DNA from: Acidobacteriaceae bacterium
Lineage (GTDB): Bacteria; Acidobacteriota; Terriglobia; Terriglobales; Acidobacteriaceae
Assembly (NCBI GenBank): GCA_003139095.1
Contig: PLHW01000064.1
Span: forward strand, 1-64,000
Reading direction: 5' to 3'
DNA: 64,000 bases
Position numbers and translations under genes: made by a program. The notes below the pieces were generated by a model. It was not told where the DNA came from. It did no database searches and was given only the letters and a program-made list of their open reading frames with translations. Positions within the stretch are counted from its first letter, which is position 1. Every line of letters starts with the position of its first letter. Positions 1 to 64,000 of the stretch are shown piece by piece.

Positions 1-96
1 CCCAGAGGGCCAAAGATTACCACTCAGTAAACCCATCCAAGAGTCCGAAGGTCAATGCTCAGACCTGACTTCGAGAGCCAGAGCGATTGGGTTTCA

Positions 97-138
97 CTTC
101 TGCCTTCTGCCTTCTGCCTTCTAACTTCTGCCTTCCAG
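97..138. repeat. Tandem heptamer locus (CTTCTGC family)
   Basis: Six consecutive 7-nt units, CTTCTGC three times, then CTTCTAA, CTTCTGC and CTTCCAG, lie upstream of the radical SAM gene. This is the first of a series of intergenic heptamer loci in the window. No inverted partner arm is visible, although one could lie left of the window edge. Confidence 0.85.
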
Positions 139-226
139 TGACATCCATCACAAGTGCCCGTGACTCGAATCACGGCCCGAGGTTTATGCCTCCCTTACCC
201 TTCCTCACAGGGTGAGGTGATTCCCA

Positions 227-1555
227 ATGAAGGTTCTGGAAGAGAATAACGTTGAAACGGCGCCGGCCGAAAAGCTCGCGCCCAATCCGCCGAAGGAAGT
301 GTTCAAGCCGCGGCTGATTTTCTGGGAGGTTACAAAGGGCTGCAATTTGCGCTGCATTCACTGCCGCGCGACTGCCACCGAGTTGAGTTCGCCGACGGAT
401 TTGCCGACCGCGAAGGCGCTCGACATCATCGATCAGATTGCCGCGCATTCGAATCCGATTCTCGTGCTCAGCGGCGGTGAGCCGCTGTATCGCTCCGATA
501 TTTTCCAGCTCGCAAAATACGCCAACGACAAGGGACTGCGCGTGGCGCTCGCGACGAATGGCACGCTGGTGACCAAGGAAGTGGCGCGCATGATCGCCGA
601 CTCCGGCGTGAAGCGGGTTTCCATCAGCCTCGACGGCGCCGACGCTATGACCCATGACAGTTTCCGCGGGATTCCGGGCGCGTTTGACGCGGCGCTGCAC
701 GGCCTGCGCAATCTGCAACAAGTGGGAATGTCGGTGCAGATCAATATGACGATCGCGCGCCACAACGCCGACCAGTTGCCGCGTGTGCTGGAACTGGCAA
801 AGACCGTGGGAGCCGACGCGCTGCACACATTTCTGCTGGTGCCGGTGGGATGTGGAGTGGATATTGCCAACGATCAGATGGTGCCTCCGGAAGAATATGA
901 GCAGATGCTGAACTGGTTTTACGATCAGTCGCTGGAGGGTGGGATTGAGTTGAAGGCGACGTGCGCGCCGCATTATTTCCGCGTCGTGCGCCAGCGCAGA
1001 GCGGCGGAGCGGCGCGCGGCGGAAGCCGCGGGAAAGCCGGTGGAGAGCGCGGTTCCAGCCGATCCCACGGCGATTGGCCCGGCCGACATGATCATGCCGG
1101 GAGGAACGGGAATTGTGTTGAAGCCGCAACCGGCGCCCAAGGGCAATCACACGGGACATCCCGCAGGTCAGCATACGGGTCATCCGAGCGGGCATCCGGG
1201 CGGTCATCCCAACGACATGAACGCGATGACGAAGGGCTGCCTGGCGGGAACGGGCGTGTGCTTCCTCTCGCACGAAGGCGAAGTTTTCCCCTGCGGATAT
1301 TTGCCGGCGATTGCGGGCGATTTGCGTAAAGAAAAGTTTGCCGACATCTGGGCCAACGCGAAGGTGTTTAACGATCTGCGCGATACCAATAACCTGAAGG
1401 GCAAGTGCGGATGCTGCGAGTTCCGCAACGTCTGCATGGGATGCCGCGCGCGGGCGTTTGCCGCGACGGGCGACTACCTCGATCCCGAACCTTTCTGCGT
1501 GTATGAGCCGAAGTCGGCAGCGCTGCGAGCCAAGATGGAACAGCGCGGCAACTAA
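227..1555 (+). CDS. Radical SAM/SPASM protein with His-rich insert
   Basis: The 442-residue protein has a radical SAM cluster motif CX3CX2C (Cys39, Cys43, Cys46, in GCNLRCIHC) and a GGEPL motif. A C-terminal Cys-rich SPASM region reads CFLSHEGEVFPCGY then KCGCCEFRNVCMGC, so auxiliary Fe-S clusters are expected. The layout resembles AhbD/NirJ-type heme-biosynthesis enzymes and the related TIGR04053-like family, but the substrate cannot be read from sequence. Between the two halves (residues about 306-330) lies a His/Gly/Pro tract of repeated GHP units, which I do not know from the family. The ATG at 227 follows GTGAGGTG. The gene is followed by a strong terminator and so is probably monocistronic. 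Confidence 0.9.
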   Translation: MKVLEENNVETAPAEKLAPNPPKEVFKPRLIFWEVTKGCNLRCIHCRATATELSSPTDLPTAKALDIIDQIAAHSNPILVLSGGEPLYRSDIFQLAKYANDKGLRVALATNGTLVTKEVARMIADSGVKRVSISLDGADAMTHDSFRGIPGAFDAALHGLRNLQQVGMSVQINMTIARHNADQLPRVLELAKTVGADALHTFLLVPVGCGVDIANDQMVPPEEYEQMLNWFYDQSLEGGIELKATCAPHYFRVVRQRRAAERRAAEAAGKPVESAVPADPTAIGPADMIMPGGTGIVLKPQPAPKGNHTGHPAGQHTGHPSGHPGGHPNDMNAMTKGCLAGTGVCFLSHEGEVFPCGYLPAIAGDLRKEKFADIWANAKVFNDLRDTNNLKGKCGCCEFRNVCMGCRARAFAATGDYLDPEPFCVYEPKSAALRAKMEQRGN

Positions 1556-1575
1556 GTTTTCCCTCCTCCTGGAGT

Positions 1576-1612
1576 GCGTGGGAAGAGCCCGGCACGCTCT
1601 TCCCACTTTTTT
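1576..1612 (+). terminator. Intrinsic terminator after the radical SAM gene
   Basis: A perfect 11-bp stem (GTGGGAAGAGC pairing with GCTCTTCCCAC), a 7-nt loop and a run of six T begin about 20 nt after the stop codon. Confidence 0.9.
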
Positions 1613-1660
1613 GCCTCCACAGCGACTTCCTTTTCTGACGTCATCCTGAGAGCCTTTGTT

Positions 1661-1722
1661 TTAGGTGTCATCCTGAGCGCAGCGGGGCGAGCGCGGCGAA
1701 CCCCGCGCAGTCGAAGGATCCC
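1661..1722. repeat. Dispersed TCATCCTGAGCG...GAAGGATC intergenic repeat
   Basis: The segment carries GTCATCCTGAGCGCAGC and, after a GC-rich centre, GTCGAAGGATCCCT. A similar core occurs in reverse orientation at about 32016-32048, and a degenerate relative is present at 50060-50098. It belongs to a common class of dispersed intergenic repeats. It carries no ORF. Confidence 0.6.
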
Positions 1723-1806
1723 TACTCCACGGCATGCCCCGCGATTTGCCAGCATTTATAATCGCTGCTTCCATCGGTACTCCATTTTCCAATCGGAGGA
1801 GTTGCA

Positions 1807-3360
1807 TTGGCACTCGACGACAACATTTATGAGATCCGGCGCGAGAAGCTGAAGAAGATTGAGGCGCTCGGGCAGCCCGCATATCCGCGTAAGTACAACT
1901 TTAGCCATACAGTTCCGCAAATACTGGGCGAGTATGGCGGACAGACGGCGGAGGAACTGGAAGCGCCGCGGGTAAACGTGCGCGTGGCGGGACGGATCAT
2001 GGCGATCCGGCTGATGGGTAAGGCGGGATTTGCGCACGTGCAGCAGGATGGGCAGCGGCTCCAGATTTACGTGAAGAAGGACGCGGTCGGCGACGCGGGA
2101 TTCGAGTTGTGGAAGCTGCTCGATTTGGGCGATCACATTGGCGTGCGCGGGTATTTGTTTCGCACGCGCACCGGCGAACTCAGCATTCATGCGGAGGAGT
2201 TGACGTTCCTGTCGAAGGATTTGCTGCCGCTGCCCGAGAAGTGGCACGGGTTGCAGGATGTGGAACTGCGCTACCGGCAGCGCTATGTCGATCTGGTGAT
2301 GAATCCGGAGGTGCGCGAAGTCTTCCTCAAGCGCAGCAAGCTGGTGCAGTCGCTGCGGCGCTATTTTGACGCGCAGGGGTTTGTGGAAGTCGAGACGCCG
2401 ATGATGCAGCCGATGGCGGGCGGAGCGGTCGCGAGGCCGTTTAAGACGCATCACAACACGCTGGATATGGATTTGTTTTTGCGCATCGCGCCTGAGCTGT
2501 ATTTGAAGCGGCTGACGGTGGGCGGATTCGATCGCGTCTACGAGATCAATCGCAACTTCCGCAATGAGGGGATTGGCTGGAGATGGAATCCGGAGTTCAC
2601 GATGCTCGAGGCGTATCAGGCATACACGGATTATTTGGGGATTCTGGATACGACGCAGGCCTCGATTGAACAGGCGGTGCAGGACGTGACCGGCGGGACG
2701 AAGACAAAGTGGGGCGAAGACGAGATTGACTGGTCGCACGGGAACTGGCGGCGCATGACCATGCGCGAGGCCATCACGAAGTTCTGGCCGGAAAAGGCGG
2801 ACGCCACGCCGACGCGGGAGGATTTTGCAACCCATGAAGGCGTGAAGGCGCTGGTGGATCGCGTGCGCGGTGCGGGAGTGAATCTCGCATACGACGCGGC
2901 CGAGCCGGTGGGGAAGACGGTGGCGGCGTTGTTTGAGGCCATCGCGGAAGAGCATCTGGTGCAGCCGACGATCATCTACGAATTTCCAACGGCAGTGTCA
3001 CCGCTTTCGAAGCAGAAGCCGGATGAGCCGGACTGGACCGAGCGCTTCGAGATGTTTGCCGGCAAGATGGAAGTGGCCAACGGGTTCAGCGAACTGAACG
3101 ATCCCGAGGATCAGCGCCGCCGCTTTGAGGCGCAGCTAAAAGAGCGCGAGCGCGGAGACGAAGAGGCTCACCAGATGGATGAGGACTACATTCGCGCGCT
3201 ATCCTATGGCATGCCTCCGGCGGGCGGAGTGGGCGTCGGCCTCGATCGCCTAGCGATGCTGTTCACGGATTCGCACACGATTCGCGATGTGATTCTGTTT
3301 CCGCTGTTGCGGCCGGAGAAGCAGGTAGCCGCGGAGGACGCCGAGAAGACTGAAAAGTAG
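1807..3360 (+). CDS. lysS: Lysyl-tRNA synthetase (class II)
   Basis: The 517-residue protein charges tRNA-Lys with lysine in the cytoplasm. An N-terminal OB-fold anticodon-binding domain (about residues 50-160) is followed by the class II catalytic core. Motif 2 is seen around EINRNFRNEGI and motif 3 in the C-terminal GVGVGLDRLAMLF. The length is normal for the family. The start is a TTG at 1807, chosen because AGGAG in ATCGGAGGAG sits 5 nt upstream and the protein opens directly with the conserved N terminus. It stands alone between a terminator and a convergent glycosyltransferase gene. Confidence 0.97.
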   Translation: MALDDNIYEIRREKLKKIEALGQPAYPRKYNFSHTVPQILGEYGGQTAEELEAPRVNVRVAGRIMAIRLMGKAGFAHVQQDGQRLQIYVKKDAVGDAGFELWKLLDLGDHIGVRGYLFRTRTGELSIHAEELTFLSKDLLPLPEKWHGLQDVELRYRQRYVDLVMNPEVREVFLKRSKLVQSLRRYFDAQGFVEVETPMMQPMAGGAVARPFKTHHNTLDMDLFLRIAPELYLKRLTVGGFDRVYEINRNFRNEGIGWRWNPEFTMLEAYQAYTDYLGILDTTQASIEQAVQDVTGGTKTKWGEDEIDWSHGNWRRMTMREAITKFWPEKADATPTREDFATHEGVKALVDRVRGAGVNLAYDAAEPVGKTVAALFEAIAEEHLVQPTIIYEFPTAVSPLSKQKPDEPDWTERFEMFAGKMEVANGFSELNDPEDQRRRFEAQLKERERGDEEAHQMDEDYIRALSYGMPPAGGVGVGLDRLAMLFTDSHTIRDVILFPLLRPEKQVAAEDAEKTEK

Positions 3361-3392
3361 GGATTCCAGTTAGTCCAATTTAGCGCAATCGC

Positions 3393-4484
3393 TCACCTGC
3401 TGACGTCGCGGTAGACCTGCACCCACTGATCGCGTACGGCCTCCCAGGTAAATTTCTTGGATTCTTCGTACGCGTTTCTTGCCAGCGTTGTGGCTAGGTC
3501 CGGGTTGCAAAGCAGGCGGATTACGTTGGCTGCTAGCGCTTTTTCGTCGCCTACTTTGGAGAGCAGGCCGGTGCGCTCGTTTTCTACCAGGTAGGGCATG
3601 GACTCGGGCGACGTGGTGACTACCGGCGTGCCGCAGCCGAAGGCTTCGATTACTGACACTGGCATGTTGTCCAGCCATGATGCGTTGATGAAGATGTCGG
3701 CGTCGTCGTAATACTTGCCGATGGTTTGGCGCGAGGCTACGCCGGTGAAGTTGACTCCGCTGAGTTTCAGTTCGGCCACTAACTTTCGAATTTCATTTTC
3801 CAGCGGGCCGCCGCCTACCAAATCCAGACGCGCATTGGGAAATTCTTTTTTCACTTCGGCGAAGGCCTTCACTACCACATCGATGCTGTAGTACTGATGA
3901 AACCCGCGGGTGCAGACCAGATGCGGGCGAAGCGGGGTGCGCTCGCGATAACGGAATTGGGAGAGATCGACGAGATTGGGGACGACGACGGCGGCCAGGT
4001 TGAACTCGCGGAAAACGTCGACGAGATAGCCCGAGGGAGCGACGATGCGGTCGACGCGCGAGAGAACGAATTTGGCGGAGCGGAAACGCTGGAGGTGATC
4101 GCGGGCCTCGCCAGAGCGATAGTTGACGATGGTTTTTTTGCCGCGGAGTTTGGCGAAGAACCAGGCGGGCGCGGGCGAAATCAGAAACGACCAGTAGGAG
4201 GCGGAGAAGATGTGGGCGACGTCGACGTGCTTGAGTTGGCGCCAGAGATGCCAGAAATAGATGGGCTCGCGGAAGAGGGTGCGAAGGCCGGGGACGCGGT
4301 CGGCCCAAGCGAGGGCGCGAGGGAGCGGGGGATCGACCGGGATGAAGGAGATGTCGATGTCGGGATCGTTTTGCCAGAGGCGGAGGAGGAGGTCGGCCTG
4401 CACGGCCTGGCCGCCGACGTAGCGCAGGCTGGGGGCGACGAGGGCGACGCGGAGGCGACGCGATGAAGTGGGGGCCGAGGTCAT
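3393..4484 (-). CDS. Glycosyltransferase family 4
   Basis: This 363-residue GT-B fold enzyme probably transfers a sugar from a nucleotide donor to a lipid-linked or nascent polysaccharide. The N-terminal half contains a GGQAVQADLLLRLW acceptor-side motif. The C-terminal half has LVGGGPLENEIRKL and the EX7E-type donor site SVIEAFGCGTPVV. It is the last gene of a minus-strand cluster (deacetylase-like, asnB, GT4, GT4) and starts 18 nt after the previous gene ends. The context implies exosortase-associated exopolysaccharide synthesis. Sugar specificity is unknown. Confidence 0.9.
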   Translation of the reverse strand: MTSAPTSSRRLRVALVAPSLRYVGGQAVQADLLLRLWQNDPDIDISFIPVDPPLPRALAWADRVPGLRTLFREPIYFWHLWRQLKHVDVAHIFSASYWSFLISPAPAWFFAKLRGKKTIVNYRSGEARDHLQRFRSAKFVLSRVDRIVAPSGYLVDVFREFNLAAVVVPNLVDLSQFRYRERTPLRPHLVCTRGFHQYYSIDVVVKAFAEVKKEFPNARLDLVGGGPLENEIRKLVAELKLSGVNFTGVASRQTIGKYYDDADIFINASWLDNMPVSVIEAFGCGTPVVTTSPESMPYLVENERTGLLSKVGDEKALAANVIRLLCNPDLATTLARNAYEESKKFTWEAVRDQWVQVYRDVSR

Positions 4485-4502
4485 CCGGTGATCATCTCGT
4501 GG

Positions 4503-5654
4503 TCATCCCATTGACCGCCGAAGTTTGCGGTTGAGCAGGCGCATGTAGAGATCTTCGTACTGGCGGCAGACGTGGGCAAGACTGAAATTTTGTTCGGCGA
4601 ACTGGCGGGCGTTTTCACCTTGCTGGCGGCGAAGGGTTGGTTCCGCGAGAAGGCGGCAGACGGCGGCAGCGAATTCGGATTCGTTGCCGGGGGAAACGAG
4701 AATGCCGCGGTCCGCAGTGATGAGTTCGGGATTGCCGCCGACGGCGTAGGCGACCGCAGGCACCCCGGCGGCCATGGCCTCCAGAATGACGTTGGAAAGG
4801 CCTTCGGAGTCGGAGGTGAGAACGGCGACGTCGGTGGAGGCGAGGAGCGCGGGGATGTCGCGACGGTCGCCGAGGAATTGGACGCGACCTGCGAGGTTGA
4901 GGGCGGCGGCTTGCTGCTCGATTTCGGCGCGGAGGGGGCCATCGCCGACGAGGAGAAATTCGGCGTCGGAGATGCGCTGGTGGATGGCGGCGGCGATGCG
5001 AAGAAAGCCGGAATGATTCTTGTAGCCGGAGTTCATGCGCGCAACCATGGTGACGCGAGGCGAAGCGATGGGCAGGAGCGCGGGAGGAGCGGGGTAAAAA
5101 GCGGCACTGGGCAAGGCGTTTCCGATGACGGCAATTTTTTCGCGGGGAAGGCCGGCGGCGGCGAGGCGCTCGGCTCCGGCTTGCGAATTGAAGACGACGG
5201 CATCGCAAAAGCGGAAGACGGCGAGCTGCGTGCGGAATTGGAAGGGTGTGAGGAGGTCGCCGAGTTGGCGATGACTGCCGATGACGATGGGAATGCGGGC
5301 AAGCCGGGCGACGGGGATCATGGAGAGGTTGGTGTAGAAGTCGAACGAGTGGGCGATCTGGATGCGATGGCTGCGAAGATAGTAGGCGAGCTCGAAGCGG
5401 CTGCGCATGGCGCGCCATTTCATCAGGCTGGTGCCGAGAGGAAATTTTGGGACGGCGCCGAGTTCGGAGGCAAGCGGGCCGCGAGTATTGACGCAGCCGG
5501 GGTGAACACGGAATTTCGATGCGTCGATATTTTGCGCGAGGACGACGAACTGGCGCTCGGAGCCGCCGGTTTCGAAGTTGTTGATCATGAGGAACAGGCG
5601 GATGGGGGCGGAGTTTGCGGGAGTGGCTAAAGTTGCGGCGTCGGCGGCGGCCAA
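4503..5654 (-). CDS. Glycosyltransferase family 4, exosortase-cluster type
   Basis: The gene encodes a GT4 enzyme of about 383 residues. It shows the N-terminal NNFETGGSERQF loop, a central VGDGPLRAEIE and the donor-binding SEGLSNVILEAMAAGVPAVAY motif. I start it at a TTG (5654), 2 nt after the asnB stop, because AGGA lies 8 nt upstream. An internal ATG at 5588 has no ribosome site but cannot be excluded. Tight coupling to asnB suggests translational linkage. The role is inferred as sugar transfer in surface-polysaccharide assembly. A long plus-strand reading frame over it is a GC-bias shadow. Confidence 0.88.
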   Translation of the reverse strand: MAAADAATLATPANSAPIRLFLMINNFETGGSERQFVVLAQNIDASKFRVHPGCVNTRGPLASELGAVPKFPLGTSLMKWRAMRSRFELAYYLRSHRIQIAHSFDFYTNLSMIPVARLARIPIVIGSHRQLGDLLTPFQFRTQLAVFRFCDAVVFNSQAGAERLAAAGLPREKIAVIGNALPSAAFYPAPPALLPIASPRVTMVARMNSGYKNHSGFLRIAAAIHQRISDAEFLLVGDGPLRAEIEQQAAALNLAGRVQFLGDRRDIPALLASTDVAVLTSDSEGLSNVILEAMAAGVPAVAYAVGGNPELITADRGILVSPGNESEFAAAVCRLLAEPTLRRQQGENARQFAEQNFSLAHVCRQYEDLYMRLLNRKLRRSMG

Positions 5655-5656
5655 GG

Positions 5657-7648
5657 TTATTTTCCTGGAACGCCGACGGGGGTGGGGGCAGTGGTCGCGA
5701 GTTGCGAAGTCCCGGGCATTTTGCGGCGCGAGTCGGCGACTGCCGGGAGCGAAAATAATCCGGCCGGGTTGACGAATTTTTCCAGAAAGTTGCGATGCCA
5801 GAGTTCGAACATGAGCATGCGCCAGATGCGGCCTGTCATGGTTTTGCCCCGAAGAAGATGATCGTCCATCAGGCGGCGGACGCCGGCGGCCTGGAAGTAG
5901 CCGCGCTCCAGGGTTCGCGGTTCGAGCAGGATCATGAGCATGTCTTTGAGCTCGTGGCGCATCCAGTGGACGAGGGGGAGCGAGAAGCCGCGCTTCTCGC
6001 GGTAGATGGCTTCGCGCGGCACCCCGATGCGCTCGGCGAGCTTGCGCAGAATATATTTTTGCGTTTTGCCGCGCAGCTTCCACTCGGGGGGCAGGCCCGT
6101 GACCCACTCCACAAAGACGTGATCGAGGATGGGAGCGCGCGTTTCGAGCGAGTTCAGCATGGACATGCGATCGACTTTGCAGAGAATGTCATCGACCATG
6201 TACGTCTTGGTATCGACGTAGAGCGTCTCACTTAACGGATCGCTCGCGGGCGCGGCCGCGAAACGGCAGCGGAGAACGTTGGCGGGATCGTCGCTGCGCT
6301 GCAGGATGGCGCGGAAATCGTCGGAGAGGAGCGGAATGTCGCGCTCGAATGAGGGCAGGAACGAGAGGCCGTCGATGTAGCGCTCTTGCCACGGAAGCGT
6401 GACGTTGTAACTCAGTCGGCGGCCTCCCATCTTATTCGGGAGCAGCGGAAAAATTGTGTTGCGATAAAATTTGCGCGCCCAGCCCGGAATGCGCTCGTAA
6501 ACCTGGCGGCCAGCCTGAATGCGATAGCGATCGTAGCCGGCAAAAATTTCGTCGCCGCCATCGCCGGAGAGCGCGACCGTGACGTGGCGGCGCGCCATCT
6601 GCGAGACGTAGTAAGTGGGCAGCATGGAGGAATCGCCGAACGGCTCTTCGAGCGACGAGGTCAGGTGCTCGACGGTCTGGACGACGTCGGGCTCAAGGAT
6701 GAGCTCGTGATGATCGGTGCCGAATTTTTGCGCGACCATGCGCGCGTATTGGGCTTCGTCGAAATCGTCTTTCTTGAAGCCGATGGAGAAAGTTTTGACG
6801 GGGCCGGCGCTGGCGCGGGCCATCAGGGCGACGACGGTGGAGGAATCGATGCCGCCGCTCAGGAACGCGCCCAGAGGAACGTCCGAGATGAGGCGCATTT
6901 TCGTGGCTTCAAACAGGCGATGATCGAGCTCTTCCAGACACTCTTCTTCGTTTTTGGGCGCGTGCGTGTTGTAGCCGGGGAGGTCCCAGTACTGTCGGAT
7001 TTTGATTTGGCCGTTCTCGAATTCGAGGAGATGGCCGGCGGGAAGCTTGTGGATGCCGGTGAAGGCGGTGAGCGGCTCGGGCACGTAGCCGAAGTAGAGA
7101 TAATCGAGCAGGGCTTGCGAGCTGACCTCGGCGAGTTCGGGCGCAACGGCGAGGATGCTTTTAATTTCGGAGGCGAAGTAGAGATTGCCGTTGTGCAGCG
7201 CGTAGTGGAGTGGCTTTTTGCCGAACCGGTCGCGGGCGAGGACGAGCTTGCGCTTGGTTTTGTCATAGATGGCGATGCCGAACATGCCGCGCAGTTTGGT
7301 GACGCAGTCGGCACCCATCTCCTCGTACAGATGGAGAATGACTTCGGTGTCAGACTTGGTGGTGAAGCGATGGCCGTTGCGCTCGAGGGCGGGACGAAGC
7401 TCGAGGAAATTGTAGATTTCGCCGTTGAAGACGATCCAGGCGGAACGATCTTCGTTGAAGATAGGCTGATGGCCGCCGGAGAGATCGATGATGGAGAGAC
7501 GGCGCATGCCGAGGCCGGCGCCATCGGCGACGTAGATCCCTTGGTCGTCGGGGCCGCGATAGACGATCCGGTCGCACATTTGGCGGACGAGCGCTTCGGA
7601 GATATTCGACTCGCGAGTTGCGCTGACGACCCCGGCGATTCCACACAT
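5657..7648 (-). CDS. Asparagine synthase-type glutamine amidotransferase, exosortase-associated
   Basis: The 663-residue protein opens with MCGIAGVV, so Cys2 is the Ntn glutaminase nucleophile after removal of Met1. Residues 1 to about 210 form the class II glutaminase domain. The rest is the synthetase domain with the ATP-pyrophosphatase loop LSGGIDSS and ALSGDGGDEIFAGYDRY. In exosortase clusters such proteins (exosortase A system-associated amidotransferases) are thought to amidate a sugar or polysaccharide carboxylate rather than make asparagine, and the neighbouring GT genes and divergent exosortase support that reading. It ends 2 nt before the downstream GT start and begins 7 nt after the deacetylase-like gene. 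Confidence 0.93.
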   Translation of the reverse strand: MCGIAGVVSATRESNISEALVRQMCDRIVYRGPDDQGIYVADGAGLGMRRLSIIDLSGGHQPIFNEDRSAWIVFNGEIYNFLELRPALERNGHRFTTKSDTEVILHLYEEMGADCVTKLRGMFGIAIYDKTKRKLVLARDRFGKKPLHYALHNGNLYFASEIKSILAVAPELAEVSSQALLDYLYFGYVPEPLTAFTGIHKLPAGHLLEFENGQIKIRQYWDLPGYNTHAPKNEEECLEELDHRLFEATKMRLISDVPLGAFLSGGIDSSTVVALMARASAGPVKTFSIGFKKDDFDEAQYARMVAQKFGTDHHELILEPDVVQTVEHLTSSLEEPFGDSSMLPTYYVSQMARRHVTVALSGDGGDEIFAGYDRYRIQAGRQVYERIPGWARKFYRNTIFPLLPNKMGGRRLSYNVTLPWQERYIDGLSFLPSFERDIPLLSDDFRAILQRSDDPANVLRCRFAAAPASDPLSETLYVDTKTYMVDDILCKVDRMSMLNSLETRAPILDHVFVEWVTGLPPEWKLRGKTQKYILRKLAERIGVPREAIYREKRGFSLPLVHWMRHELKDMLMILLEPRTLERGYFQAAGVRRLMDDHLLRGKTMTGRIWRMLMFELWHRNFLEKFVNPAGLFSLPAVADSRRKMPGTSQLATTAPTPVGVPGK

Positions 7649-7655
7649 GGTTGGT

Positions 7656-8840
7656 CTATCCTCTCACGCTGACTTCGCGCCCGGGGGCGGGGCGCGAATT
7701 TTGAGGTGACGAAGGAGTGGCGGCGATGCGCTTGAAGCGATAGTCGCGATAGTCGCCGGGATTGCCGTCGCGCGCGTCGCAGGCGGCGAGCAGGATGTTG
7801 GTCATCTCGCGAGCGGTGACGAAGTGAAGCGTTTCTTGGCGATCGGCGGCGCCGGAGACAAGTTGCTGAAGAAAGTTGTGGAACGCGTTGCCGATGACGG
7901 CGTCGCGCTGCGCGGGATCCATGGAGTGACAGTGCAGCTTGACGAAAAGCCAGTTGGGGCGCCCGGCGACGCGGATGCGGGCTTTTTTCCAGAGCGCGAG
8001 ACGATGCAGCGACATGGGGCCGGAGCCAGTGATGGCGCCATTTTCGATGACCGGCTTGGCGCTGCGGAGGGAGCGCGGAAGATCGGTGACGAGCGGGCCT
8101 TGCACGATGAGCGGAAAGGTTTGGGGCGCTCGGCCAACGGCGAGGTTGCGGCCTTTTCTTTGCGGGGCGACGCGGTTGAGGGGAAACTCGCACTCGTAAA
8201 GTGAATTGACCTTGGCCGTTTGCGCGGGATGCCAGAGGCTGCTGGGCATGGTGAAGTCGGCGTAGCAACCGGTTTCGGCGAGGATCTGCATCTCGGAATC
8301 GACGCCGCAGAAGAGGCCGCCGGCGGCATTTGCGAGAGCAAAATTTCCGTGCACGAAGGCGTAGCGGGGCTGAGCAGACCCGTCGGCGAGCGAGAGGCAA
8401 CGGTGGCGGAGGGCAAGCTGGTCGCGGAATTCGACCAGTTGGCGGCGCGTGTTGTCGGCGGTATCGGCAGCGAACATGCCGTGGTGAAGATGGATTTCCG
8501 TTTCGCCCCAGCCGGCGCGGCAGTGGTCGGCGAGCATTTCGACTAGCTCTTCATCGTATTGCTCGGCGGGATAGAAATAGGTGTGAAGAAGAGGGCGGCC
8601 GTCGTGGTCCCGGAGCGAGTCGATAGCGCGGGGATATTCGCGGGCCCAGGCTTCGACGCGGCGAAGCTGCTCGGGACGCGGGACGCGCTTGTAGCCGCTG
8701 GTGGGATCGAAGGCGGGCTCAAAGTGGTCGGCGAGAGCGAGGATGAGATGAACGGGGCCGGACGCGGGCGAGCGCAGGCCATGCAGCGTGACCTGCGGCA
8801 AGACGCGGCGGGCGTAGGCGAATTTTTTCTTGAAGCGCAC
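7656..8840 (-). CDS. Polysaccharide-deacetylase-like protein of the exosortase cluster
   Basis: The 394-residue protein is soluble, with no clear signal peptide. The sequence shows HLILALADHFEP near the N terminus, then HTYFYPAEQYDEELVEML and EIHLHHGMF. These acidic and His pairs are what a metal-dependent NodB-like barrel would use. A later WLFVKLHCHSMDP adds another His pair. I assign it as a divergent carbohydrate esterase-4-like protein at the head of the cluster, but the match is loose and the activity is inferred. It is transcribed away from the exosortase gene across a 444-nt divergent region. Confidence 0.6.
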   Translation of the reverse strand: MRFKKKFAYARRVLPQVTLHGLRSPASGPVHLILALADHFEPAFDPTSGYKRVPRPEQLRRVEAWAREYPRAIDSLRDHDGRPLLHTYFYPAEQYDEELVEMLADHCRAGWGETEIHLHHGMFAADTADNTRRQLVEFRDQLALRHRCLSLADGSAQPRYAFVHGNFALANAAGGLFCGVDSEMQILAETGCYADFTMPSSLWHPAQTAKVNSLYECEFPLNRVAPQRKGRNLAVGRAPQTFPLIVQGPLVTDLPRSLRSAKPVIENGAITGSGPMSLHRLALWKKARIRVAGRPNWLFVKLHCHSMDPAQRDAVIGNAFHNFLQQLVSGAADRQETLHFVTAREMTNILLAACDARDGNPGDYRDYRFKRIAATPSSPQNSRPAPGREVSVRG

Positions 8841-9284
8841 GGGAAGTTTTCAGTTATCAGCTATCGGTGCCAGGCTCTCAGCTCTCAGTTTTGAATCCTC
8901 GCGTGGTTCGGCTTTACGCCGTTTATTCATAATAACTGTTCCTGGGCAAGGGGACGCGGTCTCGGAGGTTTGGGGCGGTTCTCGCACTATGGTTACTATG
9001 CGTGGGGGAGTGCGCATCCCGGCGATGGGTAACGGCATGATTTTCAATCGTTGGCGTAAGAAATTCTAGCCGCGCCATTCTTAATCGTAGTTAGGTCGTG
9101 GTCGGGTCAATGGCAATCGGACTCAACAAGTATTATTGCAAAGTTTGTTCGGGTGGTTCACGAGTCGCGCAAGATCGGGTAATCTAGTAACTGTTACTTC
9201 CCCCAATCCTTTCGTGTTTGTAGGGCCCGTATATTTTTTCGAAAGCGATGGCTTTCGCGTATTCTCGAAAGAACCGCGCGTTCT
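8841..9284. promoter_or_regulatory. Divergent intergenic region with heptamers and a hairpin
   Basis: This 444-nt gap separates the polysaccharide cluster from the exosortase gene. It holds six TCAGTTA/TCAGCTC-type heptamers at 8850-8891, the palindrome GTAACTGTTAC near 9187, and a perfect hairpin at 9240-9257 (CGAAAGC, GATG loop, GCTTTCG) 27 nt before the exosortase start. Half of that hairpin stem recurs at about 9265. No coding sequence is visible. Promoters for both directions must lie here, but I could not pick convincing -35/-10 pairs. Confidence 0.5.
8850..8891. repeat. Heptamer locus (TCAGTTA/TCAGCTC family)
   Basis: Six 7-nt units TCAGTTA, TCAGCTA, TCGGTGC, CAGGCTC, TCAGCTC and TCAGTTT directly follow the start end of the deacetylase-like gene. 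Confidence 0.75.
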
Positions 9285-10883
9285 ATGAGTGATTCAGTGG
9301 AAGTAGCCCCGCTCCCCACGGCGGGAGAAGGTCGCGTGCTCACCGGCATACTGGGCTGGCAGGGCGGCGTGCTGCTCCTGCTGGTCGCATGGCTGTATCA
9401 CTCCATCCTTTATAACCTCGTTCTGCAATGGATTCACGATCCGAATTTTTCGCACGGCGTTTTTGTGCCGGTCTTCAGCCTGTTCGTGCTGTGGCAGGAC
9501 CGGGAGAAATTGAGCGCAGTGGAGAAGAGACCGGCGTGGAGCGGGCTCGTGCTGGTGGCCCTGGCGCTGGCGATGCTGGCGCTGGGCGTGATGGGCGTCG
9601 AGCTGTTTACGTCGCGCGCTTCGTTGCTGGTTTTGCTGGCGGGGCTGGCGATTTTGTTTCGCGGATGGCCATTTTTCCGCGCACTGCTTTTTCCGTGGGC
9701 GTTTTTGATTCTGATGATTCCGCTGCCCAACCTGATCCTGCAGAAATTCACCTTTCCACTGCAAATGCTGGCGTCGCAGCTTTCCACCCAGATGCTGCGC
9801 GTTGTGGGAGTGCCCGTGCTGCGCGAGGGAAACGTGATTGTGCTGGCGGCGATGCCGCTCGACGTCGCCGAGGCATGCAGCGGAATCCGTTCGCTCCTTT
9901 CGCTTGTCACCCTCGCCATCATCTATGGCTACCTGATGGAGAAGCGGAATTGGGTACGGGTGGTGCTGGCCTGCGCTGCCGTCCCCATCGCGGTCTTTGC
10001 CAATAGCTTCCGCATCTTTGTCACCGGGCTTCTGGTGCAGTACTGGGATCCGGATAAGGCGGAGGGATTTTTTCACGCGTTCCAGGGATGGCTGATTTTT
10101 GTGGTCTCACTGATATTGCTGTTTGGCGTGCACCGCGTGATCAACTTTATTTGGAAGAGCGGGGACGAGAGCCGGCCATTGGCTTCCGATGGCGCAGGCT
10201 CACGAGTGGAAAAGCGCGACGAGCCGGCGGCGGCAGGCGCATGGTCGCCGCGGTTTTTGGCGGTGGCGGTGCTGATGCTGGCCGCGGCGATTGGCTTACA
10301 GGCGCGCTCGAAGGACGAAGTTTTTCCCGCGCGGCAGCCGTTGAGTGCCATGCCGCAGCAGTATGGAAACTGGTCGGGCGTGGACGAACCGCTCGATCAG
10401 CCGACGCTGGACATTCTGGGGGCGGGAGAATTTCTGGATCGATCGTACGAGAATGCGTACCCGTCGCAGCCGTGGATCGACGTGTTTATCGCGTATTTTC
10501 CGTCGCAAAAAATGGGCGACACGATTCACTCGCCCAATCATTGCCTGCCCGGCGCAGGATGGGTTCCCACGCTGCGGGAAACAGTGGAGTTGAAAGCGCC
10601 CGATGGGACGACGTTTCCCGCGAACCGGTATGTGGTGGCAAAGGGCGGCGAGCGGCAGATTGCGTTGTATTGGTTCCAGGCGCATGGGCGCGAAGTGGCG
10701 AGCGAATACTGGGCCAAATACTATTTGATTGCGGATTCGATCCGGCTGCATCGAAGCGATGGCGCGCTGATACGGATCATGAGCCCGATGTATCCAAAGG
10801 AATCTCCGAGCGCAGCGCAGGCGCGGGTCATGGAGTTGGGGAATCGCTTGCTGCCGGTGTTGGACACGTACATTCCACGGTGA
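9285..10883 (+). CDS. Exosortase fused to EpsI domain
   Basis: The 532-residue protein has two parts. Residues about 25-290 form a multi-pass membrane exosortase with the catalytic Cys in EACSGIRSL, the conserved Arg in NSFRIF and the His in FFHAFQGW. Residues about 320-532 form an EpsI domain (LSAMPQQYGNWSG..., then IAYFPSQKMGDTIHSPNHCLPGAGW). Exosortases are cysteine proteases/transpeptidases that process PEP-CTERM-tailed exported proteins, and EpsI is a partner in exopolysaccharide clusters. No PEP-CTERM substrate is apparent in the window. The gene is divergent from the GT/asnB cluster and converges on nnr. Confidence 0.93.
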   Translation: MSDSVEVAPLPTAGEGRVLTGILGWQGGVLLLLVAWLYHSILYNLVLQWIHDPNFSHGVFVPVFSLFVLWQDREKLSAVEKRPAWSGLVLVALALAMLALGVMGVELFTSRASLLVLLAGLAILFRGWPFFRALLFPWAFLILMIPLPNLILQKFTFPLQMLASQLSTQMLRVVGVPVLREGNVIVLAAMPLDVAEACSGIRSLLSLVTLAIIYGYLMEKRNWVRVVLACAAVPIAVFANSFRIFVTGLLVQYWDPDKAEGFFHAFQGWLIFVVSLILLFGVHRVINFIWKSGDESRPLASDGAGSRVEKRDEPAAAGAWSPRFLAVAVLMLAAAIGLQARSKDEVFPARQPLSAMPQQYGNWSGVDEPLDQPTLDILGAGEFLDRSYENAYPSQPWIDVFIAYFPSQKMGDTIHSPNHCLPGAGWVPTLRETVELKAPDGTTFPANRYVVAKGGERQIALYWFQAHGREVASEYWAKYYLIADSIRLHRSDGALIRIMSPMYPKESPSAAQARVMELGNRLLPVLDTYIPR

Positions 10884-10896
10884 AAATCTGAATCAA

Positions 10897-12681
10897 TCAG
10901 GCGTGCATGCGGAAGGCGACGTGTGCCTGTTTTGCGGCGCCGAAGGCCTGGGGTAAGAAGCGGACCAGGTCGGTTGCCACCAGGGAATTTTCGCCGACTA
11001 TATCTTTTGCTTGATCTCCGGCGAGGCCGTGGAGGTAGACGGCTAGCGCCGTGGCTTTGAGCGGGTCGTGCGGATGCTGCGCGATTATGCCCGCTACCAT
11101 TCCTGTCAAAATGTCGCCCGTGCCGCCGGTGGCCATGCCGGGGTTGCCGGTTGGATTCACCCAGATCGTGCCGTCGGGGGCGGCGATTAGAGTGCGATGA
11201 CCTTTCAGAACAACAATTAATTCGTGCTCGCGGGCGAAGTCGCGCGCAACTTCGAGACGGCGGGACTGAATGTCGGGAATGGTAAGGCCGTTTAAGCGCG
11301 ACATTTCTCCGGGGTGGGGCGTGATGACGAGAGTGCGGCCGCGACCGTTGAGCTGGGCAGACGCGCCTTCGAAAGCGTTGAGGGCATCGGCGTCGATGAC
11401 GATGGCGACGCTTGCGGGCAGGGTGCCGGACTTGAGAAGCGCGCGGACGAACTCGGAGGTTTCGGGATCGCGGGAGATTCCGGGGCCGATGGCGATGACG
11501 GTTTTGCGCTCGAGCAGAGGGCCCAGGGATTCGAGGGCGCGGAGGCCGATAGTGCCGGCGGGAGTTTCGGGGAGAGGCTCGGTCATCAGCTCGGGATGAA
11601 ATCCCGCGACCGTCGGCAATACCGACTTTGCGGTGGCGACGGTGGCGAGACCGGCGCCGGCGCGGAGGGCGGAGAATCCGGCCATGGCTGCAGCCCCAGC
11701 TTTGCCGAGCGATCCGCCGATGACGAGCACGTGGCCGTAGCTTCCTTTGTTAGCCGCAAGCGCGCGGGGGGCGAGGAGGTCGGCGAAATCGGCGGGCGTG
11801 CTGAGATTGAGCGCGAGCTCGGAGGCGATGGCTTCGGGCGGCGAGCCGATGGGGGCAATGATGGTGGGTCCGGTGGTGAGCGCCGAGAAAACGTGCGCGG
11901 GCCGCGGGGCCGTGAACGTGACGATGGCGTCGGCACGGGCCCGGGTGGGCACCTCGGATTTCGTGGCGTTTCGTTTGGAGCTTTGGGCTGCGCTCGGGGC
12001 ATGGCCCGCGCGCGAGTGAGAGTCTGCGGCGGCGGCATCGGCAACGGGATTGGCGTCGGCGTCGGCGCCGGAGGGAATGTCGACGGCGACGATGGGCGCG
12101 GGGCTGGCATTCATTTTGCGAATGGCAGCGGCATAGAGATCGCTGACGGGCGGGCGGAAACCGGTGCCGAGTACGGCATCAACGATTAGGTCGGAAGCGA
12201 AAATTTCGCTGGCGGCGGGGGAATCGAGGTCGGCCGGATCGCGGGCGATGAGCGGCGAGAGTTTCATGCTGGCGAAGGCGATGGGCGACACTTTTGATGG
12301 CGTGGCGCCTGGCGTCGACGCGCTCGACGGCATGGCGCTTGAGGTTCTTGAAGAGGCCGTTCTTGCGGGCGCCATTTTTCCGGGCGTCATTTTAGCGAAC
12401 ATGGCGGCCGCATCGCCCCGGAGTTCGGCGGGATCGCAGAGGAGGAGGACGCGGACCGAGCGGCCGGCCTCGGCTAATTTGCGCGCGGCCACGAAGCCAT
12501 CGCCGCCATTATTGCCTTTGCCGCAGATGACGCCGATGCGCTCGGCGCGGGGATAGTCGTCGAGGATGAAGCGGGCGACGGCAGAGCCGGCATTTTCCAT
12601 CAGCATGAGCGAGGGCACGGCGAATTGCTCGGAGGTGGCGCGATCGATGGCGCGCATTTCGGCGGCGCTCACGATTTTCAT
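10897..12681 (-). CDS. nnr: Bifunctional NAD(P)H-hydrate epimerase/dehydratase
   Basis: This 594-residue metabolite-repair enzyme restores NAD(P)H damaged by hydration. The N-terminal NnrE (YjeF_N) epimerase part contains GVICGKGNNGGDGFVAARKL. The C-terminal NnrD ADP-dependent dehydratase has VITPHPGEMSRLNG, VVLKGHRTLIAAPDG and NPGMATGGTGDILTG. Two low-complexity Ala/Ser/Pro-rich stretches (about residues 100-145 and 205-250) interrupt the epimerase half and make the protein longer than the usual ~500 residues. The start overlaps the stop of the upstream ion-channel gene by 4 nt, so the pair is probably translationally coupled. Confidence 0.95.
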   Translation of the reverse strand: MKIVSAAEMRAIDRATSEQFAVPSLMLMENAGSAVARFILDDYPRAERIGVICGKGNNGGDGFVAARKLAEAGRSVRVLLLCDPAELRGDAAAMFAKMTPGKMAPARTASSRTSSAMPSSASTPGATPSKVSPIAFASMKLSPLIARDPADLDSPAASEIFASDLIVDAVLGTGFRPPVSDLYAAAIRKMNASPAPIVAVDIPSGADADANPVADAAAADSHSRAGHAPSAAQSSKRNATKSEVPTRARADAIVTFTAPRPAHVFSALTTGPTIIAPIGSPPEAIASELALNLSTPADFADLLAPRALAANKGSYGHVLVIGGSLGKAGAAAMAGFSALRAGAGLATVATAKSVLPTVAGFHPELMTEPLPETPAGTIGLRALESLGPLLERKTVIAIGPGISRDPETSEFVRALLKSGTLPASVAIVIDADALNAFEGASAQLNGRGRTLVITPHPGEMSRLNGLTIPDIQSRRLEVARDFAREHELIVVLKGHRTLIAAPDGTIWVNPTGNPGMATGGTGDILTGMVAGIIAQHPHDPLKATALAVYLHGLAGDQAKDIVGENSLVATDLVRFLPQAFGAAKQAHVAFRMHA

Positions 12682-13679
12682 GAGGGCGATCCGGCGCTGG
12701 TTTCGAGCTCGCGAAGCTGCTGCGGCTCGCCCATGGCGATGAGGAAGTCTCCGGCCTCAATGCGATCGTCGGGCGCGGGATTGAAGTGCATGCCGGCGGC
12801 GCGCTTGATGGCGAGAATGATGACGCCGCGATCCTGGCGGATGCGGGAACTTTCAATGGTTTGGCCGGCGAAGACGCTGAGCGCGCTGATGGGAACTTCG
12901 CCGATTTCGAGATCGATGCCGAGGTGCGTGGTGGCGGTATCGAGAAAACTGACGACATGCGGGCGCAGGAAGGATTGGGCAATGCGCTGACCAGCGAAGG
13001 CGTAGGGAGAGACGACGGAATCGGCGCCGGCTTTCAGGAGATGCTTTTCGGCCATCTCTTCGCTGGCGCGGGCGATGATGTGCAGGTTGGGATTGAGATC
13101 CCGAGCGGTGAGGACGATATAGAGGTTGGTGGCGTCGGTGGTGGTAGCGGCGACGAGGCCGCGGGCGTGCTCGATCTGGGCCTCGCGCAGCGTTTGCTCC
13201 TGGGTGGCGTCGCCGATGAGGGTGAGCCAGCTTTCGGCGGCGTACTTCTGCGCCTTGGCCTCGTTGCTTTCGATGATGACGAAAGGAGCGGGGCGGCGGG
13301 CAAGTTCGCGGGCGGCGCTGCGGCCAACTCGTCCGGCGCCGCAAACGATGTAGTGATCTACGAGACGATCGATCTCCCGTTCCATGCGGCGCCTTCCAAG
13401 AATAGATTGCAGCTCGAATTCTAGCAAAGCCTGCGTCGCCGCTCCGATGGCGAGGAAGAGGAGGGAGACTCCGCTGAGAATGATGACGATGTTAAAGACG
13501 CGGCCGGCGTGGGAGAGAGGATGAACCTCCTGGTAGCCGATGGTGGTCAGAGTGGTGATGACCATGTAGAAGCCGTCGAACCAGGGCCAGCCTTCAATGA
13601 AGTGAAAGCCGGCGGTGCCGAGGGCGATGACGACGGCCAGGGCGGCGGCTAGGACTTTTAGATTGCGCGGCCGTTTCAT
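12678..13679 (-). CDS. Two-TM potassium channel with TrkA-N/TrkA-C regulatory domains
   Basis: The protein is about 333 residues, with the start taken at ATG 13679. Two transmembrane helices flank a pore segment with the filter-like TTIGYQE (about residues 45-51). A cytoplasmic RCK domain follows, with the Rossmann signature DHYIVCGAGRVGRSAARELA, and then a TrkA-C domain at the end. It fits ligand-gated K+ channels such as MthK-like proteins. The second filter Gly (TxGYG in most channels) is Gln here, so selectivity is uncertain. The gene overlaps nnr by 4 nt. Confidence 0.88.
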   Translation of the reverse strand: MKRPRNLKVLAAALAVVIALGTAGFHFIEGWPWFDGFYMVITTLTTIGYQEVHPLSHAGRVFNIVIILSGVSLLFLAIGAATQALLEFELQSILGRRRMEREIDRLVDHYIVCGAGRVGRSAARELARRPAPFVIIESNEAKAQKYAAESWLTLIGDATQEQTLREAQIEHARGLVAATTTDATNLYIVLTARDLNPNLHIIARASEEMAEKHLLKAGADSVVSPYAFAGQRIAQSFLRPHVVSFLDTATTHLGIDLEIGEVPISALSVFAGQTIESSRIRQDRGVIILAIKRAAGMHFNPAPDDRIEAGDFLIAMGEPQQLRELETSAGSPS

Positions 13680-13787
13680 GGGGCTTTGAGTTGGAGTATA
13701 GCGCCGGGGCGGGGGGAGTGCAGTGAGTAGCATTGTTTGTGGGACGTGGCGTTGTTACGATCTCCGGATAGAGACGATGGGCTGCGC

Positions 13788-14489
13788 ATGAGACTTTCGG
13801 TGGTAATGCCGGTGTATAACGAGCGCGCGACGCTGGGCGAGGTGATTGAGAAGGTGATCGCGGTGCCGATCGAGATCGAGTTGCTTTGCGTGGACGACGG
13901 GTCAAGTGACGGCTCGCGCGAGATGCTGGCGGAGTTGGCGGGACGATATCCCCAGATGCGGGTGTTTTTGCAAGAGCGCAACATGGGGAAGGGCGCGGCC
14001 TTGCGGCGCGGGATTCAGGAGGCGACGGGGGATTTCGTGATTATTCAGGACGCGGACCTGGAATACGATCCGGGGGAATACCCGCTAGTGCTCGAGCCGC
14101 TGTTGCAAGGGAAAGCGGATGTGGTGTACGGGTCGCGCTTTTTGGGGGGAGGGCCGCACCGGGTTTTGTATTTCTGGCATTCGGTGGGGAACTGGTTTTT
14201 GACGCTCGTTTCGAATTGCCTGACGAACGTTAATTTGTCGGATATGGAGACCTGCTACAAGGCGTTTCGGCGGGAGGTAATTCAGGCCATCCCGATTGAA
14301 GAAAACCGCTTTGGATTTGAGCCGGAAATCACCGTGAAAGTGGCGCGGCGGCATTTGCGGATTTATGAGGTGGGCATTAGCTATTGGGGGCGAACGTATG
14401 AAGAAGGAAAGAAGATTGGATGGAAGGACGGGGCACGGGCGCTGTATTGCTTGCTGAAGTATTCGCTGAAAGAGGGTGGGAGTAGGTAG
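13788..14489 (+). CDS. Family 2 glycosyltransferase, polyprenyl-phosphate-sugar synthase-like
   Basis: The 233-residue GT-A protein begins [20 protein letters not shown], the standard GT2 opening. It has the metal-site region [10 protein letters not shown] and then [14 protein letters not shown]. It lacks the C-terminal membrane helices of larger GT2 enzymes, as in DPM1-type synthases that put mannose or glucose on a polyprenyl phosphate. The start at 13788 is chosen because translation there begins directly with the conserved strand. It is divergent from the channel gene. Confidence 0.88.
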
Positions 14490-14530
14490 CAGGCAAGTAG
14501 CGTTGGAGCAAAGGCAAAATCTAAAGCAAA

Positions 14531-14552
14531 AGGACGGGGCGAAGCCCCGTCC
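14531..14552 (-). terminator. Hairpin terminator between convergent genes
   Basis: A perfect 9-bp stem GGACGGGGC/GCCCCGTCC has a 3-nt GAA loop on the plus strand. Read on the minus strand it ends in CCTTTTGCTTT. It sits just after the small basic protein gene and can also serve the convergent GT2 gene. Confidence 0.75.
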
Positions 14553-14576
14553 CCACACAGGCAACAGCAAAAGTGG

Positions 14577-14957
14577 TTAGTGGCGGCCTTTGCCTTTTTC
14601 CTTCAAGCGACCCTTCAAACCGCCGCTCCGATTCTTGCCTTCGGTGACCTTGCCGCCCTTGCCACCGAAGTTGATGGCGGCATTTCCGCGCTTATCGACT
14701 TTAGCCACGGTTCGAGTCGCGGGTTTCTTTTCCCGAGGCGTGCGAGTGCTCTTGACCTTTTCACGCTCAAGGCTTTGCAACTTCTTGGAAGAGGCGGTGC
14801 CTCTTGCCGCGCCGCCGCCCTTGGCCGGAACCGTGCTCTTGGGAGCGGGATCCTTGCGCGTGTGGCCGCCTAGGGTCACGGTCGCCTTGTCGGCTTGCGC
14901 CAGCGTGCTTAAACCAATTGCAATGAGTAGCGCCGTTAGTACCCGAAGAATTCGCAT
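14577..14957 (-). CDS. Small, very basic secreted protein of unknown function
   Basis: The 126-residue protein has a clear signal peptide (MRILRVLTALLIAIGLSTLAQA). The mature part is dominated by Lys, Arg, Gly and Thr and ends in a Lys/Gly/Arg tail. I recognise no domain. The composition suggests an envelope or extracellular polyanion-binding protein, but this is inference only. ACTCCCTAGAAG surrounds the upstream region and no clear Shine-Dalgarno was identified. A terminator hairpin follows it. Coding status rests on the signal peptide and the placed terminator. Confidence 0.65.
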   Translation of the reverse strand: MRILRVLTALLIAIGLSTLAQADKATVTLGGHTRKDPAPKSTVPAKGGGAARGTASSKKLQSLEREKVKSTRTPREKKPATRTVAKVDKRGNAAINFGGKGGKVTEGKNRSGGLKGRLKEKGKGRH

Positions 14958-15299
14958 ATTACTCCCTAGAAGACCGATGCCCGATGACAGGCCTGTGCTG
15001 GTTGGAGCACGCCCGCTGCCATACCTTATTGTAACCCGTCGTTTTGCGAAAAGACTCGGAAGCTTGAAAATGAATGCGGTACGGAGGTTTAGTAATTCGA
15101 ACCTTTCGATACCACGAGCACGTTGGGTGCCGCGCCGTTATTGGCTGGGCGAGGGCGAGCGGGACTGTGCAATTTGTTGCACATAAGCGCGCCGCCGCCC
15201 CACTTCGCGGAAAAACTCTGTAAACCGCTGAATGCGCGGAGAAACCCCGCGGAGTAGGCGATCAAAGCTCTCGAAGTGCGGATGACTCGAGGAGCGCGC
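14958..15299. other. Intergenic region without a recognised gene
   Basis: This 342-nt gap lies upstream of the small basic protein gene and downstream of wecB. I see no ORF with family features and no repeat of the heptamer class. Several short GC-rich self-complementary patches occur around 15190-15260, but none has a terminator T-run. Confidence 0.4.
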
Positions 15300-16406
15300 C
15301 TAACCGGGGAGTTGGGCGGCGATCACCTTTGCTATGCGCTCGCCGGCGTGGCCATCCCAGAGCGGAGGAATGGTTCCCTTCTTTTGCCTGCCTTCCAGGA
15401 TGCGCGCGATCTCTGTTTTGAGCTTTTGCGGGTCGCGGCCAACAAGCGTGTTGGTGCCAAGCGAGACGGTGATGGGGCGCTCGGTATTTTCGCGGAGGGT
15501 GAGACAGGGGACGCCAAGGTAGGTGGTTTCTTCCTGGATGCCGCCGGAATCGGTGATCACGACCTGCGCGTGCGACTGCAAGGCGAGGAAATCGACGTAG
15601 GACAGCGGATCGAGGAGTTGCAGTTGCGGGGCGCGGAGCCCGAATTCGGCGATGCGCTGGCGAGTGCGCGGATGGGCGGGAAAGACGACGGCAACATCGC
15701 GAGTCACGTCAATGAGCGCCTGGAGAATGGATTTGAGCGTCGCGCTGTCGTCGACGTTGGAGGGCCGATGGAGGGTGACCAGGGCATAGGGCTGAGCGTG
15801 GGGCGGCGCCTGCTCCCCAAGCTGCTCGCCACGCCAAAATTGGACAGGGCGCGCTTGAGCCAGGGGCAGGAGCTTTACCAGGGAATCGATCATGACGTTG
15901 CCGGCGCGGAAAATCTTCTCCGGCGCGGCGCCTTCGTTGCGGAGATTGAGGTCGCCGTCTTCCGAGGGCGTGAAGAGCAGGTCAGCGAGGCGATCGGTGA
16001 CGAGGCGGTTGATTTCTTCGGGCATGAAGCGATCAAAAGAGCGGAGGCCGGCCTCCACGTGGGCGACGCGGACTCCGAGCTTGGAGCACACGAGGGCGGC
16101 AGCGACGGTGGAGTTGACGTCACCGTAGACAAGGACGAGGTCGGGCTGCGCGCTGACGAGGACGGGCTCGAAACGGAGCATGATTTCGGCGGTCTGGCGA
16201 GCGTGCGTACCGGAGCCGACGGAGAGATTGACGTCGGGCGCGGGGATGCCGAGCTGCTCGAAGAAAATATCGGACATGTTCGCGTCGTAGTGCTGTCCGG
16301 TGTGGACGAGCAGCTGCGACACGTGGGAGTGCGCGCGGAGAGCCGCGAGGACGGGCGCCACCTTCATGAAGTTGGGACGGGCGCCGACGACGTGGAGTAG
16401 CTTCAC
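15300..16406 (-). CDS. wecB: UDP-N-acetylglucosamine 2-epimerase (non-hydrolysing)
   Basis: The 368-residue protein interconverts UDP-GlcNAc and UDP-ManNAc, a precursor of surface polysaccharides. The N terminus KLLHVVGARPNFMKVAPVL is diagnostic. VHTGQHYDANMSDIFF and the C-terminal DSGGIQEETTYLGVPCLTLRENTERP complete the family signature with its UDP-binding residues. The length is normal. It fits functionally with the glycosyltransferase genes 5-12 kb to the left but is not in an operon with them. Heptamer-like sequence separates it from fdhE. Confidence 0.95.
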   Translation of the reverse strand: MKLLHVVGARPNFMKVAPVLAALRAHSHVSQLLVHTGQHYDANMSDIFFEQLGIPAPDVNLSVGSGTHARQTAEIMLRFEPVLVSAQPDLVLVYGDVNSTVAAALVCSKLGVRVAHVEAGLRSFDRFMPEEINRLVTDRLADLLFTPSEDGDLNLRNEGAAPEKIFRAGNVMIDSLVKLLPLAQARPVQFWRGEQLGEQAPPHAQPYALVTLHRPSNVDDSATLKSILQALIDVTRDVAVVFPAHPRTRQRIAEFGLRAPQLQLLDPLSYVDFLALQSHAQVVITDSGGIQEETTYLGVPCLTLRENTERPITVSLGTNTLVGRDPQKLKTEIARILEGRQKKGTIPPLWDGHAGERIAKVIAAQLPG

Positions 16407-16422
16407 GGGTTCATCTTATCCT

Positions 16423-16450
16423 TTGGCGATTGGCTATTCGCTCATAGTCG
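16423..16450. repeat. Heptamer locus (TTGGCGA/TTGGCTA family)
   Basis: Three to four 7-nt units, TTGGCGA, TTGGCTA, TTCGCTC and ATAGTCG, occupy the gap between wecB and fdhE. They run over the fdhE stop codon. The same word family recurs at 32872-32899. Confidence 0.55.
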
Positions 16451-17239
16451 CAGAAGATTCACCTGCAATTTCGAATAGCCCTGCGTCTGCGCCCACAGGT
16501 CGAGCGCGACCGATGCGATCTCATCGACTACGGGCTCGCCGAGGCCGCTTTTTGTGAGATCTACCGTTTTGATATAGCACTTGCAACTGTCGCAGGCTTC
16601 GACGCGGACGTGTCGCAACTCTTCGGCGGTGTAGACGGCGAGTTTGGCGGGATCTTCTTCGCCGCAAGCGGGACAGAGGATGCGGCGGAACTCCCACTCG
16701 GCTAGACAGAAAGAACAAATAAGCGAGCGCTGGCTGCCTTCGCCGAGTGGACGCAGGACGCCGAGGCCGGGCTTGCGCTGGCAGAAGGGGCAGACGAAGG
16801 CGGTGGGGCCAGAGTAGCGGAGGTTGGCGCGCTCGCGGAGCGCGGCCACGTATGGCTGAAGATAGGCGCGGACGAAGAAGGCGTCGGTCTCGGAGGCGAG
16901 GGTTTCATTGGCCTGCCAGAAGGCGGAGAGCAATTGAAGGTGAGAATCGTCGTCGCGGGCGGCGAGGGCGCGGGCGGCTTCGCGAAGTTTGGCGGGCGCG
17001 TGTTGCTCGACGACGGGGAGGAAGCGGCGGAAGGCGGAGGCGACTTCCCTGCCGAGCGGCGTGGCGAAAGGATTCGAATTGGGGGCGAGTTTCTGCGGCT
17101 GAGTTGCGAGTTCGTGGTAGAAGTCGGCTTGAAAGCGGGCGATGGCGGCGTAGAGGCGCAGAAGTTCGGCGGCCGTCGCGTAGCGCGCGGCCAGTTCGTC
17201 GGCGCGGGCGATGCGGCGTTGCCAGGGGTTATTTGCCAC
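16442..17239 (-). CDS. fdhE: Formate dehydrogenase accessory protein FdhE
   Basis: The protein is 265 residues. The N-terminal half is helical. The C-terminal half has four Cys pairs or clusters (CPFC, CSFC, CPAC and CDSCKC), matching the rubredoxin-like zinc/iron centres of FdhE, which helps mature the catalytic subunit of exported formate dehydrogenases. The placement 1.6 kb from fdhA on the opposite strand, with a GloVer gene between, supports the call. The start ATG at 17239 gives the expected length. Confidence 0.92.
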   Translation of the reverse strand: MANNPWQRRIARADELAARYATAAELLRLYAAIARFQADFYHELATQPQKLAPNSNPFATPLGREVASAFRRFLPVVEQHAPAKLREAARALAARDDDSHLQLLSAFWQANETLASETDAFFVRAYLQPYVAALRERANLRYSGPTAFVCPFCQRKPGLGVLRPLGEGSQRSLICSFCLAEWEFRRILCPACGEEDPAKLAVYTAEELRHVRVEACDSCKCYIKTVDLTKSGLGEPVVDEIASVALDLWAQTQGYSKLQVNLLRL

Positions 17240-17379
17240 GGGGATTCGACAACTTGCGATGCGAGCGTATGCGGTGCGGCATCGCCCGATTATCAGGCCA
17301 CGTGAGCTTCAGCGCAATGCTAGGACTGGAACGCACCGGCTCTCATACGGTCGTTGACCCGCTCTCATGAAAGGTTGAA

Positions 17380-17403
17380 GGGCGGACGCGAGGCGCTCCG
17401 CCC
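17380..17403. terminator. Hairpin downstream of the GloVer gene
   Basis: A stem GGGCGGA/TCCGCCC with a 10-nt loop lies between the GloVer stop and the fdhE start. On the plus strand it is followed by TTTT. On the minus strand, the direction that would serve the GloVer gene, the T-run is weak. Confidence 0.5.
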
Positions 17404-17418
17404 TTTTGCTAATTTCAG

Positions 17419-18651
17419 TTACGGAGCGAGTTTGAAAATCGTGCCGTGATTGAAGGCGCCGCCGCGGACGGTGGTGCCGTACAAATTGCCTTGCGCGTCG
17501 AGCACGAGGCCCGCACCCGGGTAGCGGCCGCCGGCGAGCCCGTCGAAGCTGTGGAGGAGGGTTTCGGTGCCGTCGGGAGCGAGCTTGAAGATGGCGCCGC
17601 GATTGAAAGCGCCTCCATTCCTGCTGGCGCCATACAGATTGCCTTGCGGGTCGCGAACCACGCCATAAGCGGGCTCGTAGGCGTCGTACTGACTGCTAAA
17701 GCTATAGAGCACGGACTCGACCCCGCCAGCGGTAATTTCAAAGACAGTGCCGAGCAGGGAGGCTCCGCCGCTTTCGGTGGTGCCGTAGAAGTTGCCCTGC
17801 GGGTCGCGGATCAAGTTGCTGCCGGGAAGCGCACCGTCGCCGACGGCCTGGAAGTCGTGAAGAATTTTCTCGGCGCCATCGGCAGAGACTTCGAATACGA
17901 CGCCGCCATCCTGCGCGCCGCCCTGATTGGTGGTGCCGAATAGATTGCCCTGAGAATCGATGACGAGGCCGGAGAGGGGATAGTCGCCATCGGCGGTTCC
18001 GCCTTGAAAGCTGTAGACGAGCTTTTCGACGCCGGTGGGAGAAACCTGAAAGACAGTGCCGCAACCGATGGGGCAGGCACTGCTGGTGGGGCCGCCTTCG
18101 ATGGTTGTGCCGTAGACGTTACCCTGGGCATCGAGGACGAGGCCGCCCAAAGACAAGCCGCCGTCGGGTGCCCCGGTGAAGCTGTGCAGAACGGTGAGCA
18201 CGCCGCCGGGAGCCAGTTTGAACACGGTCCCGTAGTGCCCAACGCCCCCATCGAAGGCGACGCCGTAGAGATTGCCTTCGGAATCCTGGGCGAGCGTTCC
18301 GAGGGGATTCGCGCCATCGATCTTGCCCCCGAAGCTGTAGAGAACCTGGTATGCCCCGGTCGAGGTCAATTCGAAGACGGTGCCGCGATGGCGGCTCCCG
18401 CCATGATAGGTCGTGCCGTAGAGATTTCCGTTGGCATCGAGGAGCAGATTGCCGTAGGGCAGGGCGCCATCGGCGGTTGCGCCGGCGAAGCTGTGGAGCA
18501 CGGTCAAGGTTTGCGCCGAGGCCGGACGGGCCGCTGCGGCAACGAGCAGAAAGGAAATAAACAGCCAAGCGAGTTGTGGGCTTGAAGCCGTTGATGCGGG
18601 TTTTGAAACGCGGTGCGATCGGGGCCCGGACTTACTTTGCTGGTGAGTCAT
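17419..18651 (-). CDS. Secreted GloVer tandem-repeat protein
   Basis: The 410-residue protein has a signal peptide ending ARPASAQ. About nine repeats of ~40 residues follow, each built as LHSF.G..DG..P..GL..D..GNLYGTT..GG....GTVFKL. This is the choice-of-anchor GloVer repeat family, probably a beta-propeller-like extracellular protein of unknown role. No C-terminal PEP-CTERM or other sorting tail is visible. The start at ATG 18651 precedes the signal peptide. A second member lies at 47674-48984. The gene interrupts the fdhE-fdhA neighbourhood. Confidence 0.85.
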   Translation of the reverse strand: MTHQQSKSGPRSHRVSKPASTASSPQLAWLFISFLLVAAAARPASAQTLTVLHSFAGATADGALPYGNLLLDANGNLYGTTYHGGSRHRGTVFELTSTGAYQVLYSFGGKIDGANPLGTLAQDSEGNLYGVAFDGGVGHYGTVFKLAPGGVLTVLHSFTGAPDGGLSLGGLVLDAQGNVYGTTIEGGPTSSACPIGCGTVFQVSPTGVEKLVYSFQGGTADGDYPLSGLVIDSQGNLFGTTNQGGAQDGGVVFEVSADGAEKILHDFQAVGDGALPGSNLIRDPQGNFYGTTESGGASLLGTVFEITAGGVESVLYSFSSQYDAYEPAYGVVRDPQGNLYGASRNGGAFNRGAIFKLAPDGTETLLHSFDGLAGGRYPGAGLVLDAQGNLYGTTVRGGAFNHGTIFKLAP

Positions 18652-18801
18652 GGCGTGCCTCCAACTGGCAAGTATAGCTTTGTAAGATGTCTGGACTGTG
18701 AGTTTCGTGTTCTGGCCTGCCCAAATTTGGTCCTGGAGTTTCCCGATTGACGTTCCGGTCAAAGTGGCGTTATAGTTTTTCGCAATTCGCGCGGCATAGA
18801 C

Positions 18802-18824
18802 CGGACGCTAATTAGCGGCGTCCG
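18802..18824 (+). promoter_or_regulatory. Hairpin upstream of fdhA
   Basis: A 7-bp stem CGGACGC/GCGTCCG with a 9-nt AT-rich loop starts 76 nt before the fdhA start codon in the divergent GloVer/fdhA region. It may be a 5'-leader structure or an operator. Its function is not known. Confidence 0.4.
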
Positions 18825-18877
18825 CAACAGTTCACCCTCCGCAGTTTCTGGTTTGCGCAGTACCCGGGGGCTACACA

Positions 18878-21800
18878 ATGGAATTTTCTCGGCGGACGTT
18901 TATCAAGGGCACGGTCCTTGGGGGCGCGGGTTTTTCGGCGCTCGGGTTCGACCTCACTCCTCTCCATGCGCAGACGCAGGGGCTGAAAATTTCACGCGCG
19001 AGCGAGACCCGCAGCACATGTCCCTATTGCGCCGTGAGCTGCGGCATCATAATTTATACCCTCGGCGACAAGGCCAAGAATGCCATCCCACAGGTCGTCC
19101 ACGTGGAGGGCGATCCCGATCATCCCATCAATCGCGGCACGCTTTGCCCCAAAGGCTCTTCCCTCGAACAGGACATTCTGAACGAGCGCCGTCTCCTCAA
19201 GCCGCAGGTGCGCCGCCCCGGCGGCACCGATTGGGAAGACATATCCTGGGATCAGGCGTACGACGAACTCGCGCACTGGGTTAAAAAGACGCGCGACGCA
19301 ACCTTTGTCGAGCAGGACGCGCAAGGCCGAACTGTCAATCGCTGCGAAGGCATTGCCTTCACTGGCGGCTGCACCGACACCAACGAATTCAACTATCTCG
19401 CCGTCAAAAGTATGCGCAGCCTGGGGGTCTGCTACCTGGAAAACCAGGCCCGGGTTTGACACGGCCCAACGGTCTCCAGTTTGGGGCCCACCTTTGGACG
19501 CGGCGCAATGACGAACGGCTGGATCGACATCAAGAACACCGACATGATGTTGATCATGGGAGGCAACCCAGCCGAAAACCATCCCTGTGGCTTCAAATGG
19601 GCGATTGAAGCCAAAATCCACCGCAACGCGAAGACCATTGTCGTTGATCCCCGGCTTACGCGCACCGCGGCCAATGCCGACCAGTACGTACAAATCCGTG
19701 CCGGCTCGGACATTGCCTTCCTCGGCGGCGTGATCCGCTATGCCATCGAGAACAACCGCATCGCCAAAGATTACCTGGTCAATTACACAAACGCTTCTTT
19801 CATCATCAAAGACGGCTTCAAGCTGCCCGAAGATGGCCTCTACTCGGGCTTCGACGCCGAGAAGAAGACTTACGACAAGAAGACCTGGAACTATGAGGAA
19901 GGCGGCGATCTGACCGGCAAACCCGTCACCGCCTCCCCTGCCGGAAAACCCGCGCCCCCGCCAGCGCCGGGTGCTCCACCGCCTCCAGCGTTGCTTCCGG
20001 GCAAAGTTGCCTACGATCTTTCATTGCAGCATCCGCGCTGCGTCTTCCAGTTGCTGAAGCAGCAGTATTCGCGCTATACGCCGGAGATCGTCGAGCGCAT
20101 CACGGGCATTTCGCAGGATCAATTTTTGAAAGCTGCCGATTTGTTCACGTCCATCCGCAAAGACGGGGACATGAAGAAGGTGGCGACAATTATTTATGCG
20201 GTGGGCTGGACGCAGCACAGTTTCGGCACGCAAATCATTCGCACGGCCGCCATGCTGCAGTTGCTGATGGGCAACGTGGGCCGCGCGGGTGGGGGCGTGA
20301 ATGCGCTGCGCGGGCACTCCAACATTCAGGGCGCGACGGATATGGCGGGCATTTTTGATATTCTGCCCGGCTACCTGAAAATGCCGAACCCGGCCGATAC
20401 TGACCTGGCGGCATTTCTCAAGCGCACGACGCCGACTCCGTCCAAGCCCGATCCCTGGGAGTCGTTTAATTACTGGTCGAACACTTCAAAATTTACGGTC
20501 TCTCTCCTGAAGGCGTTTTATGGAGCCGCGGCCACCAAGGAAAACGACTTTGCCTTCAACTATCTGCCCAAGATCGACCGCAACTATTCCTGGGTCAATC
20601 TCTGGAACGACATGTACGAAGGCAAGGTCAAAGGCCTTTTCGCCTTCGGCATGAACGGCGTGATGATTGGCCCCGATTCCAACAAGAATATCGACGCCCT
20701 GAAAAAGGCCGACTGGCTTGCCGTCTGCGAGATCTATCCCGACGAAACCAGCGAATTCTGGCGCGCTCCCGGCATCACAGCCGACGATCAGAAGAAGATC
20801 AATACCACGGTCTACCGTCTGCCCGGCGCGGGATTTGCGGAAAAAGATGGAACCTTCGTCAACTCCGCGCGCTGGCTGCAATGGAAGAACGTAGCTGTTC
20901 CGCCGCCGGGGCAGGCCAGACTCGATCAGGAGATTCTGGCGACGATCTTCCTGAAAGTACGTGATCTCTATAAGAAAGACGGCGGCAAATTTCCCGACCC
21001 GATCGTCAACACTTCGTGGGCGTATACAACCCCGTACAACCCGTCGCTCCCCGAGGTTGCAAAAGAGATCAACGGCAAAGCGCTCGCTGACCTCACCGAC
21101 CCAAAGACCAACGTCACCATCAAAGCCGGACAGCAACTGCCGGGCTTCGCGTGGCTCAAAGACGACGGCACAACCCTCAGCGGCAACTGGCTCTATTGCG
21201 GATCGTGGACCGAGGCGGGAGCGATGATGCAGCGCCGCGGCACGGAAGATCCTTCCGGCCTCGGCATCTATCCCAACTGGGGATGGTCGTGGCCCGCCAA
21301 TCGCCGCGTGCTTTACAACCGCGCCTCGTGCGATATCGACGGCAAGCCCTGGGATCCTTCGCGCCGCCAGGTCTGGTGGGATGAGGCCAAGCAGTCCTGG
21401 GTCGGCAACGACGTTCCCGATTTCAAAGTAGACTCGGCGCCCAAAGATCACATGGGCCCGTTCATCATGAATCCCGAAGGCATCGGACGATTGTTCGTGC
21501 CGCTCGGCCCCATGAACGACGGCCCGTTCCCTGAATTCTACGAACCGATCGAAAGCCCAATCGCGAACATTCTGCATCCCAATCAGTCGAGCAATCCGGT
21601 CGTTAAGAAATACAAGACCGATATGGACAAGTACGCGCCCGTCGGCGGCGACTACAACATCATCTGCACGACTTATCGCCTGACCGAGCACTATCACTAC
21701 TGGACCAAGAACAATCCCATGAACGTCGAACTTGTGCCGGAGCCGTTCGTTGAGGTTCCGTTCGAACTCGCCGAGCGCATGAGCATCAAGGGCGGCGAAA

Positions 21801-22054
21801 AAATAAAGGTCTCCAGCATTCGCGCGACCTACATCGCCAAGGCGATGGTCACGCGCCGCATCAGGCCCATGAAGATCGACGGCAAGGAGACGTTTCAGAT
21901 CGGCATTCCAATTCATTGGGGATTCCGCGGCATTGCGGAAGACGAAGGCAAGACCGCGAAGACGCTGACGAACCAGTTGACACCGACGGTGATCGATCCG
22001 AACGCGTACACGCCGGAGTTCAAAGGTTTTTTGGTGAAGATTGAGAAGGTGTAG
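18878..22054 (+). CDS. fdhA: Selenocysteine-containing respiratory formate dehydrogenase, catalytic subunit
   Basis: The gene has 1058 codons including an in-frame TGA at 19457-19459 (residue 194), read as selenocysteine. The surrounding NQARV-U-HGPTVSSLGPTFGRGAMTN matches FdnG/FdoG-type enzymes almost word for word. A Tat signal (SRRTFIKG) opens the protein. A [4Fe-4S] site follows (CPYCAVSC with downstream GTLCPKGSS), then the bis-MGD domains. It oxidises formate in the periplasm and passes electrons to FdhB and FdhI. A Pro/Ala-rich insert occurs near residues 347-375. Both halves are in the same frame with no length change, which argues against a frameshift pseudogene. Confidence 0.95.
19457..19489 (+). 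promoter_or_regulatory. Sec UGA codon with bacterial SECIS-like hairpin
   Basis: Immediately 3' of the TGA, GGCCCAAC can pair with GTTTGGGGCC (two single-base bulges). This leaves an 8-nt loop that begins GGTCT at 19471-19475. Bacterial SECIS elements bound by SelB have a short stem with GGUCU-like loop residues at this distance. The structure is predicted by eye only. Confidence 0.75.
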
Positions 22055-22059
22055 TGAAA

Positions 22060-22168
22060 GTTCTCGGTTCTCAGTTCTCGGTTCTCAGTCGAGCTTGAAG
22101 AGCGGTGGAATCGAGTGCTCGAGAGAATGAGTTGGTGGAAACTGAGAACTGACAACTGAGAACTGAGA
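22060..22168. repeat. Inverted heptamer arms between fdhA and fdhB
   Basis: The left arm 22060-22087 is GTTCTCG/GTTCTCA alternating for four units. The right arm 22141-22168 is ACTGAGA/ACTGACA for four units and is its reverse complement. A 53-nt unique core lies between. Transcribed with the operon, the arms would form a ~28-bp stem ending 8 nt before the fdhB start codon. Confidence 0.85.
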
Positions 22169-22176
22169 ACTCCTTT

Positions 22177-23073
22177 ATGGCAGACCGTAAGACATTGCAG
22201 GCCGATCAGATTTCTGGACACAGCGGAGCTTCTCCGGGACTCGGAATGCAGCGCGACCTGGAGGTCTGCAAGCTCATCGATACCACGACCTGCATTGGCT
22301 GCAAGGCCTGCGAGGTCGCGTGCGTCGAGTGGAACGACATGCCGTTCCAGCCGACGACTTTCGACAACACGTACCAGACGATGCCGAAGACGAACTGGAA
22401 TTTCTGGAATCTGATCAAGTTCAACGAGCACCAGAATGCCGACGGGACGATTCAGTGGCTGATGCGCAAGGACCAGTGCATGCATTGCGCCGATCCGGGG
22501 TGCCTGCACGCGTGCCCGGCGGACGGCGCGATCGTGAAGTATGCCAACGGTATTGTCGACTTTAACCAGGAAAATTGCATTGGTTGCGAGTATTGCGTCT
22601 CGGGCTGCCCGTTCGATATTCCGCGCTTCAATCCGATGACGAAGAAGGTTTACAAGTGCACGCTCTGTTCCGATCGCGTCGGCCAGGGTCTGGAACCGGC
22701 GTGCATCAAGGCTTGTCCGACCGGCTGCCTGAAATTTGGCAGCAAGGAGGACATGAGCTTCATCGCGAACGAGCGCGCGAATCAGCTCCGCGAAAATTTC
22801 GGCTTTCAAAACGCGGGCGTGTACGATCCGCAATCGGTGGGCGGCACGCACGTAATTTATGTGCTGCACGATGCGACCGATCCCGAGCGCTATGGCGGGC
22901 TGCCGAAGAATCCGACGATTCCGTGGAGCTACACGGTGTGGAAGTGGCTGTTCAAGCCGGTGCTGGGGACGTTCGCGCTCTTCGGCTTTTTAGGCGTGTT
23001 GGCACATTATGTGACGAGCGGGCCGCGCATGGCGCAACCGGAACCTCCCACCAAGGAGGAAACGCATGGCTAG
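22177..23073 (+). CDS. fdhB: Formate dehydrogenase iron-sulfur subunit
   Basis: The 298-residue protein carries four ferredoxin-type Cys clusters (CIGCKACEVAC, CMHCADPGCLHAC, CIGCEYCVSGC, and CTLC with ACIKACPTGC), enough for four [4Fe-4S] centres. A single C-terminal membrane helix (VLGTFALFGFLGVLAHYV) anchors it, as in FdnH. It wires electrons from FdhA to the cytochrome b subunit. No Shine-Dalgarno is seen. The ATG follows the right heptamer arm and CTCCTTT. Its last 8 nt overlap fdhI. Confidence 0.95.
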   Translation: MADRKTLQADQISGHSGASPGLGMQRDLEVCKLIDTTTCIGCKACEVACVEWNDMPFQPTTFDNTYQTMPKTNWNFWNLIKFNEHQNADGTIQWLMRKDQCMHCADPGCLHACPADGAIVKYANGIVDFNQENCIGCEYCVSGCPFDIPRFNPMTKKVYKCTLCSDRVGQGLEPACIKACPTGCLKFGSKEDMSFIANERANQLRENFGFQNAGVYDPQSVGGTHVIYVLHDATDPERYGGLPKNPTIPWSYTVWKWLFKPVLGTFALFGFLGVLAHYVTSGPRMAQPEPPTKEETHG

Positions 23074-23812
23074 CGGAGCGATTGAAAGTTTCGACAACAA
23101 AGCGCGGCGTGAGTTCGAGTCGTTGGGGCGCACCAGGGTGTATCGCGGAGAACTGCTGCGGCATCCGGTGTACACGCGGGTGCTGCACTGGACAGTCGCG
23201 CTCTTCTTTTTTCTGGCACTCTTCACGGGCTTCGGCATTTATCTGCCGTGGCTGTTCCGCTGGTTCACGCCTTTCTTCGGCGGAGGCCCGCTCAGCCGCC
23301 AAATGCATCCCTGGTTCGGCCTGGGCTTCGTCTTTTTCTTCGGACTTCAGGTGCTCAACTGGCTCGCGCCCATGCTCTGGACCGCGGCTGACACAAAGTG
23401 GATGCGCAACGTCCACAAAATCGTGAGCAACGAAGAAAAAATGGATCCGCCCGAGACCGGCTTTTTCAATGCCGGGCAGAAAGTTCAGTTCTGGGAGATC
23501 GTCGGCGGCTGCATCGTCTTCATCATCACAGGCGCTATTCTGTGGGGTGGCGCAAAATATTTTGGCGGGACTGCGGTCGCCGTCAGCTATGTGCTGCATG
23601 ACATCTCGGCGCTTATCATGCTGGGCGGAATCTTTATTCACATCTACCAGAGCACCTTTGGCGAGCCTGGCACCTTCCAGGCAATGATCCGGGGGGCGGT
23701 CAGCGAAGCCTGGGCTTGGACCTTCCACCCTGCCTGGTATAAACAGGTCACGGGCCGCGATCCGGTGCAGGCCTGCGAAGAGGCGCGGCGGAAGATGGAA
23801 GGGCGGCGGTAA
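23066..23812 (+). CDS. fdhI: Formate dehydrogenase cytochrome b556 subunit
   Basis: The 248-residue membrane protein has four hydrophobic helices. His residues for heme ligation are visible in YTRVLHWTVALFFF, in QMHPWFGLGF, and in the late YVLHDISALIMLGGIFIHIYQ. This is the gamma subunit of FDH-N/O enzymes, which passes electrons to menaquinone or ubiquinone. AAGGAG upstream (CCAAGGAGGAAACGCATG) gives a strong ribosome site inside fdhB, and the 8-nt overlap indicates coupling. Confidence 0.93.
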   Translation: MASGAIESFDNKARREFESLGRTRVYRGELLRHPVYTRVLHWTVALFFFLALFTGFGIYLPWLFRWFTPFFGGGPLSRQMHPWFGLGFVFFFGLQVLNWLAPMLWTAADTKWMRNVHKIVSNEEKMDPPETGFFNAGQKVQFWEIVGGCIVFIITGAILWGGAKYFGGTAVAVSYVLHDISALIMLGGIFIHIYQSTFGEPGTFQAMIRGAVSEAWAWTFHPAWYKQVTGRDPVQACEEARRKMEGRR

Positions 23813-23860
23813 GTCTGCACTGATTGGCTGTGCGGGTTGTGGCGCGGATCAGTAACCTGA

Positions 23861-24562
23861 ATGGACCCAGCAAATCGGAACGAGGGATTGACATTACGGC
23901 AGGCGGCGGTGATTGCCGGCTTCGCCTACCTGCTCTCGCCGGTCAGCTATGCTGAGTTCAATATATATCCAAAGCTGGTTGTTCCGGGCAACATCGAACA
24001 AACGGTGCAGAACATCAGCGCCCACGGCGGCCTGTTTGTGGCCGCAATGCTCTGCTACCTGATCACCTTTCTCGAGGATGTGGTCATTGCCTGGGCGCTG
24101 TATTTCTTGCTGGCGCCGGTGAACCGATCGGTTTCATTGCTGACAGCATGGTTCCGGCTGATGTATACGGCGGTCGCCCTGTTCGCCGTGTTAAACCTGG
24201 CCACGGTTTATCGCGTTCTGACTACGCCCGACTACCTGACGGCGTTTGGGAGCGGTCCGCTGCACGCCCAAGTGATGCTTCTTCTCCATTCGTTTCGTTA
24301 TGACTGGTCCCTCAGCCTGGTGATTTTCGGAATTCATCTCATTCTGCTGGGCTGCCTAATTTTCCGCTCAGGCTACATTCCCAGAATCATTGGAATTCTG
24401 CTGGTCATCGACGGATTGGGCTGGGAGATCGACAGCTTACAAGTGTACCTTTTTCCGAACGCTCATCTCGGATTCATCTCCATCACGTTCTTCGGCGAAC
24501 TGGTTCTTATGCTCTGGCTCCTGATCCGGGGCTGGAAGGTGCAGGAGCCGTCGCGTTCTTAA
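23861..24562 (+). CDS. DUF4386-like membrane protein
   Basis: The 233-residue polytopic protein has about six transmembrane helices and an N-terminal LTLRQAAVIAGFAYLL segment. It is consistent with the DUF4386 family, which has no established function. It starts 48 nt after fdhI and could be co-transcribed, but nothing links it mechanistically to formate oxidation. Confidence 0.75.
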   Translation: MDPANRNEGLTLRQAAVIAGFAYLLSPVSYAEFNIYPKLVVPGNIEQTVQNISAHGGLFVAAMLCYLITFLEDVVIAWALYFLLAPVNRSVSLLTAWFRLMYTAVALFAVLNLATVYRVLTTPDYLTAFGSGPLHAQVMLLLHSFRYDWSLSLVIFGIHLILLGCLIFRSGYIPRIIGILLVIDGLGWEIDSLQVYLFPNAHLGFISITFFGELVLMLWLLIRGWKVQEPSRS

Positions 24563-24607
24563 GCCCTGGCTCTCTTCGGATTGCTGCCCAGAGCAAGCGT
24601 CGTCACT

Positions 24608-24895
24608 TCAGAACATTACGCAGGCTTCGTTGACTTTTTCCAACGCGCGATTGAGCAGCGCCAACTGCATGTCGAGTTTCGTTTTCTGCGCCTCGTTTGC
24701 CGCCTTGGCGATTTCTTCTTTCAGGGCGGTCTTTTTGGCGGCCAGGATTTGTGCTATGAGTTCGAGTTGGCCGGAGTCAAAGCGCAGGTCGTGCGCCATG
24801 ACCATGGTAAGAATTTCGCTGTACTGCGGGCTGTCCTGTTCGAGCAGGAGGTTGGCCACAAGTTTCAGTTCGTCGGCTTCCAGGTGAAATTGCAT
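24608..24895 (-). CDS. Hypothetical small helical protein
   Basis: The 95-residue protein is acidic at the N terminus and helical through the KKTALKEEIAKAANEAQKTKLD region, which could form a coiled coil. Residues 1-35 include ADELKLVANLLLEQD. There is no signal peptide, and I recognise no family. AAAGGAGCG precedes the ATG with good spacing, supporting translation. It converges on the DUF4386 gene and lies downstream of the chalcone-isomerase-like gene. Confidence 0.6.
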   Translation of the reverse strand: MQFHLEADELKLVANLLLEQDSPQYSEILTMVMAHDLRFDSGQLELIAQILAAKKTALKEEIAKAANEAQKTKLDMQLALLNRALEKVNEACVMF

Positions 24896-25003
24896 AGGGC
24901 GCTCCTTTGGGTGCGGGTGCTGTGCGGGTCTCCTTTAGTGGAACACTTTTCGGGCGAAGTGTCAGTGATGCGTTTCGAGAGACGCGTTGAAGGGAGTGAG
25001 GAT

Positions 25004-25564
25004 TTACTGCCCGAGCAATCCTTTTTTCAGGGCGTTGGTGGGGGGCTTCGGCCCAAGCCAGACGGAGAAGAGGGCTTGACTGAAGTCGAGGCCGGCGATG
25101 GTGAGCTTTTGCTGGGCATTGATGGCGAAGGTGGTGCCGGCGTCCGGGATGTAGGTGAAGATCATCTGGTCGCCCTCTTTGACGGGTTCGAGCGCGGCGA
25201 GGAAGCGCTCAAGATCGACGCCGATGGTTCTTTTGGCGGCGGGCGCGTTGTCGTTGAAGGACTCAGTGAAGGCATCTTGAATCTGGCTCTTGCTCACACC
25301 GCGGACGAATTGCATGACGAGGCGCTTGGGGGCGTCGGCCTTGACGATGGCGTCGGCGTCGGAGGATTTTTGCGGCAGGTAGAGCGCGGCCACGTAAACT
25401 TTGACGATGATTTTGGTGCGCAGGCCAAGGCCGTTGAGGACGAGAGTGGTGCTGCCGGCTTGCGCGGTATCGGGGAGCGTCACTCCGGCGAGAGTGGCGG
25501 CGTAGAGATTGATTGGGGTCAACCAGAAGGCGAGAACAGCCAGGCAAGTTGTGGCTTTGCGCAT
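25004..25564 (-). CDS. Secreted chalcone-isomerase-like protein
   Basis: The 186-residue protein has a signal peptide ending INLYAATLAG. The mature part shows the bacterial chalcone-isomerase-like pattern LRTKIIVKVYVAALYLP, KRLVMQFVRGVS and ALFSVWLGPKPP. Bacterial members usually lack flavonoid activity and probably bind lipids or fatty acids. The start at 25564 is supported by AAGGAG 5 nt upstream. Confidence 0.8.
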   Translation of the reverse strand: MRKATTCLAVLAFWLTPINLYAATLAGVTLPDTAQAGSTTLVLNGLGLRTKIIVKVYVAALYLPQKSSDADAIVKADAPKRLVMQFVRGVSKSQIQDAFTESFNDNAPAAKRTIGVDLERFLAALEPVKEGDQMIFTYIPDAGTTFAINAQQKLTIAGLDFSQALFSVWLGPKPPTNALKKGLLGQ

Positions 25565-25757
25565 AGAAACTCCTTGGACGTTGCTGACGGGCGATGGTGG
25601 CACAGGCGGGACGGACTTGCCGTGAAGTGAATCACAGGGCAGTGTGCGAGGAAGCGGTTGCCTTCGTTGCTGCCTCGGGACCGCATCTCATCTATGGCTT
25701 CCTGCTGACCGCACAATTGGCGGCGGTATAATGCTGGCGGCGAAGAGCGGAGGATGG

Positions 25758-26006
25758 ATGGCGCAGATCAGTCCCGAGGTTTCGAAGTTGCTGGAGCAGG
25801 CGCTGGCTCTGTCAGTAGAGGAGCAGGAGGCGCTGGCGGAATCCCTGATCTCAAGTCTGGGCGGGAAGGTGGACGACGCGGTTACGGCCGCTTGGGATGA
25901 GGAGATCAAGAGGCGCATTGCCGCGCTCGATTCGGGCGAGGCGAAGACGGTTTCCTGGACGGAAGTCCGACAAAGAAATTTAGCGAAGCTGCCGCGTGCC
26001 CAATAG
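25758..26006 (+). CDS. Antitoxin-like addiction module component
   Basis: The 82-residue protein begins MAQISPEVSKLLEQALALSVEEQEALAESLI, the typical start of the TIGR02574-type addiction-module family. The acidic C-terminal part EEIKRRIAALDSGEAKTVSW is expected to wrap the toxin. GCGGAGG lies just upstream of the ATG at 25758. It overlaps the toxin start by 11 nt. The protein probably neutralises the toxin and autoregulates the pair. Confidence 0.85.
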   Translation: MAQISPEVSKLLEQALALSVEEQEALAESLISSLGGKVDDAVTAAWDEEIKRRIAALDSGEAKTVSWTEVRQRNLAKLPRAQ

Positions 26007-26298
26007 CGAAGTTCGGCTGCATGACGAAGCGGCCGCCGAGTACGACGCCGCGTTCGACTGGTACCTGGAACACAGCCCGGATTCGGCTCTGAAATTTGAT
26101 GCCGAGGTGGAACGTGCCTTTGCGGAGATTGCGCGGGCTCCCCGGCGCTGGGTGCGTGGCTCTTACGGAACGCGGCGGTTCCTGCTGCGGGGATTTCCTT
26201 TTTTAGTTATCTATCGAGAGACGAGCGCCGAGAGCGTGCAGATTCTGGCGGTCGCGCACGCGAGCCGCCGTCCCGGATATTGGAAAGCGCGGATGTGA
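25996..26298 (+). CDS. RelE/ParE-family toxin
   Basis: This 100-residue protein starts with GTG at 25996 inside the antitoxin gene. VRLHDEAAAEYDAAFDWYLEHSP, FAEIARAPRRWVRG, RRFLLRGFPFLVIYR and the C-terminal ILAVAHASRRPGYW give the RelE/ParE fold and the conserved basic end. The target (ribosome-bound mRNA or gyrase) cannot be decided from sequence. Confidence 0.88.
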   Translation: MPNSEVRLHDEAAAEYDAAFDWYLEHSPDSALKFDAEVERAFAEIARAPRRWVRGSYGTRRFLLRGFPFLVIYRETSAESVQILAVAHASRRPGYWKARM

Positions 26299-26379
26299 GG
26301 CCGGGGGCAATGCTCAAGATAACCGCGGGAAGCGCACATCATGGCCGGAGTTTGATTCGCTATGCTCGCAAGCGTTTTG

Positions 26380-27165
26380 CTAGGCTCGAAGTCGTTCCTC
26401 TGCGGCCCAAGCTTCTTCCAAGCGAGACATGATCTTGGCGACTGTCCAGCGCTTGCGGGGATCGACGCGCAGGCAGTGCTCGGCGATTTCGCGGAAAGGC
26501 TCGGGCACCTCTGCCGGAATTTCGGGAGGGCGGCGGCGAGTGGGATCGGAAACAGGCAAGCGCTGCGTGAGGATCTCGACCAGGGTCATGCCCAGTTGCC
26601 AAACGTCGGATGCCCAGGAAACGTCTCCCAGCGCGGCTTCTGGAGGATCGTAGGCGGCCAAGGTGCGCGTGCGGCCGGGGTCGCCCAGAGCGGCAAGCGA
26701 GTCGCTGGAGAGCTTCACCTGATCTTCAATCGCCAGAATATTTGCCGGTTGCAGGCGGCCATGCACGAAACCCTTGTCGTGCAGGAACTGCAACGCGCGC
26801 AGAATCGGGGGCAGCGCGACATGCGCTTCCTCGGCCGTGAGGGCGCGCTCGGGGAGGATCTGGGCAAGGTTCTCCTCGGCGAGTTCCTCCACAAGATAAA
26901 GGAGGGCGGAGCCATCGCGACCCATGTCGAGGATGCGAAGGAGATTGGGATGGGCGAGTTCGCGAGCAGCGGCCCAGCGCAGCAGTTGGCCCTTGGCGTC
27001 GGCGTCGGCGGGAATTAGCTTGATCGCGGCTTTGTCGGAATCAGCTGCGCGATCAGGCAGCAGGGTGAAAAACACCGCGCTGTGATCGGAACCGCCGAGG
27101 TAGCGGCGGAGCGGATATTTGCCGTCGACGGTACGGCCTTCCCATCGTTTAACCGTTTCGCTCAT
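26380..27165 (-). CDS. Ser/Thr pseudokinase
   Basis: This 261-residue protein has the fold of a Hanks-type kinase and nothing more. The ATP-site Lys is kept (KAAIKLI). The catalytic loop is HGRLQPANIL instead of HRDLKPxNIL, so the catalytic Asp and Lys are lost. No DFG motif follows (VKLSSDSLAALGD). The APE-like DPPEAALGD and helix-F WASDVWQLGMTLVEIL are present, so the fold looks intact. It is probably a scaffold or regulator. There is no transmembrane helix. Confidence 0.85.
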   Translation of the reverse strand: MSETVKRWEGRTVDGKYPLRRYLGGSDHSAVFFTLLPDRAADSDKAAIKLIPADADAKGQLLRWAAARELAHPNLLRILDMGRDGSALLYLVEELAEENLAQILPERALTAEEAHVALPPILRALQFLHDKGFVHGRLQPANILAIEDQVKLSSDSLAALGDPGRTRTLAAYDPPEAALGDVSWASDVWQLGMTLVEILTQRLPVSDPTRRRPPEIPAEVPEPFREIAEHCLRVDPRKRWTVAKIMSRLEEAWAAEERLRA

Positions 27166-27431
27166 GTCTCCTCAAGAAAGCCCGACTATTGTGTGTAAAC
27201 GAACACCAGGGACAAAACGACAGCGGAAAAAGTCGCAACGCCGGGCCCAAAGGAGCAATGGATCTCCAGTGCTTGCGGGATCGCCAACGCGATACCGTAA
27301 TACGAGCAGTGCCCTGCTACGAAGTCGACCTTTTCCGAAACGCTTTCACTGCGGGCAATGGGGGAGATGTCGATGATACCCTATTCGGCCGATTCGCCAA
27401 AAGATTCTTCGCGGCAAATTACAATAGAAAA

Positions 27432-27809
27432 ATGGCGACGATTCCTGCGGAGATTCACGGGCAAAAGTACATTTCGCTGGCGACTTTTCGCAAGAGCGGG
27501 GTGGCGGTTTATACGCCGATCTGGTTTGCCGAAGAGGGCGACAAGCTTTACTTCATGACCAACAGCAAACTGGGCAAGGTAAAGCGGCTGCGGAATAATT
27601 CGCGCGTGAAGGTTGCGCCCTGCACGATTCGCGGAAAGATTACCGGGCCGGAGTTTGAGGCGACGGCGCGGATTTTGCCGGCGGCGGAGGCGGGACGGGC
27701 GCGACAGGCGATCCGTGCGAAGTACTGGCTGGCGCGGTTGCCGTGGCTGTGGCGAAATTCGGATACCGACGTGGAGATTGTGGTTGGGTCGGTAGTCGCT
27801 GGTCGTTAG
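27432..27809 (+). CDS. PPOX-class F420/FMN-dependent oxidoreductase-like protein
   Basis: The 125-residue protein starts at ATG 27432 (MATIPAEIHGQKYISLATFRKSG), giving the normal length for single-domain split-barrel flavoproteins. A longer upstream frame has no family features. The IWFAEEGDKLYFMTNSKLGKVKRLRNN pattern is typical of the TIGR03666/PPOX F420 group. The last codons and the TAG stop fall within a heptamer repeat. Confidence 0.82.
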   Translation: MATIPAEIHGQKYISLATFRKSGVAVYTPIWFAEEGDKLYFMTNSKLGKVKRLRNNSRVKVAPCTIRGKITGPEFEATARILPAAEAGRARQAIRAKYWLARLPWLWRNSDTDVEIVVGSVVAGR

Positions 27810-27821
27810 TCGTTAGGCGCT
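27787..27821. repeat. Heptamer locus (GGTCGTT/AGTCGTT family) overlapping a gene end
   Basis: Five 7-nt units GGTCGGT, AGTCGCT, GGTCGTT, AGTCGTT and AGGCGCT run through the last codons of the PPOX gene and past its stop. The TAG is part of the AGTCGTT-AG junction. Confidence 0.8.
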
Positions 27822-28070
27822 CGTCTTGACAGGCCGTTCCCGGCTCATAGACCCTCATGGAAAAACGCGGCCGCTCTGCCTGCGGATGGCGGACGATAAA
27901 TCGCCAACCGCGGGTGACTGCCCTCCGCCAGTTGGCCGCCAATCCCAAAATGGGAGGGCGGTGAGCAACGTCATTTACGCTTTCTCCTCCGCTTTGTTAC
28001 CATCGAAGGTTCCGATCAGGTTCCAGATTTTGTTGGTTTCGGCACTCAAATATTTCCTCGCGGAGGCACC

Positions 28071-29081
28071 ATGCCTGTAAAAGTTGCCATTAATGGTTTT
28101 GGACGCATCGGGCGCAACGTTGTTCGCACCGCGCTCGCCGACAAGAACATTGAATTCGTGGCGGTCAACGATCTCACCGATCCGAAAACGCTCGCCCATC
28201 TTCTGAAGTACGATTCCATCCTCGGCAACCTGCCGCATACCATCACGGCCGGCCCGGACAGCATTTCGATCGACGGCAAGACGATCAAAGTCTTCAAGGA
28301 AAAAGATCCGGCCGCGCTGCCCTGGGAGAGCGTGGGCGCGCGGGTGGTGCTGGAATCGACGGGCAAATTCACCAACGCGGACGACGCCAAGAAGCATCTG
28401 CGCGGATCGGTTAAGAAGGTCATCATCTCCGCGCCGGCGAAAAATGAAGACATCACGATCGTGCTGGGCGTGAACGAAGGCAAGTACGATCCGGCCAAGC
28501 ACCACATCATCTCGAACGCGTCGTGCACAACGAATTGCCTGGCGCCGGTAGCGAAGGTGATTCAGGACAATTTCAAGATTGTCAGCGGAACGATGACGAC
28601 GATTCACTCCTACACGAACGATCAGGTCATCCTCGACTTTCCGCACAAGGATCTGCGGCGCGCCCGGGCGGCCGCGCTCAACATGATTCCAACCACGACC
28701 GGCGCCGCCAAAGCGCTCAAGCTTGTCATTCCTGAACTCGCGGGCAAGATCGACGGCTTTGCCATGCGCGTGCCGACGCCGAACGTTTCGGTGGTCGACC
28801 TGGTGGTCTGGGTGGAGAAGGCCACAAATAAAGATGAGGTGAATGCCGCGCTGAAGAAGGCCAGCGAGTCCGGGCCGCTGAAGGGCTATCTGGGATACGA
28901 GCCGGGCGAACTGGTGTCGGCGGACTTCCGCGGCGACGCGCGCTCGTCGATCGTGGATGCGCCCATGACTCTCGTGGTGGGCGGCAACTGCGTGAAGGTG
29001 ATCTCCTGGTATGACAACGAATGGGGATACTCCTGCCGCGTGCGCGATTTAATCAATTACATGGCAGCCAAGGGACTGTAG
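28071..29081 (+). CDS. gap: Glyceraldehyde-3-phosphate dehydrogenase (type I)
   Basis: The 336-residue protein converts glyceraldehyde-3-phosphate to 1,3-bisphosphoglycerate with NAD+ in the cytoplasm. The Rossmann start is [13 protein letters not shown]. The catalytic Cys is in [13 protein letters not shown], and the phosphate-binding and C-terminal [15 protein letters not shown] signatures are complete. A GCGGAGGCACC site precedes the ATG. It is the first gene of gap-pgk-macro-tpiA. A 173-nt spacer with inverted heptamer arms separates it from pgk. Confidence 0.97.
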
Positions 29082-29085
29082 GAAA

Positions 29086-29236
29086 TTCGTCGTTGGTCGT
29101 TCGTCGTTGGTGGTTCGCGGGCCTGCGAAGATGGTTGCTGTTGGCTTCTCGCAATCATTGCAGACAGAGTCTCGGGTGAGCAGAAACGCCGGCCCGGGCC
29201 ACCCATCCCGAACGACCAGCGACCGGCGACTGACGA
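29086..29236. repeat. Inverted heptamer arms between gap and pgk
   Basis: The left arm 29086-29120 alternates TTCGTCG and TTGGTCG for five units. The right arm 29209-29236 has CGAACGA, CCAGCGA, CCGGCGA and CTGACGA, reverse-complementary to it. An 88-nt core lies between the arms, with GCGGGCC and GGCCCGGGCC near its ends that can extend the stem. Confidence 0.82.
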
Positions 29237-29254
29237 CCAAATAAGGACGCAATC

Positions 29255-30466
29255 ATGTCGAAACTTTCGATTCGCGATTTGCCGCTGAACGATCACCGCA
29301 TATTCATGCGGGTGGATTTCAATGTGCCGCTCGACAACGGGCGGGTGATGGATGACACGCGCATCCGCGAGACCCTGCCCTCGATCGAGTACGCGCTGCG
29401 GCACGGGGCGCGGCTGATTCTGGCCTCGCACCTGGGGCGTCCGAAGGGCAAACCGAATCCGAAGATGAGCCTGAAGCCGGTGGCGGAGCGGCTGCGCATG
29501 CTGCTCGACCGCGAACTGTCGCGCGGAGAAAATGTCGGCTTTTGTCCGGACTGCGTGGGGCCCGAAGCCGAAGAAGTGGCGCTGAAGCTGGAAAAAGGGC
29601 AGGCGCTGCTGCTGGAGAATTTGCGCTTCCATGCCGAGGAAGAGGCGAACGACGAGAATTTTTCGAAGCAACTGGCCAAGCTCGCCGACTTTTACGTGAA
29701 TGACGCGTTCGGCACGGCCCATCGGGCGCACGCTTCGACGGTGGGCATTACAAAGTTCGTGCAGAAGTCGGCGGCCGGGCTGCTGATGGAGAAAGAGTTG
29801 CAATACCTGGGGCGGGCGCTGGAGAATCCAGAACGGCCGTTTGTGGCGATTCTCGGCGGCGCGAAGGTGAGCGATAAGATTGGCGTCATTCAAAACCTGC
29901 TTGGGAAGGTCGATGTGCTGCTGATTGGCGGAGGAATGGCGTACACGTTTTTGAAGGCGCAGGGGCACGCGGTGGGCAAGTCGCTGGTGGAGGAAGAGAA
30001 GCTGCCACTGGCGAAAGATATTTTGCAGCAGGCCAAGGCGCGCAAGGTGAAGTTCCTGCTGCCGACCGATCACGTCATCGCCGAACGCGTCGATGCGAAT
30101 GCGCTGACCAAAATCATCGGCGCGAACCAGGCAATCCCCGACAACATGATGGCCCTCGACATTGGCCCGGCGACGATTGAGGCGTTTTCCGAAGAGATTG
30201 GGCGGGCGCGAACGATTGTGTGGAATGGGCCGATGGGCGTGTTTGAGATGCCACCCTTCGCCAAGGGAACCAAGCAGATTGCGAATGCGGTGGCGGAAAA
30301 TGCGGGCGCGACCACAATTGTGGGCGGAGGCGATTCGGTGGCGGCAGTGAAAGCTGCGGGAGTCGCGGACAAGATTACGCACATTTCCACAGGCGGCGGA
30401 GCGTCGCTGGAATTTCTGGAGGGCGTGAAACTGCCAGGGGTCGAAGCGCTGACGGACAAGAAGTAA
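29255..30466 (+). CDS. pgk: Phosphoglycerate kinase
   Basis: The 403-residue enzyme transfers phosphate from 1,3-bisphosphoglycerate to ADP. It opens [24 protein letters not shown] and ends with the C-terminal nucleotide loop [14 protein letters not shown] and [13 protein letters not shown]. The length matches bacterial PGKs. AAGGA 7 nt upstream of the ATG supports the start. Confidence 0.97.
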
Positions 30467-30470
30467 CGCG

Positions 30471-30498
30471 CTCTCAGCTCTCAGATTCAGGTTCTCAG
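30471..30498. repeat. Heptamer locus (CTCTCAG family)
   Basis: CTCTCAG twice, ATTCAGG and TTCTCAG follow the pgk stop by 4 nt. No inverted partner is seen nearby. Confidence 0.75.
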
Positions 30499-30572
30499 CG
30501 CGCTCGCCGTTGCGGGCTGACTCTCGCGTGAATGGCGCGGCCCCGGATTTGCGAAATCGTAAGTGATCAGCT

Positions 30573-31178
30573 ATGGCAGACTACGCGGCGCGACTTGTTT
30601 TTTCAGACGGCAAGATAGCTGAGTTTGCTGGTCCCGCCGATATTACCAAAGAGTCGACCGAGGCCATCGTGAACGCTGCCAACTCTTCGCTGCTGGGTGG
30701 AGGTGGCGTGGATGGAGCGATTCATCGCGCGGGCGGGCCTGCGATTCTGGAAGAGTGCAGGCGGATTGTCGCTGAGATTGGGCGGTTGCCCGCGGGCAAA
30801 GCCGTTCTGACTACGGGAGGGCGATTGGCGGCGAAGTACGTCGTTCATACGGTTGGGCCGATTTATTCCGGCGGCCGGCAGAACGAGGCGGAAACGCTGG
30901 CCAGTTGCTATCGCGAATCGATACGCATTGCGGACGATCATGGCATTCACTCGCTCGCTTTCCCTTCGATCTCTACGGGCGCGTTTGGTTATCCGATTGA
31001 CGAGGCCGCCGATGTTGCGGTGCGCAGCGTCGTCGAACATTTGAGTGCGGCTGCGCATTTGCGGCTTGTGCGCTTCGTGCTCTTCAGCGCCGCGGACTGT
31101 GAGACGTATGTTCGGGCGGCGGAAACACTTTCCCGCAAGCTGGCCGCAGGTTCCGTTATCTTCGAGAAGCAGTCTTGA
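30573..31178 (+). CDS. Macro-domain ADP-ribose-binding protein
   Basis: The 201-residue protein is almost entirely one macro domain. It has the ADITKESTEAIVNAANSSLLGGGGVDGAIH loop and the distal-phosphate loop FPSISTGAFGYP. Bacterial members remove the acetyl group from O-acetyl-ADP-ribose or hydrolyse ADP-ribosyl esters. It sits inside the glycolytic gene run, 12 nt before tpiA, so it is likely co-transcribed. Confidence 0.93.
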   Translation: MADYAARLVFSDGKIAEFAGPADITKESTEAIVNAANSSLLGGGGVDGAIHRAGGPAILEECRRIVAEIGRLPAGKAVLTTGGRLAAKYVVHTVGPIYSGGRQNEAETLASCYRESIRIADDHGIHSLAFPSISTGAFGYPIDEAADVAVRSVVEHLSAAAHLRLVRFVLFSAADCETYVRAAETLSRKLAAGSVIFEKQS

Positions 31179-31190
31179 GAAAGGTTCCCC

Positions 31191-31940
31191 ATGAGAAAGA
31201 AGCTGATCGCCGCGAATTGGAAGATGTATAAAACGCCGGAGCAGTCGCGGGAGTTCTTCCGCGATTTCTTGCCGCTGGTCGAGGGGCACGAGCGCGACGA
31301 GATCGTGGTTTGCACACCATTCATCGATCTGGCGACTTCGGTCGAAGCGGCGCGCGGATCGAATGTTGCGGTCGGTGCGCAGAACATGCACTGGGAAAAG
31401 GAGGGCGCGTTCACGGGCGAGGTAAGTGCCGCGATGCTGACGGCGATCGGAGTGGCACACGTGATTATTGGGCACTCGGAGAGGCGACAGTATTTCAACG
31501 AGACCGACGACACGGTGAACCTGAAGCTGAAGGCGGCGCTCGAAGCGGGATTTGTTCCGATCGTTTGCGTGGGCGAAGTGCTGGAGGAACGCGAGGCGAA
31601 CCTGACCGACGATGTGCTGCGGCGGCAATGTTTGCGGGCGTTCCATAAAGTGTCGGCGAAGAAGGCTGCTTCGTTGGTTGTGGCGTATGAGCCGGTTTGG
31701 GCGATTGGAACGGGCAAAACAGCGACGCCGGAAATTGCGTCCGATGCGCACGCGATCATTCGCGGAGAGGTAACGCAATCGTTCGGCGAGGAGTTTGCGA
31801 ACAATCTGCGCATTCTTTATGGAGGCTCGGTGAAGCCCGACAATGCGCACGCGCTGATGACTGCGGAAGGAATCGATGGAGCGCTGGTGGGAGGCGCTTC
31901 GCTCGATCCGAAAGCGTTTGCGGCGATTGTGAACTATTGA
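31191..31940 (+). CDS. tpiA: Triosephosphate isomerase
   Basis: The 249-residue TIM-barrel enzyme starts RKKLIAANWKMYKT (substrate Asn and Lys). His is in VIIGHSERRQYF, the catalytic Glu is in AYEPVWAIGTGKTA, and LYGGSVKPDN supplies the phosphate loop. AAGG lies upstream of the ATG. It is the last gene of the gap-pgk-macro-tpiA set. Confidence 0.97.
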   Translation: MRKKLIAANWKMYKTPEQSREFFRDFLPLVEGHERDEIVVCTPFIDLATSVEAARGSNVAVGAQNMHWEKEGAFTGEVSAAMLTAIGVAHVIIGHSERRQYFNETDDTVNLKLKAALEAGFVPIVCVGEVLEEREANLTDDVLRRQCLRAFHKVSAKKAASLVVAYEPVWAIGTGKTATPEIASDAHAIIRGEVTQSFGEEFANNLRILYGGSVKPDNAHALMTAEGIDGALVGGASLDPKAFAAIVNY

Positions 31941-32015
31941 GGTGGAAGCAAAACCGTCTTTCACCACGGAGGCGCGGAGACACAGGAGATCTATTGTGCT
32001 TCGCCATTTCTGGAG

Positions 32016-32048
32016 GAAGAGATCCTTCGCTGCGCTCAGGATGACACC
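32016..32048. repeat. Dispersed repeat GATCCTTCGCTGCGCTCAGGATGAC
   Basis: This is the reverse-orientation relative of the element at 1661-1722, followed by the same ACCTAAA motif. It lies in the 184-nt gap between the convergent tpiA and purQ genes. The nearby CACCACGGAGGCGCGGAGACACAGG is another common intergenic word. Confidence 0.6.
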
Positions 32049-32124
32049 TAAAAAAGCTGCACGCTCTCTGGATGACATTCCCTTTGATTTATTCCGCCAA
32101 TTTATTCGTCGCTTTAACGGCTGC

Positions 32125-32820
32125 TTATTTCGTAGCCATTGCGCTCACTAGCGACTGGAAAATTTTGTAGCCGTCAGTGCAGCCTAGTTCTGGTTCGGCG
32201 GAGCGCTCGGGATGGGGCATCATTCCTAATACATTGCGGCCGGGGCTACAGATGCCGGCTATGTTTTCGATGGAACCGTTCGGGTTCGCCTCCGCCGTCA
32301 CCTCGCCTTCGGAACTCGTGTAGCGGAAGACGATGCGGTTGTCGCGCTTGAGTTCGGCGAGGGTCGCGTCATCGCAAAAATAATTTCCTTCCATGTGGCC
32401 GATGGGGATGGTGAGGACCTCTCCTTTTTTGCAGGCGTTGGTAAATGGCGTCTGATTATTTTCGACACGGACGTGCACCGGCTTGCAAACATACTTGAGG
32501 CCGACGTTGCGCATGAGTGCGCCGGGGAGCAGGCCAGCTTCGCACAAAATTTGAAAGCCGTTGCAGATGCCGAGGACGAGCCCGCCCGCGTCGGCAAACT
32601 TGCGCACCGACTGCATGACGGGCGAGAAGCGGGCGATGGCGCCGGTGCGGAGGTAGTCGCCGTAGGCGAAGCCTCCCGGGACGATGATGGCGTCGCAGTT
32701 CTGGAGGTCCTGGGAGTCATGCCAGAGGAACGTGGCGGGTTGCTGGGCCACGTGCTCGACGGTCCAGAGGGCATCGTGATCGCAGTTGGAACCGGGAAAG
32801 ATGATGACGCCGAATTTCAT
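32125..32820 (-). CDS. purQ: Phosphoribosylformylglycinamidine synthase subunit PurQ
   Basis: This 231-residue class I glutamine amidotransferase supplies ammonia for FGAM synthesis in purine biosynthesis. It begins [16 protein letters not shown]. The Cys nucleophile is in [10 protein letters not shown], and the C-terminal [12 protein letters not shown] gives the catalytic His and Glu. The partner genes purS and purL are not in the window. A heptamer locus lies immediately upstream of the start. Confidence 0.96.
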
Positions 32821-33429
32821 TTTAGCTCTCAGCTCTCAGTTGTCAGCTCTCAGTTAAGGCCGCCCGCCTCTGGCTTTCGGCTATTGGCTATTGACGATTG
32901 CGGGGGCCGCCCCCTTGTTTGGGCTTTGCAGACCATTTTCGGGTGACGATTTTATGGTTACAACGGTTCACGGTTGAGTCAAGGGAAAAGTGCGGACGCG
33001 TCAGCATGCGGGACGGAAATGTGCTGCGCCGGGCGCGCTTCGCGAATCCCGCATTGTTCAGGATCACGTCTTTCACGGGGCATGACCCCGTCACCCGACG
33101 TGCATGAATTCGGGCGCGGGGCCCTTTGGGGCGCGTCAATTCGTGAGGTTACGCTTGGCCGAATTGAGGTTTTCTCGGCACTAAAACCCATCGTGTGCTT
33201 GGTTCGTCGCTTCACACGTCCTTCGGTCACTGCACCATCATTCTTCAAACCTCAGCTTCAACCATGCGCATCTGCCGATGTGGATTTGACTTCAAGAACA
33301 GGACCACTCCCGTCGATAGACATTAGGGGGAGATTTCCGAATGCAACGACCTGCGAGGAATTGCGGAGAAGCCAAGGCAAATGAATTGGAGCATTCCTTG
33401 TGGACACTGGCGCAGGTGGGAACGGAACC
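32821..33429. other. Long intergenic region upstream of the TonB receptor
   Basis: This 609-nt gap begins with two adjacent heptamer blocks, AGCTCTC-type at 32824-32851 and GGCTATT-type at 32872-32899. Further right are short hairpins such as GGGGCATGACCCC (about 33078-33090) and an imperfect inverted repeat bounded by GAATT and AATTC near 33106-33144. No coding sequence is convincing. The region probably contains the TonB-receptor promoter and leader. Confidence 0.5.
32824..32899. repeat. Two different heptamer families side by side
   Basis: AGCTCTC, AGCTCTC, AGTTGTC and AGCTCTC (32824-32851) are followed after 20 nt by GGCTTTC, GGCTATT, GGCTATT and GACGATT (32872-32899). They are upstream of purQ. 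Confidence 0.82.
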
Positions 33430-35442
33430 ATGGAATCATTCTGCATAAGAAACGCGCTATTGAAGCCGATCTTTCTGGCCGCGATATGTGGGACGCTGTA
33501 CGGGCAGACGGCACCGCAGGATCTCGTGCAATTGAAGCTCGAGGATCTGATGAACATCGAGGTTACGTCGGTCTCGAAAAAAGAGCAGAAGATGTCGAGG
33601 ACGGCGGCTGCGGTATTCGTCATAACGGCGGAGGACATCCGGCGTTCGGGCGCGAACAGCATTCCTGACTTGCTGCGCATGGTTCCGGGAGTCGAGGTCG
33701 CGCAAATTAATGGCAGTGAATGTGCGATCACGGTGCGAGGGTTCAACGGGCAGTATTCCAACAAGCTCCTGGTTCTGGTCGACGGACGCACGGTCTACTC
33801 CCCGATGTTTTCGGGGGTTTACTGGGACGAACAAGACCTTGTTCTGGCCGACATCGAACGAATCGAGGTCATCCGCGGTCCCGGAGCGACGGTTTGGGGC
33901 GCAAACGCCGTAAACGGCGTCATCAACATCATCACCAAGAAGGCGGGCGACACGCAGGGTGGAGTGCTGACGACGGACGATGGGAGCTACGAACATGGGT
34001 CGGGCAACATGCGTTACGGAGGAAAGCTGGGCAGCCGGGCAACGTATCGGGTCTTCGGAAAAGGCTTCAACCGGGCCAGTCTGCTCGCCCCGGATGGAAG
34101 CGATGGCCGGGACGACTGGAACATGGTTCATGGCGGGTTCCGCATTGATGGCAGCGCTTCGGATCGAGATACGGTCACCCTCCAGGGCGAGGGCCATAGT
34201 GGCAACGCCGGAGAAATCGTGAGCTCTATCGTCTCCATTTCTCCTCCCGTCAACGGTCTCTTCGATCTGCGCGACCGGTATTCCGGATGGAATCTGTTGT
34301 CGCGGTGGAACCATGTCGCGTCCCCACATTCGGACACGTCACTTCAGATATATTTCGATCGGTCAACACGAACTGACAGCACCTATGGATTTGGACTGAA
34401 CTCGTTTGACGTCGATTTTCAGCACCACGTCGGATGGGGAGCGCGGCAGGACCTGGTCTGGGGCGCGGGATACAGGCTGAATTCCGACACCACCAATCCA
34501 ACCCCAAGGATCGCCTTCACGCCCGCCGGGCGCACGACTCATCTGCTCAGTTCGTTTATCCAGGACGAAATTACGGTACGCCCGGAGCGTCTGTTTGTGA
34601 GCCTAGGAACGAAGCTGGAACACAATGCCTACACGGGTTTCGAACTGGAACCGAGCGCCCGCGTGGCGTGGATTCCAAACGACCGGAACACGTTTTGGGC
34701 TGCGGTCTCGCGCGCCCAGCGCACCCCCTCGCGCGAAGATACGGGCGTAGAAGCCCACCTGACGGTTGTACCCGGTCCGGGCAATCTTCCCTTGGTGATT
34801 GGCTATGCCGGGAATCCGAATCAAAAATCGGAACATGAGACCTCGGTCGAAGCCGGCTACCGGGCCAAACTCTCCAACCGATTTGCCCTTGATGCGACAG
34901 TTTTTTTCAATCACTACGCACATTTGTTTTCGGTTGAACCGGGAACTCCCGTGTTTGAAGCCGATCCGCCTCACCTGGTATTGCTCAACACGTTTGACAA
35001 TCTCTCTCATGGAGAAACGCATGGGGTTGAGATGTTTGCGGACTGGAAAGTCGCCAGCCGATGGACGCTCAATCCTGGATATTCATTTTTGACCATGCAC
35101 ATTCATCGCGACCCCGGGGGCCAGGATGAATTGACCGGCTTCACGACTGAGGGAACGATTCCCAATCATCAGGCACAACTGCGCTCGCAACTCTACCTGC
35201 GCAGACAGTGGCAATGGAACACATCGGCATATTTTGTGGCACGCCTGCCCTACCTGGCCATTCCGTCGTACACGCGCGTGGACAGCAACTTGATCTGGCA
35301 GGTGGGAGAGCGGTTCTCAGTAAGCCTCGTCGGGCAGAACCTCTTACGCGAACGACATCAGGAATTAAGTGGTCCCAGTGTGCTGGTGCAAAGTGACCTC
35401 ATCAAGCGGAGCGCATATGTGAACCTGACGTGGTTTTTCTGA
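33430..35442 (+). CDS. TonB-dependent outer-membrane receptor
   Basis: The protein is 670 residues from the ATG at 33430, with signal peptide LLKPIFLAAICGTLYG. The plug domain contains VTSVSKKEQKMSRTAAAVFVITAEDIRRSGA, IPDLLRMVPGVEVAQ, and VIRGPGATVWGANAVNGVINIITK. The remainder is a 22-strand-type barrel ending in an aromatic residue (YVNLTWFF). Substrate is unknown and no metal-uptake genes adjoin it. The upstream GTG alternative at 33400 adds ten residues before the signal peptide and is less likely. Confidence 0.93.
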   Translation: MESFCIRNALLKPIFLAAICGTLYGQTAPQDLVQLKLEDLMNIEVTSVSKKEQKMSRTAAAVFVITAEDIRRSGANSIPDLLRMVPGVEVAQINGSECAITVRGFNGQYSNKLLVLVDGRTVYSPMFSGVYWDEQDLVLADIERIEVIRGPGATVWGANAVNGVINIITKKAGDTQGGVLTTDDGSYEHGSGNMRYGGKLGSRATYRVFGKGFNRASLLAPDGSDGRDDWNMVHGGFRIDGSASDRDTVTLQGEGHSGNAGEIVSSIVSISPPVNGLFDLRDRYSGWNLLSRWNHVASPHSDTSLQIYFDRSTRTDSTYGFGLNSFDVDFQHHVGWGARQDLVWGAGYRLNSDTTNPTPRIAFTPAGRTTHLLSSFIQDEITVRPERLFVSLGTKLEHNAYTGFELEPSARVAWIPNDRNTFWAAVSRAQRTPSREDTGVEAHLTVVPGPGNLPLVIGYAGNPNQKSEHETSVEAGYRAKLSNRFALDATVFFNHYAHLFSVEPGTPVFEADPPHLVLLNTFDNLSHGETHGVEMFADWKVASRWTLNPGYSFLTMHIHRDPGGQDELTGFTTEGTIPNHQAQLRSQLYLRRQWQWNTSAYFVARLPYLAIPSYTRVDSNLIWQVGERFSVSLVGQNLLRERHQELSGPSVLVQSDLIKRSAYVNLTWFF

Positions 35443-35476
35443 GGGCAGCTCGATCGCTCCCACAACCCCGAGAGAG

Positions 35477-36031
35477 TCAGCGGAGTTGGGCGAAGTCTTC
35501 TACGGTGAAGAGCTGGCCTTGGGATTCGACGATGCCGATGCCGATGGAGTTCATGTCGGGGTCGAGGATGTTGGCGCGGTGATTGTGGGACTGCATGAAC
35601 TGGGCGTGGATGAATTCGGGGGCGGGGCCCTGGGTGACGTTTTCGGCGAGCCAGGTGAAGCGGGCGCCGGTTTGCCGGACGCGGGAGGAGAGGGTGGGCT
35701 CGCCATCGAATGCGTGCTGGGCGGCGCGGTGCTCGGCCATTTGCACGGCGTGGTAGCGGGCGGCGGCGGCGAGGGACTCGTTCCAGCGGAGGGTTTGGAG
35801 GCCTTGCTCGCGGCGGGCGCGGTTGATGGCGGTGAAGAGTTCCCGTTCGGCGCGAAGTTCTTTTTCGTCGCGACGGCCTTCTTCGGCGGGGAGTGCGGGC
35901 GGCTCGGCCAGGGTTGGAGTGCAGAACATCAGGCCGAGGGTGGAGGCGAACGTCAGGATCGGGATTAGAGCGAGATTCGAGAGCAGCGTCAAGGTTGGGA
36001 TGACCGCCAGGCGGGTTCTGATTGGTTGCAT
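35477..36031 (-). CDS. Secreted CAP/SCP-domain protein
   Basis: The protein is 184 residues. The start is placed at ATG 36031 because GAGAGGAC lies just upstream. A hydrophobic leader (LLSNLALIPILTFASTLGLMF) is followed by the CAP domain with LFTAINRARREQGLQTLRWNESLAAAARYHAVQMA, AENVTQG and SHNHRANILDPDMNSIGIGIV. Bacterial CAP proteins are extracellular with unclear function. It converges with the TonB receptor. Confidence 0.9.
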   Translation of the reverse strand: MQPIRTRLAVIPTLTLLSNLALIPILTFASTLGLMFCTPTLAEPPALPAEEGRRDEKELRAERELFTAINRARREQGLQTLRWNESLAAAARYHAVQMAEHRAAQHAFDGEPTLSSRVRQTGARFTWLAENVTQGPAPEFIHAQFMQSHNHRANILDPDMNSIGIGIVESQGQLFTVEDFAQLR

Positions 36032-36300
36032 TTCGTCCTCTCCCCAGGTCATCAGAACCCGGATTTGGCGGATGCAGCAAGTTACGGACGTCGAAGCGGT
36101 GCGTCGTCCGGTTGGTCACGCGCCAGAGCCACTACGGAAACAAGAGCAACGGCAAGAGCAACGGCGGCAACGCCCTTCCCGGTTCGTCACCTCCAGGAGA
36201 TGACGTAATGAGGGTGGAAACACGGGGGCGCGGGGGAAGTTGCGGAGGAGAAGCGAATAGCCTCCTTGCGGAGGCCATTCGGTTGGGGGAGGGATGGATG

Positions 36301-36328
36301 CTCCGCTCAAACTGGCGTTTAAGCGGAG
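36301..36328 (-). terminator. Long hairpin after lon
   Basis: CTCCGCT-AAAC pairs with GTTT-AGCGGAG around a TGGC loop, starting 2 nt past the lon stop. There is no strong T-run, so it may act as an mRNA 3' end structure. A second hairpin (GCCTCC/GGAGGC) lies at about 36255-36280. Confidence 0.55.
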
Positions 36329-36329
36329 G

Positions 36330-38735
36330 TTAGGTGCTCAACACTTTTTCGCGCTCTTCGGCATCCTGGCGTTCTTCGCGGGGAGTCGAGGGTAAAGCAA
36401 GTTCAAGAACCTCCTCGACGGTCTTGACATAGTGCGGGGTCAAGTCCTGCAACTGCTCGGGCGTGAGGTCTTCCTCGACGTTGGTCTTGTTGTCGGCGGG
36501 GAGAATCACGTCGTGAACGCCGGCGCGTTTGGCTGCAAGAACTTTTTCTTTAATGCCGCCGACGGGCAGGACGTTGCCGCTGAGAGTAATTTCGCCGGTC
36601 ATGGCGGTGAGCGGACGAACCTGTTTGCCGGTGAGCAGCGAGACGAGCGCGGTGACGATCGTGACGCCAGCCGAGGGGCCATCCTTGGGGATGGCGCCGG
36701 CGGGGACGTGAATGTGAATGTCGTGATTGGCGAAAAATTCCTCGTCGACGCCGAGAGATTGGGCATTGGAGCGGACCCAGCTCAGGGCGGCCTGCATGGA
36801 TTCGCGCATGACATCCTGAATCTGGCCGGTGATGGTTAGTCCGCCTTTGCCTTTCATCTGATTGGCTTCGACGAAGAGCACGTCGCCGCCGGACGGAGTC
36901 CAGGCGAGGCCGACCACGACGCCGGAGCGCTTGGTGCGCTCGGCAATTTCACCTTCGCTGCGAATTTTGATACCGCCGAGGAACTGCTGAATGATGGCGG
37001 TCGAGACCACGAGCTTGTCGGTCTTGCCTTCGGCGAGGCGGCGAGCCTGCTTGCGGCAGATGGTGCCGATGGTGCGCTCGAGGTTGCGGACGCCGGCTTC
37101 GCGGGTGTAGTGGCGGATGATGAAGCTGACGGATTCCTCGGGAAAGTCGATCTGCTCCGGGGTGATTCCGTTTTCCTCGATCTGGCGCGGAATCAGATAT
37201 TGGAAAGCGATGTGAATTTTCTCTTCCTCGGTGTAGCCCTGGAGCTCGATGATCTCCATGCGGTCGCGGAGCGGCTCGGCGATGGGATCGAGCATGTTGG
37301 CAGTGGTGATGAAGAGCACCTTGGAAAGATCGAAAGTGACGTCGAGATAGTTATCGCGGAAGCTGGAATTCTGTTCGGGATCGAGAGCCTCGAGCAGGGC
37401 GGAGGCCGGATCGCCGCGGAAATCGCGCCCGACTTTGTCGATCTCGTCGAGCATGAACACCGGGTCTTTGGTTTCGGCGCGGCGAATGCCCTGGATGATT
37501 TGACCGGGGAGGGCGCCGATGTAGGTGCGGCGATGGCCGCGAATTTCGGCCTCGTCATGCACGCCGCCGAGCGAGAGGCGAACGAATTTGCGTCCGAGAG
37601 CGCGCGCGATGGATTTGCCGAGCGAAGTTTTGCCGACACCGGGAGGGCCGACAAAACAGAGGATCGGGCCCTTCATGTTCGGTTTAAGGCGCCGGACGGA
37701 AAGATAATCGAGGATGCGATCTTTTACTTTTTGCAGGTCGTAGTGATCGGTATCGAGAATTTCCTTGGCCTTGGGGATCTCGATTTCCTGCCCCGAAGTT
37801 TTTTGCCAGGGGAGGATGGCGAGCCACTCGATGTAGTTGCGGGTGACGGAATAATCGGCGGCCATGGGAGACATGCGGGTAAGGCGGCCGAGTTCTTTGA
37901 GCGCTTCTTTTTTTACGTCGTCGGGCATGCCGGCGGATTCGATTTTCTGCTTGAGATCTTCGGTGTCGCGCTGGCCTTCGTCCTGCTCGCCCAGTTCTTT
38001 CTGGATGGCCTTCATCTGCTCGCGCAGGTAATACTCGCGCTGCGTCTGCTGGACGCGGTCCTGAACTTCAGACTGGATCTTGTTGCGCAGTTGCTGCACT
38101 TCGAGCTCTTTGGCGAGATGCTGATTGATTTTTTCGAGGCGCACGCGCACGTCGGTGGTTTCGAGCGTGTCCTGCTTGTCGGCGGTGGAAAGTGACGGAA
38201 GCGAGGAGGCGATGAAATCGACCAGGCGGCCGGGCTCTTCGATATTCATGGCGACGGTCGAAAGCTCATCCGACAATGTGGGCGAGCCGGCGACGATCTG
38301 CTGGAACAAAGTGAGGACATTGCGCTGGAGCGCTTCGATTTCGGAATCCTTGGGAGGAATAGTTTCGGGAACCGAGACCACTTGGGCGCGCATGAAGGGC
38401 GAGAGTTGGGCAAAGTCGGTGAGGCGAACGCGTTCCAGGCCCTCGGCAAAAACAAAGAGGCTCTGGTTGGGCATCTTGACGACTTTGTGGACGACGGCAA
38501 GGGTTCCGATGGAATAGAGATCGGTGGGCTGAGGCGTATCGACGCGGGCCTCGCGCTGCGCTACGACGACGATGGTTTTGTCGTCGCCGAGAGAATTGAT
38601 CAACTGGACAGAACTTTCACGGCCGACCGTCAAGGGAAGCACGGCGTGCGGAAACAGGACGGTATCGCGGACAGGGAGAATGGGGAGGGAGCGACCGCTC
38701 ACCTCGTACGGAATAGAATTGCTGATTTCGCTCAT
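36330..38735 (-). CDS. lon: ATP-dependent protease Lon
   Basis: This 801-residue protein has an N-terminal substrate-binding domain ([19 protein letters not shown]), a coiled-coil linker, an AAA+ ATPase with Walker [11 protein letters not shown] and Walker [11 protein letters not shown], and a C-terminal protease with catalytic Ser in PKDGPSAGV and Lys in [14 protein letters not shown]. It degrades misfolded and regulatory proteins. The length is typical. Confidence 0.97.
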
Positions 38736-38999
38736 GATTTTCTATTGAGTCACTTTCACTCAACCTTTGGATGAATTCAGACGAGCAAAAGATGCAGGGT
38801 GAATTCCAGGCTGTTGAATTTTAGACGTTTCTGGTGGTTTTGCAAGACAAAGAAGGGCACGACCCCACCTCCGGTAACCCGGCTAATCACCCGCAAACCT
38901 GGAAAAACTAAGCCGCCCCCGCCGCCACAGAAAGGTCTCTGCGGCGCCGGAGGCCGGCTCGACAATCTTGGCGGCAGCCGAAATCAGCGGCCGCAAAAA

Positions 39000-39368
39000 T
39001 CAGAAGACGTGCTTGGACGTATCTCCCTTAAAAATCAGCTCGTGCAAAACGCGCTCGTTGGCGGCATTGAGCTCGTAGACCTTTTGTGTTTCCGTGGCTT
39101 TTTCGGGGAGAGGGACGAGCGTGCACTTGGCGCGGATTTCGACGGCTTTTTTCACGCCGACCTGGCGGAAAACCATGATGTGGTTGGCACCTTCCATGAC
39201 GTGGCGGATCTCATAGTCGCCGGAAGGGAGCAGGGTATCAGCCACTCTGACGTTTTGAGAGAAATTTACACGATAGAGGTTGGAGACACCCAGAGAGTTC
39301 TCACCGGCGACGGCCAGACCGGCGAGCAAAACGATGGCAATTACGACCGTAGCTTTAATCAAACGCAT
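39000..39368 (-). CDS. Secreted hypothetical protein
   Basis: The protein is about 122 residues from ATG 39368, which is preceded by GAGGACC. A signal peptide (LIKATVVIAIVLLAGLAVAG) is followed by a small domain with VADTLLPSGDYEIRHVMEGANHIMVFRQ, a pattern often seen in short acidobacterial exported proteins of unknown role. One Cys occurs in the mature part. A 9-bp hairpin lies downstream at about 38918-38945. Confidence 0.7.
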   Translation of the reverse strand: MRLIKATVVIAIVLLAGLAVAGENSLGVSNLYRVNFSQNVRVADTLLPSGDYEIRHVMEGANHIMVFRQVGVKKAVEIRAKCTLVPLPEKATETQKVYELNAANERVLHELIFKGDTSKHVF

Positions 39369-39624
39369 TTCGGTCCTCGCTTTCATAAACAAGGCTTCTT
39401 GAACAGAGTCGGTACTACGAAATCTCCAGTGAAGTATTCGCAAGAAGTCCTCAGTACCAAGCTACGTCGGGCGGACGGGGAGCGCTGTGCAGCACCTCAC
39501 ATCGAGTTGTGACGAAAGGGAGTGGCTGGCGGTGACGAACAAGTTTTGACCCAAGAGATTGTTTGGCGATTGAAAAGCGAGGCTTACGCCGACTTTTGTC
39601 TTTTGCGGCGATTCGCAGTTGGGG

Positions 39625-40434
39625 CTACGCCTCGCGGTAGATGCCGAGGACCTTTACGAGGTCGGTGACTTCGGCCAGGTGATGGAGGGCGTTGCGGACG
39701 TCGGCGTCGTCGCCGCGGAGGAGATCGACGAAGAAGACGTATTCCCAGGGGCGGCCGCGGAGGGGGCGCGACTCGATTTTGCTGAGGCTGATGTCGCAAA
39801 GGGCGAAGACGCTGAGCGATTTGAAGAGCGCGCCGGGAATATTTTTAGTGCTGAAGGCGAGGGAGGTTTTGTCGGCGCCGCGCTGGACGCGGGGCTGGCC
39901 GCGGCGAATCAGGAAAAAGCGGGTGAAGTTTTTCTTATCGTCTTCGATACCGGCTTTGAGAATTTTGCCGCCATAGACTGCGGCGGCGCGGCGACTGGCG
40001 ATCGCGGCGGCGTCACCGAGCTTTTCCGCGACGATATGTTTGACGCTGCCAGCCGTGTCGTAAAAAGGCTCGGCGCGCAGGCGGGGGTTTTTGGCGAAGA
40101 GATCACGGCACTGCTCGAGGGCGACGGGATGCGAGAAGACGCGGCGGACGGTGGACAGTTTTGTGGCGGGCAGGGCGATGAGGTTGTGGACGATGCGCAG
40201 GCGGAACTCGCGGACGATGTGGACGTCGCGGCTGAGCAGGAGATCGAAATGCTCGGCGACGGAGCCGGCGAGAGAATTTTCGATGGGAATGACGGCGGCG
40301 TCGACGGAGGCGCGCTGGACGCGGTCAAAGACCTCAAGCGAGCGGGCGCAGGGGACGACCTTGGCGGAGGGGACCATGGCCTGCGCGGCTTCATGACTGA
40401 AGGAGCCTAATTCGCCCTGGATGGCGATTTTCAT
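39625..40434 (-). CDS. pheA: Prephenate dehydratase
   Basis: The 269-residue enzyme makes phenylpyruvate for phenylalanine synthesis. It starts MKIAIQGELGSFSHEAA at 40434. A longer upstream reading frame is not family sequence. The catalytic Thr is in NFTRFFLI, and the C-terminal ACT domain has the Phe-binding ESRPLRGRPWEYVFFVD. There is no fused chorismate mutase, so it is the monofunctional type. A heptamer locus lies just upstream. Confidence 0.95.
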   Translation of the reverse strand: MKIAIQGELGSFSHEAAQAMVPSAKVVPCARSLEVFDRVQRASVDAAVIPIENSLAGSVAEHFDLLLSRDVHIVREFRLRIVHNLIALPATKLSTVRRVFSHPVALEQCRDLFAKNPRLRAEPFYDTAGSVKHIVAEKLGDAAAIASRRAAAVYGGKILKAGIEDDKKNFTRFFLIRRGQPRVQRGADKTSLAFSTKNIPGALFKSLSVFALCDISLSKIESRPLRGRPWEYVFFVDLLRGDDADVRNALHHLAEVTDLVKVLGIYREA

Positions 40435-40453
40435 TGGAGTCCTTGGTACGCTT

Positions 40454-40502
40454 TTCGTTGTTCGTTGTTCGCTGTTCGTCGTTCGTCGTTCGCTGGTCGC
40501 TG
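40454..40502. repeat. Seven-unit heptamer locus (TTCGTTG family)
   Basis: Seven perfectly phased 7-nt units, TTCGTTG twice, TTCGCTG, TTCGTCG twice, TTCGCTG and GTCGCTG, fill the pheA-rimI spacer. Confidence 0.92.
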
Positions 40503-40552
40503 ATCCCGCGCGCGGATCGCGGCTTAGATCGTCGTGCCTTAAATCGATTCGT

Positions 40553-41104
40553 TCAAATCCTTCCACTGCCCTGTAACTCTTTGACCATGCGCAGGGCATC
40601 CAACTGACCGGAATAGTAACCGCGAATGGTCTTTTCCACAAAGTAACCTTTTTGCTTGTAGAAGCGGATGGCGGGTTCGTTGTTGATGGCGGCTTCGAGG
40701 GCGACGGAGATGGCGCCCGCGTTGAGCAACTGGTCTTCCGCGGCCTGGAGCAGGGCGGAGCCGACGCCGAGCCGGCGAGCGGCGTGGATGACGTCGATGG
40801 TGATGATGTGGCCGGTGGTGCGGCGGGCCTCGGCCACGATGAAGCCGAGGATGGGCGGGAGTGCGGTCGGCGCGGCATTTTGCGAATCCGGCTCGTTTGC
40901 GGCGTTGGCTTGCCCACTGTTAGCCTGCGCGCTGGTTGCTGGCGCGGCATTTGCCTCGGCGACGAGGGTGAAGGCGCCGGGGCGGCGCATATAGAACGCG
41001 AGTTCGGGACGCGAGTAGGCCAGTTGGGGGGGAAAGCAGGCCTGGTCGATGTGCCAGAGGGTGTCGAAGTCGGGCTTTTGGAAGCGTCGGATGCAAAACG
41101 GCAC
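40553..41104 (-). CDS. GNAT N-acetyltransferase, RimI-like
   Basis: The 183-residue protein begins IRRFQKPDFDTLWHIDQACFPP, which is RimI-type. It carries the acetyl-CoA loop ARRLGVGSALLQAAEDQLL and the late NEPAIRFYKQKGYF. A polar insert with Ala/Asn/Gln (about residues 55-85) lengthens it beyond the usual ~150 residues. The likely activity is acetylation of a ribosomal or other protein N terminus. It is divergent from the hypothetical gene at 41225. Confidence 0.85.
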   Translation of the reverse strand: MPFCIRRFQKPDFDTLWHIDQACFPPQLAYSRPELAFYMRRPGAFTLVAEANAAPATSAQANSGQANAANEPDSQNAAPTALPPILGFIVAEARRTTGHIITIDVIHAARRLGVGSALLQAAEDQLLNAGAISVALEAAINNEPAIRFYKQKGYFVEKTIRGYYSGQLDALRMVKELQGSGRI

Positions 41105-41224
41105 GCCGCCATTTTACCGGGAGAAAAGGTTTGCAGCAGGCGGAGAAGAATTCGAAATTTTTTGCTCGCGTCCTCTTGCGCATCCGCATCAGACGGACGT
41201 ACGATTTCGGCAGAGAGGCACTCG

Positions 41225-41875
41225 GTGGGGCGCTGGATTCTGATCGCCGTCAGCTTGGCCGGAGTTGCGGTTCTATTCTGGTATGGCTGGTTTGTCCGCT
41301 ACAATCGCCGCCGCGCTGCCAGTATCCTCGAATGGCTGCAGGCCGCTTGCCTGGGAAAAGGGCGGCTGGACAATCTGCAATGGCAGGAGTCCAGTTCGCG
41401 ACTTAAAGCCAAGTTGCATCTTTCGTCGCGGTGGTTTGACGAGGTGCGGCTGACGATTGAGTTGCTGCCGCGACCGCGGCCGGTGCAGTGGGCGTTGAGC
41501 CGCTGGCATGAGCGGCAGGAGACGCTGACCTTTGAAGCCGACATGGGATTTCCGCCGGGCTTCCATCTGGATATTGTGCGCCATCGGTGGACGGGGCATA
41601 CGGGCGCGAAGAACGAGATGCGGCAGTGGATGGTGACGCATCCCGGGCCGATTATTCTGACGACGAAAGAAGATTGGCCGGTGGAACTGACTCCGCTGGT
41701 GAACGCGCTGGCAAGCTGGCGGGACAAGGATTTCGTCAGCGTGCGGTTTAACCAGAGGTCGCCGCACTTTACGGCGACGGTGGCGCTGGCGAGCCTGTCG
41801 GATCAGCAGGCGACGGCGTCGCTGCTCGGATTGTTCCGGGAGCTGGCTGCGAGTTCTTCGGCGCGGCAGCACTGA
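41225..41875 (+). CDS. Single-TM hypothetical protein
   Basis: The protein is 216 residues from GTG 41225, chosen because AGAGAGG lies 6 nt upstream and the protein then opens with a membrane helix (WILIAVSLAGVAVLFWYGWFV). The ~185-residue remainder is soluble, rich in Trp/Arg, with no recognised domain. There is no evidence for function. Confidence 0.65.
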   Translation: MGRWILIAVSLAGVAVLFWYGWFVRYNRRRAASILEWLQAACLGKGRLDNLQWQESSSRLKAKLHLSSRWFDEVRLTIELLPRPRPVQWALSRWHERQETLTFEADMGFPPGFHLDIVRHRWTGHTGAKNEMRQWMVTHPGPIILTTKEDWPVELTPLVNALASWRDKDFVSVRFNQRSPHFTATVALASLSDQQATASLLGLFRELAASSSARQH

Positions 41876-41879
41876 AATC

Positions 41880-42043
41880 GTCGTTGGTCGTTGGTTGCTG
41901 GGCTTTACTGCTGTCGTCTTTTTCTTCGACTCTGATCTTCAACTCTAATCGCGCTTGATCAAACTCCACCCCTTCTCTTTTGGAAATCCCTCAAATTGCT
42001 TCTGCCATTCTGGTTCTAACGACTAACGACCAAGGACCAACGC
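41880..42043. repeat. Inverted heptamer arms between hypothetical gene and response regulator
   Basis: The left arm 41880-41900 is GTCGTTG twice and GTTGCTG. The right arm 42016-42043 is CTAACGA twice, CCAAGGA and CCAACGC. A 115-nt, relatively AT-rich core lies between. The arms are reverse-complementary. Confidence 0.8.
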
Positions 42044-42048
42044 CTCTC

Positions 42049-42837
42049 TCACTCTGGTTCGGCGAGGAAGCGGTAGCCTACGCCGCGCACGGTTAGGAGA
42101 TGGCGGGGGCGGGAGGGGTCTTCTTCGATGTAGCGGCGGAGGCGGACTACGAAATTGTCGATAGCGCGTGTGTCGGTGTCTTCGTGGAGGCCCCAAACAT
42201 CTTCGAGCAGAGCTTTGCGGGAGACGATGCGTCCGTTGCTGCGGACGAGGTAGCGAAGGAACTCGGCTTCCATGACGGTGAGATGGATGGTGTTGCCGAG
42301 GCTGCGTAGTTCGAGTTCGGCGAAGTCGATGGACTTGCCGGCGAAGGAGAAGGAGTCGGGTTGCGGTGGCGCGTCACCTTGGCGGTCATGGACGGCCGGG
42401 ACGGCGGGCGCATCTTTCGGATTGGCGGGCGATTCTGCGGCGGTTGAGGGCGCGTTGCGACGGGTCCACGTGCTGCGACGGAGGAGGGCCTCGAGGCGGG
42501 CGATGAGGATGGCGAGCTCGAAAGGCTTGGGGAGATAGTCGTCGGCGCCGGAGGCAAAGCCCTTGAGCACATCTTCGGCGCGGCCGCGGGCGGTGAGCAT
42601 GAGGATGGGCACGTAGTTTTGTTTTTCGCGGAGGAGGGCGGCTACGTCGAAGCCGCTTTTGCCGGGGAGCATGACGTCGAGAACGACGGCGTCGAAATGC
42701 TCGGCGGGATCGAGGAGGCGAGCCAGAGCGTCTTCGCCATCACCGGCGACGTCGGCCTGGTGGCCTTCGGCCTGGAGGTTGTAGCGCAGGCCCTGCGCGA
42801 TGTGGGCCTCATCTTCGACGATGAGAACGCGGCTCAT
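42049..42837 (-). CDS. OmpR/PhoB-family response regulator
   Basis: The 262-residue protein has a receiver domain with phospho-acceptor Asp in DAVVLDVMLPGKSG and Lys in DDYLPKPFE. A winged-helix DNA-binding domain ends RHLLTVRGVGYRFL. The linker between them (about residues 125-160) is longer than usual and Pro/Ala-rich. It overlaps the sensor kinase gene by 4 nt. Target genes are unknown. Confidence 0.95.
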   Translation of the reverse strand: MSRVLIVEDEAHIAQGLRYNLQAEGHQADVAGDGEDALARLLDPAEHFDAVVLDVMLPGKSGFDVAALLREKQNYVPILMLTARGRAEDVLKGFASGADDYLPKPFELAILIARLEALLRRSTWTRRNAPSTAAESPANPKDAPAVPAVHDRQGDAPPQPDSFSFAGKSIDFAELELRSLGNTIHLTVMEAEFLRYLVRSNGRIVSRKALLEDVWGLHEDTDTRAIDNFVVRLRRYIEEDPSRPRHLLTVRGVGYRFLAEPE

Positions 42838-43814
42838 GCGGTCCTCTTCGGGTGGGAGGATTCGGTCGGCTTCGCGGATTCGAGTCGCGGTTCGGGCGGC
42901 AGCTCGCGGGGCGATGGACGGGGCAGTTCGAGGGTGACGGTAGTTCCCTTCCCTGCGCCTTCGCTCTCGGCGAAGACGCGGCCGCCATGGTTGCGGGCGA
43001 TGGCGCGCACGATGAACAGTCCAAGGCCGGTGCCCTTCACACGCGCGCGGCCACGCTGACGCACACGATAAAAGCGTTTGAAAATCCGCTTGAGTTCATT
43101 CTGCGCGATGCCGACTCCCCGATCGCGGACGCGAAGGACGACATGCGCGTCATCGGGCGCGTCGAGTTCGACGGCGATGCGGATGCCGTCGGGCGAGTAC
43201 TTGACGGCGTTATCGAGGAGGTTGGTGACGGCGGTGTGGAGATCTTCGGGATCGGCGAGGACTTGCGCGGTCTGCGCTGCCGGCGACTGGTTTTGGTAAT
43301 CGATATTTTCGGCGCCCAGGTGGTGGCGGACGCGGGCAAGTTCGACGCACTCGCGCACGACGGCGTCGAAGTCGATGGGAATGCGCTGCGACTTGGCTTT
43401 TTTCTGCGCGAGCGCGCCGGCTTTGAGGACCTGCTCGACCGTGGCCATGAGGCGCTCGGTATCGACGAGCATGAGCTGATAGAACTCGCGGCGCTGGGCC
43501 TCGGCGACGTCGCGGCGCTGGAGCGTTTCGAGGTAAAGACGGATGGAGGCGATGGGCGTTTTGAGCTCGTGGGTGACGGCGTTGATGAAGGAATCGTGCT
43601 GCTCGTTGCGGCGGATTTCGCGGACGAGAAAAATTGTGTTGAGCACCAGGCCCGTGGTGATGGCGCCGAAGAAGATGATGCCGAGGAAGACTTTAATGCC
43701 TTCGCGCCAGTTGAGGATGATCCAGCCGCTGCCGACGGCAAAGGCGACGGCGGCGAGGCAGACACCGAAGGTCAGGAAAAAGGCGATCGCTTTGCGGCGG
43801 CTGGAGATACGCAC
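42834..43814 (-). CDS. Sensor histidine kinase
   Basis: The 326-residue kinase starts with GTG. Two N-terminal transmembrane helices with a very short periplasmic loop suggest sensing in or near the membrane. The H-box His is in INAVTHELKTPIASIRL. The ATPase shows LLDNAVKYS (N box), VRDRGVGIA (G1) and GTGLGLFIVRAIA (G2). It is paired with the OmpR-type regulator. Confidence 0.95.
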   Translation of the reverse strand: MRISSRRKAIAFFLTFGVCLAAVAFAVGSGWIILNWREGIKVFLGIIFFGAITTGLVLNTIFLVREIRRNEQHDSFINAVTHELKTPIASIRLYLETLQRRDVAEAQRREFYQLMLVDTERLMATVEQVLKAGALAQKKAKSQRIPIDFDAVVRECVELARVRHHLGAENIDYQNQSPAAQTAQVLADPEDLHTAVTNLLDNAVKYSPDGIRIAVELDAPDDAHVVLRVRDRGVGIAQNELKRIFKRFYRVRQRGRARVKGTGLGLFIVRAIARNHGGRVFAESEGAGKGTTVTLELPRPSPRELPPEPRLESAKPTESSHPKRTA

Positions 43815-43830
43815 AGGGAGATTGTAGCGG

Positions 43831-43858
43831 GTCAGTTCTCAGTTTTCAGTTGTCAGTT
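43831..43858. repeat. Heptamer locus (GTCAGTT family)
   Basis: GTCAGTT, CTCAGTT, TTCAGTT and GTCAGTT lie between the kinase and the Ig-like esterase gene. A complementary word, AACTGAC, appears at 45685-45705 on the other side of that gene. Confidence 0.82.
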
Positions 43859-43865
43859 CCTCAGA

Positions 43866-45500
43866 TCATTTTGCCTGCGGCGGTTGCATGGGGTGGGAGG
43901 CAAGGAAACTCCAGCGGAGGGCGTTGTATTGCTGCTCCCAGGAGTGGCCGATGCCGGGCATCCAGATGAATTGGACTTCGGTGTTGACGTTGTTGGCGCA
44001 TGCGGTGGCGTCGTTGCCGGTGAGGCCGGAGACGCCGAGCATGGGAGCGTCGTTGGCATTGTTGGGCACGCCGTTCAGGCACAGCGGCTGGGCGGTCGCG
44101 AAGGCGGTGCAGGCATCGGCCGAGGAACCGGTCCAGAAGTTGAAGGTGTCGTCGACCGTATCCAGATAAAAAGTGACGCCACTGTATTTCGTTGTGCGGT
44201 ATCCGCAGGGCCACAGGTTGTTATCGAGCGTGCCTTGCCACTCCTGGACGGAAACGGGCGGGAACGGGGACGGAGGAGTTGGCGTGAACAGGGGCGGCGG
44301 AGCGGACTGCTGGCCTTCGAGCTGGCCGGAGCCGGGAACAATTGCCGCCACCAGATTGGAGAGTTCCACGCCGACGCGCTCGGTCATTTGCGCGCCCGAG
44401 GAGAAGCCGGCTACGTAAACCATGTTGGGATTGACGGTGTACTGGGCGGTCAGATTCTGGATAAGCTGACCGAGGAAGCCAACATCGTCGGGGCATTCGC
44501 CGTCGTCAGAGCCGCAATTTTCCGCGTAGGGAAATGCGCCTCCGTTCCACCCGAACGAAGAGCAAACGGTTGGCGAGCCGTCCATGCAATAGGCGTTCCA
44601 GTTCCAGGCGTGCGATTTGGGATCGTAGGTGGAAGCGGGTTTGACGAGGATAAAACAATTCTGCTCGGCGAGAGTCTGCCAGCCCCAGTTCAGAGTAATG
44701 ATCGGCGTTGGATCGGAACCGGTAGCCTCGGTGGTGCGCGTGCCATGGAGCATGAGGAGCATGGCTGGATTCGGGAGGAGATTGGCGGGCAGATAGACTT
44801 CGTAATAACGGGTGATGCCGTTCCAGATCATCGAGGAGTCGATGAAGGTTCCGGTGGCGCATCCGTAGACGGTTTGGATGAGCGGGGGTGAAGTGCTGGC
44901 GGTGAAGTCAGGGCTGCCGTCATAGGCGGCGGTGATGGAATCGGCGCCGGATGGCAACTTGGTGGACGAGAAGTTGGCGATACCGCCGGAAAGCGACGCC
45001 ATGCCCAGCTTGGCGCTTCCGTTTGAGAACACAACCTTGCCGGTGGGCGTACCGGCGTACGCAGGTACCACGGTAGCGGTAAACGTGACCGACTGGCCGA
45101 GAGGGGCAGGATTGAGTGAGGAAGCCAGCGTGGTGGTAGTGGAGGCCTGGCCAACGACCTGGCTGAGCGCATTCGACGTGCTGGAGGCGTAGGTTCCGTC
45201 GCCCGGATACACCGCCTTGATCGTGTAGGTGGCAGGATTCAGCGAGGAGGTCGTGAAAGTGGCCGTGCCGCTACTCAAGGCGCCGGTTCCCAGTACTTTG
45301 CTTCCTTGCATGAAGGAAACGGTTTCTCCATCTGGCGGCATGGGGGAGACGACGGCGGTAAACGTCACGGCCTCTCCGTAGGCGGAAGGGTTGGGCGAGG
45401 AGGAGAGCGTGGTGGTGGTCTTGATCAATGACGCGCTCAGGCTGGAGGCCGTTCCCAGCAACACAATCTGCGCGATCATTTTCATAGGGCCCAGTCTCAT
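43866..45500 (-). CDS. Secreted Ig-like repeat protein with PHB-depolymerase-like esterase domain
   Basis: The protein is 544 residues. A signal peptide (MIAQIVLLGTASSLSAS) is followed by two Ig-like/Big3-type repeats (about residues 30-115 and 118-205). The C-terminal alpha/beta hydrolase has GFSSGAQM (the GXSXG nucleophile elbow) and a late GIGHSWEQQ His. It resembles poly(3-hydroxybutyrate) depolymerases and feruloyl esterases, so an extracellular polyester or ester hydrolase is inferred. A start at 45485 is also possible. Confidence 0.82.
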   Translation of the reverse strand: MRLGPMKMIAQIVLLGTASSLSASLIKTTTTLSSSPNPSAYGEAVTFTAVVSPMPPDGETVSFMQGSKVLGTGALSSGTATFTTSSLNPATYTIKAVYPGDGTYASSTSNALSQVVGQASTTTTLASSLNPAPLGQSVTFTATVVPAYAGTPTGKVVFSNGSAKLGMASLSGGIANFSSTKLPSGADSITAAYDGSPDFTASTSPPLIQTVYGCATGTFIDSSMIWNGITRYYEVYLPANLLPNPAMLLMLHGTRTTEATGSDPTPIITLNWGWQTLAEQNCFILVKPASTYDPKSHAWNWNAYCMDGSPTVCSSFGWNGGAFPYAENCGSDDGECPDDVGFLGQLIQNLTAQYTVNPNMVYVAGFSSGAQMTERVGVELSNLVAAIVPGSGQLEGQQSAPPPLFTPTPPSPFPPVSVQEWQGTLDNNLWPCGYRTTKYSGVTFYLDTVDDTFNFWTGSSADACTAFATAQPLCLNGVPNNANDAPMLGVSGLTGNDATACANNVNTEVQFIWMPGIGHSWEQQYNALRWSFLASHPMQPPQAK

Positions 45501-45634
45501 CTTGATAAATTCCGGTTGCTCGAAGCTTCTGGCCGGCGGGGGAAGACAAACAGCTTGAGGGCAGAATACTGAGGCGGTGCGGGCTTGTCAACGGCGGATT
45601 GCGGGGGCTGAGGAAAGGTCTGCGAGCGAGGCAA

Positions 45635-45678
45635 AAAGGCTCTCCACCAAGCCACTGTGGCCTGGTTTGAGAGCCTTT
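45635..45678 (-). terminator. Strong nested hairpin terminator after the desaturase
   Basis: AAAGGCTCTC pairs with GAGAGCCTTT (10 bp) and an inner CCAAGCCAC/GTGGCCTGG helix extends it. The minus-strand end is CCTTTTTGCC. It works for the desaturase and probably for both strands. Confidence 0.85.
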
Positions 45679-45684
45679 ACCGAA

Positions 45685-45712
45685 AACTGACGAAGGAGAA
45701 CTGACGACTGGT
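45685..45712. repeat. Heptamer-like block AACTGAC
   Basis: AACTGAC, GAAGGAG, AACTGAC and GACTGGT lie just before the desaturase stop. They are inverted relative to the 43831 locus. Confidence 0.55.
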
Positions 45713-45714
45713 TT

Positions 45715-46659
45715 CTAATCGTTGCCGGCCGCGGTCGAGACTACCAAACCGGCATTTACGTCGCGGACCAGAGCGGGCTTGGGCGGAAGATTCTCCATGG
45801 TCACTTTGTAGACGTGGCGGGCCAGGCCGAGCTTTTTGAGCAGCCAGATTCCGTACCAGTTGAGATCGACTTCGTACCAAGCCATGCCGTGCTTGGCGGA
45901 GACGGGATGCGCGTGGTGATTATTGTGCCAGCCTTCGCCAAAGGTGAGGATGGCGACCAGCCAGTTGTTGGTCGACATATCTTTGGTGGCGAAGCGGCGC
46001 GATCCCCAGACGTGGGTGACGGAGTTGACGGCCCAGGTGGCGTGCAGACCGACGACGACGCGGGCGAAGACTCCCCAGAGAAGCCAGGGCAGACCGCCGA
46101 TGGCGAACAGAATGACGCCGACGATGACGTTGCTCGTCCAATGATATTTGCTGAGCCAAACGTGAACTTTGTCTTTGGTGAGGTCGGGGACGTAGCGGGC
46201 GAGGGTGGTGGAGTCGTGGTGCATGGAGCGGCCGGTGAGGATCCATCCCATGTGCGCCCACCATTTGCCGTCGATGGGCGAATGCGGATCGCCTTCTTCG
46301 TCGGAAAATTGATGATGAATGCGATGCGTGGCGACCCAGAAAATGGGGCCGCCTTCGAGCGCGAGCGTGGCGCACCAGGTTAGAAAATATTCGACCCACT
46401 TGGGAGTTTTATATCCGCGATGCGTGAGCAGGCGGTGGTAAGCCATGCCGATGCCGAGACTGCCGGAGACCCACCAGAGGAAACAGGCGACGAAGAATGC
46501 TTTCCAGTTGAAGAAGAAAAGCGCCGCGATGGCGCCGAGGTGAAAAATAATCATGGCGGTGGCCGTGACCCAGTTGATGCCTTCGGTCTCGGCGCGCTCT
46601 TTGCGCAGGCTGGTGGTGGTGCCGGTAGCCTGGACGGTTTGATCGATTGACTTGCTCAT
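45715..46659 (-). CDS. Acyl-CoA/fatty-acid desaturase
   Basis: The protein is 314 residues from ATG 46659 (GGGAGA upstream). Four membrane helices and three His boxes, HRLLTHR, HRIHHQF and HNNHHAH, are the di-iron ligands of delta-9-type desaturases. The enzyme should introduce a cis double bond into membrane acyl chains. Electron donors are not encoded nearby. Confidence 0.93.
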   Translation of the reverse strand: MSKSIDQTVQATGTTTSLRKERAETEGINWVTATAMIIFHLGAIAALFFFNWKAFFVACFLWWVSGSLGIGMAYHRLLTHRGYKTPKWVEYFLTWCATLALEGGPIFWVATHRIHHQFSDEEGDPHSPIDGKWWAHMGWILTGRSMHHDSTTLARYVPDLTKDKVHVWLSKYHWTSNVIVGVILFAIGGLPWLLWGVFARVVVGLHATWAVNSVTHVWGSRRFATKDMSTNNWLVAILTFGEGWHNNHHAHPVSAKHGMAWYEVDLNWYGIWLLKKLGLARHVYKVTMENLPPKPALVRDVNAGLVVSTAAGND

Positions 46660-47034
46660 GCCGCTATCTCCCACATCGCGTTTATGAAGTGCCCAAGTGA
46701 CAATACCAAGGCTGGAGCGAGGAGTTTGTAATAGTTGTGTAATTCATGGAAAAGCAAGGGGTTACGGGGGTAACGAATGGGCCGGCGGCCCATCTAGCCG
46801 CGAGTTGCAAGCCGCGAGCCGCGAGCAAACCTGGGCCCTATCAGCAATTTCGTTTTGCTCGTGGTTCGTGGCTCGTGGCTCGTAGCTCGCAGCTCGCAGC
46901 TCGCGGCGCGCCCGTATCTATCGTGATGCGGCGAACGCGCGGGGGTGATTTGTGACCTTTTCCGCGGGCGCACGCGAGTCGTAGAATTCGCGTAGTATCC
47001 ATAGGCGTGACCCGACCAGGAAAGAGGAGGTCCC
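46660..47034. other. Intergenic region with paired GCTCGTG/GCCGCGA heptamer arms
   Basis: The 375-nt gap upstream of the cytochrome gene holds a left arm 46797-46826 (GCCGCGA, GTTGCAA, GCCGCGA twice) and a right arm 46857-46905 of seven units (GCTCGTG, GTTCGTG, GCTCGTG, GCTCGTA, GCTCGCA twice, GCTCGCG). The core between them is 30 nt. No gene is seen. AGAGGAGGT at its end is the cytochrome ribosome site. Confidence 0.85.
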
Positions 47035-47472
47035 GTGTTGAAGAGAATCTCGCTGTCGAAATTCGCGCTGATGTTCGCGCTGACGATTGTTGCCGCGTTT
47101 CTGTTTGCCTGCGTGCTGGGAGCCGAGCAGAGTCCACCATCCGGGCAGGCTCCTGAGCAGAAAGCGCCGCCGCCGGAAGCGGCGCAGAAGGCCAATCCCG
47201 TCAAGCCGACGGCAGAATCGATTGCCAAGGGAAAAAAGTTGTACAACATCGACTGCGCCATGTGCCACGGCGAGGCGGGCGACGGCAAGAACGATATGGA
47301 CATGAAGAACGTGCCCAACCTGACGACCGCGGAGCAGCAGAGCGCGAGCGATGGGCAGTGGTTCTATTCGATCAAGAACGGCAAAGGCGACATGCCGCCA
47401 GAGGGAGCGCGGGCGAAAGACGACGATGTGTGGAACGTAGTGAACTATTTGCGAACGCTGGCGAAGAAGTAA
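47035..47472 (+). CDS. Exported mono-heme cytochrome c
   Basis: The 145-residue protein starts with GTG at 47035 after AGAGGAGG. An N-terminal signal or anchor helix (LMFALTIVAAFLFACVLGA) is followed by a Pro/Ala linker. The single heme site is CAMCHGE, with the distal Met in GDMPPEG. It is a class I cytochrome c for periplasmic electron transfer. A Cys near the leader end could be a lipoprotein site. Confidence 0.9.
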   Translation: MLKRISLSKFALMFALTIVAAFLFACVLGAEQSPPSGQAPEQKAPPPEAAQKANPVKPTAESIAKGKKLYNIDCAMCHGEAGDGKNDMDMKNVPNLTTAEQQSASDGQWFYSIKNGKGDMPPEGARAKDDDVWNVVNYLRTLAKK

Positions 47473-47673
47473 GAGGCGAGAGTCGGTGTACGGGGGACGA
47501 GGTCCGCAAGACGCCGCTCGCCGCGGCCGACTTTACATCAGGAACACAATTCCCCTTGCCTGCCGAGTGAAGGCTGCACTACACTTTCTATCCTTGCTGG
47601 GCATCCCCCTGCTCAGGGCGCTCTTGATTTGCGCGCGTAGCGCTCCTTTGTACCCTTCGCTGGGGAGATGACC

Positions 47674-48984
47674 ATGAGAGTTCTAAGGCAAAACAAAGAT
47701 CGAATTTCGTACCCGCAGGCGCGCACGGGCGCAATCACGTTGCTCGTGATGATCGTGCTTGTCCTGACTATCGTCGCCAAGCCCGCAGCACATGCCCAGA
47801 CCTTCAACATCCTGCATAACTTCACGGGCGGAAGTGATGGAGATCGCCCGGGTGCCGGGATCACCAGGGACCGGGTCGGAAACTTCTACGGAACAACTCA
47901 GTACGGGGGCGATTTTAGTTGCGACGCGGGGGGACTGCCCGGCTGCGGCGCGCTCTACAAGTTCCAGATGACGGATGTAGGGCCGGTGTTAACTCCTCTG
48001 CATGACTTCTACGAGGCCTCGGAACCTTTCCCCGAACACCCCGGTGTGCCGACGGTCGGTCCCGATGACGGACTTTATGGCGTGATCAGCCTGGGAGGGC
48101 CCTCCGGTGACGATGTTGGCACAGTGTTCGTTGCCAACCCTTTGAACAGTACCCAAGTGCCGATAAGTTCCGGGCTCTACAGAGTGCTGTACCAATTTAC
48201 CGAAACTTCCAACGACGGCTCTTACCCTACGGCGCTCCAGCCGTTGCAGTTCGACGCTGCTGGAAACATTTATGGCGCAACGACCTACGGCGGTTCCGAA
48301 AATTTTGGTACAGTGTACGAACTTATACGCTCAGGTAGCAACTGGACGTATAGCACCCTGTATAGCTTCCTGGGGGGCAAGGATGGAGCCCGTCCTCGCG
48401 GCATCGTCTTCGACGATGAAGGCAACATCTATGGCGTCGCTGCCGGCGGCGGTAGCCTGAGTGGGGGTTGCGGTAACCGTGGCTGCGGAACCGTTTTCGA
48501 ACTTACACCTTCGCAATCCGGATGGACCATGACCGTTCTTCACAGCTTTCAAGCGGGCGTTGATGGGGGATGGCCCGGCCCGTTGATCCGGGACCAAGCC
48601 GGCAATCTCTATGGCTTGAATACACAGTGGGGACCGAACAACAGCGGCGGCACTGTCTGGGAGCTGTCTCCGTCTGGCGGCAATTGGACCGCCAGCGTGC
48701 TCTATGCGTTTCCTAGTGCGATCGTGTGGGACTATGGTCCGTACGCACCAACCATAGACGCCGCCGGGAATCTCTACGGCATAACGGATTCTAACGGCTA
48801 CGGCCTTCTCTTCAAGCTCACGCCGAATGGCGGTAGTTGGACCTACACGGACTTGTATGACTTCGGAAGCAACGCTTGTACTCCTCAGGGAGCCGTGCTG
48901 CTCGACGCTGCTAGCAACATCTACGGCGTAACTGAGAGCTGCGGAGAGTACGGCGGTGGCGTCATATGGGAGTTCACGCCGTAA
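47674..48984 (+). CDS. Secreted GloVer tandem-repeat protein (second copy)
   Basis: The protein is about 436 residues. The ATG at 47674 is preferred over 47668 because GGGGAG abuts the earlier ATG. A signal peptide (TLLVMIVLVLTIVAKPAAHAQ) precedes repeats of the LYSF.GG.DGA.P.G...D..GN.YG....GG....GTVFEL type. It differs from the 17.4-kb copy by longer, more irregular repeats and Cys pairs such as CGNRGCG. The role is unknown and a beta-propeller-like surface protein is inferred. Confidence 0.83.
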   Translation: MRVLRQNKDRISYPQARTGAITLLVMIVLVLTIVAKPAAHAQTFNILHNFTGGSDGDRPGAGITRDRVGNFYGTTQYGGDFSCDAGGLPGCGALYKFQMTDVGPVLTPLHDFYEASEPFPEHPGVPTVGPDDGLYGVISLGGPSGDDVGTVFVANPLNSTQVPISSGLYRVLYQFTETSNDGSYPTALQPLQFDAAGNIYGATTYGGSENFGTVYELIRSGSNWTYSTLYSFLGGKDGARPRGIVFDDEGNIYGVAAGGGSLSGGCGNRGCGTVFELTPSQSGWTMTVLHSFQAGVDGGWPGPLIRDQAGNLYGLNTQWGPNNSGGTVWELSPSGGNWTASVLYAFPSAIVWDYGPYAPTIDAAGNLYGITDSNGYGLLFKLTPNGGSWTYTDLYDFGSNACTPQGAVLLDAASNIYGVTESCGEYGGGVIWEFTP

Positions 48985-49036
48985 GCACCGGGCGGCGGGA
49001 TTTCAGGTAAGGCGTCTCTGCCTGGCCGGGCTAGAA

Positions 49037-49921
49037 TTACGAAGCGCCTTTGACTTCTATGCCGGCCCATTTTTCTAGGAGCGTTAGCGTCGCGGCGTAG
49101 TCCAGGTCGCGGTGGCCTTCTTCGGCGGCCAGGTCGTAGACCTCTTCTACCGCTTCGAGGCCGGGGAGACGGACTCGGGCTTCTTTGGCTGCGTCTAACG
49201 CCAGGTGAATATCTTTCCACATCAGGCGCAGGGGAAAATTTGGGGAGAAGTCGCGCTTCAGGATGAAGGGGGCTTTATAGTCGACTACTCCGGAGCGGAC
49301 CATGGAGGCCTGGATGAGCGGGAGAAGTTTTTCGATATCGACGCCGAGTTTCGTGGCAAGCGTGAGGGCCTCGGCGAAACCTTCGTAGATCATGGCGATT
49401 TGCAAATTCATGGCGAGTTTGGTGGCCTGGCCTTTTCCGGTGCCGCCCATGTGGAAGACCTGTTTGCCCATCGCCTGAAAGAGGGGTCGGAGGCGCTCGA
49501 CGGGAGCGGGGTCGCCGCCCACCATAAAAATTAAGCTGCCGTTTTCGGCGGCAATTTTTGAGCCGGTCATGGGGGCGTCGACGTAATCGACGCCGCGCGG
49601 CTTGAGGCGCTCGGCAAAGCGCTGCGTGGCGGAGGGCGAGATGGTGCTGGAATCGGCGAGGATCATGCCGGAGGTGAGCGAGGCGTCGGCGCCATTCGGC
49701 CCGAAGAGGACGCTCTCGACGGCTTTCGTGTCGGAGACGCACATCCAGAGGACCTCTGCGGCTTGCGCCGCGTCGGCGGGAGAAGCGGCGGTGCGCGCGC
49801 CTTCCACGTCTTTGTCTTTGCCGGGGGTGCGATTCCAGACGGAGACTTCGTGTCCCGCCTTCACTAAATTTGCGGCCATGGAGTGGCCCATGATTCCCAA
49901 GCCAAGAAAAGCTACGCGCAT
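49037..49921 (-). CDS. NAD(P)-dependent beta-hydroxyacid dehydrogenase
   Basis: The 294-residue protein has an N-terminal GLGIMGHSMAANLVKAGHEVSVWNRTPGK Rossmann site and a DAPMTGSKIAAENGSLIFMVGG substrate loop. The catalytic Lys region is in GTGKGQATKLAMNL. The fold fits 3-hydroxyisobutyrate dehydrogenase and glyoxylate/succinic semialdehyde reductase relatives. Substrate is not determined. It probably acts in the cytoplasm. Confidence 0.92.
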   Translation of the reverse strand: MRVAFLGLGIMGHSMAANLVKAGHEVSVWNRTPGKDKDVEGARTAASPADAAQAAEVLWMCVSDTKAVESVLFGPNGADASLTSGMILADSSTISPSATQRFAERLKPRGVDYVDAPMTGSKIAAENGSLIFMVGGDPAPVERLRPLFQAMGKQVFHMGGTGKGQATKLAMNLQIAMIYEGFAEALTLATKLGVDIEKLLPLIQASMVRSGVVDYKAPFILKRDFSPNFPLRLMWKDIHLALDAAKEARVRLPGLEAVEEVYDLAAEEGHRDLDYAATLTLLEKWAGIEVKGAS

Positions 49922-50340
49922 TCGAGTGTGTCCCTTCGCAGCGGCATTTTTTGCCAGTTTCTGAAGATTTTTTCTCAGCTCGATTAGATACGACCACGAA
50001 AGTAATGGTCAAGGGAAAGAGAAGCTGGCATACACTGGAGAGGTACATAAAAGTGCAGATTCCTCGCCCACTCGCTGCGCTCGGGCTCGGAATGACAAGC
50101 ATTCAAGGGCAGCACCAGCCTTGAAGCAGAGCGCAGCGCTGGGTTCGCAGGAAAGGTGCTTCCGCTGGGCGCTTCGGGGCATCCAATAAAACACAGGGCG
50201 CCAGGTTGGACGCGACTGTTGCGAACGAAGTTGTGTGAACAAGGAGGAAGCGAGTACCGGAGGCGGCTTCGGGGTGGGTTGCAGACTGGGGTTTGCAGAC
50301 CGAGACCTGGATATGGGCGCGAAGTCCGCAGCTAGAATCT
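49922..50340. other. Intergenic region without a confident gene
   Basis: The 419-nt gap separates the dehydrogenase from the divergent MBL-fold gene. It holds a degenerate copy of the CTCGCTGCGCTCGG...GAATGAC dispersed repeat at 50060-50098 and GC-rich direct patches. Minus-strand frames here have no family features or ribosome sites. Confidence 0.45.
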
Positions 50341-51237
50341 ATGATCAAGTCTTCATTGAATAATCCTGCACTGCGCAAGCGCGCCAGCAATTTCACCCGG
50401 CTGGTCAGGCACTCGGCCATCACTCCGCGCACGGGGCGCACTCATAAACCCACACTGGTAACGAACGGCGACCTGGGAGTGACGTTCATCGGGCATTCGA
50501 GTTTTTTCCTCCAGATGGGGGGGCTGAATGCGATGATCGATCCGAATTTTGCGCGCTGGCTTTTTGTGTTGAAGCGGTTGCGGCAGCCGGGGCTGAACCT
50601 GCGCGACCTGCCGCCGATGGATGTGGTGCTGGTGACGCATGCGCATTTCGATCATCTGCACCGGCAGTCGTTGCGCACGATTGCACGGCAGACGCGGCGG
50701 CAGACGGGCACGGCGCCGACCCTGATCGTTCCCCATCATGTGTTTGACCTGGTGTCGGACCTCGGGTTCAAGAAGATTGTTGAGTTGGAGTGGTGGAACA
50801 CGCATCATGAGGGCGGCCTTGAAGTGACGCATGTACCGTCGCGGCACTGGGGAGCGCGCATTTTGAAGGATTCGCACCGCGGGTACGGTGGATATGTGCT
50901 GCGGGCGGGAGAGCATTCTGTGTATCACGCGGGAGACACCGCGTATTTCAGCGGATTCCGGGAGATTGGGCGGCGTTTGGCGCCGGAACTGGCGCTGCTG
51001 CCGATCGGGGCGTACGATCCTCCGCAATTTCGCAATGTGCATACCAGCCCGGCGGACGCGATGCGGGCGTTTTTGGACTTGAAGTCGCAGTGGATGGTGC
51101 CGATGCACTACGGGACGTTCCGGCTGTCGCATGAGCCGATTGACGAGCCGCTGAAGCTGCTGGCGCGCGAGGCGAATGCGGCGGGCGTGAAAGATAAGGT
51201 AGTGGTGCTGGAAGAAGGCGTGACGCGGCTGTTTTGA
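50341..51237 (+). CDS. MBL-fold metallo-hydrolase (UlaG/NAPE-PLD-like)
   Basis: The protein is about 298 residues. The metal motif HXHXDH appears as VTHAHFDHLHR. Further ligands are in SRHWGAR, YHAGDTAYFSGF and the C-terminal MHYGTFRLSHEP. It resembles NAPE-PLD-like and UlaG-like hydrolases acting on phosphodiesters or lactones. An upstream TTG at 50293 is possible. The ATG at 50341 begins just before the conserved part. Confidence 0.88.
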   Translation: MIKSSLNNPALRKRASNFTRLVRHSAITPRTGRTHKPTLVTNGDLGVTFIGHSSFFLQMGGLNAMIDPNFARWLFVLKRLRQPGLNLRDLPPMDVVLVTHAHFDHLHRQSLRTIARQTRRQTGTAPTLIVPHHVFDLVSDLGFKKIVELEWWNTHHEGGLEVTHVPSRHWGARILKDSHRGYGGYVLRAGEHSVYHAGDTAYFSGFREIGRRLAPELALLPIGAYDPPQFRNVHTSPADAMRAFLDLKSQWMVPMHYGTFRLSHEPIDEPLKLLAREANAAGVKDKVVVLEEGVTRLF

Positions 51238-51353
51238 GGATGCGCCCCCTTCTTTAGCATCGAGCGAAGTTGGAAGCCGAAGCTGGTAGATCCTAAGAAT
51301 CCATGGCCGGACGAATGCGCTGGAATTCGGCGCAGAGCGCGGGTCGGCTTCAA

Positions 51354-53156
51354 TCAGGGATTGTTCACCGGGCCCTGATCTTCCGCAAGCATGGCGCGCA
51401 TTTCTTTCGAGTGCTTGTCGAAAGTGATCGACAGAATCCTCTCACCGCCCTTGACGAACTCGCCATCGACAGCCCGCGTTTGATCGTATTGTTCCGCTTC
51501 GGAGCGCACTTGGACTCGGAGGGCATGCTTACCGGCGGGCACCGGAAGTGTCAGCGTCTCTTTCGTCCCACCGCCAAGCAGAATCAACCTGTGCTTATGC
51601 CCATCGTGGAGTGGATGCTGGTACACCAATTTGTCATCGACCCAAACTAGCAGGGTTGCATTGGCGAAATGATTTTCGATGTGGATTTCGACATTTGAGT
51701 CGGCGATTGCCGGAGAACCGGCCCCCGGGATCGATCCATTCGGAGCGTTCGTGGCGGCAACTCGCCGCGAAGCCAGCATAGCGCCGAGTTGTGTTGCAGC
51801 GAGAGGCACGACGGCAGGCTTGATTAAACGAGCCTTCGCCACACCCGACTTCGGCACACTCGGCTTCGTTGCGCTCGGGATCGCTGGGGGATCGGTCGCC
51901 GGGGGATCGGCCGGCTCGGGAACTGGAACCGTACTCTCTGGAGGCGCGGCGGTCACATCCGGGCCCGTAGAGGGAGCCAGGTCTTTTTCAACGGTGGCGG
52001 GCAAAGCGGCCCGAGTGACCGCTGCCTGATTCACCGCCGGCGCAGCTCGTCGGGCAAAAGTCCTCGAACTCCGAATCTGGCGCCAGGCAAAAAAACTCAC
52101 TACCAGGGCAGCCAGGAAGAGCGGAATCAGAACGGCGGCCTGAAATCGCCACGGAGAGAAAATGGATGATTGGTTGCGGAGTGGCCGCGCTGAAATTGCC
52201 GGCGAGACTGCCCCTTCGCGCGCCGGGGGCGAGGGGCTAGCGGCCTGGAGGCTGCTGTCGAGCCATGTCGGACGTCCCTCCGAAGCAGAGAACCAGAAAG
52301 GCCCGTTATGGGGATTTGCGCGCTTCCGTAGTTCGCGCAAATCGCGGGCGAACTCTCTGCCGCGCTGGTAGCGGTCCGCGGGAGCCTTGGCCAAGGCGCG
52401 AGCGATGACGGCGTCAAGCTCCGCTGGCAACTCGGGAGCCAGGGCCGTGGGCTGCATCGGAGCGCGATTCGCCACCTTGAAGCAGACGGTGGTAGGGCTG
52501 TTTCCCTGGAACGGACTGAAACCGGTCAAGGCCGCATACAAGATGGCGCCGAGCGAAAACAGGTCCGACCGCCCATCCACCTGCTCGCCCTCGAGTTGCT
52601 CGGGAGACATATAGGCAGGCGTGCCCAGAACACGACCGGGCATCGTCATGTGAGACAGGTCAAGTTGAGCGATTCCGAAGTCTGCGATTTTAGCCTGGCC
52701 GTCTTTGGTGACCAGAATGTTTGCGGGCTTGATGTCGCGGTGGACGACGCCCTGGGCATGGGCATAATCGAGCGCTTCGGCTATTTCCATGGTGAGGCGC
52801 AGCGCGTCATCCAAGGGTAGCTTTTTTGAATTGTTGGCACAGAGATCGGCGAGTGTCAGACCTTCGATGTACTCCATAACGATGTAAGGATTCGAGGTCT
52901 CGGGCTCCTCGCCGACATCGAACAAGGCGACAATGCCGGGATGGAGGAGCCGGCCGGCGGCCTGCGCCTCCAGGAAAAAGCGTTTGCGAAATTCGCGCTG
53001 CTCGGGCGCGCCCGTCTGATTCAGAAGAATGGTTTTAATGGCAACCGAGCGTTCGATTTTGGGATCCCAACCCTTATAGACAGCGCCCATCGCACCGCGG
53101 CCGATCTCGGCCACGATCTCATATCGGCCCAACAGTTTGCCGCAAGGGTTTCCCAT
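51354..53156 (-). CDS. Membrane Ser/Thr protein kinase (PknB-like)
   Basis: This 600-residue protein has a full Hanks kinase domain at residues 10-285: GRGAMGAVYKG (P-loop), VAIK Lys, HRDIKPANIL, DFGIAQ and SPEQL. A juxtamembrane Pro/Ser region follows, then one transmembrane helix (FQAAVLIPLFLAALVVSFFAW). A long Pro-rich linker leads to a beta-rich C-terminal domain (VEIHIENHFANATLLVWVDDKLVY) that may be extracytoplasmic. The ligand is unknown. Contrast this intact kinase with the pseudokinase at 26.4 kb. Confidence 0.95.
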   Translation of the reverse strand: MGNPCGKLLGRYEIVAEIGRGAMGAVYKGWDPKIERSVAIKTILLNQTGAPEQREFRKRFFLEAQAAGRLLHPGIVALFDVGEEPETSNPYIVMEYIEGLTLADLCANNSKKLPLDDALRLTMEIAEALDYAHAQGVVHRDIKPANILVTKDGQAKIADFGIAQLDLSHMTMPGRVLGTPAYMSPEQLEGEQVDGRSDLFSLGAILYAALTGFSPFQGNSPTTVCFKVANRAPMQPTALAPELPAELDAVIARALAKAPADRYQRGREFARDLRELRKRANPHNGPFWFSASEGRPTWLDSSLQAASPSPPAREGAVSPAISARPLRNQSSIFSPWRFQAAVLIPLFLAALVVSFFAWRQIRSSRTFARRAAPAVNQAAVTRAALPATVEKDLAPSTGPDVTAAPPESTVPVPEPADPPATDPPAIPSATKPSVPKSGVAKARLIKPAVVPLAATQLGAMLASRRVAATNAPNGSIPGAGSPAIADSNVEIHIENHFANATLLVWVDDKLVYQHPLHDGHKHRLILLGGGTKETLTLPVPAGKHALRVQVRSEAEQYDQTRAVDGEFVKGGERILSITFDKHSKEMRAMLAEDQGPVNNP

Positions 53157-53499
53157 TGGTTCGCGGCGCTCCCGCCAGTGAAGGGTATCCAGCCTCAGAG
53201 TACCGCGACGGCGGAAGGCGCGTGGGGAGATTCACAGTCCGTAAATTACGCCAGTAATGCGGAAAAACCCGATTACCTCGGTCACTTTGAAAGGAGGTTG
53301 CGCCTCACGGCCTTTTTCGAAAACGCTTCGAAAAAGTGTTTGCGGGACGAGGAAGAGTTCGAATCGTGCGATCCAGCATAACTTCTTAAGTAACTTCGTG
53401 CACGCGGTCGCATCTAAAGGAGAAAGCGCAGCGCATGCTATACTGCGCTCAGAAGGGGCGGGCGGTTCCCTCCATGTGCCTGCTCGAGGGTTTCGAAAC
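53157..53499. promoter_or_regulatory. Divergent region between kinase and S41 protease
   Basis: This 343-nt gap contains a T-rich patch with TTTTTCGAAAACGCTTCGAAAAA dyad-like symmetry around 53312-53336. A possible -10 TATACT lies at 53439-53444, but no good -35 was found. No gene is seen. Confidence 0.4.
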
Positions 53500-55098
53500 A
53501 TGGCCGGTAGTTCTCGTCGTTCACTCTTCCTGGTAGTTTTTGTCCTCGCACTGTTTGGCTTGCTCGGCATGCTGTTCGCGCAGCGGATCAGCCCGGCGGC
53601 CTCGCCGAGCACCGACTCGGATGTGCGAGACAGCTTCAAACAATTCACTGAGATTTACGAGGCGGTCGAGGAGAACTACGCCGATCCGGTGAATCCGGAC
53701 AAGGCGATCTATGACGGGGCGATTCCGAGCATGCTGCACCAGCTCGATCCGCACTCGAATTTTTTCGATCCGAAATCGTATTCGCAACTGCGCGAAGAGC
53801 AGCGCGGGAAATATTACGGCGTAGGCATGACGGTGGGCCCGCGTAACAATAAGGTCATCGTGATCGCGCCGTTCGCGGGAACGCCGGCGTACCGGGCGGG
53901 CATTCGTCCGGGCGACATCATCGCCGCGATCGACGGCAAACCCACGGACAACATGAGCACGTCGGATGTGGCCGACCTGCTGAAAGGGCCGAAGGGCACG
54001 ACGGTGCGGATCACGATGCTGCGCGAGGGGTCGGATCATCCGCTGGAGTTCAGCGTGATTCGCGACGAGATTCCGCGCTATAGCGTGGATTTGCATTTCA
54101 TGATCAAGCCCGGGATTGGGTACATGCACATTTCGGGATTCCAGGAGACAACCGAGCACGAGGTCACCGAAGCGCTCGATCAGATGGGCGATTTGAAGGG
54201 ACTGGTGCTGGACCTGCGGCAGAATCCGGGTGGATTGCTGAGCGAGGGCGTGGGCGTCGCGGATAAGTTTTTGAAGAAGGGACAGCTGATCGTCTCGCAT
54301 CATGGGCGCTCGTCGCCGGAGAAGCGGTACGTGGCGCAGCATGGAAATGGCGGCCGGGATTATCCGCTGGTGGTTCTGGTGAATCGCGGGACGGCGTCGG
54401 CGGCGGAAATTCTGGCGGGCGCGATTCAGGATCATGACCGCGGGTTGATCGTCGGCGAAACGACGTTTGGCAAGGGCCTGGTGCAGACCGTCTATCCGCT
54501 GGCCGAGAACACGGGCCTGGCGCTGACGACGGCAAAGTATTACACGCCGAGCGGGCGCCTGATTCAGCGCGACTACAGCAACGTGTCGCTGTACGACTAT
54601 TACTACGAACGCGAGAACGACGACAATACGGCGAACAAAGAAGTGAAGCTGACCGATGGCGGGCGGACGGTGTATGGCGGTGGCGGGATCAGTCCGGACG
54701 TGAAGCTGGCTCCGTACAAGTCGAACAAGTTTCAGGACGATTTGCTGCAGCACTATGCGCTGTTCAATTTCGCCAAGGATTATGCGAACGCGCACAAGGT
54801 GACGCAGAGCTTCGAAATCGACGATGCGATTTTGCAGGAGTTCCGGAAGTTCCTCGACCGCGAAAAGATCGCCTATACGGAGGGCGAACTGATCGAGAAC
54901 AACGACTGGCTGCGCTCGAACCTGAAGAGCGAGATTTTTATCGACGCGTTCGGGCAGGAAGAAGGGATGAAGGTGCGGGCTGAAACGGATCCTGACGTGA
55001 TGAAGGCGCTGGATTTGATGCCGCAGGCACGCGCGCTGGCGGATAATGCGCGTAAAGTCGTGGCGGAACGGAATTCAGCCAGTCCCGTGCCAAGGTAG
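53500..55098 (+). CDS. S41 family C-terminal processing protease
   Basis: The protein is 532 residues from ATG 53500. An N-terminal anchor or signal (SLFLVVFVLALFGLLGMLFA) is followed by a PDZ domain (APFAGTPAYRAGIRPGDIIAAIDGKPT). The tail-specific protease core has nucleophile Ser in NRGTASAAEILAGAI and Lys in TFGKGLVQTVYPL. It cleaves periplasmic proteins at their C termini. An upstream in-frame extension has no family sequence. A terminator follows. Confidence 0.95.
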   Translation: MAGSSRRSLFLVVFVLALFGLLGMLFAQRISPAASPSTDSDVRDSFKQFTEIYEAVEENYADPVNPDKAIYDGAIPSMLHQLDPHSNFFDPKSYSQLREEQRGKYYGVGMTVGPRNNKVIVIAPFAGTPAYRAGIRPGDIIAAIDGKPTDNMSTSDVADLLKGPKGTTVRITMLREGSDHPLEFSVIRDEIPRYSVDLHFMIKPGIGYMHISGFQETTEHEVTEALDQMGDLKGLVLDLRQNPGGLLSEGVGVADKFLKKGQLIVSHHGRSSPEKRYVAQHGNGGRDYPLVVLVNRGTASAAEILAGAIQDHDRGLIVGETTFGKGLVQTVYPLAENTGLALTTAKYYTPSGRLIQRDYSNVSLYDYYYERENDDNTANKEVKLTDGGRTVYGGGGISPDVKLAPYKSNKFQDDLLQHYALFNFAKDYANAHKVTQSFEIDDAILQEFRKFLDREKIAYTEGELIENNDWLRSNLKSEIFIDAFGQEEGMKVRAETDPDVMKALDLMPQARALADNARKVVAERNSASPVPR

Positions 55099-55120
55099 TT
55101 TGACGCTTGAAATTTTGAGA

Positions 55121-55150
55121 AAGGCCCGGAGCGCCGGGCCTTTTTATTTT
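55121..55150 (+). terminator. Intrinsic terminator after the S41 protease
   Basis: AAGGCCCGG, AGCG loop, CCGGGCCTT and a T-rich tail begin 23 nt past the stop codon. Confidence 0.95.
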
Positions 55151-55223
55151 GACCGCTCAGGGGCATGGAAACAGGTTGCGCACGGGAAGGCGATATAAGA
55201 TCGCGGCAGACATCTAGGCAATC

Positions 55224-55892
55224 ATGATGATGACGACTCAAATTCGCCGCGCTGCGATGCTAGTTTTGTTGACCTTGCTCACCGGGACGAACTTCGGCGC
55301 GCAAGAGCGGGCACCGACGCCAGGCGATGGATCGACCACCGATGCCGCGCGGGTTATTGGCGAACGGCGGAGCGTGAAGGGAATCGGGAATTTCGGCGAA
55401 GTGACGCCGACTCTCTTGCGCGGCGGGCAACCCACGGCGGAGGGCTTCCACGCGCTCGCAAAGATGGGGGTGGATATTGTCGTCGATACGCGCGGAGGAC
55501 GAAGCCAGACCGCTGGAGAAGCAAAGGCGGTCAGCGAGCTTGGCATGCGGTATGTTGCGATCCCGTGGCATTGTCCGTTTCCGCATGACGAAGTGTTTGT
55601 TCAATTTCTGAAACTGCTGCATGACAACGCCGGCAAAAAGGTGTTTGTCCATTGCCGTTTGGGCGATGACCGCACGGGTATGATGGTGGCCGCGTATCGC
55701 ATGGCGGAGGAAGGCTGGAGCGCCGAGGAGGCCATGCAGGAGATGCGACATTTCGGCTTCACTCGGGCGCATCACTTTATTTGCCCTCGCCTGGAAAGCT
55801 ATGAGCAAGGTTTTCCCCAGCGAATGAAAGAGAATCCGGCTTTTGATGGCGTGCGATCGGACGCCCCGGTAAACGGCGGCGCCGCGAGATAG
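55224..55892 (+). CDS. Secreted CX5R tyrosine/dual-specificity phosphatase
   Basis: This 222-residue protein has a signal peptide (AMLVLLTLLTGTNFGAQ). The catalytic loop HCRLGDDRTG gives Cys144 and Arg150, and the general acid region is WHCPFPHDE. The fold is cyclin-phosphatase-like and small. The export signal implies periplasmic or extracellular substrates, possibly phospho-sugars or phosphoproteins. Start ATGATGATG allows ambiguity of two residues. Confidence 0.88.
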   Translation: MMMTTQIRRAAMLVLLTLLTGTNFGAQERAPTPGDGSTTDAARVIGERRSVKGIGNFGEVTPTLLRGGQPTAEGFHALAKMGVDIVVDTRGGRSQTAGEAKAVSELGMRYVAIPWHCPFPHDEVFVQFLKLLHDNAGKKVFVHCRLGDDRTGMMVAAYRMAEEGWSAEEAMQEMRHFGFTRAHHFICPRLESYEQGFPQRMKENPAFDGVRSDAPVNGGAAR

Positions 55893-55962
55893 TTGGCCTG
55901 CGCGCGGTTTCGAAAGATCTGGCTTGAGTGCGAAGAACGAAAGCCATAAAGTACATTGAGAC

Positions 55963-56595
55963 ATGCGCGGCAGCGCCCTTTATTCAATGGCAATCGCAAG
56001 TTTGGCTGGGCTTTGGACCGGAGACGGTCTACGGCCTGGCGGAAATGTGTCGGGCGGGGCGGCATTGTGGATTCCGGCTGTGCTGGTGGCGCTCGGCGCG
56101 GGCATTTTGGATTGGCGGTTCCGGCGGATTCCGAACTGGCTGACGGTTTCGGGGGCGGTGGTGGGCATCGCGGCAAACGGGATTGCACGCGGCTGGCCGG
56201 GATTGAAGATGGCAATGCTGGGCATGGCGCTGGGGTTGGCGCTGCTGCTACCCTTCGTGCTGGTGCGCAGCCTGGGCGCGGGTGACTGGAAGCTGGCGGG
56301 CGCGCTGGGAGCGTGCCTCGGGCCGCGGCCATTGCTGGCGGTGCTGGTGGGCGCGATTTTGGTGGCGGGAGTGATGGCGCTGGCCGTGGTGATATGGAAG
56401 GGACGGCTGAAGCAGACGCTTTTGAATATTGCGCGATTGCTGGCGGCGATGTTCAGTTTGCGAATGCCGGGGCCCGAGGTTTCGCTCGACAATCCGCAGT
56501 CGACGAAAATTCCTTTTGGCGTCGCGCTGGCGGCGGCGGTGATTTTGTATGCGGTGGCGGCGGCGATGGGAAGGCTTGGGAATTTGGTAATTTAG
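55963..56595 (+). CDS. A24 prepilin peptidase (CpaA/TadV-like)
   Basis: This 210-residue membrane protease has the two aspartates of type IV prepilin peptidases, in LDWRFRRIPN and in the GAGDWKL (GXGD) motif. It lacks the N-terminal methyltransferase domain, as in Flp-pilus CpaA/TadV proteins. Its final codons (GRLGNLVI) and stop fall in an 8-nt tandem repeat. The two TadE-like genes downstream make a small tad cluster. Confidence 0.88.
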   Translation: MRGSALYSMAIASLAGLWTGDGLRPGGNVSGGAALWIPAVLVALGAGILDWRFRRIPNWLTVSGAVVGIAANGIARGWPGLKMAMLGMALGLALLLPFVLVRSLGAGDWKLAGALGACLGPRPLLAVLVGAILVAGVMALAVVIWKGRLKQTLLNIARLLAAMFSLRMPGPEVSLDNPQSTKIPFGVALAAAVILYAVAAAMGRLGNLVI

Positions 56596-56688
56596 GAATT
56601 GAGAAATTTAGTAATTGGGAAATTGAAAAACCTGCTGCTGCGGTGAGATGGAGATCTTAAAATTACTCAATTACTCAGTTTTGAAATC
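56573..56688. repeat. Octamer repeat arms around a short core
   Basis: The left arm 56573-56630 repeats an 8-nt word of TTTAGTAA type (CTTGGGAA, TTTGGTAA, TTTAGGAA, TTGAGAAA, TTTAGTAA, TTGGGAAA). The right arm around 56659-56683 is AATTACTC twice, inverted to it. A ~30-nt core lies between. It includes the prepilin-peptidase stop codon. Confidence 0.8.
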
Positions 56689-56691
56689 ACA

Positions 56692-57246
56692 TTGAAACGA
56701 CTCACACATAGGCTTAGAGGTTCGGACGGAGCGGAGATTGCCGAGGCTGCGATGGTGATGCCGGTGGTATTCGTTTTTCTGCTGGGCATTATCTGGTTCG
56801 GACGGGCGTTCAATATCTATTCCACGATCCAGCAGGCAGCGCAGCAAGGCGCAATCTATGCGGCCAGGCCGACGTGCGCCGCATGTGGAAATTCATTCCC
56901 GGGAATTTCTGGAGCTTCGGGCGTGTCGGGCGTGGTTGAGGCCGTGATGAACGCTTCGAGCGTGAACCCAGCATCGATCAACCAGAGTTCGCCCAGCCCG
57001 GGCGCGGGGTTGATCCCTTGCCCGCCTCCCGCGCCGCCGCCTCCATCGACAGGGCCGTGTAGCCAGGCGACGGATTTTATTTGGGTGTGCTCATCGGTAG
57101 AGTTGAATTCTGTGCTCGGGCAGCCGGTGCCTTGCGGCACGCTGGTGAGTTTCCAGTACCCGTTTCAGTTCTATCTTCCTTTTACGTCGCTCAATCTGAG
57201 TCAGGTGATGTTGTCGGCGCAAGCGCAAAGCAGGATGGAATATTAG
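56692..57246 (+). CDS. TadE-family pseudopilin-like protein
   Basis: This 184-residue protein starts with TTG at 56692. The N-terminal region DGAEIAEAAMVMPVVFVFLLGIIWFGRAFNIY is the TadE hydrophobic segment with its Glu, which is the site of prepilin peptidase cleavage. QAAQQGAIYAAR is the conserved helix. The remainder has a Pro-rich loop and Cys pairs. It follows the prepilin peptidase and precedes a second TadE-like gene by 2 nt. Confidence 0.85.
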   Translation: MKRLTHRLRGSDGAEIAEAAMVMPVVFVFLLGIIWFGRAFNIYSTIQQAAQQGAIYAARPTCAACGNSFPGISGASGVSGVVEAVMNASSVNPASINQSSPSPGAGLIPCPPPAPPPPSTGPCSQATDFIWVCSSVELNSVLGQPVPCGTLVSFQYPFQFYLPFTSLNLSQVMLSAQAQSRMEY

Positions 57247-57248
57247 AG

Positions 57249-57866
57249 ATGGTTCTGTGGCGAACGCGAGGATTTCGTCGAGGGCGTGCGAGGGGCAGTG
57301 CCGGGCTGCGCGGGGCCGAGGGATCGGCGGTACTCGAATTTGCGATTACGCTGCCGCTGCTGGTGGTGTTCGTGGTCGGCATTTTCGATTTCAGCGGCGC
57401 ATTCAACGAGAAGCAGAAAATTGAGCAGGCCGCGCAGGAAGGCGCGATCGTCGCGGGCGCCCAGCCGCTGACCGATATTTCACTGGGCGCGTCGTCGGGG
57501 ACGAATCCCCAGTCGCTGCAGCCGGTGGTGGCGGCGGTGTTCAATTCGCTGGCCGGGAGCGGGGTGATTAGCGGTTGCTCGCTGAACCCGTTTCCCACGC
57601 CGAAACAAACCGCCCTCACTTGGACCTACACCATCTCAGGGTGCTCGAGCACGACTTCGGACACTCTGATTATTGTGGTCAATCGGGGATGGTCGGCGGC
57701 GCCAGCGCAGTCGCCCGAGCCGTACATTCTAGGCACCACGGTGCAAGTGACATTCCCTTATCATTGGCGGTTCAACAGCGTGATTCAGCTATTGTTTCCG
57801 GGGCCGAGTTCGTATTCCTCAGTGACCACGCTGACAGAGACGGCGATCGTGCACAACCAAATGTAA
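57249..57866 (+). CDS. Second TadE-family protein
   Basis: This 205-residue protein has GSAVLEFAITLPLLVVFVVGIFDFSGAFNEKQKIEQAAQEGAIVAG. The start at ATG 57249 lies 2 nt after the previous stop. The Glu at +5 of the hydrophobic segment is conserved. Other Flp-pilus genes (secretion ATPase, TadB/C) are not in the window. Confidence 0.85.
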   Translation: MVLWRTRGFRRGRARGSAGLRGAEGSAVLEFAITLPLLVVFVVGIFDFSGAFNEKQKIEQAAQEGAIVAGAQPLTDISLGASSGTNPQSLQPVVAAVFNSLAGSGVISGCSLNPFPTPKQTALTWTYTISGCSSTTSDTLIIVVNRGWSAAPAQSPEPYILGTTVQVTFPYHWRFNSVIQLLFPGPSSYSSVTTLTETAIVHNQM

Positions 57867-57950
57867 GGGTTAAGTGCCGTCCAGTTTTTTCCCGCGAGAG
57901 ACACCGCGGATCAGGCAACCTAACGAAAACCCTCATTTTTATTGGGGATT

Positions 57951-58000
57951 TGGTGGAGCTAGTCGGGCTCGAACCGACGACCTCATCGTTGCGAACGATG
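57951..58000 (-). tRNA. Displaced 3' part of tRNA-Ala(CGC), probable att site
   Basis: On the minus strand the 50 nt give an anticodon arm (CATCG, loop TTCGCAA, CGATG; anticodon CGC), a variable region, a T-arm with GGTTCGAGCCC, an acceptor strand TAGCTCC, discriminator A and CCA. No matching 5' half (GGAGCTA and a D-arm) precedes it. Instead the sequence changes and an integrase gene follows. This is the residue left when an element inserts into a tRNA gene. Confidence 0.85.
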
Positions 58001-58048
58001 GCGTCGCCCGTAGTGATCTAACTGATTCGATTCGACTTGGCTCTTTTT

Positions 58049-59248
58049 TCAGCACTGAAACGCGCCGTTTATTGGAACAGTAATGGAACAGGTTTGAGGT
58101 TGCGCAAACGCTGAAAGCTTCTGGATCGCTTGCCGCTGCGCGGCCGACACGATCTGCGCATAAATGTCCATCGTGGTCGAGATGCGCGAGTGGCGCATCT
58201 GGCCTTGCACCGATTTCGGGTCGGCCCCCGCTTGCACTAGCCAGGTTGCATGAGACGTGCGCAAGCACCGCCAATTTACGAATGGCAGCCCGAGCGCACG
58301 CGCCGCCGGTTGAATGTGTCGCTTGAGTACGTTCTGATCGTTCATCGGTTTGCCAGCTTGCACGCTCTGAAAGACAAGATCATCCGGCCCGGCCGATTTG
58401 ACCAGTTTGTATTCCCGCATTGCCCCCTGTCCCCCAGAGGCGATTTTCACGCTCAGAGTCTTGAGTCTAAGGATTCGGGCGATCACTTGCGGTGAAACTC
58501 CGATTGTCGCCGCACTGGCCTCTGACTTGGGCTGCGACCAGTCGCCGCGACAGTACCGCTCCTCCACCGAAATCGAATCACGGTGGATGCATCTCCAACG
58601 AAGGCCGATCAGTTCGCTGACTCGCAAGCCGGTCCACACGGCGACGTACAGCATGCTCGCATATGGTTCGGCAACGAGTTGCACCAGCATGTTGAACTGT
58701 TCGGGCGTGATAGTCGGCTTGCGACGCCGGCCGCGCTTGTCTTTGGGCAGTCGCAATCCGTCCAATGGGTTTTTGACCAGAAAATCAGGGACAGCCGAGC
58801 GCAGAACACTCGAAAGAGTATCCCGAACCTTCACGGTGGAAGGGTACGGAATCGCAAGGGTCGAGAAATACCGCTGCAAAGTTCGAGGCGTTAACTCTCG
58901 CAAACAAAGAGTGCCGAAGGTCGGGAGCAAGTATTTCCCGATCATCCCCCGGTAGCAATCTTGCGTGCTGCTCGATAGCTGCGGCAACGTGCTCGGCATG
59001 TACTCACTTTCTACGTATTCGCTGAAAGTCACCGCTGATCCCGCGCTAATCAGTCCCTGGTTCATGGGCCTGAGAATTTCAGCGGCGATCTTTTTTACTT
59101 CCCGTTCCGGCATCGTGGCCGGAGCTAGTTTCACTCGTTGACGTTTTCTGGTTCGGACGCCTTCGCTGAAAGAGTCCTGCCAGTACAGCAAGTACCAGAA
59201 ATTCCCGTTTCTCTTCGGAATCGGGTCCTGAAATCGCCGCTTTGCCAT
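58049..59248 (-). CDS. Tyrosine-type site-specific integrase
   Basis: The protein is 399 residues from ATG 59248. A DNA-binding N-terminal region contains VTFSEYVESEYMPSTLPQLSSST. The catalytic domain has the first Arg in WTGLRVSELIGLRW and the nucleophile Tyr in TMDIYAQ. The second box reads WRCLRTSHATWL, so the usual HXXR is RXXR here. The gene lies 48 nt from the tRNA-Ala remnant, as expected for an integrase next to its att site. Confidence 0.93.
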   Translation of the reverse strand: MAKRRFQDPIPKRNGNFWYLLYWQDSFSEGVRTRKRQRVKLAPATMPEREVKKIAAEILRPMNQGLISAGSAVTFSEYVESEYMPSTLPQLSSSTQDCYRGMIGKYLLPTFGTLCLRELTPRTLQRYFSTLAIPYPSTVKVRDTLSSVLRSAVPDFLVKNPLDGLRLPKDKRGRRRKPTITPEQFNMLVQLVAEPYASMLYVAVWTGLRVSELIGLRWRCIHRDSISVEERYCRGDWSQPKSEASAATIGVSPQVIARILRLKTLSVKIASGGQGAMREYKLVKSAGPDDLVFQSVQAGKPMNDQNVLKRHIQPAARALGLPFVNWRCLRTSHATWLVQAGADPKSVQGQMRHSRISTTMDIYAQIVSAAQRQAIQKLSAFAQPQTCSITVPINGAFQC

Positions 59249-59496
59249 GGCTTCGGAATCTCCGTGGCTTGTCGGCGGTAAAGCTGCCTCGCGGGAAAGC
59301 ATACTCCGCGGCGCTGTGGAATTCGAGTTTGCTTCCAAGGCACGCCTCGCTTGTGCCTCTTGGCAGCGCGCCGATGGGAAGTCGCCGCGCCTTGGTAGTT
59401 GGAATTTCGTTGCGCCTCTGGGCGGTCCGCCGTTTAGCAAACCGCCCATCCTCGCGGGGAATGTGGGGTAACCCGCGGGAAACCTTGTCCGCACCG

Positions 59497-59577
59497 GGCC
59501 GGGTAGCTTTGTTTCAATCGGACGAAGAGTAGCGCCCTGTCAGCGGATCTCCCGCTGCACTCATTCGCTACCCGGCC
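59497..59577. other. Structured inverted repeat with two competing stems
   Basis: GGCCGGGTAGC at 59497-59507 pairs perfectly with GCTACCCGGCC at 59567-59577. An inner CAGCGG/CCGCTG hairpin is nested inside. On the minus strand, GTAGCG can instead pair with an internal CGCTAC, so the two folds exclude each other. It lies in the 346-nt gap between the integrase start and the 49-residue ORF; the rest of that gap shows no gene. It may be an RNA element, a recombination site or an operator. Confidence 0.5.
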
Positions 59578-59594
59578 ACGTCGCCGACAACTTC

Positions 59595-59744
59595 TTAAAT
59601 CTTTGGCGGAAAAATAGCGCCCGCGATTTCTGCGGCCCGCTCGCGAGTGTCGTCCGTCACGCTCGCGCGATGTTCCTGCCATGCTGCGCGCTGCGCAGCC
59701 TCGTGATCCCGTTTCGCTTTTTCCGTGTCGTAGTCGTTTTCCAT
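59595..59744 (-). CDS. Small hydrophilic phage-element protein
   Basis: The 49-residue protein (MENDYDTEKAKRDHEAAQRAAWQEHRASV...) is charged and helical. AAAGGGG lies 6 nt upstream of its ATG. It starts 16 nt after the capsid gene stop, suggesting co-expression. There is no recognised domain. A virion accessory or assembly role is only a guess. Confidence 0.6.
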   Translation of the reverse strand: MENDYDTEKAKRDHEAAQRAAWQEHRASVTDDTRERAAEIAGAIFPPKI

Positions 59745-59760
59745 AACGCCCCTTTTTGAA

Positions 59761-61005
59761 TTACACGTTGCGCGCGTCGAGACAGGCAGCAAAGGCGGCC
59801 GCCTGTAGGGCGACGCAGTCGTACATGCCGAACGAGGTGAGCTCGACCATGCCGCCTTTTTTCTGACTGTAGGGGTCCACGATGACCTCCAGCGCGCCGT
59901 CAAACTCCCCGATGAGCCACTGGTCCCACGCGCCAAAAATGATCGCGGAACAATCGCTGTTTGCGCCCTTCGTTAAATTCGCGGGAACCTGGTTGGATAC
60001 GGCCGCGGGGCTGTCCAAAAGTTTCCCGCCGATCCATAGCGGCGTCGTCCCTGTGTCGATCGCGGGGACCTTTCTCAGCTTCGACCTCATTGTCGAGTTC
60101 GTTAAAAATCCACATGAGGGGTCGTCGCCGTTTGCCGCGGCGACCGCAGATTCCAACGCGTTAATCGTGTCGGATGTTGGCGCGCCGCCGGATGCGCCGA
60201 TGGCGACTGATCCGATTCCGGGGGTTGCCAGTAATCCCAGTGGTTGCCCACTGTTGCCGGTCCCGTTGATAGCAGCATTATCGAGAGAGAGCGCGTGAGC
60301 TTTCGCGAGGCGAGTGTGAATCCACGCGTCGAGGTCCGGGCTGCTTTGGCCGAGCAGTTGCCGCGAGATAGAAGTCGTACACTGCAGGGCGTGCGGGCCA
60401 AGGGTCCGCGCTCCAAAACTCGGGTCGGACGAGGTAACGTCCGCGCCCGGATTTTCGCTGCACCAGAAGCCACCAGTGATATTGCTCTCGGCGGGGAAAG
60501 TGCGGCTGAATTTCAGGCCGGTCAAAAATTGCGCGCCCAGTTCGATCACGCGGCAATGCGCGCGCAAGGCGTCGAGGATGTTTGTCTCGACTTGGGTTTG
60601 TTTTAGAAACCCGCCGCCCGCATTGGTTTTCGTATCGAGCCCACTGGCGCTGATGCGCAGCGGGAGCCAGTGACCGCCGTGGGGCGGAACGCCGATGTTC
60701 GCAGAGATCGCCTCGGACAATTCAACCTCAAGGCAGGGGTCGGCCTTCTCTTTGGAAATGGCGGCAATCAACCGCGAAGTGCTGAAATTCCTTTTTTCGT
60801 GGTCAGTCAGCGCGAGAACCGCAGGCAACATTGCGCTCTTGGCCGCGCGCTCCGTCTCCACAAACGCCGCGGCCTGGCGCTTCAATCGCCGATCATCCTG
60901 CCGACGTTGCGAGTCTGCTAGGATCGCGTATTTCTCAAGCTGTAACTCCTGCTCGACTTTGCCACTTAGAACGTCGGCTTGACGTTGTAGATCGCTGTTG
61001 CGCAT
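59761..61005 (-). CDS. HK97-fold major capsid protein
   Basis: The protein is 414 residues. The first ~110 residues are charged and helical (delta or scaffold-like). The core has the family patterns WCSENPGADVTSSDPSFGARTLGPHALQCTTSISRQLL, ALSLDNAAINGTGNSGQPLGLL, and ends with GMVELTSFGMYDCVALQAAAFA. It builds an icosahedral shell. No capsid protease, portal or terminase large subunit adjoins it, which is unusual for a complete phage head operon. Confidence 0.92.
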   Translation of the reverse strand: MRNSDLQRQADVLSGKVEQELQLEKYAILADSQRRQDDRRLKRQAAAFVETERAAKSAMLPAVLALTDHEKRNFSTSRLIAAISKEKADPCLEVELSEAISANIGVPPHGGHWLPLRISASGLDTKTNAGGGFLKQTQVETNILDALRAHCRVIELGAQFLTGLKFSRTFPAESNITGGFWCSENPGADVTSSDPSFGARTLGPHALQCTTSISRQLLGQSSPDLDAWIHTRLAKAHALSLDNAAINGTGNSGQPLGLLATPGIGSVAIGASGGAPTSDTINALESAVAAANGDDPSCGFLTNSTMRSKLRKVPAIDTGTTPLWIGGKLLDSPAAVSNQVPANLTKGANSDCSAIIFGAWDQWLIGEFDGALEVIVDPYSQKKGGMVELTSFGMYDCVALQAAAFAACLDARNV

Positions 61006-61087
61006 AAAAGGATGACCCTTTCGGTTGTAAGTTGCAGTGCGGAGATTCCGTCTGCACTTTCACCATCGGGCTAAACGCCAAAGTGCG

Positions 61088-61543
61088 TCAAGCCTTCTGG
61101 TAATGCGTGTGATAATTGAGCCATTTGTCGGGATTGCGAAAGTCTGACCGTGATCCTCCGTTGTCGAGATGACTCGCTTTTAGGTGCTTGATGGTTTGCT
61201 CCGGTGTTAGTCCGGCCACGGCGTCGCGCTCGCACGCGTCCACGCAAAACCGCGATATATCTCGCGCAGCGAAACCATCGCGGACCTCGCCAGCGGGCGT
61301 GTAGAGTGCGCCGCACTGTGCGCACGTGTGAATCTGTTCGCTAGGGTGGTGTCGGTCCCACTTCTTCCGACCGCGCCCCACAACCGTGAAGCGCTGGCGC
61401 AACCGTGTGACTTCGGCAAAGTCATAGCCGCCGCCTGGCATCGGCTTGAGCCCGGATTTCTTCAAAAACTGCGAGACATACGCGCCCGACGTTCCCCACC
61501 GGCGGCCGATCTCACGAACTCCGATTCCCGAGACTGTTCCCAC
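61088..61543 (-). CDS. HTH protein with Cys-rich segment
   Basis: The 151-residue protein begins VREIGRRWGTSGAYVSQFLKKSGLKPMPGGGYDFAEVTRLRQR, a MerR- or Nu1-like helix-turn-helix. A CAQCG...C...C segment follows that could hold zinc, and then the C-terminal HHLKASHLDNGG-like region. A Nu1-type terminase small subunit or a regulator are both possible. Start ATG at 61543 is plausible, with GAGGAATAAG upstream. Confidence 0.6.
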   Translation of the reverse strand: MGTVSGIGVREIGRRWGTSGAYVSQFLKKSGLKPMPGGGYDFAEVTRLRQRFTVVGRGRKKWDRHHPSEQIHTCAQCGALYTPAGEVRDGFAARDISRFCVDACERDAVAGLTPEQTIKHLKASHLDNGGSRSDFRNPDKWLNYHTHYQKA

Positions 61544-61709
61544 TTATTCCTCCGTTAACCGTTAACCTGCTTTTAAAACCTGTCGCTGGCTGGGGCGCGC
61601 CGCTGCGCATGACCGGCACCGCGTCGGTCAGGAAGGGACCCGTGCCCGGCCCGGAATGTCTTTTATCGCAGTCATTCGCTCACGTTCGATAACAGCGCGC
61701 ACCACACTT

Positions 61710-62654
61710 TCACTGCGGCGAGTCACCGTTTCGGTTGGGCATAGCCGGGGCTTTGCCCAAGGTTTGCTTCTCAAATGCTCGAAACGACTGCCGCCAGTCC
61801 ATCCACTTGCGGCCATGGCGCCAGCCAAAGCTCTCGCCTATCGCGTGAAAGTGTTCAACATCGGCTTTGCTCTCGCGTGACTTCGCATATTCGCGAATAT
61901 GCTCTAACGTTGGCGGACCGCCTGGAACGTGATCTTGTGAAGCTGTCCCGTTGAGCGGTACATCAACCTGTTGATGTACTCTTTTGTTCTTAGGAGTACT
62001 TAAAGGAAGGGAAAAAGCCGACTTCTGTAAGTTACATATGCCACTGTCAGTTACAGGTTTCGGTGCGATGGTCGAGCATCGCACGGTGCCATGCTTATCA
62101 TCGCACGGTGCCATGCTTTTACATCTTCTCAGTACCAGACGGATGACAACTTGAATGATCTCTTCTTCGCCCATGCGACCGCGCGGTGCAGTCGGCTTAA
62201 CGATGGCAGTCGACTCGCCCATGACGCGACTCAGTAATCGACACCATGCCGCCGCGCCAAGTAGCCATTGAAACGCAAGAAATGCGCACTCTGTGACCTC
62301 AACGTGGTTAGGATCCATGATTACGAGTTGGTGATCACCACACCCACGTTCACGAGCAGGACGCATCCACCAGGACATGTTGTGAGGGTAAACGAGCCCG
62401 CACAAGATGAGATCGCCCAACACGCGCCGATAGGTGGCCTCGTCGTACCCGCAGCGCTTTAGGACGAGCCTGGTAGGGGCAGAGATCAATCCGATTCCGC
62501 TGCGCCGCGCGAATGAGTAAAGTACGAGGTAGATTTCTTGATGGGCGCGCCGATTCGGAAAAAGAAATCGTGCTATGTCGCGCCACTTGCCATAGCCTAT
62601 GCCGTACAGCGTTCTAGCTTGATTGGTTTCGGGTGCTGCTGGTACGGTGTCCAT
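61710..62654 (-). CDS. Phage replisome-organizer-like replication protein
   Basis: The protein is 314 residues from ATG 62654, with AAGGAAA 8 nt upstream. The N-terminal winged-helix-like region contains RRAHQEIYLVLYSFARRSGIGL. The C-terminal motif HIREYAKSRESKADVEHFHAIGESFGWRHGRKWMDWRQSFRAFE is the pattern found at the end of DnaD-like/phage replisome organizers. It probably loads the host helicase at the element origin. The middle part is Cys- and Ser-rich and variable. Confidence 0.72.
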   Translation of the reverse strand: MDTVPAAPETNQARTLYGIGYGKWRDIARFLFPNRRAHQEIYLVLYSFARRSGIGLISAPTRLVLKRCGYDEATYRRVLGDLILCGLVYPHNMSWWMRPARERGCGDHQLVIMDPNHVEVTECAFLAFQWLLGAAAWCRLLSRVMGESTAIVKPTAPRGRMGEEEIIQVVIRLVLRRCKSMAPCDDKHGTVRCSTIAPKPVTDSGICNLQKSAFSLPLSTPKNKRVHQQVDVPLNGTASQDHVPGGPPTLEHIREYAKSRESKADVEHFHAIGESFGWRHGRKWMDWRQSFRAFEKQTLGKAPAMPNRNGDSPQ

Positions 62655-62738
62655 GTTGATATTTCCTTTTTGGGCTCGGGATGCCACTCCCGGCCCATTC
62701 CTTTTTGGAATGGGTCACGCCCGTTGCTTGATCTGCAC

Positions 62739-62954
62739 TTAGTTATCCGGGCCACATGCCCGAGCCTTGAAGTCCATCGCCGGCTGACTCTCGGGAACGC
62801 CGCACAGCCTTCGGACCTCGCTGGCTGGGATCATCACTGAGTGGCCGATTTTTATGGCCGAGATCAGGTTCAATCGTATCCACCGATCAATCGTTGACTC
62901 GGCGCGCCCGATTTTCTGGGCCGCTCTTTTCCGCGAATAAGGTCGCTCAATCAC
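62739..62954 (-). CDS. Excisionase-like HTH protein
   Basis: The 71-residue protein starts with GTG at 62954 behind GGAG. SRKRAAQKIGRAESTIDRWIRLNLISAIKIGHSVMIPASEVRRL is a winged HTH_17/excisionase-type domain, used by Xis and AlpA proteins to bind att or activate int. It is the first gene after a near-consensus promoter and precedes the replication gene. Confidence 0.8.
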   Translation of the reverse strand: MIERPYSRKRAAQKIGRAESTIDRWIRLNLISAIKIGHSVMIPASEVRRLCGVPESQPAMDFKARACGPDN

Positions 62955-62976
62955 GAGTTACTCCTCTCTCCCATCG

Positions 62977-63004
62977 TTTATGCCGTGTTCTGAATTGCTG
63001 TCAA
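62977..63004 (-). promoter_or_regulatory. Sigma70-type promoter for the excisionase-replication genes
   Basis: On the minus strand, a perfect -35 TTGACA is followed by a 16-nt spacer and -10 CATAAA. The -10 ends 23 nt before the excisionase start. No other box of this quality was found in the element. Confidence 0.7.
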
Positions 63005-63145
63005 TTCTTTCTTTTTGTTCTTCCTATTCGTACACTCAGGAACCGCCAGAAAACCAGCCCGCAGATGTGATGACGTGGAAAACGTGTGCAGCCATGAGGC
63101 AGGATGACGCTAGGTAGCGGAACTTAGCGGAGCGTCACGGTTACT

Positions 63146-63781
63146 TTAGTTACTAAGCACGTCTTGGTTTTGCACACAATTTACTTCTGCGGGTGCTGCG
63201 AAGATAGGTTCTCGCCAGTCTGCTTCGGCTTCCTTCTCTCGCTTCGCCGCGGCGTACCGTTCTCGCTTCGCTGCTTCGCGCTCACGTCGGGCCTGTTCTT
63301 TGGCGTCCCAAAACTCCCGGTTTTCCAAGTACCGCGCCCGCCGCGCCGCCCAGTGCGCCTGGATCGCGCCTACCCCAGCGACATGTGCGAAGTCGTTGAA
63401 CGACGTCCCCATTTGCACGTTTCCGTGCTCGCGCGCCGGCCCATCTCGCCGGGTGGTCTCAGGATCGATACCGAGCCACCGGCACGCCCATTCAAAGCTT
63501 CCCCAAAATTCCTCCCGCAACTCCGGCGGAGGGGTAGGTTTTTTCCAGTAGCACCAATCGGCGCGCGCGGTAATCCACTCGACCGCCTCGCGCCCGCGCT
63601 CCGTTGGCAAACCTTGCCAATCGACCTCCAGCGCATCATGGAATGCCGCGACGATCATGCGCCGGCAGAGCAGCAACGTTGGGCAAGCCCGCTCTGGAGG
63701 TTCCTCAGTTTGCAGTGCTGGGGGCCGGCCCGGTCGCACGGTGATCGGATGCGTCAGAACTTTGCTTACAAAATACGCCAC
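63146..63781 (-). CDS. Uncharacterised phage-like protein
   Basis: The 211-residue protein starts with GTG behind GAGG. A central stretch EWITARADWCYWKKP ... EEFWGSFEWACRWLGIDPETTRR has the Trp-rich and LGIDPE.R pattern seen in small conserved proteins of many temperate phages. The C-terminal third is a long Arg/Lys/Glu-rich coiled coil. Function is unknown. Confidence 0.65.
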   Translation of the reverse strand: MAYFVSKVLTHPITVRPGRPPALQTEEPPERACPTLLLCRRMIVAAFHDALEVDWQGLPTERGREAVEWITARADWCYWKKPTPPPELREEFWGSFEWACRWLGIDPETTRRDGPAREHGNVQMGTSFNDFAHVAGVGAIQAHWAARRARYLENREFWDAKEQARREREAAKRERYAAAKREKEAEADWREPIFAAPAEVNCVQNQDVLSN

Positions 63782-63804
63782 TTTTAAGCCTCAGGTTTGC
63801 TGGA

Positions 63805-64000
63805 TTACCGTCGCGCTTGTAAGTCCGTATAGACAGCTATCGCGCGGGCGACGGCGCGATTCTCGCTCGCCTTCTGTGAGCCAACCATCTCGGCCCGCCT
63901 CACCACGTCACCGCTCACCACGGACCCGCGCATATCGAACACTTGAACGGGACCACCACCGCCGAGCCCGCTATTCGGCGTGATCGCACCCGACGCCCCC
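63805..64000 (-). CDS. C-terminal end of a Gly-rich phage (tail?) protein, partial
   Basis: The frame runs off the right edge. The last 65 codons read ...ITPNSGLGGGGPVQVFDMRGSVVSGDVVRRAEMVGSQKASENRAVARAI... and stop at TAA 63805-63807. The Gly-run followed by an amphipathic helix resembles the end of tail tape-measure or virion assembly proteins. The call is tentative because only the tail of the protein is visible. Confidence 0.45.
   Translation of the reverse strand, partial: GASGAITPNSGLGGGGPVQVFDMRGSVVSGDVVRRAEMVGSQKASENRAVARAIAVYTDLQARR

What the first reader, a model, noticed from the sequence alone, without database searches (positions are those of the whole stretch)
97..56688. Window-wide family of intergenic tandem heptamers with locus-specific words
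About 14 separate loci between genes contain 3-7 degenerate tandem units of exactly 7 nt (one locus 8 nt). The word differs by locus (CTTCTGC, GTTCTCA, TTCGTTG, GGCTATT, GCTCGTG...), but period and copy number are alike. Clear examples are 97-138, 40454-40502 and 46857-46905, phased without a break. They are not in coding cores and none was seen in the mobile element after 57.9 kb. One element copied around would keep its sequence. Constant period with changing word suggests a local process (slippage, templated synthesis or a repeat-specific enzyme) or selection for 7-nt phasing. Heptamer STRRs are known in cyanobacteria; I know no functional account for this pattern here.
Basis: partly seen in the sequence, partly recalled or inferred. 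Interest (0 to 1): 0.8.

Follow-up and report, generated by a model that had tools for sequence, protein, structure and literature searches.

The report
Gene-flanking hairpins built of heptamer repeats
The gaps between genes of this soil Acidobacterium hold many short tandem repeats of exactly 7 (sometimes 8) letters, often as mirror-image pairs that could fold the gap into a hairpin starting right after a stop codon; pieces of this pattern were reported before in other bacteria, but several of its rules look new.

Summary
Real, and larger than reported. The window's spacers hold 14 period-7 arrays; 200 dinucleotide shuffles give 0.10 on average. The missed feature is pairing: of 1,123 spacers of this genome and its genus, 95 hold a strong inverted repeat; 36 of these have arms of period 7, 19 of period 8, one of period 12, the rest none. 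Words come from a small shared vocabulary, mostly a six-base core plus one or two freer bases. Word orientation is fixed: 35 spacers read forward-then-reverse and none the other way by exact-core count, though one hairpin in the window runs the other way. Hairpin feet sit a median 5 nt from stop codons. Two sister species differ by whole 7-nt units (10 of 12 gaps of 4 nt or more) and sometimes by word in both arms. Most likely these are foldback-type intergenic repeats whose arms grow and shrink by slippage. What sets the words, and whether cells use the hairpins, is open. Paired tandem 7/8-mers were described in Geobacter (2009) and Xanthomonas (2015): a new variant of a known kind.

The parts
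97..138 (+). single period-7 array, word CTTCTGC/ACTTCTN, about 6 units, upstream of the gene starting at 227
   Evidence: TRF score 64; lag scan
8874..8888 (+). short GCTCTCA doublet in a degenerate run, 33 nt outside the gene 7656-8840
   Evidence: TRF; sequence print
22059..22089 (+). left arm, word GTTCTCN, 4 nt after the stop of the formate dehydrogenase alpha gene
   Evidence: stem 31 nt, score 25, loop 51
22141..22171 (-). right arm, inverted GTTNTCA, 5 nt before the start of the beta-subunit gene
   Evidence: partner score above 100 of 100 random spacers
27788..27816 (+). single array GTCGTTA overlapping the end of the called gene 27258-27809
29086..29117 (+). left arm, word GTCGTTN, 4 nt after the stop of the GAPDH gene
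   Evidence: stem score 16, loop 91
29209..29240 (-). right arm, inverted GTCGYTN, 14 nt before the start of the PGK gene
30470..30484 (+). short GCTCTCA array after the PGK stop; some relatives carry other words at this place
32824..32853 (+). array AGCTCTC, 3 nt outside the start of the minus-strand gene 32125-32820
   Evidence: no inverted partner
32872..32900 (+). array GGCTATT in the same spacer
40454..40502 (+). single array KTCGYTG, 7 units in phase
   Evidence: no inverted partner
41873..41907 (+). left arm GTCGTTG of a hairpin between convergent genes
   Evidence: stem score 15
42017..42051 (-). right arm of the same hairpin
43832..43858 (+). single array TCAGTTN in a 51-nt spacer
   Evidence: no inverted partner
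46783..46826 (-). left arm (AGCCGCG) of a hairpin between divergent genes; polarity opposite to the rule
   Evidence: stem score 20
46871..46914 (+). right arm (GCTCGNR) of the same hairpin, part of the array 46859-46911
56587..56616 (+). left arm with period 8 (AATTNNGN), overlapping the called end of the gene 56047-56595 by 9 nt
   Evidence: stem score 16
56661..56690 (-). right arm with period 8 of the same hairpin

Best explanation
These are foldback-type (hairpin) intergenic repeats. Each mature one is an inverted pair of tandem arrays in the gap between two genes, with its outer foot a few bases from a stop codon. SHOWN: between two sister species arms differ by whole 7-nt units; both arms of a hairpin carry the same word; the word nearly always reads forward going from the gene into the gap; words come from a small lineage-specific vocabulary, mostly a six-base core plus one or two freer bases; orthologous gaps can hold a different word in both arms, or no repeat. 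INFERRED: unit number changes by replication slippage, for which a 7-8 nt step is the favoured size; pairing of the arms in single-stranded DNA lets one arm template or align the other, so both keep one word; a sequence-specific step (an unidentified binding or recombining factor, or copying between loci) sets word and orientation and spreads words through a genome. They collect after stop codons because insertions there spare promoters, ribosome-binding sites and coding sequence. Any cellular use of the hairpin (transcript end, mRNA stability, nucleoid binding) is secondary and untested.
For: Pairing tied to the period: in 80 loci around pgk from many phyla (1.2 Mb), 23 of 43 period-7 arrays have an inverted partner within 400 nt (0.3 expected) against 0 of 39 arrays of the other periods 4-12. 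36+19 of 95 strong stems have period-7 or -8 arms, 1 another period. Unit order is mirrored: arm-arm score 591 against 513.5 +/- 14.6 after shuffling units, 29 stems. Whole-unit change: 10 of 12 gaps >=4 nt are multiples of 7 in the 6 of 19 orthologous heptamer spacers that align at >=75% identity, against 1 of 7 gaps in 9 of 23 other spacers, Fisher p=0.006. Word switch in both arms between orthologous spacers: L228 16806 by the array scan in both species; C19ext 20289, where one arm is seen only in the alignment. Polarity 35 to 0 spacers. Vocabulary; freer positions. Presence/absence: the fdhA-fdhB spacer has 122 nt between stop and start here, 13 in G010. Stop anchoring: 39 of 56 stop-side feet within 10 nt, 12 of 54 start-side. 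No consistent G-U excess in the sense RNA (74 G-U, 62 A-C), which favours a DNA-level process.
Against: About half the arrays have no inverted partner (27 of 57 fail the 95% test), and 19 of 57 pass the same test for a direct-orientation partner, so spacers also carry further same-strand copies. Loops are unrelated (two short matches among 55 hairpins), unlike copies of a mobile element. No target-site duplication or clean empty site could be shown. Freer positions of paired units match only 59% (48% after shuffling), so templating is loose. Fixed polarity is not explained by slippage alone. Stems were picked for high score, which inflates mirrored order. 13 of the 19 orthologous heptamer spacers were too diverged for the gap test.
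Confidence: 0.42

Rival explanations
1. Selected RNA hairpins: a post-stop stem-loop that ends or stabilises transcripts, like REP elements. Any stem will do, so words drift as long as both arms agree; slippage supplies length.
For: Feet at stop codons; divergent spacers hold 5 of 55 hairpins but make up 203 of 1,123 spacers; in the gap-pgk place 28 of 38 spacers (own included, a few genomes present twice) fold better than shuffled (z<-2): all 11 with period-7 arrays and 17 of the 27 without, the latter often by other palindromes to the eye; three other lineages have matched arms of other words there (L045, L056, L147).
Against: Mispairs that would be G-U in the sense RNA are not consistently in excess of A-C (48/23 in ++ but 26/39 in --). 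Only 2 of 56 stop-side readings have 6 or more T in the 10 nt after the stem, so they are not ordinary intrinsic terminators. Half the arrays are single. Fixed words, period and polarity are not needed for a stem.
Confidence: 0.25
2. Arrays of binding sites for a sequence-specific DNA- or RNA-binding protein (IHF/HU-like, cold-shock or other), each unit one site, paired on opposite strands.
For: In most words the same positions vary across loci (GTTNTCA: position 4 varies in 12 of 18 arrays, positions 1, 3, 6 in none); core-specific spacing (GTCGTT: 51 gaps of 7, one of 8; GTTTCA: 41 of 8, none of 7); polarity. Aklujkar 2009 proposed IHF/HU for paired repeats in Geobacter.
Against: About ten different words in one genome would need several proteins or one of very loose taste; a matched word in both arms is not required.
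Confidence: 0.15
3. Complete mobile elements whose terminal inverted repeats are the arrays (foldback or MITE-like), moved by a transposase such as Y1_Tnp.
For: Fixed inward polarity; nested pairs of different words in G073/G066 (by eye); presence/absence; two spacers of L240 share a composite module, 83% identical over 260 nt in opposite orientation; 9 genomes with >=10 array hits have more Y1_Tnp than the other 72 (median 10 against 2, p=8e-5); two of the three own-genome Y1_Tnp genes have an array in a neighbouring spacer, 0.4 and 0.75 kb off.
Against: Loops of own-genus hairpins are unrelated; the one G073 Y1_Tnp gene inspected is flanked by its own long palindromes, not by arrays; the correlation counts only two words and was not corrected for relatedness; with about one array per 11 kb, two near misses in three are weak evidence.
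Confidence: 0.14
4. Chance or composition of spacers.
For: Units are degenerate.
Against: Shuffles: 0.10 against 14 arrays in the window; reversed-pattern control 0 for TCAGTTN in 81 genomes.
Confidence: 0.01

Closest known systems
Paired 'global regulator binding sites' of Geobacter metallireducens (Aklujkar 2009, PMC2700814; passages and supplement legends read, not the supplements)
   Same: Sites of tandem 7- or 8-nt repeats on opposite strands, variable distance, several word classes in one genome (GTTGCTYN octamers in 24 pairs; TCTCCGTS[Y] in 21 places; MTYCTGA heptamers in 8 pairs). MTYCTGA resembles the ACTTCTN word here; GTTGCTYN is six bases plus two.
   Different: Read there as IHF/HU sites unique to that genome; the passages seen give no stop-codon anchoring, polarity, unit gain/loss or word switching.
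GGGAATC repeats of Xanthomonas and GGGGAYT of Nostoc (Rehm 2015, PMC4692102; abstract, sections 10, 13, 16 and passages read)
   Same: Intergenic heptamers, degenerate positions, 70 and 75 convergent inverted pairs, on the coding strand within 50 bp after stop codons and on the non-coding strand before starts: the same geometry and polarity.
   Different: One G-rich word family read as G-quadruplexes; the frequent words here have no G-runs.
TAACTGA repeats of Beggiatoaceae, cyanobacteria, Bacteroidetes (MacGregor 2015, PMC4679880; abstract, introduction, part 1 of 5 of the results, section 10, summary read)
   Same: TAACTGA is the reverse complement of TCAGTTA, a TCAGTTN unit; same orientation before start codons; 7-nt indels between Cyanothece strains.
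   Different: One word, nearly all single arrays, read as translational regulator sites; one inverted repeat reported in that genome.
Cyanobacterial STRR heptamers (recalled) and long simple sequence repeats (Mrazek 2007, as cited in PMC4679880 and PMC4692102; not read)
   Same: Heptamer excess and the polymerase-contact explanation of 7 nt.
   Different: Pairing and word rules not part of what I saw cited.
REP/BIME palindromes (listings only) and foldback transposons (recalled)
   Same: REP: intergenic hairpins; similar palindromes are present in these spacers. Foldback elements: inverted repeats made of tandem sub-repeats with variable middles.
   Different: No GTAG-tagged palindrome in the array words; no transposase or target duplication shown.

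Membership tests
Intergenic heptamer SSR/STRR | tandem units of 7 nt between genes, above chance | tested here: met
Intergenic heptamer SSR/STRR | length change by whole units | tested here: met
   10 of 12 gaps multiples of 7 between G073 and G066; not tested in the window's own species
Paired tandem-repeat sites (Geobacter/Xanthomonas type) | two arrays of one word on opposite strands in one spacer | tested here: met
   30 of 57 arrays beat 95% of random spacers; 55 stems with period-7/8 arms
G-quadruplex heptamers | runs of 3 or more G per unit | tested here: not met
   most frequent words GTTCTCA, GTCGTTG, GCTCTCA, GAAGTCA, ATTTGTA lack G-runs; the period-8 word ATCGGGTG and a two-array G-tract word have one
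REP | GTAG-tagged 20-40 nt palindrome | tested here: not met
   array words are not such palindromes; REP-like palindromes occur separately (by eye)
Foldback/MITE element | inverted repeats bounding the element | tested here: met
Foldback/MITE element | target-site duplication, insertion polymorphism, related copies | tested here: inconclusive
   own-genus loops unrelated; one pair of related composite spacers in G066; presence/absence without clean ends
Retroelement-type templated repeat | RVT_1 reverse transcriptase in the genome | tested here: not met
   no RVT_1 match in G000
Intrinsic terminator | T-run directly after the stem | tested here: not met
   2 of 56 stop-side readings
Known structured RNA | Rfam match in the array spacers | tested here: not met
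   at gathering scores only SECIS_3 at 19454-19512, not an array
IHF/HU binding sites | protein binding | not testable with these tools
   needs pull-down or footprint

The most novel reading that the evidence does not exclude
A single kind of repeat-writing system, present in scattered genomes of many phyla, lays down inward-facing arrays of 'six-base core plus one or two free bases' at gene ends. It has a lineage-specific vocabulary and rewrites both arms of a spacer together. Such a sequence-specific, strand-oriented writer would be a new kind of mobile or repair-coupled system, and the Geobacter, Xanthomonas, Nostoc and Beggiatoaceae repeats would be its dialects.
Probability: 0.2. Interest if true: 0.85.

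Novelty: new variant of a known kind. Interest (0 to 1): 0.6.

Why it matters
It joins several isolated reports of bacterial heptamer repeats into one testable pattern: period 7 or 8, matched inverted arms, fixed polarity, freer linker bases, stop-codon anchoring, small vocabulary, patchy distribution. It makes an old question (why 7?) testable, because two fetched sister species already differ by whole units and by words. If a trans-acting writer exists, comparison of array-rich and array-free relatives should find it.

Tried and rejected
Chance: rejected by shuffles. Reverse-transcriptase templating: no RVT_1 match. One element copied around: loops unrelated in own genus; the exception is a composite module shared by two spacers of L240. 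Purine/pyrimidine asymmetry of left and right arms: weak over all arrays; word-specific polarity replaced it. RNA-level selection through wobble pairs: no consistent sense-strand excess. Covariation of the gap-pgk spacer by alignment of 8 genus members: a weak consensus stem only (-16.3), the alignment being spoiled by length changes. Y1_Tnp as writer: correlated over 81 genomes, flanks inconclusive. Ribosome bridging by hairpins between stop and start: considered, set aside because convergent gene pairs also carry hairpins and start-side feet are farther away. Rows dropped: the period-12 stem (C24) is kept in the count of 95 but not in the 55; 12 of 104 period-7 and 17 of 43 period-8 arrays fitted no word; 10 of 56 stems fitted no word; contigs C6, C16 and C18 of G000 (9,047 bases) were fetched but left out of the counts.
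Full report
HOST. The window lies in an Acidobacteriota genome (class Terriglobia; nearest named records are peat/palsa 'Acidobacteriaceae' and Terriglobia MAGs with PGK 87-89% identical). G000 is 5.53 Mb in 75 contigs, 98% complete. Gene boundaries are from a simple dicodon gene caller that I wrote, not a standard annotation; start positions are less certain than stops.

OBSERVATION. In the window's 47 spacers there are 14 period-7 arrays at score >=9, against 0.10 (maximum 2) in 200 dinucleotide shuffles; periods 5, 6, 9, 10, 11 give none, 8 and 12 one each. Over 1.58 Mb of G000 (29% of the genome) the counts at score >=14, coding/intergenic, are 5/46 for period 7 and 2/20 for period 8; intergenic counts for periods 4, 5, 6, 9, 10, 11 are 1, 0, 0, 1, 1, 1.

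PAIRING. Many arrays have a mirror partner in the same spacer. Of 57 arrays (in 42 of 450 spacers, 721 kb), 30 match the reverse complement of another part of their own spacer better than 95% of random spacers; 19 do so in direct orientation. In 1,123 spacers of 40-500 nt from G000 and 11 genus relatives, 95 hold an inverted repeat of score >=14; 36 have period-7 arms, 19 period-8, one period 12, and 39 no period from 4 to 12. Outside the genus, 80 loci around pgk from many phyla (1.2 Mb; a few are records of the same genus) gave 43 period-7 arrays, 23 with an inverted partner within 400 nt, and 39 arrays of other periods 4-12 with none. Pairs were seen in a Pyrinomonadaceae MAG (L095), another Acidobacteria MAG (L084), a Verrucomicrobia MAG (L107) and others. 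The order of variant units is mirrored between arms: 591 against 513.5 +/- 14.6 (maximum 569 of 500) after unit shuffling, 29 stems; stems were selected by score, which inflates this.

WORDS. The 104 intergenic period-7 arrays of G000 fall into exact-word clusters of 11, 11, 11, 9, 9, 6, 4, 3 and smaller, with 18 singletons; random words of that composition give about 95. The 43 period-8 arrays have clusters of 9, 4, 3 and 21 singletons against about 42. Within most words certain positions vary in many independent arrays while others hardly vary: GTTNTCA (position 4 variable in 12 of 18 arrays; positions 1, 3 and 6 unchanged in 65 of 65 units), GTCGTTN (position 7 in 16 of 18), ACTTCTN (10 of 15), and at period 8 GGTTTCAA (position 1 in 13 of 15). 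Not all words are as clean: ATTTGTA varies at positions 4, 6 and 7 (11, 5 and 8 of 15), GCTCTCA at 2 and 4, GCTCGTA at 6 and 7, and GTTGCCA shows no preferred position (p=0.42). 92 of 104 period-7 and 26 of 43 period-8 arrays could be assigned to a word. Spacing depends on the core: GTAATT has 16 gaps of 7, 18 of 8, none of 6 or 9; GTCGTT 51 of 7 and one of 8; GTTTCA 41 of 8 and none of 7.

POLARITY AND POSITION. Word orientation relative to the spacer is nearly fixed: spacers with both arms by exact core read forward-then-reverse 35 times (16 G000, 13 G073, 6 G066) and never reverse-then-forward. Single arrays show exceptions, e.g. TCAGTT 2 left-reverse and 1 right-forward, GTTTCA 3 and 2; ACTTCT has the opposite sign because GAAGT is its left form; and the GCTCG hairpin at 46783-46914, too degenerate for the exact-core count, runs the other way. 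Feet of the 55 period-7/8 hairpins lie a median 5 nt from stop codons (39 of 56 within 10 nt) and 24 nt from start codons (12 of 54); for the 40 other stems the medians are 35.5 and 84. Of 105 arrays in co-directional spacers 46 lie within 10 nt of the stop and 13 within 10 nt of the start, about 10 expected for each. Only 2 of 56 stop-side readings have 6 or more T in the 10 nt after the stem.

EVOLUTION. In the gap-pgk spacer, genus members keep GTCGTT-type arms, only the right arm, or other palindromes; other lineages have other words in matched arms (L045 GTGGCTA, L056 GCTATCR, L147 GTTGTCA) (read by eye; arrays by scan). The fdhA-fdhB spacer holds the hairpin here (122 nt between stop and start) and 13 nt without one in G010. 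TCAGTTN in three units occurs in 12 of 81 genomes of the class (45 hits here and 30-35 in G029, G066 and G073, overlapping hits counted), reversed control 0; GTCGTTN in 4 of 81, where the reversed control hit one genome three times. In 193 and 200 kb of G073 and G066, chosen because TCAGTTN hits lie there, intergenic arrays at score >=10 are 55 and 53 for period 7 and at most 1 for any other period from 5 to 12; several spacers show nested pairs of different words to the eye. Of 44 orthologous spacers of G073 and G066, 42 reach 60 nt and 19 of these hold a heptamer array. In the 6 heptamer spacers that align at >=75% identity, 10 of 12 gaps of 4 nt or more are multiples of 7; in the 9 other spacers that do, 1 of 7 (Fisher p=0.006). 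In L228 16806 both arms differ, AGCTATC against AGGTRAT words; in C19ext 20289 both arms differ, CAGTTNT against AGGTGTC, the left arm of G066 being read from the alignment since it fell below the scan threshold.

MECHANISM. Whole-unit change is shown; slippage is its ordinary explanation. A DNA-level hairpin process is favoured over RNA selection because mispairs that would be G-U in the sense transcript are not consistently in excess (48 against 23 in ++ spacers, 26 against 39 in --; together 74 against 62), and paired units agree at freer positions in only 59% (48% after shuffling, never reached in 300 shuffles). Polarity, vocabulary and patchy distribution are not explained by slippage and point to an unidentified sequence-specific step. 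Y1_Tnp copy number correlates with array number (81 genomes, p=8e-5 for >=10 array hits, not corrected for relatedness). Two of three own-genome Y1_Tnp genes have an array in a neighbouring spacer, but the G073 copy inspected is flanked by its own palindromes.

KNOWN WORK. Aklujkar 2009 (PMC2700814, passages and supplement legends) described opposite-strand pairs of tandem 8-mers and 7-mers in Geobacter metallireducens as possible IHF/HU sites. Rehm 2015 (PMC4692102, abstract and sections) described GGGAATC heptamers with 70 and 75 inverted pairs. MacGregor 2015 (PMC4679880) described TAACTGA. PMC4853749 (passages) notes the latter in Thiomargarita. In nine searches of the held library I saw no account that combines pairing, word rule, polarity, stop anchoring and unit gain; most subscription papers are not in that library, and I read only the papers named. 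So the kind is known in parts, and this is a new variant with a wider rule set.

Noticed in passing
window 18878-22054: SECIS_3 (Rfam RF01989, 70.4 bits) at 19454-19512 suggests that ORFs 18878-19459 and 19508-22054 are one selenocysteine-containing formate dehydrogenase alpha gene with an in-frame UGA; this 'spacer' is nearly unchanged in five genus relatives.
   Followed up: partly
gap-pgk and pgk-downstream spacers of relatives (L119, L121, L130, L133): GTAG-tagged palindromes (GTAGCGCCGGC...) and GCATCGCTTTAGCGATGC palindromes stand in spacers where other species have heptamer hairpins.
   Followed up: no
L221 17682-17931 (G073) and its G066 ortholog: A heptamer spacer is 95% identical in DNA although the flanking proteins are only about 80% identical; possible unknown RNA or recent exchange.
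   Followed up: no
L230 about 1700-3000 (G073:C22): A Y1_Tnp gene flanked by repeated long palindromes (GCCCGGTTCACCGGGC and relatives), a likely REP-type array of its own; G073 and G066 have 36 and 19 Y1_Tnp matches.
   Followed up: no
L240 8990-9449 and 14487-14910 (G066:C32): Two spacers 5 kb apart carry the same composite of word arrays in opposite orientation, 83% identical over 260 nt: a clear sign of module copying between loci.
   Followed up: partly
   Followed up: no
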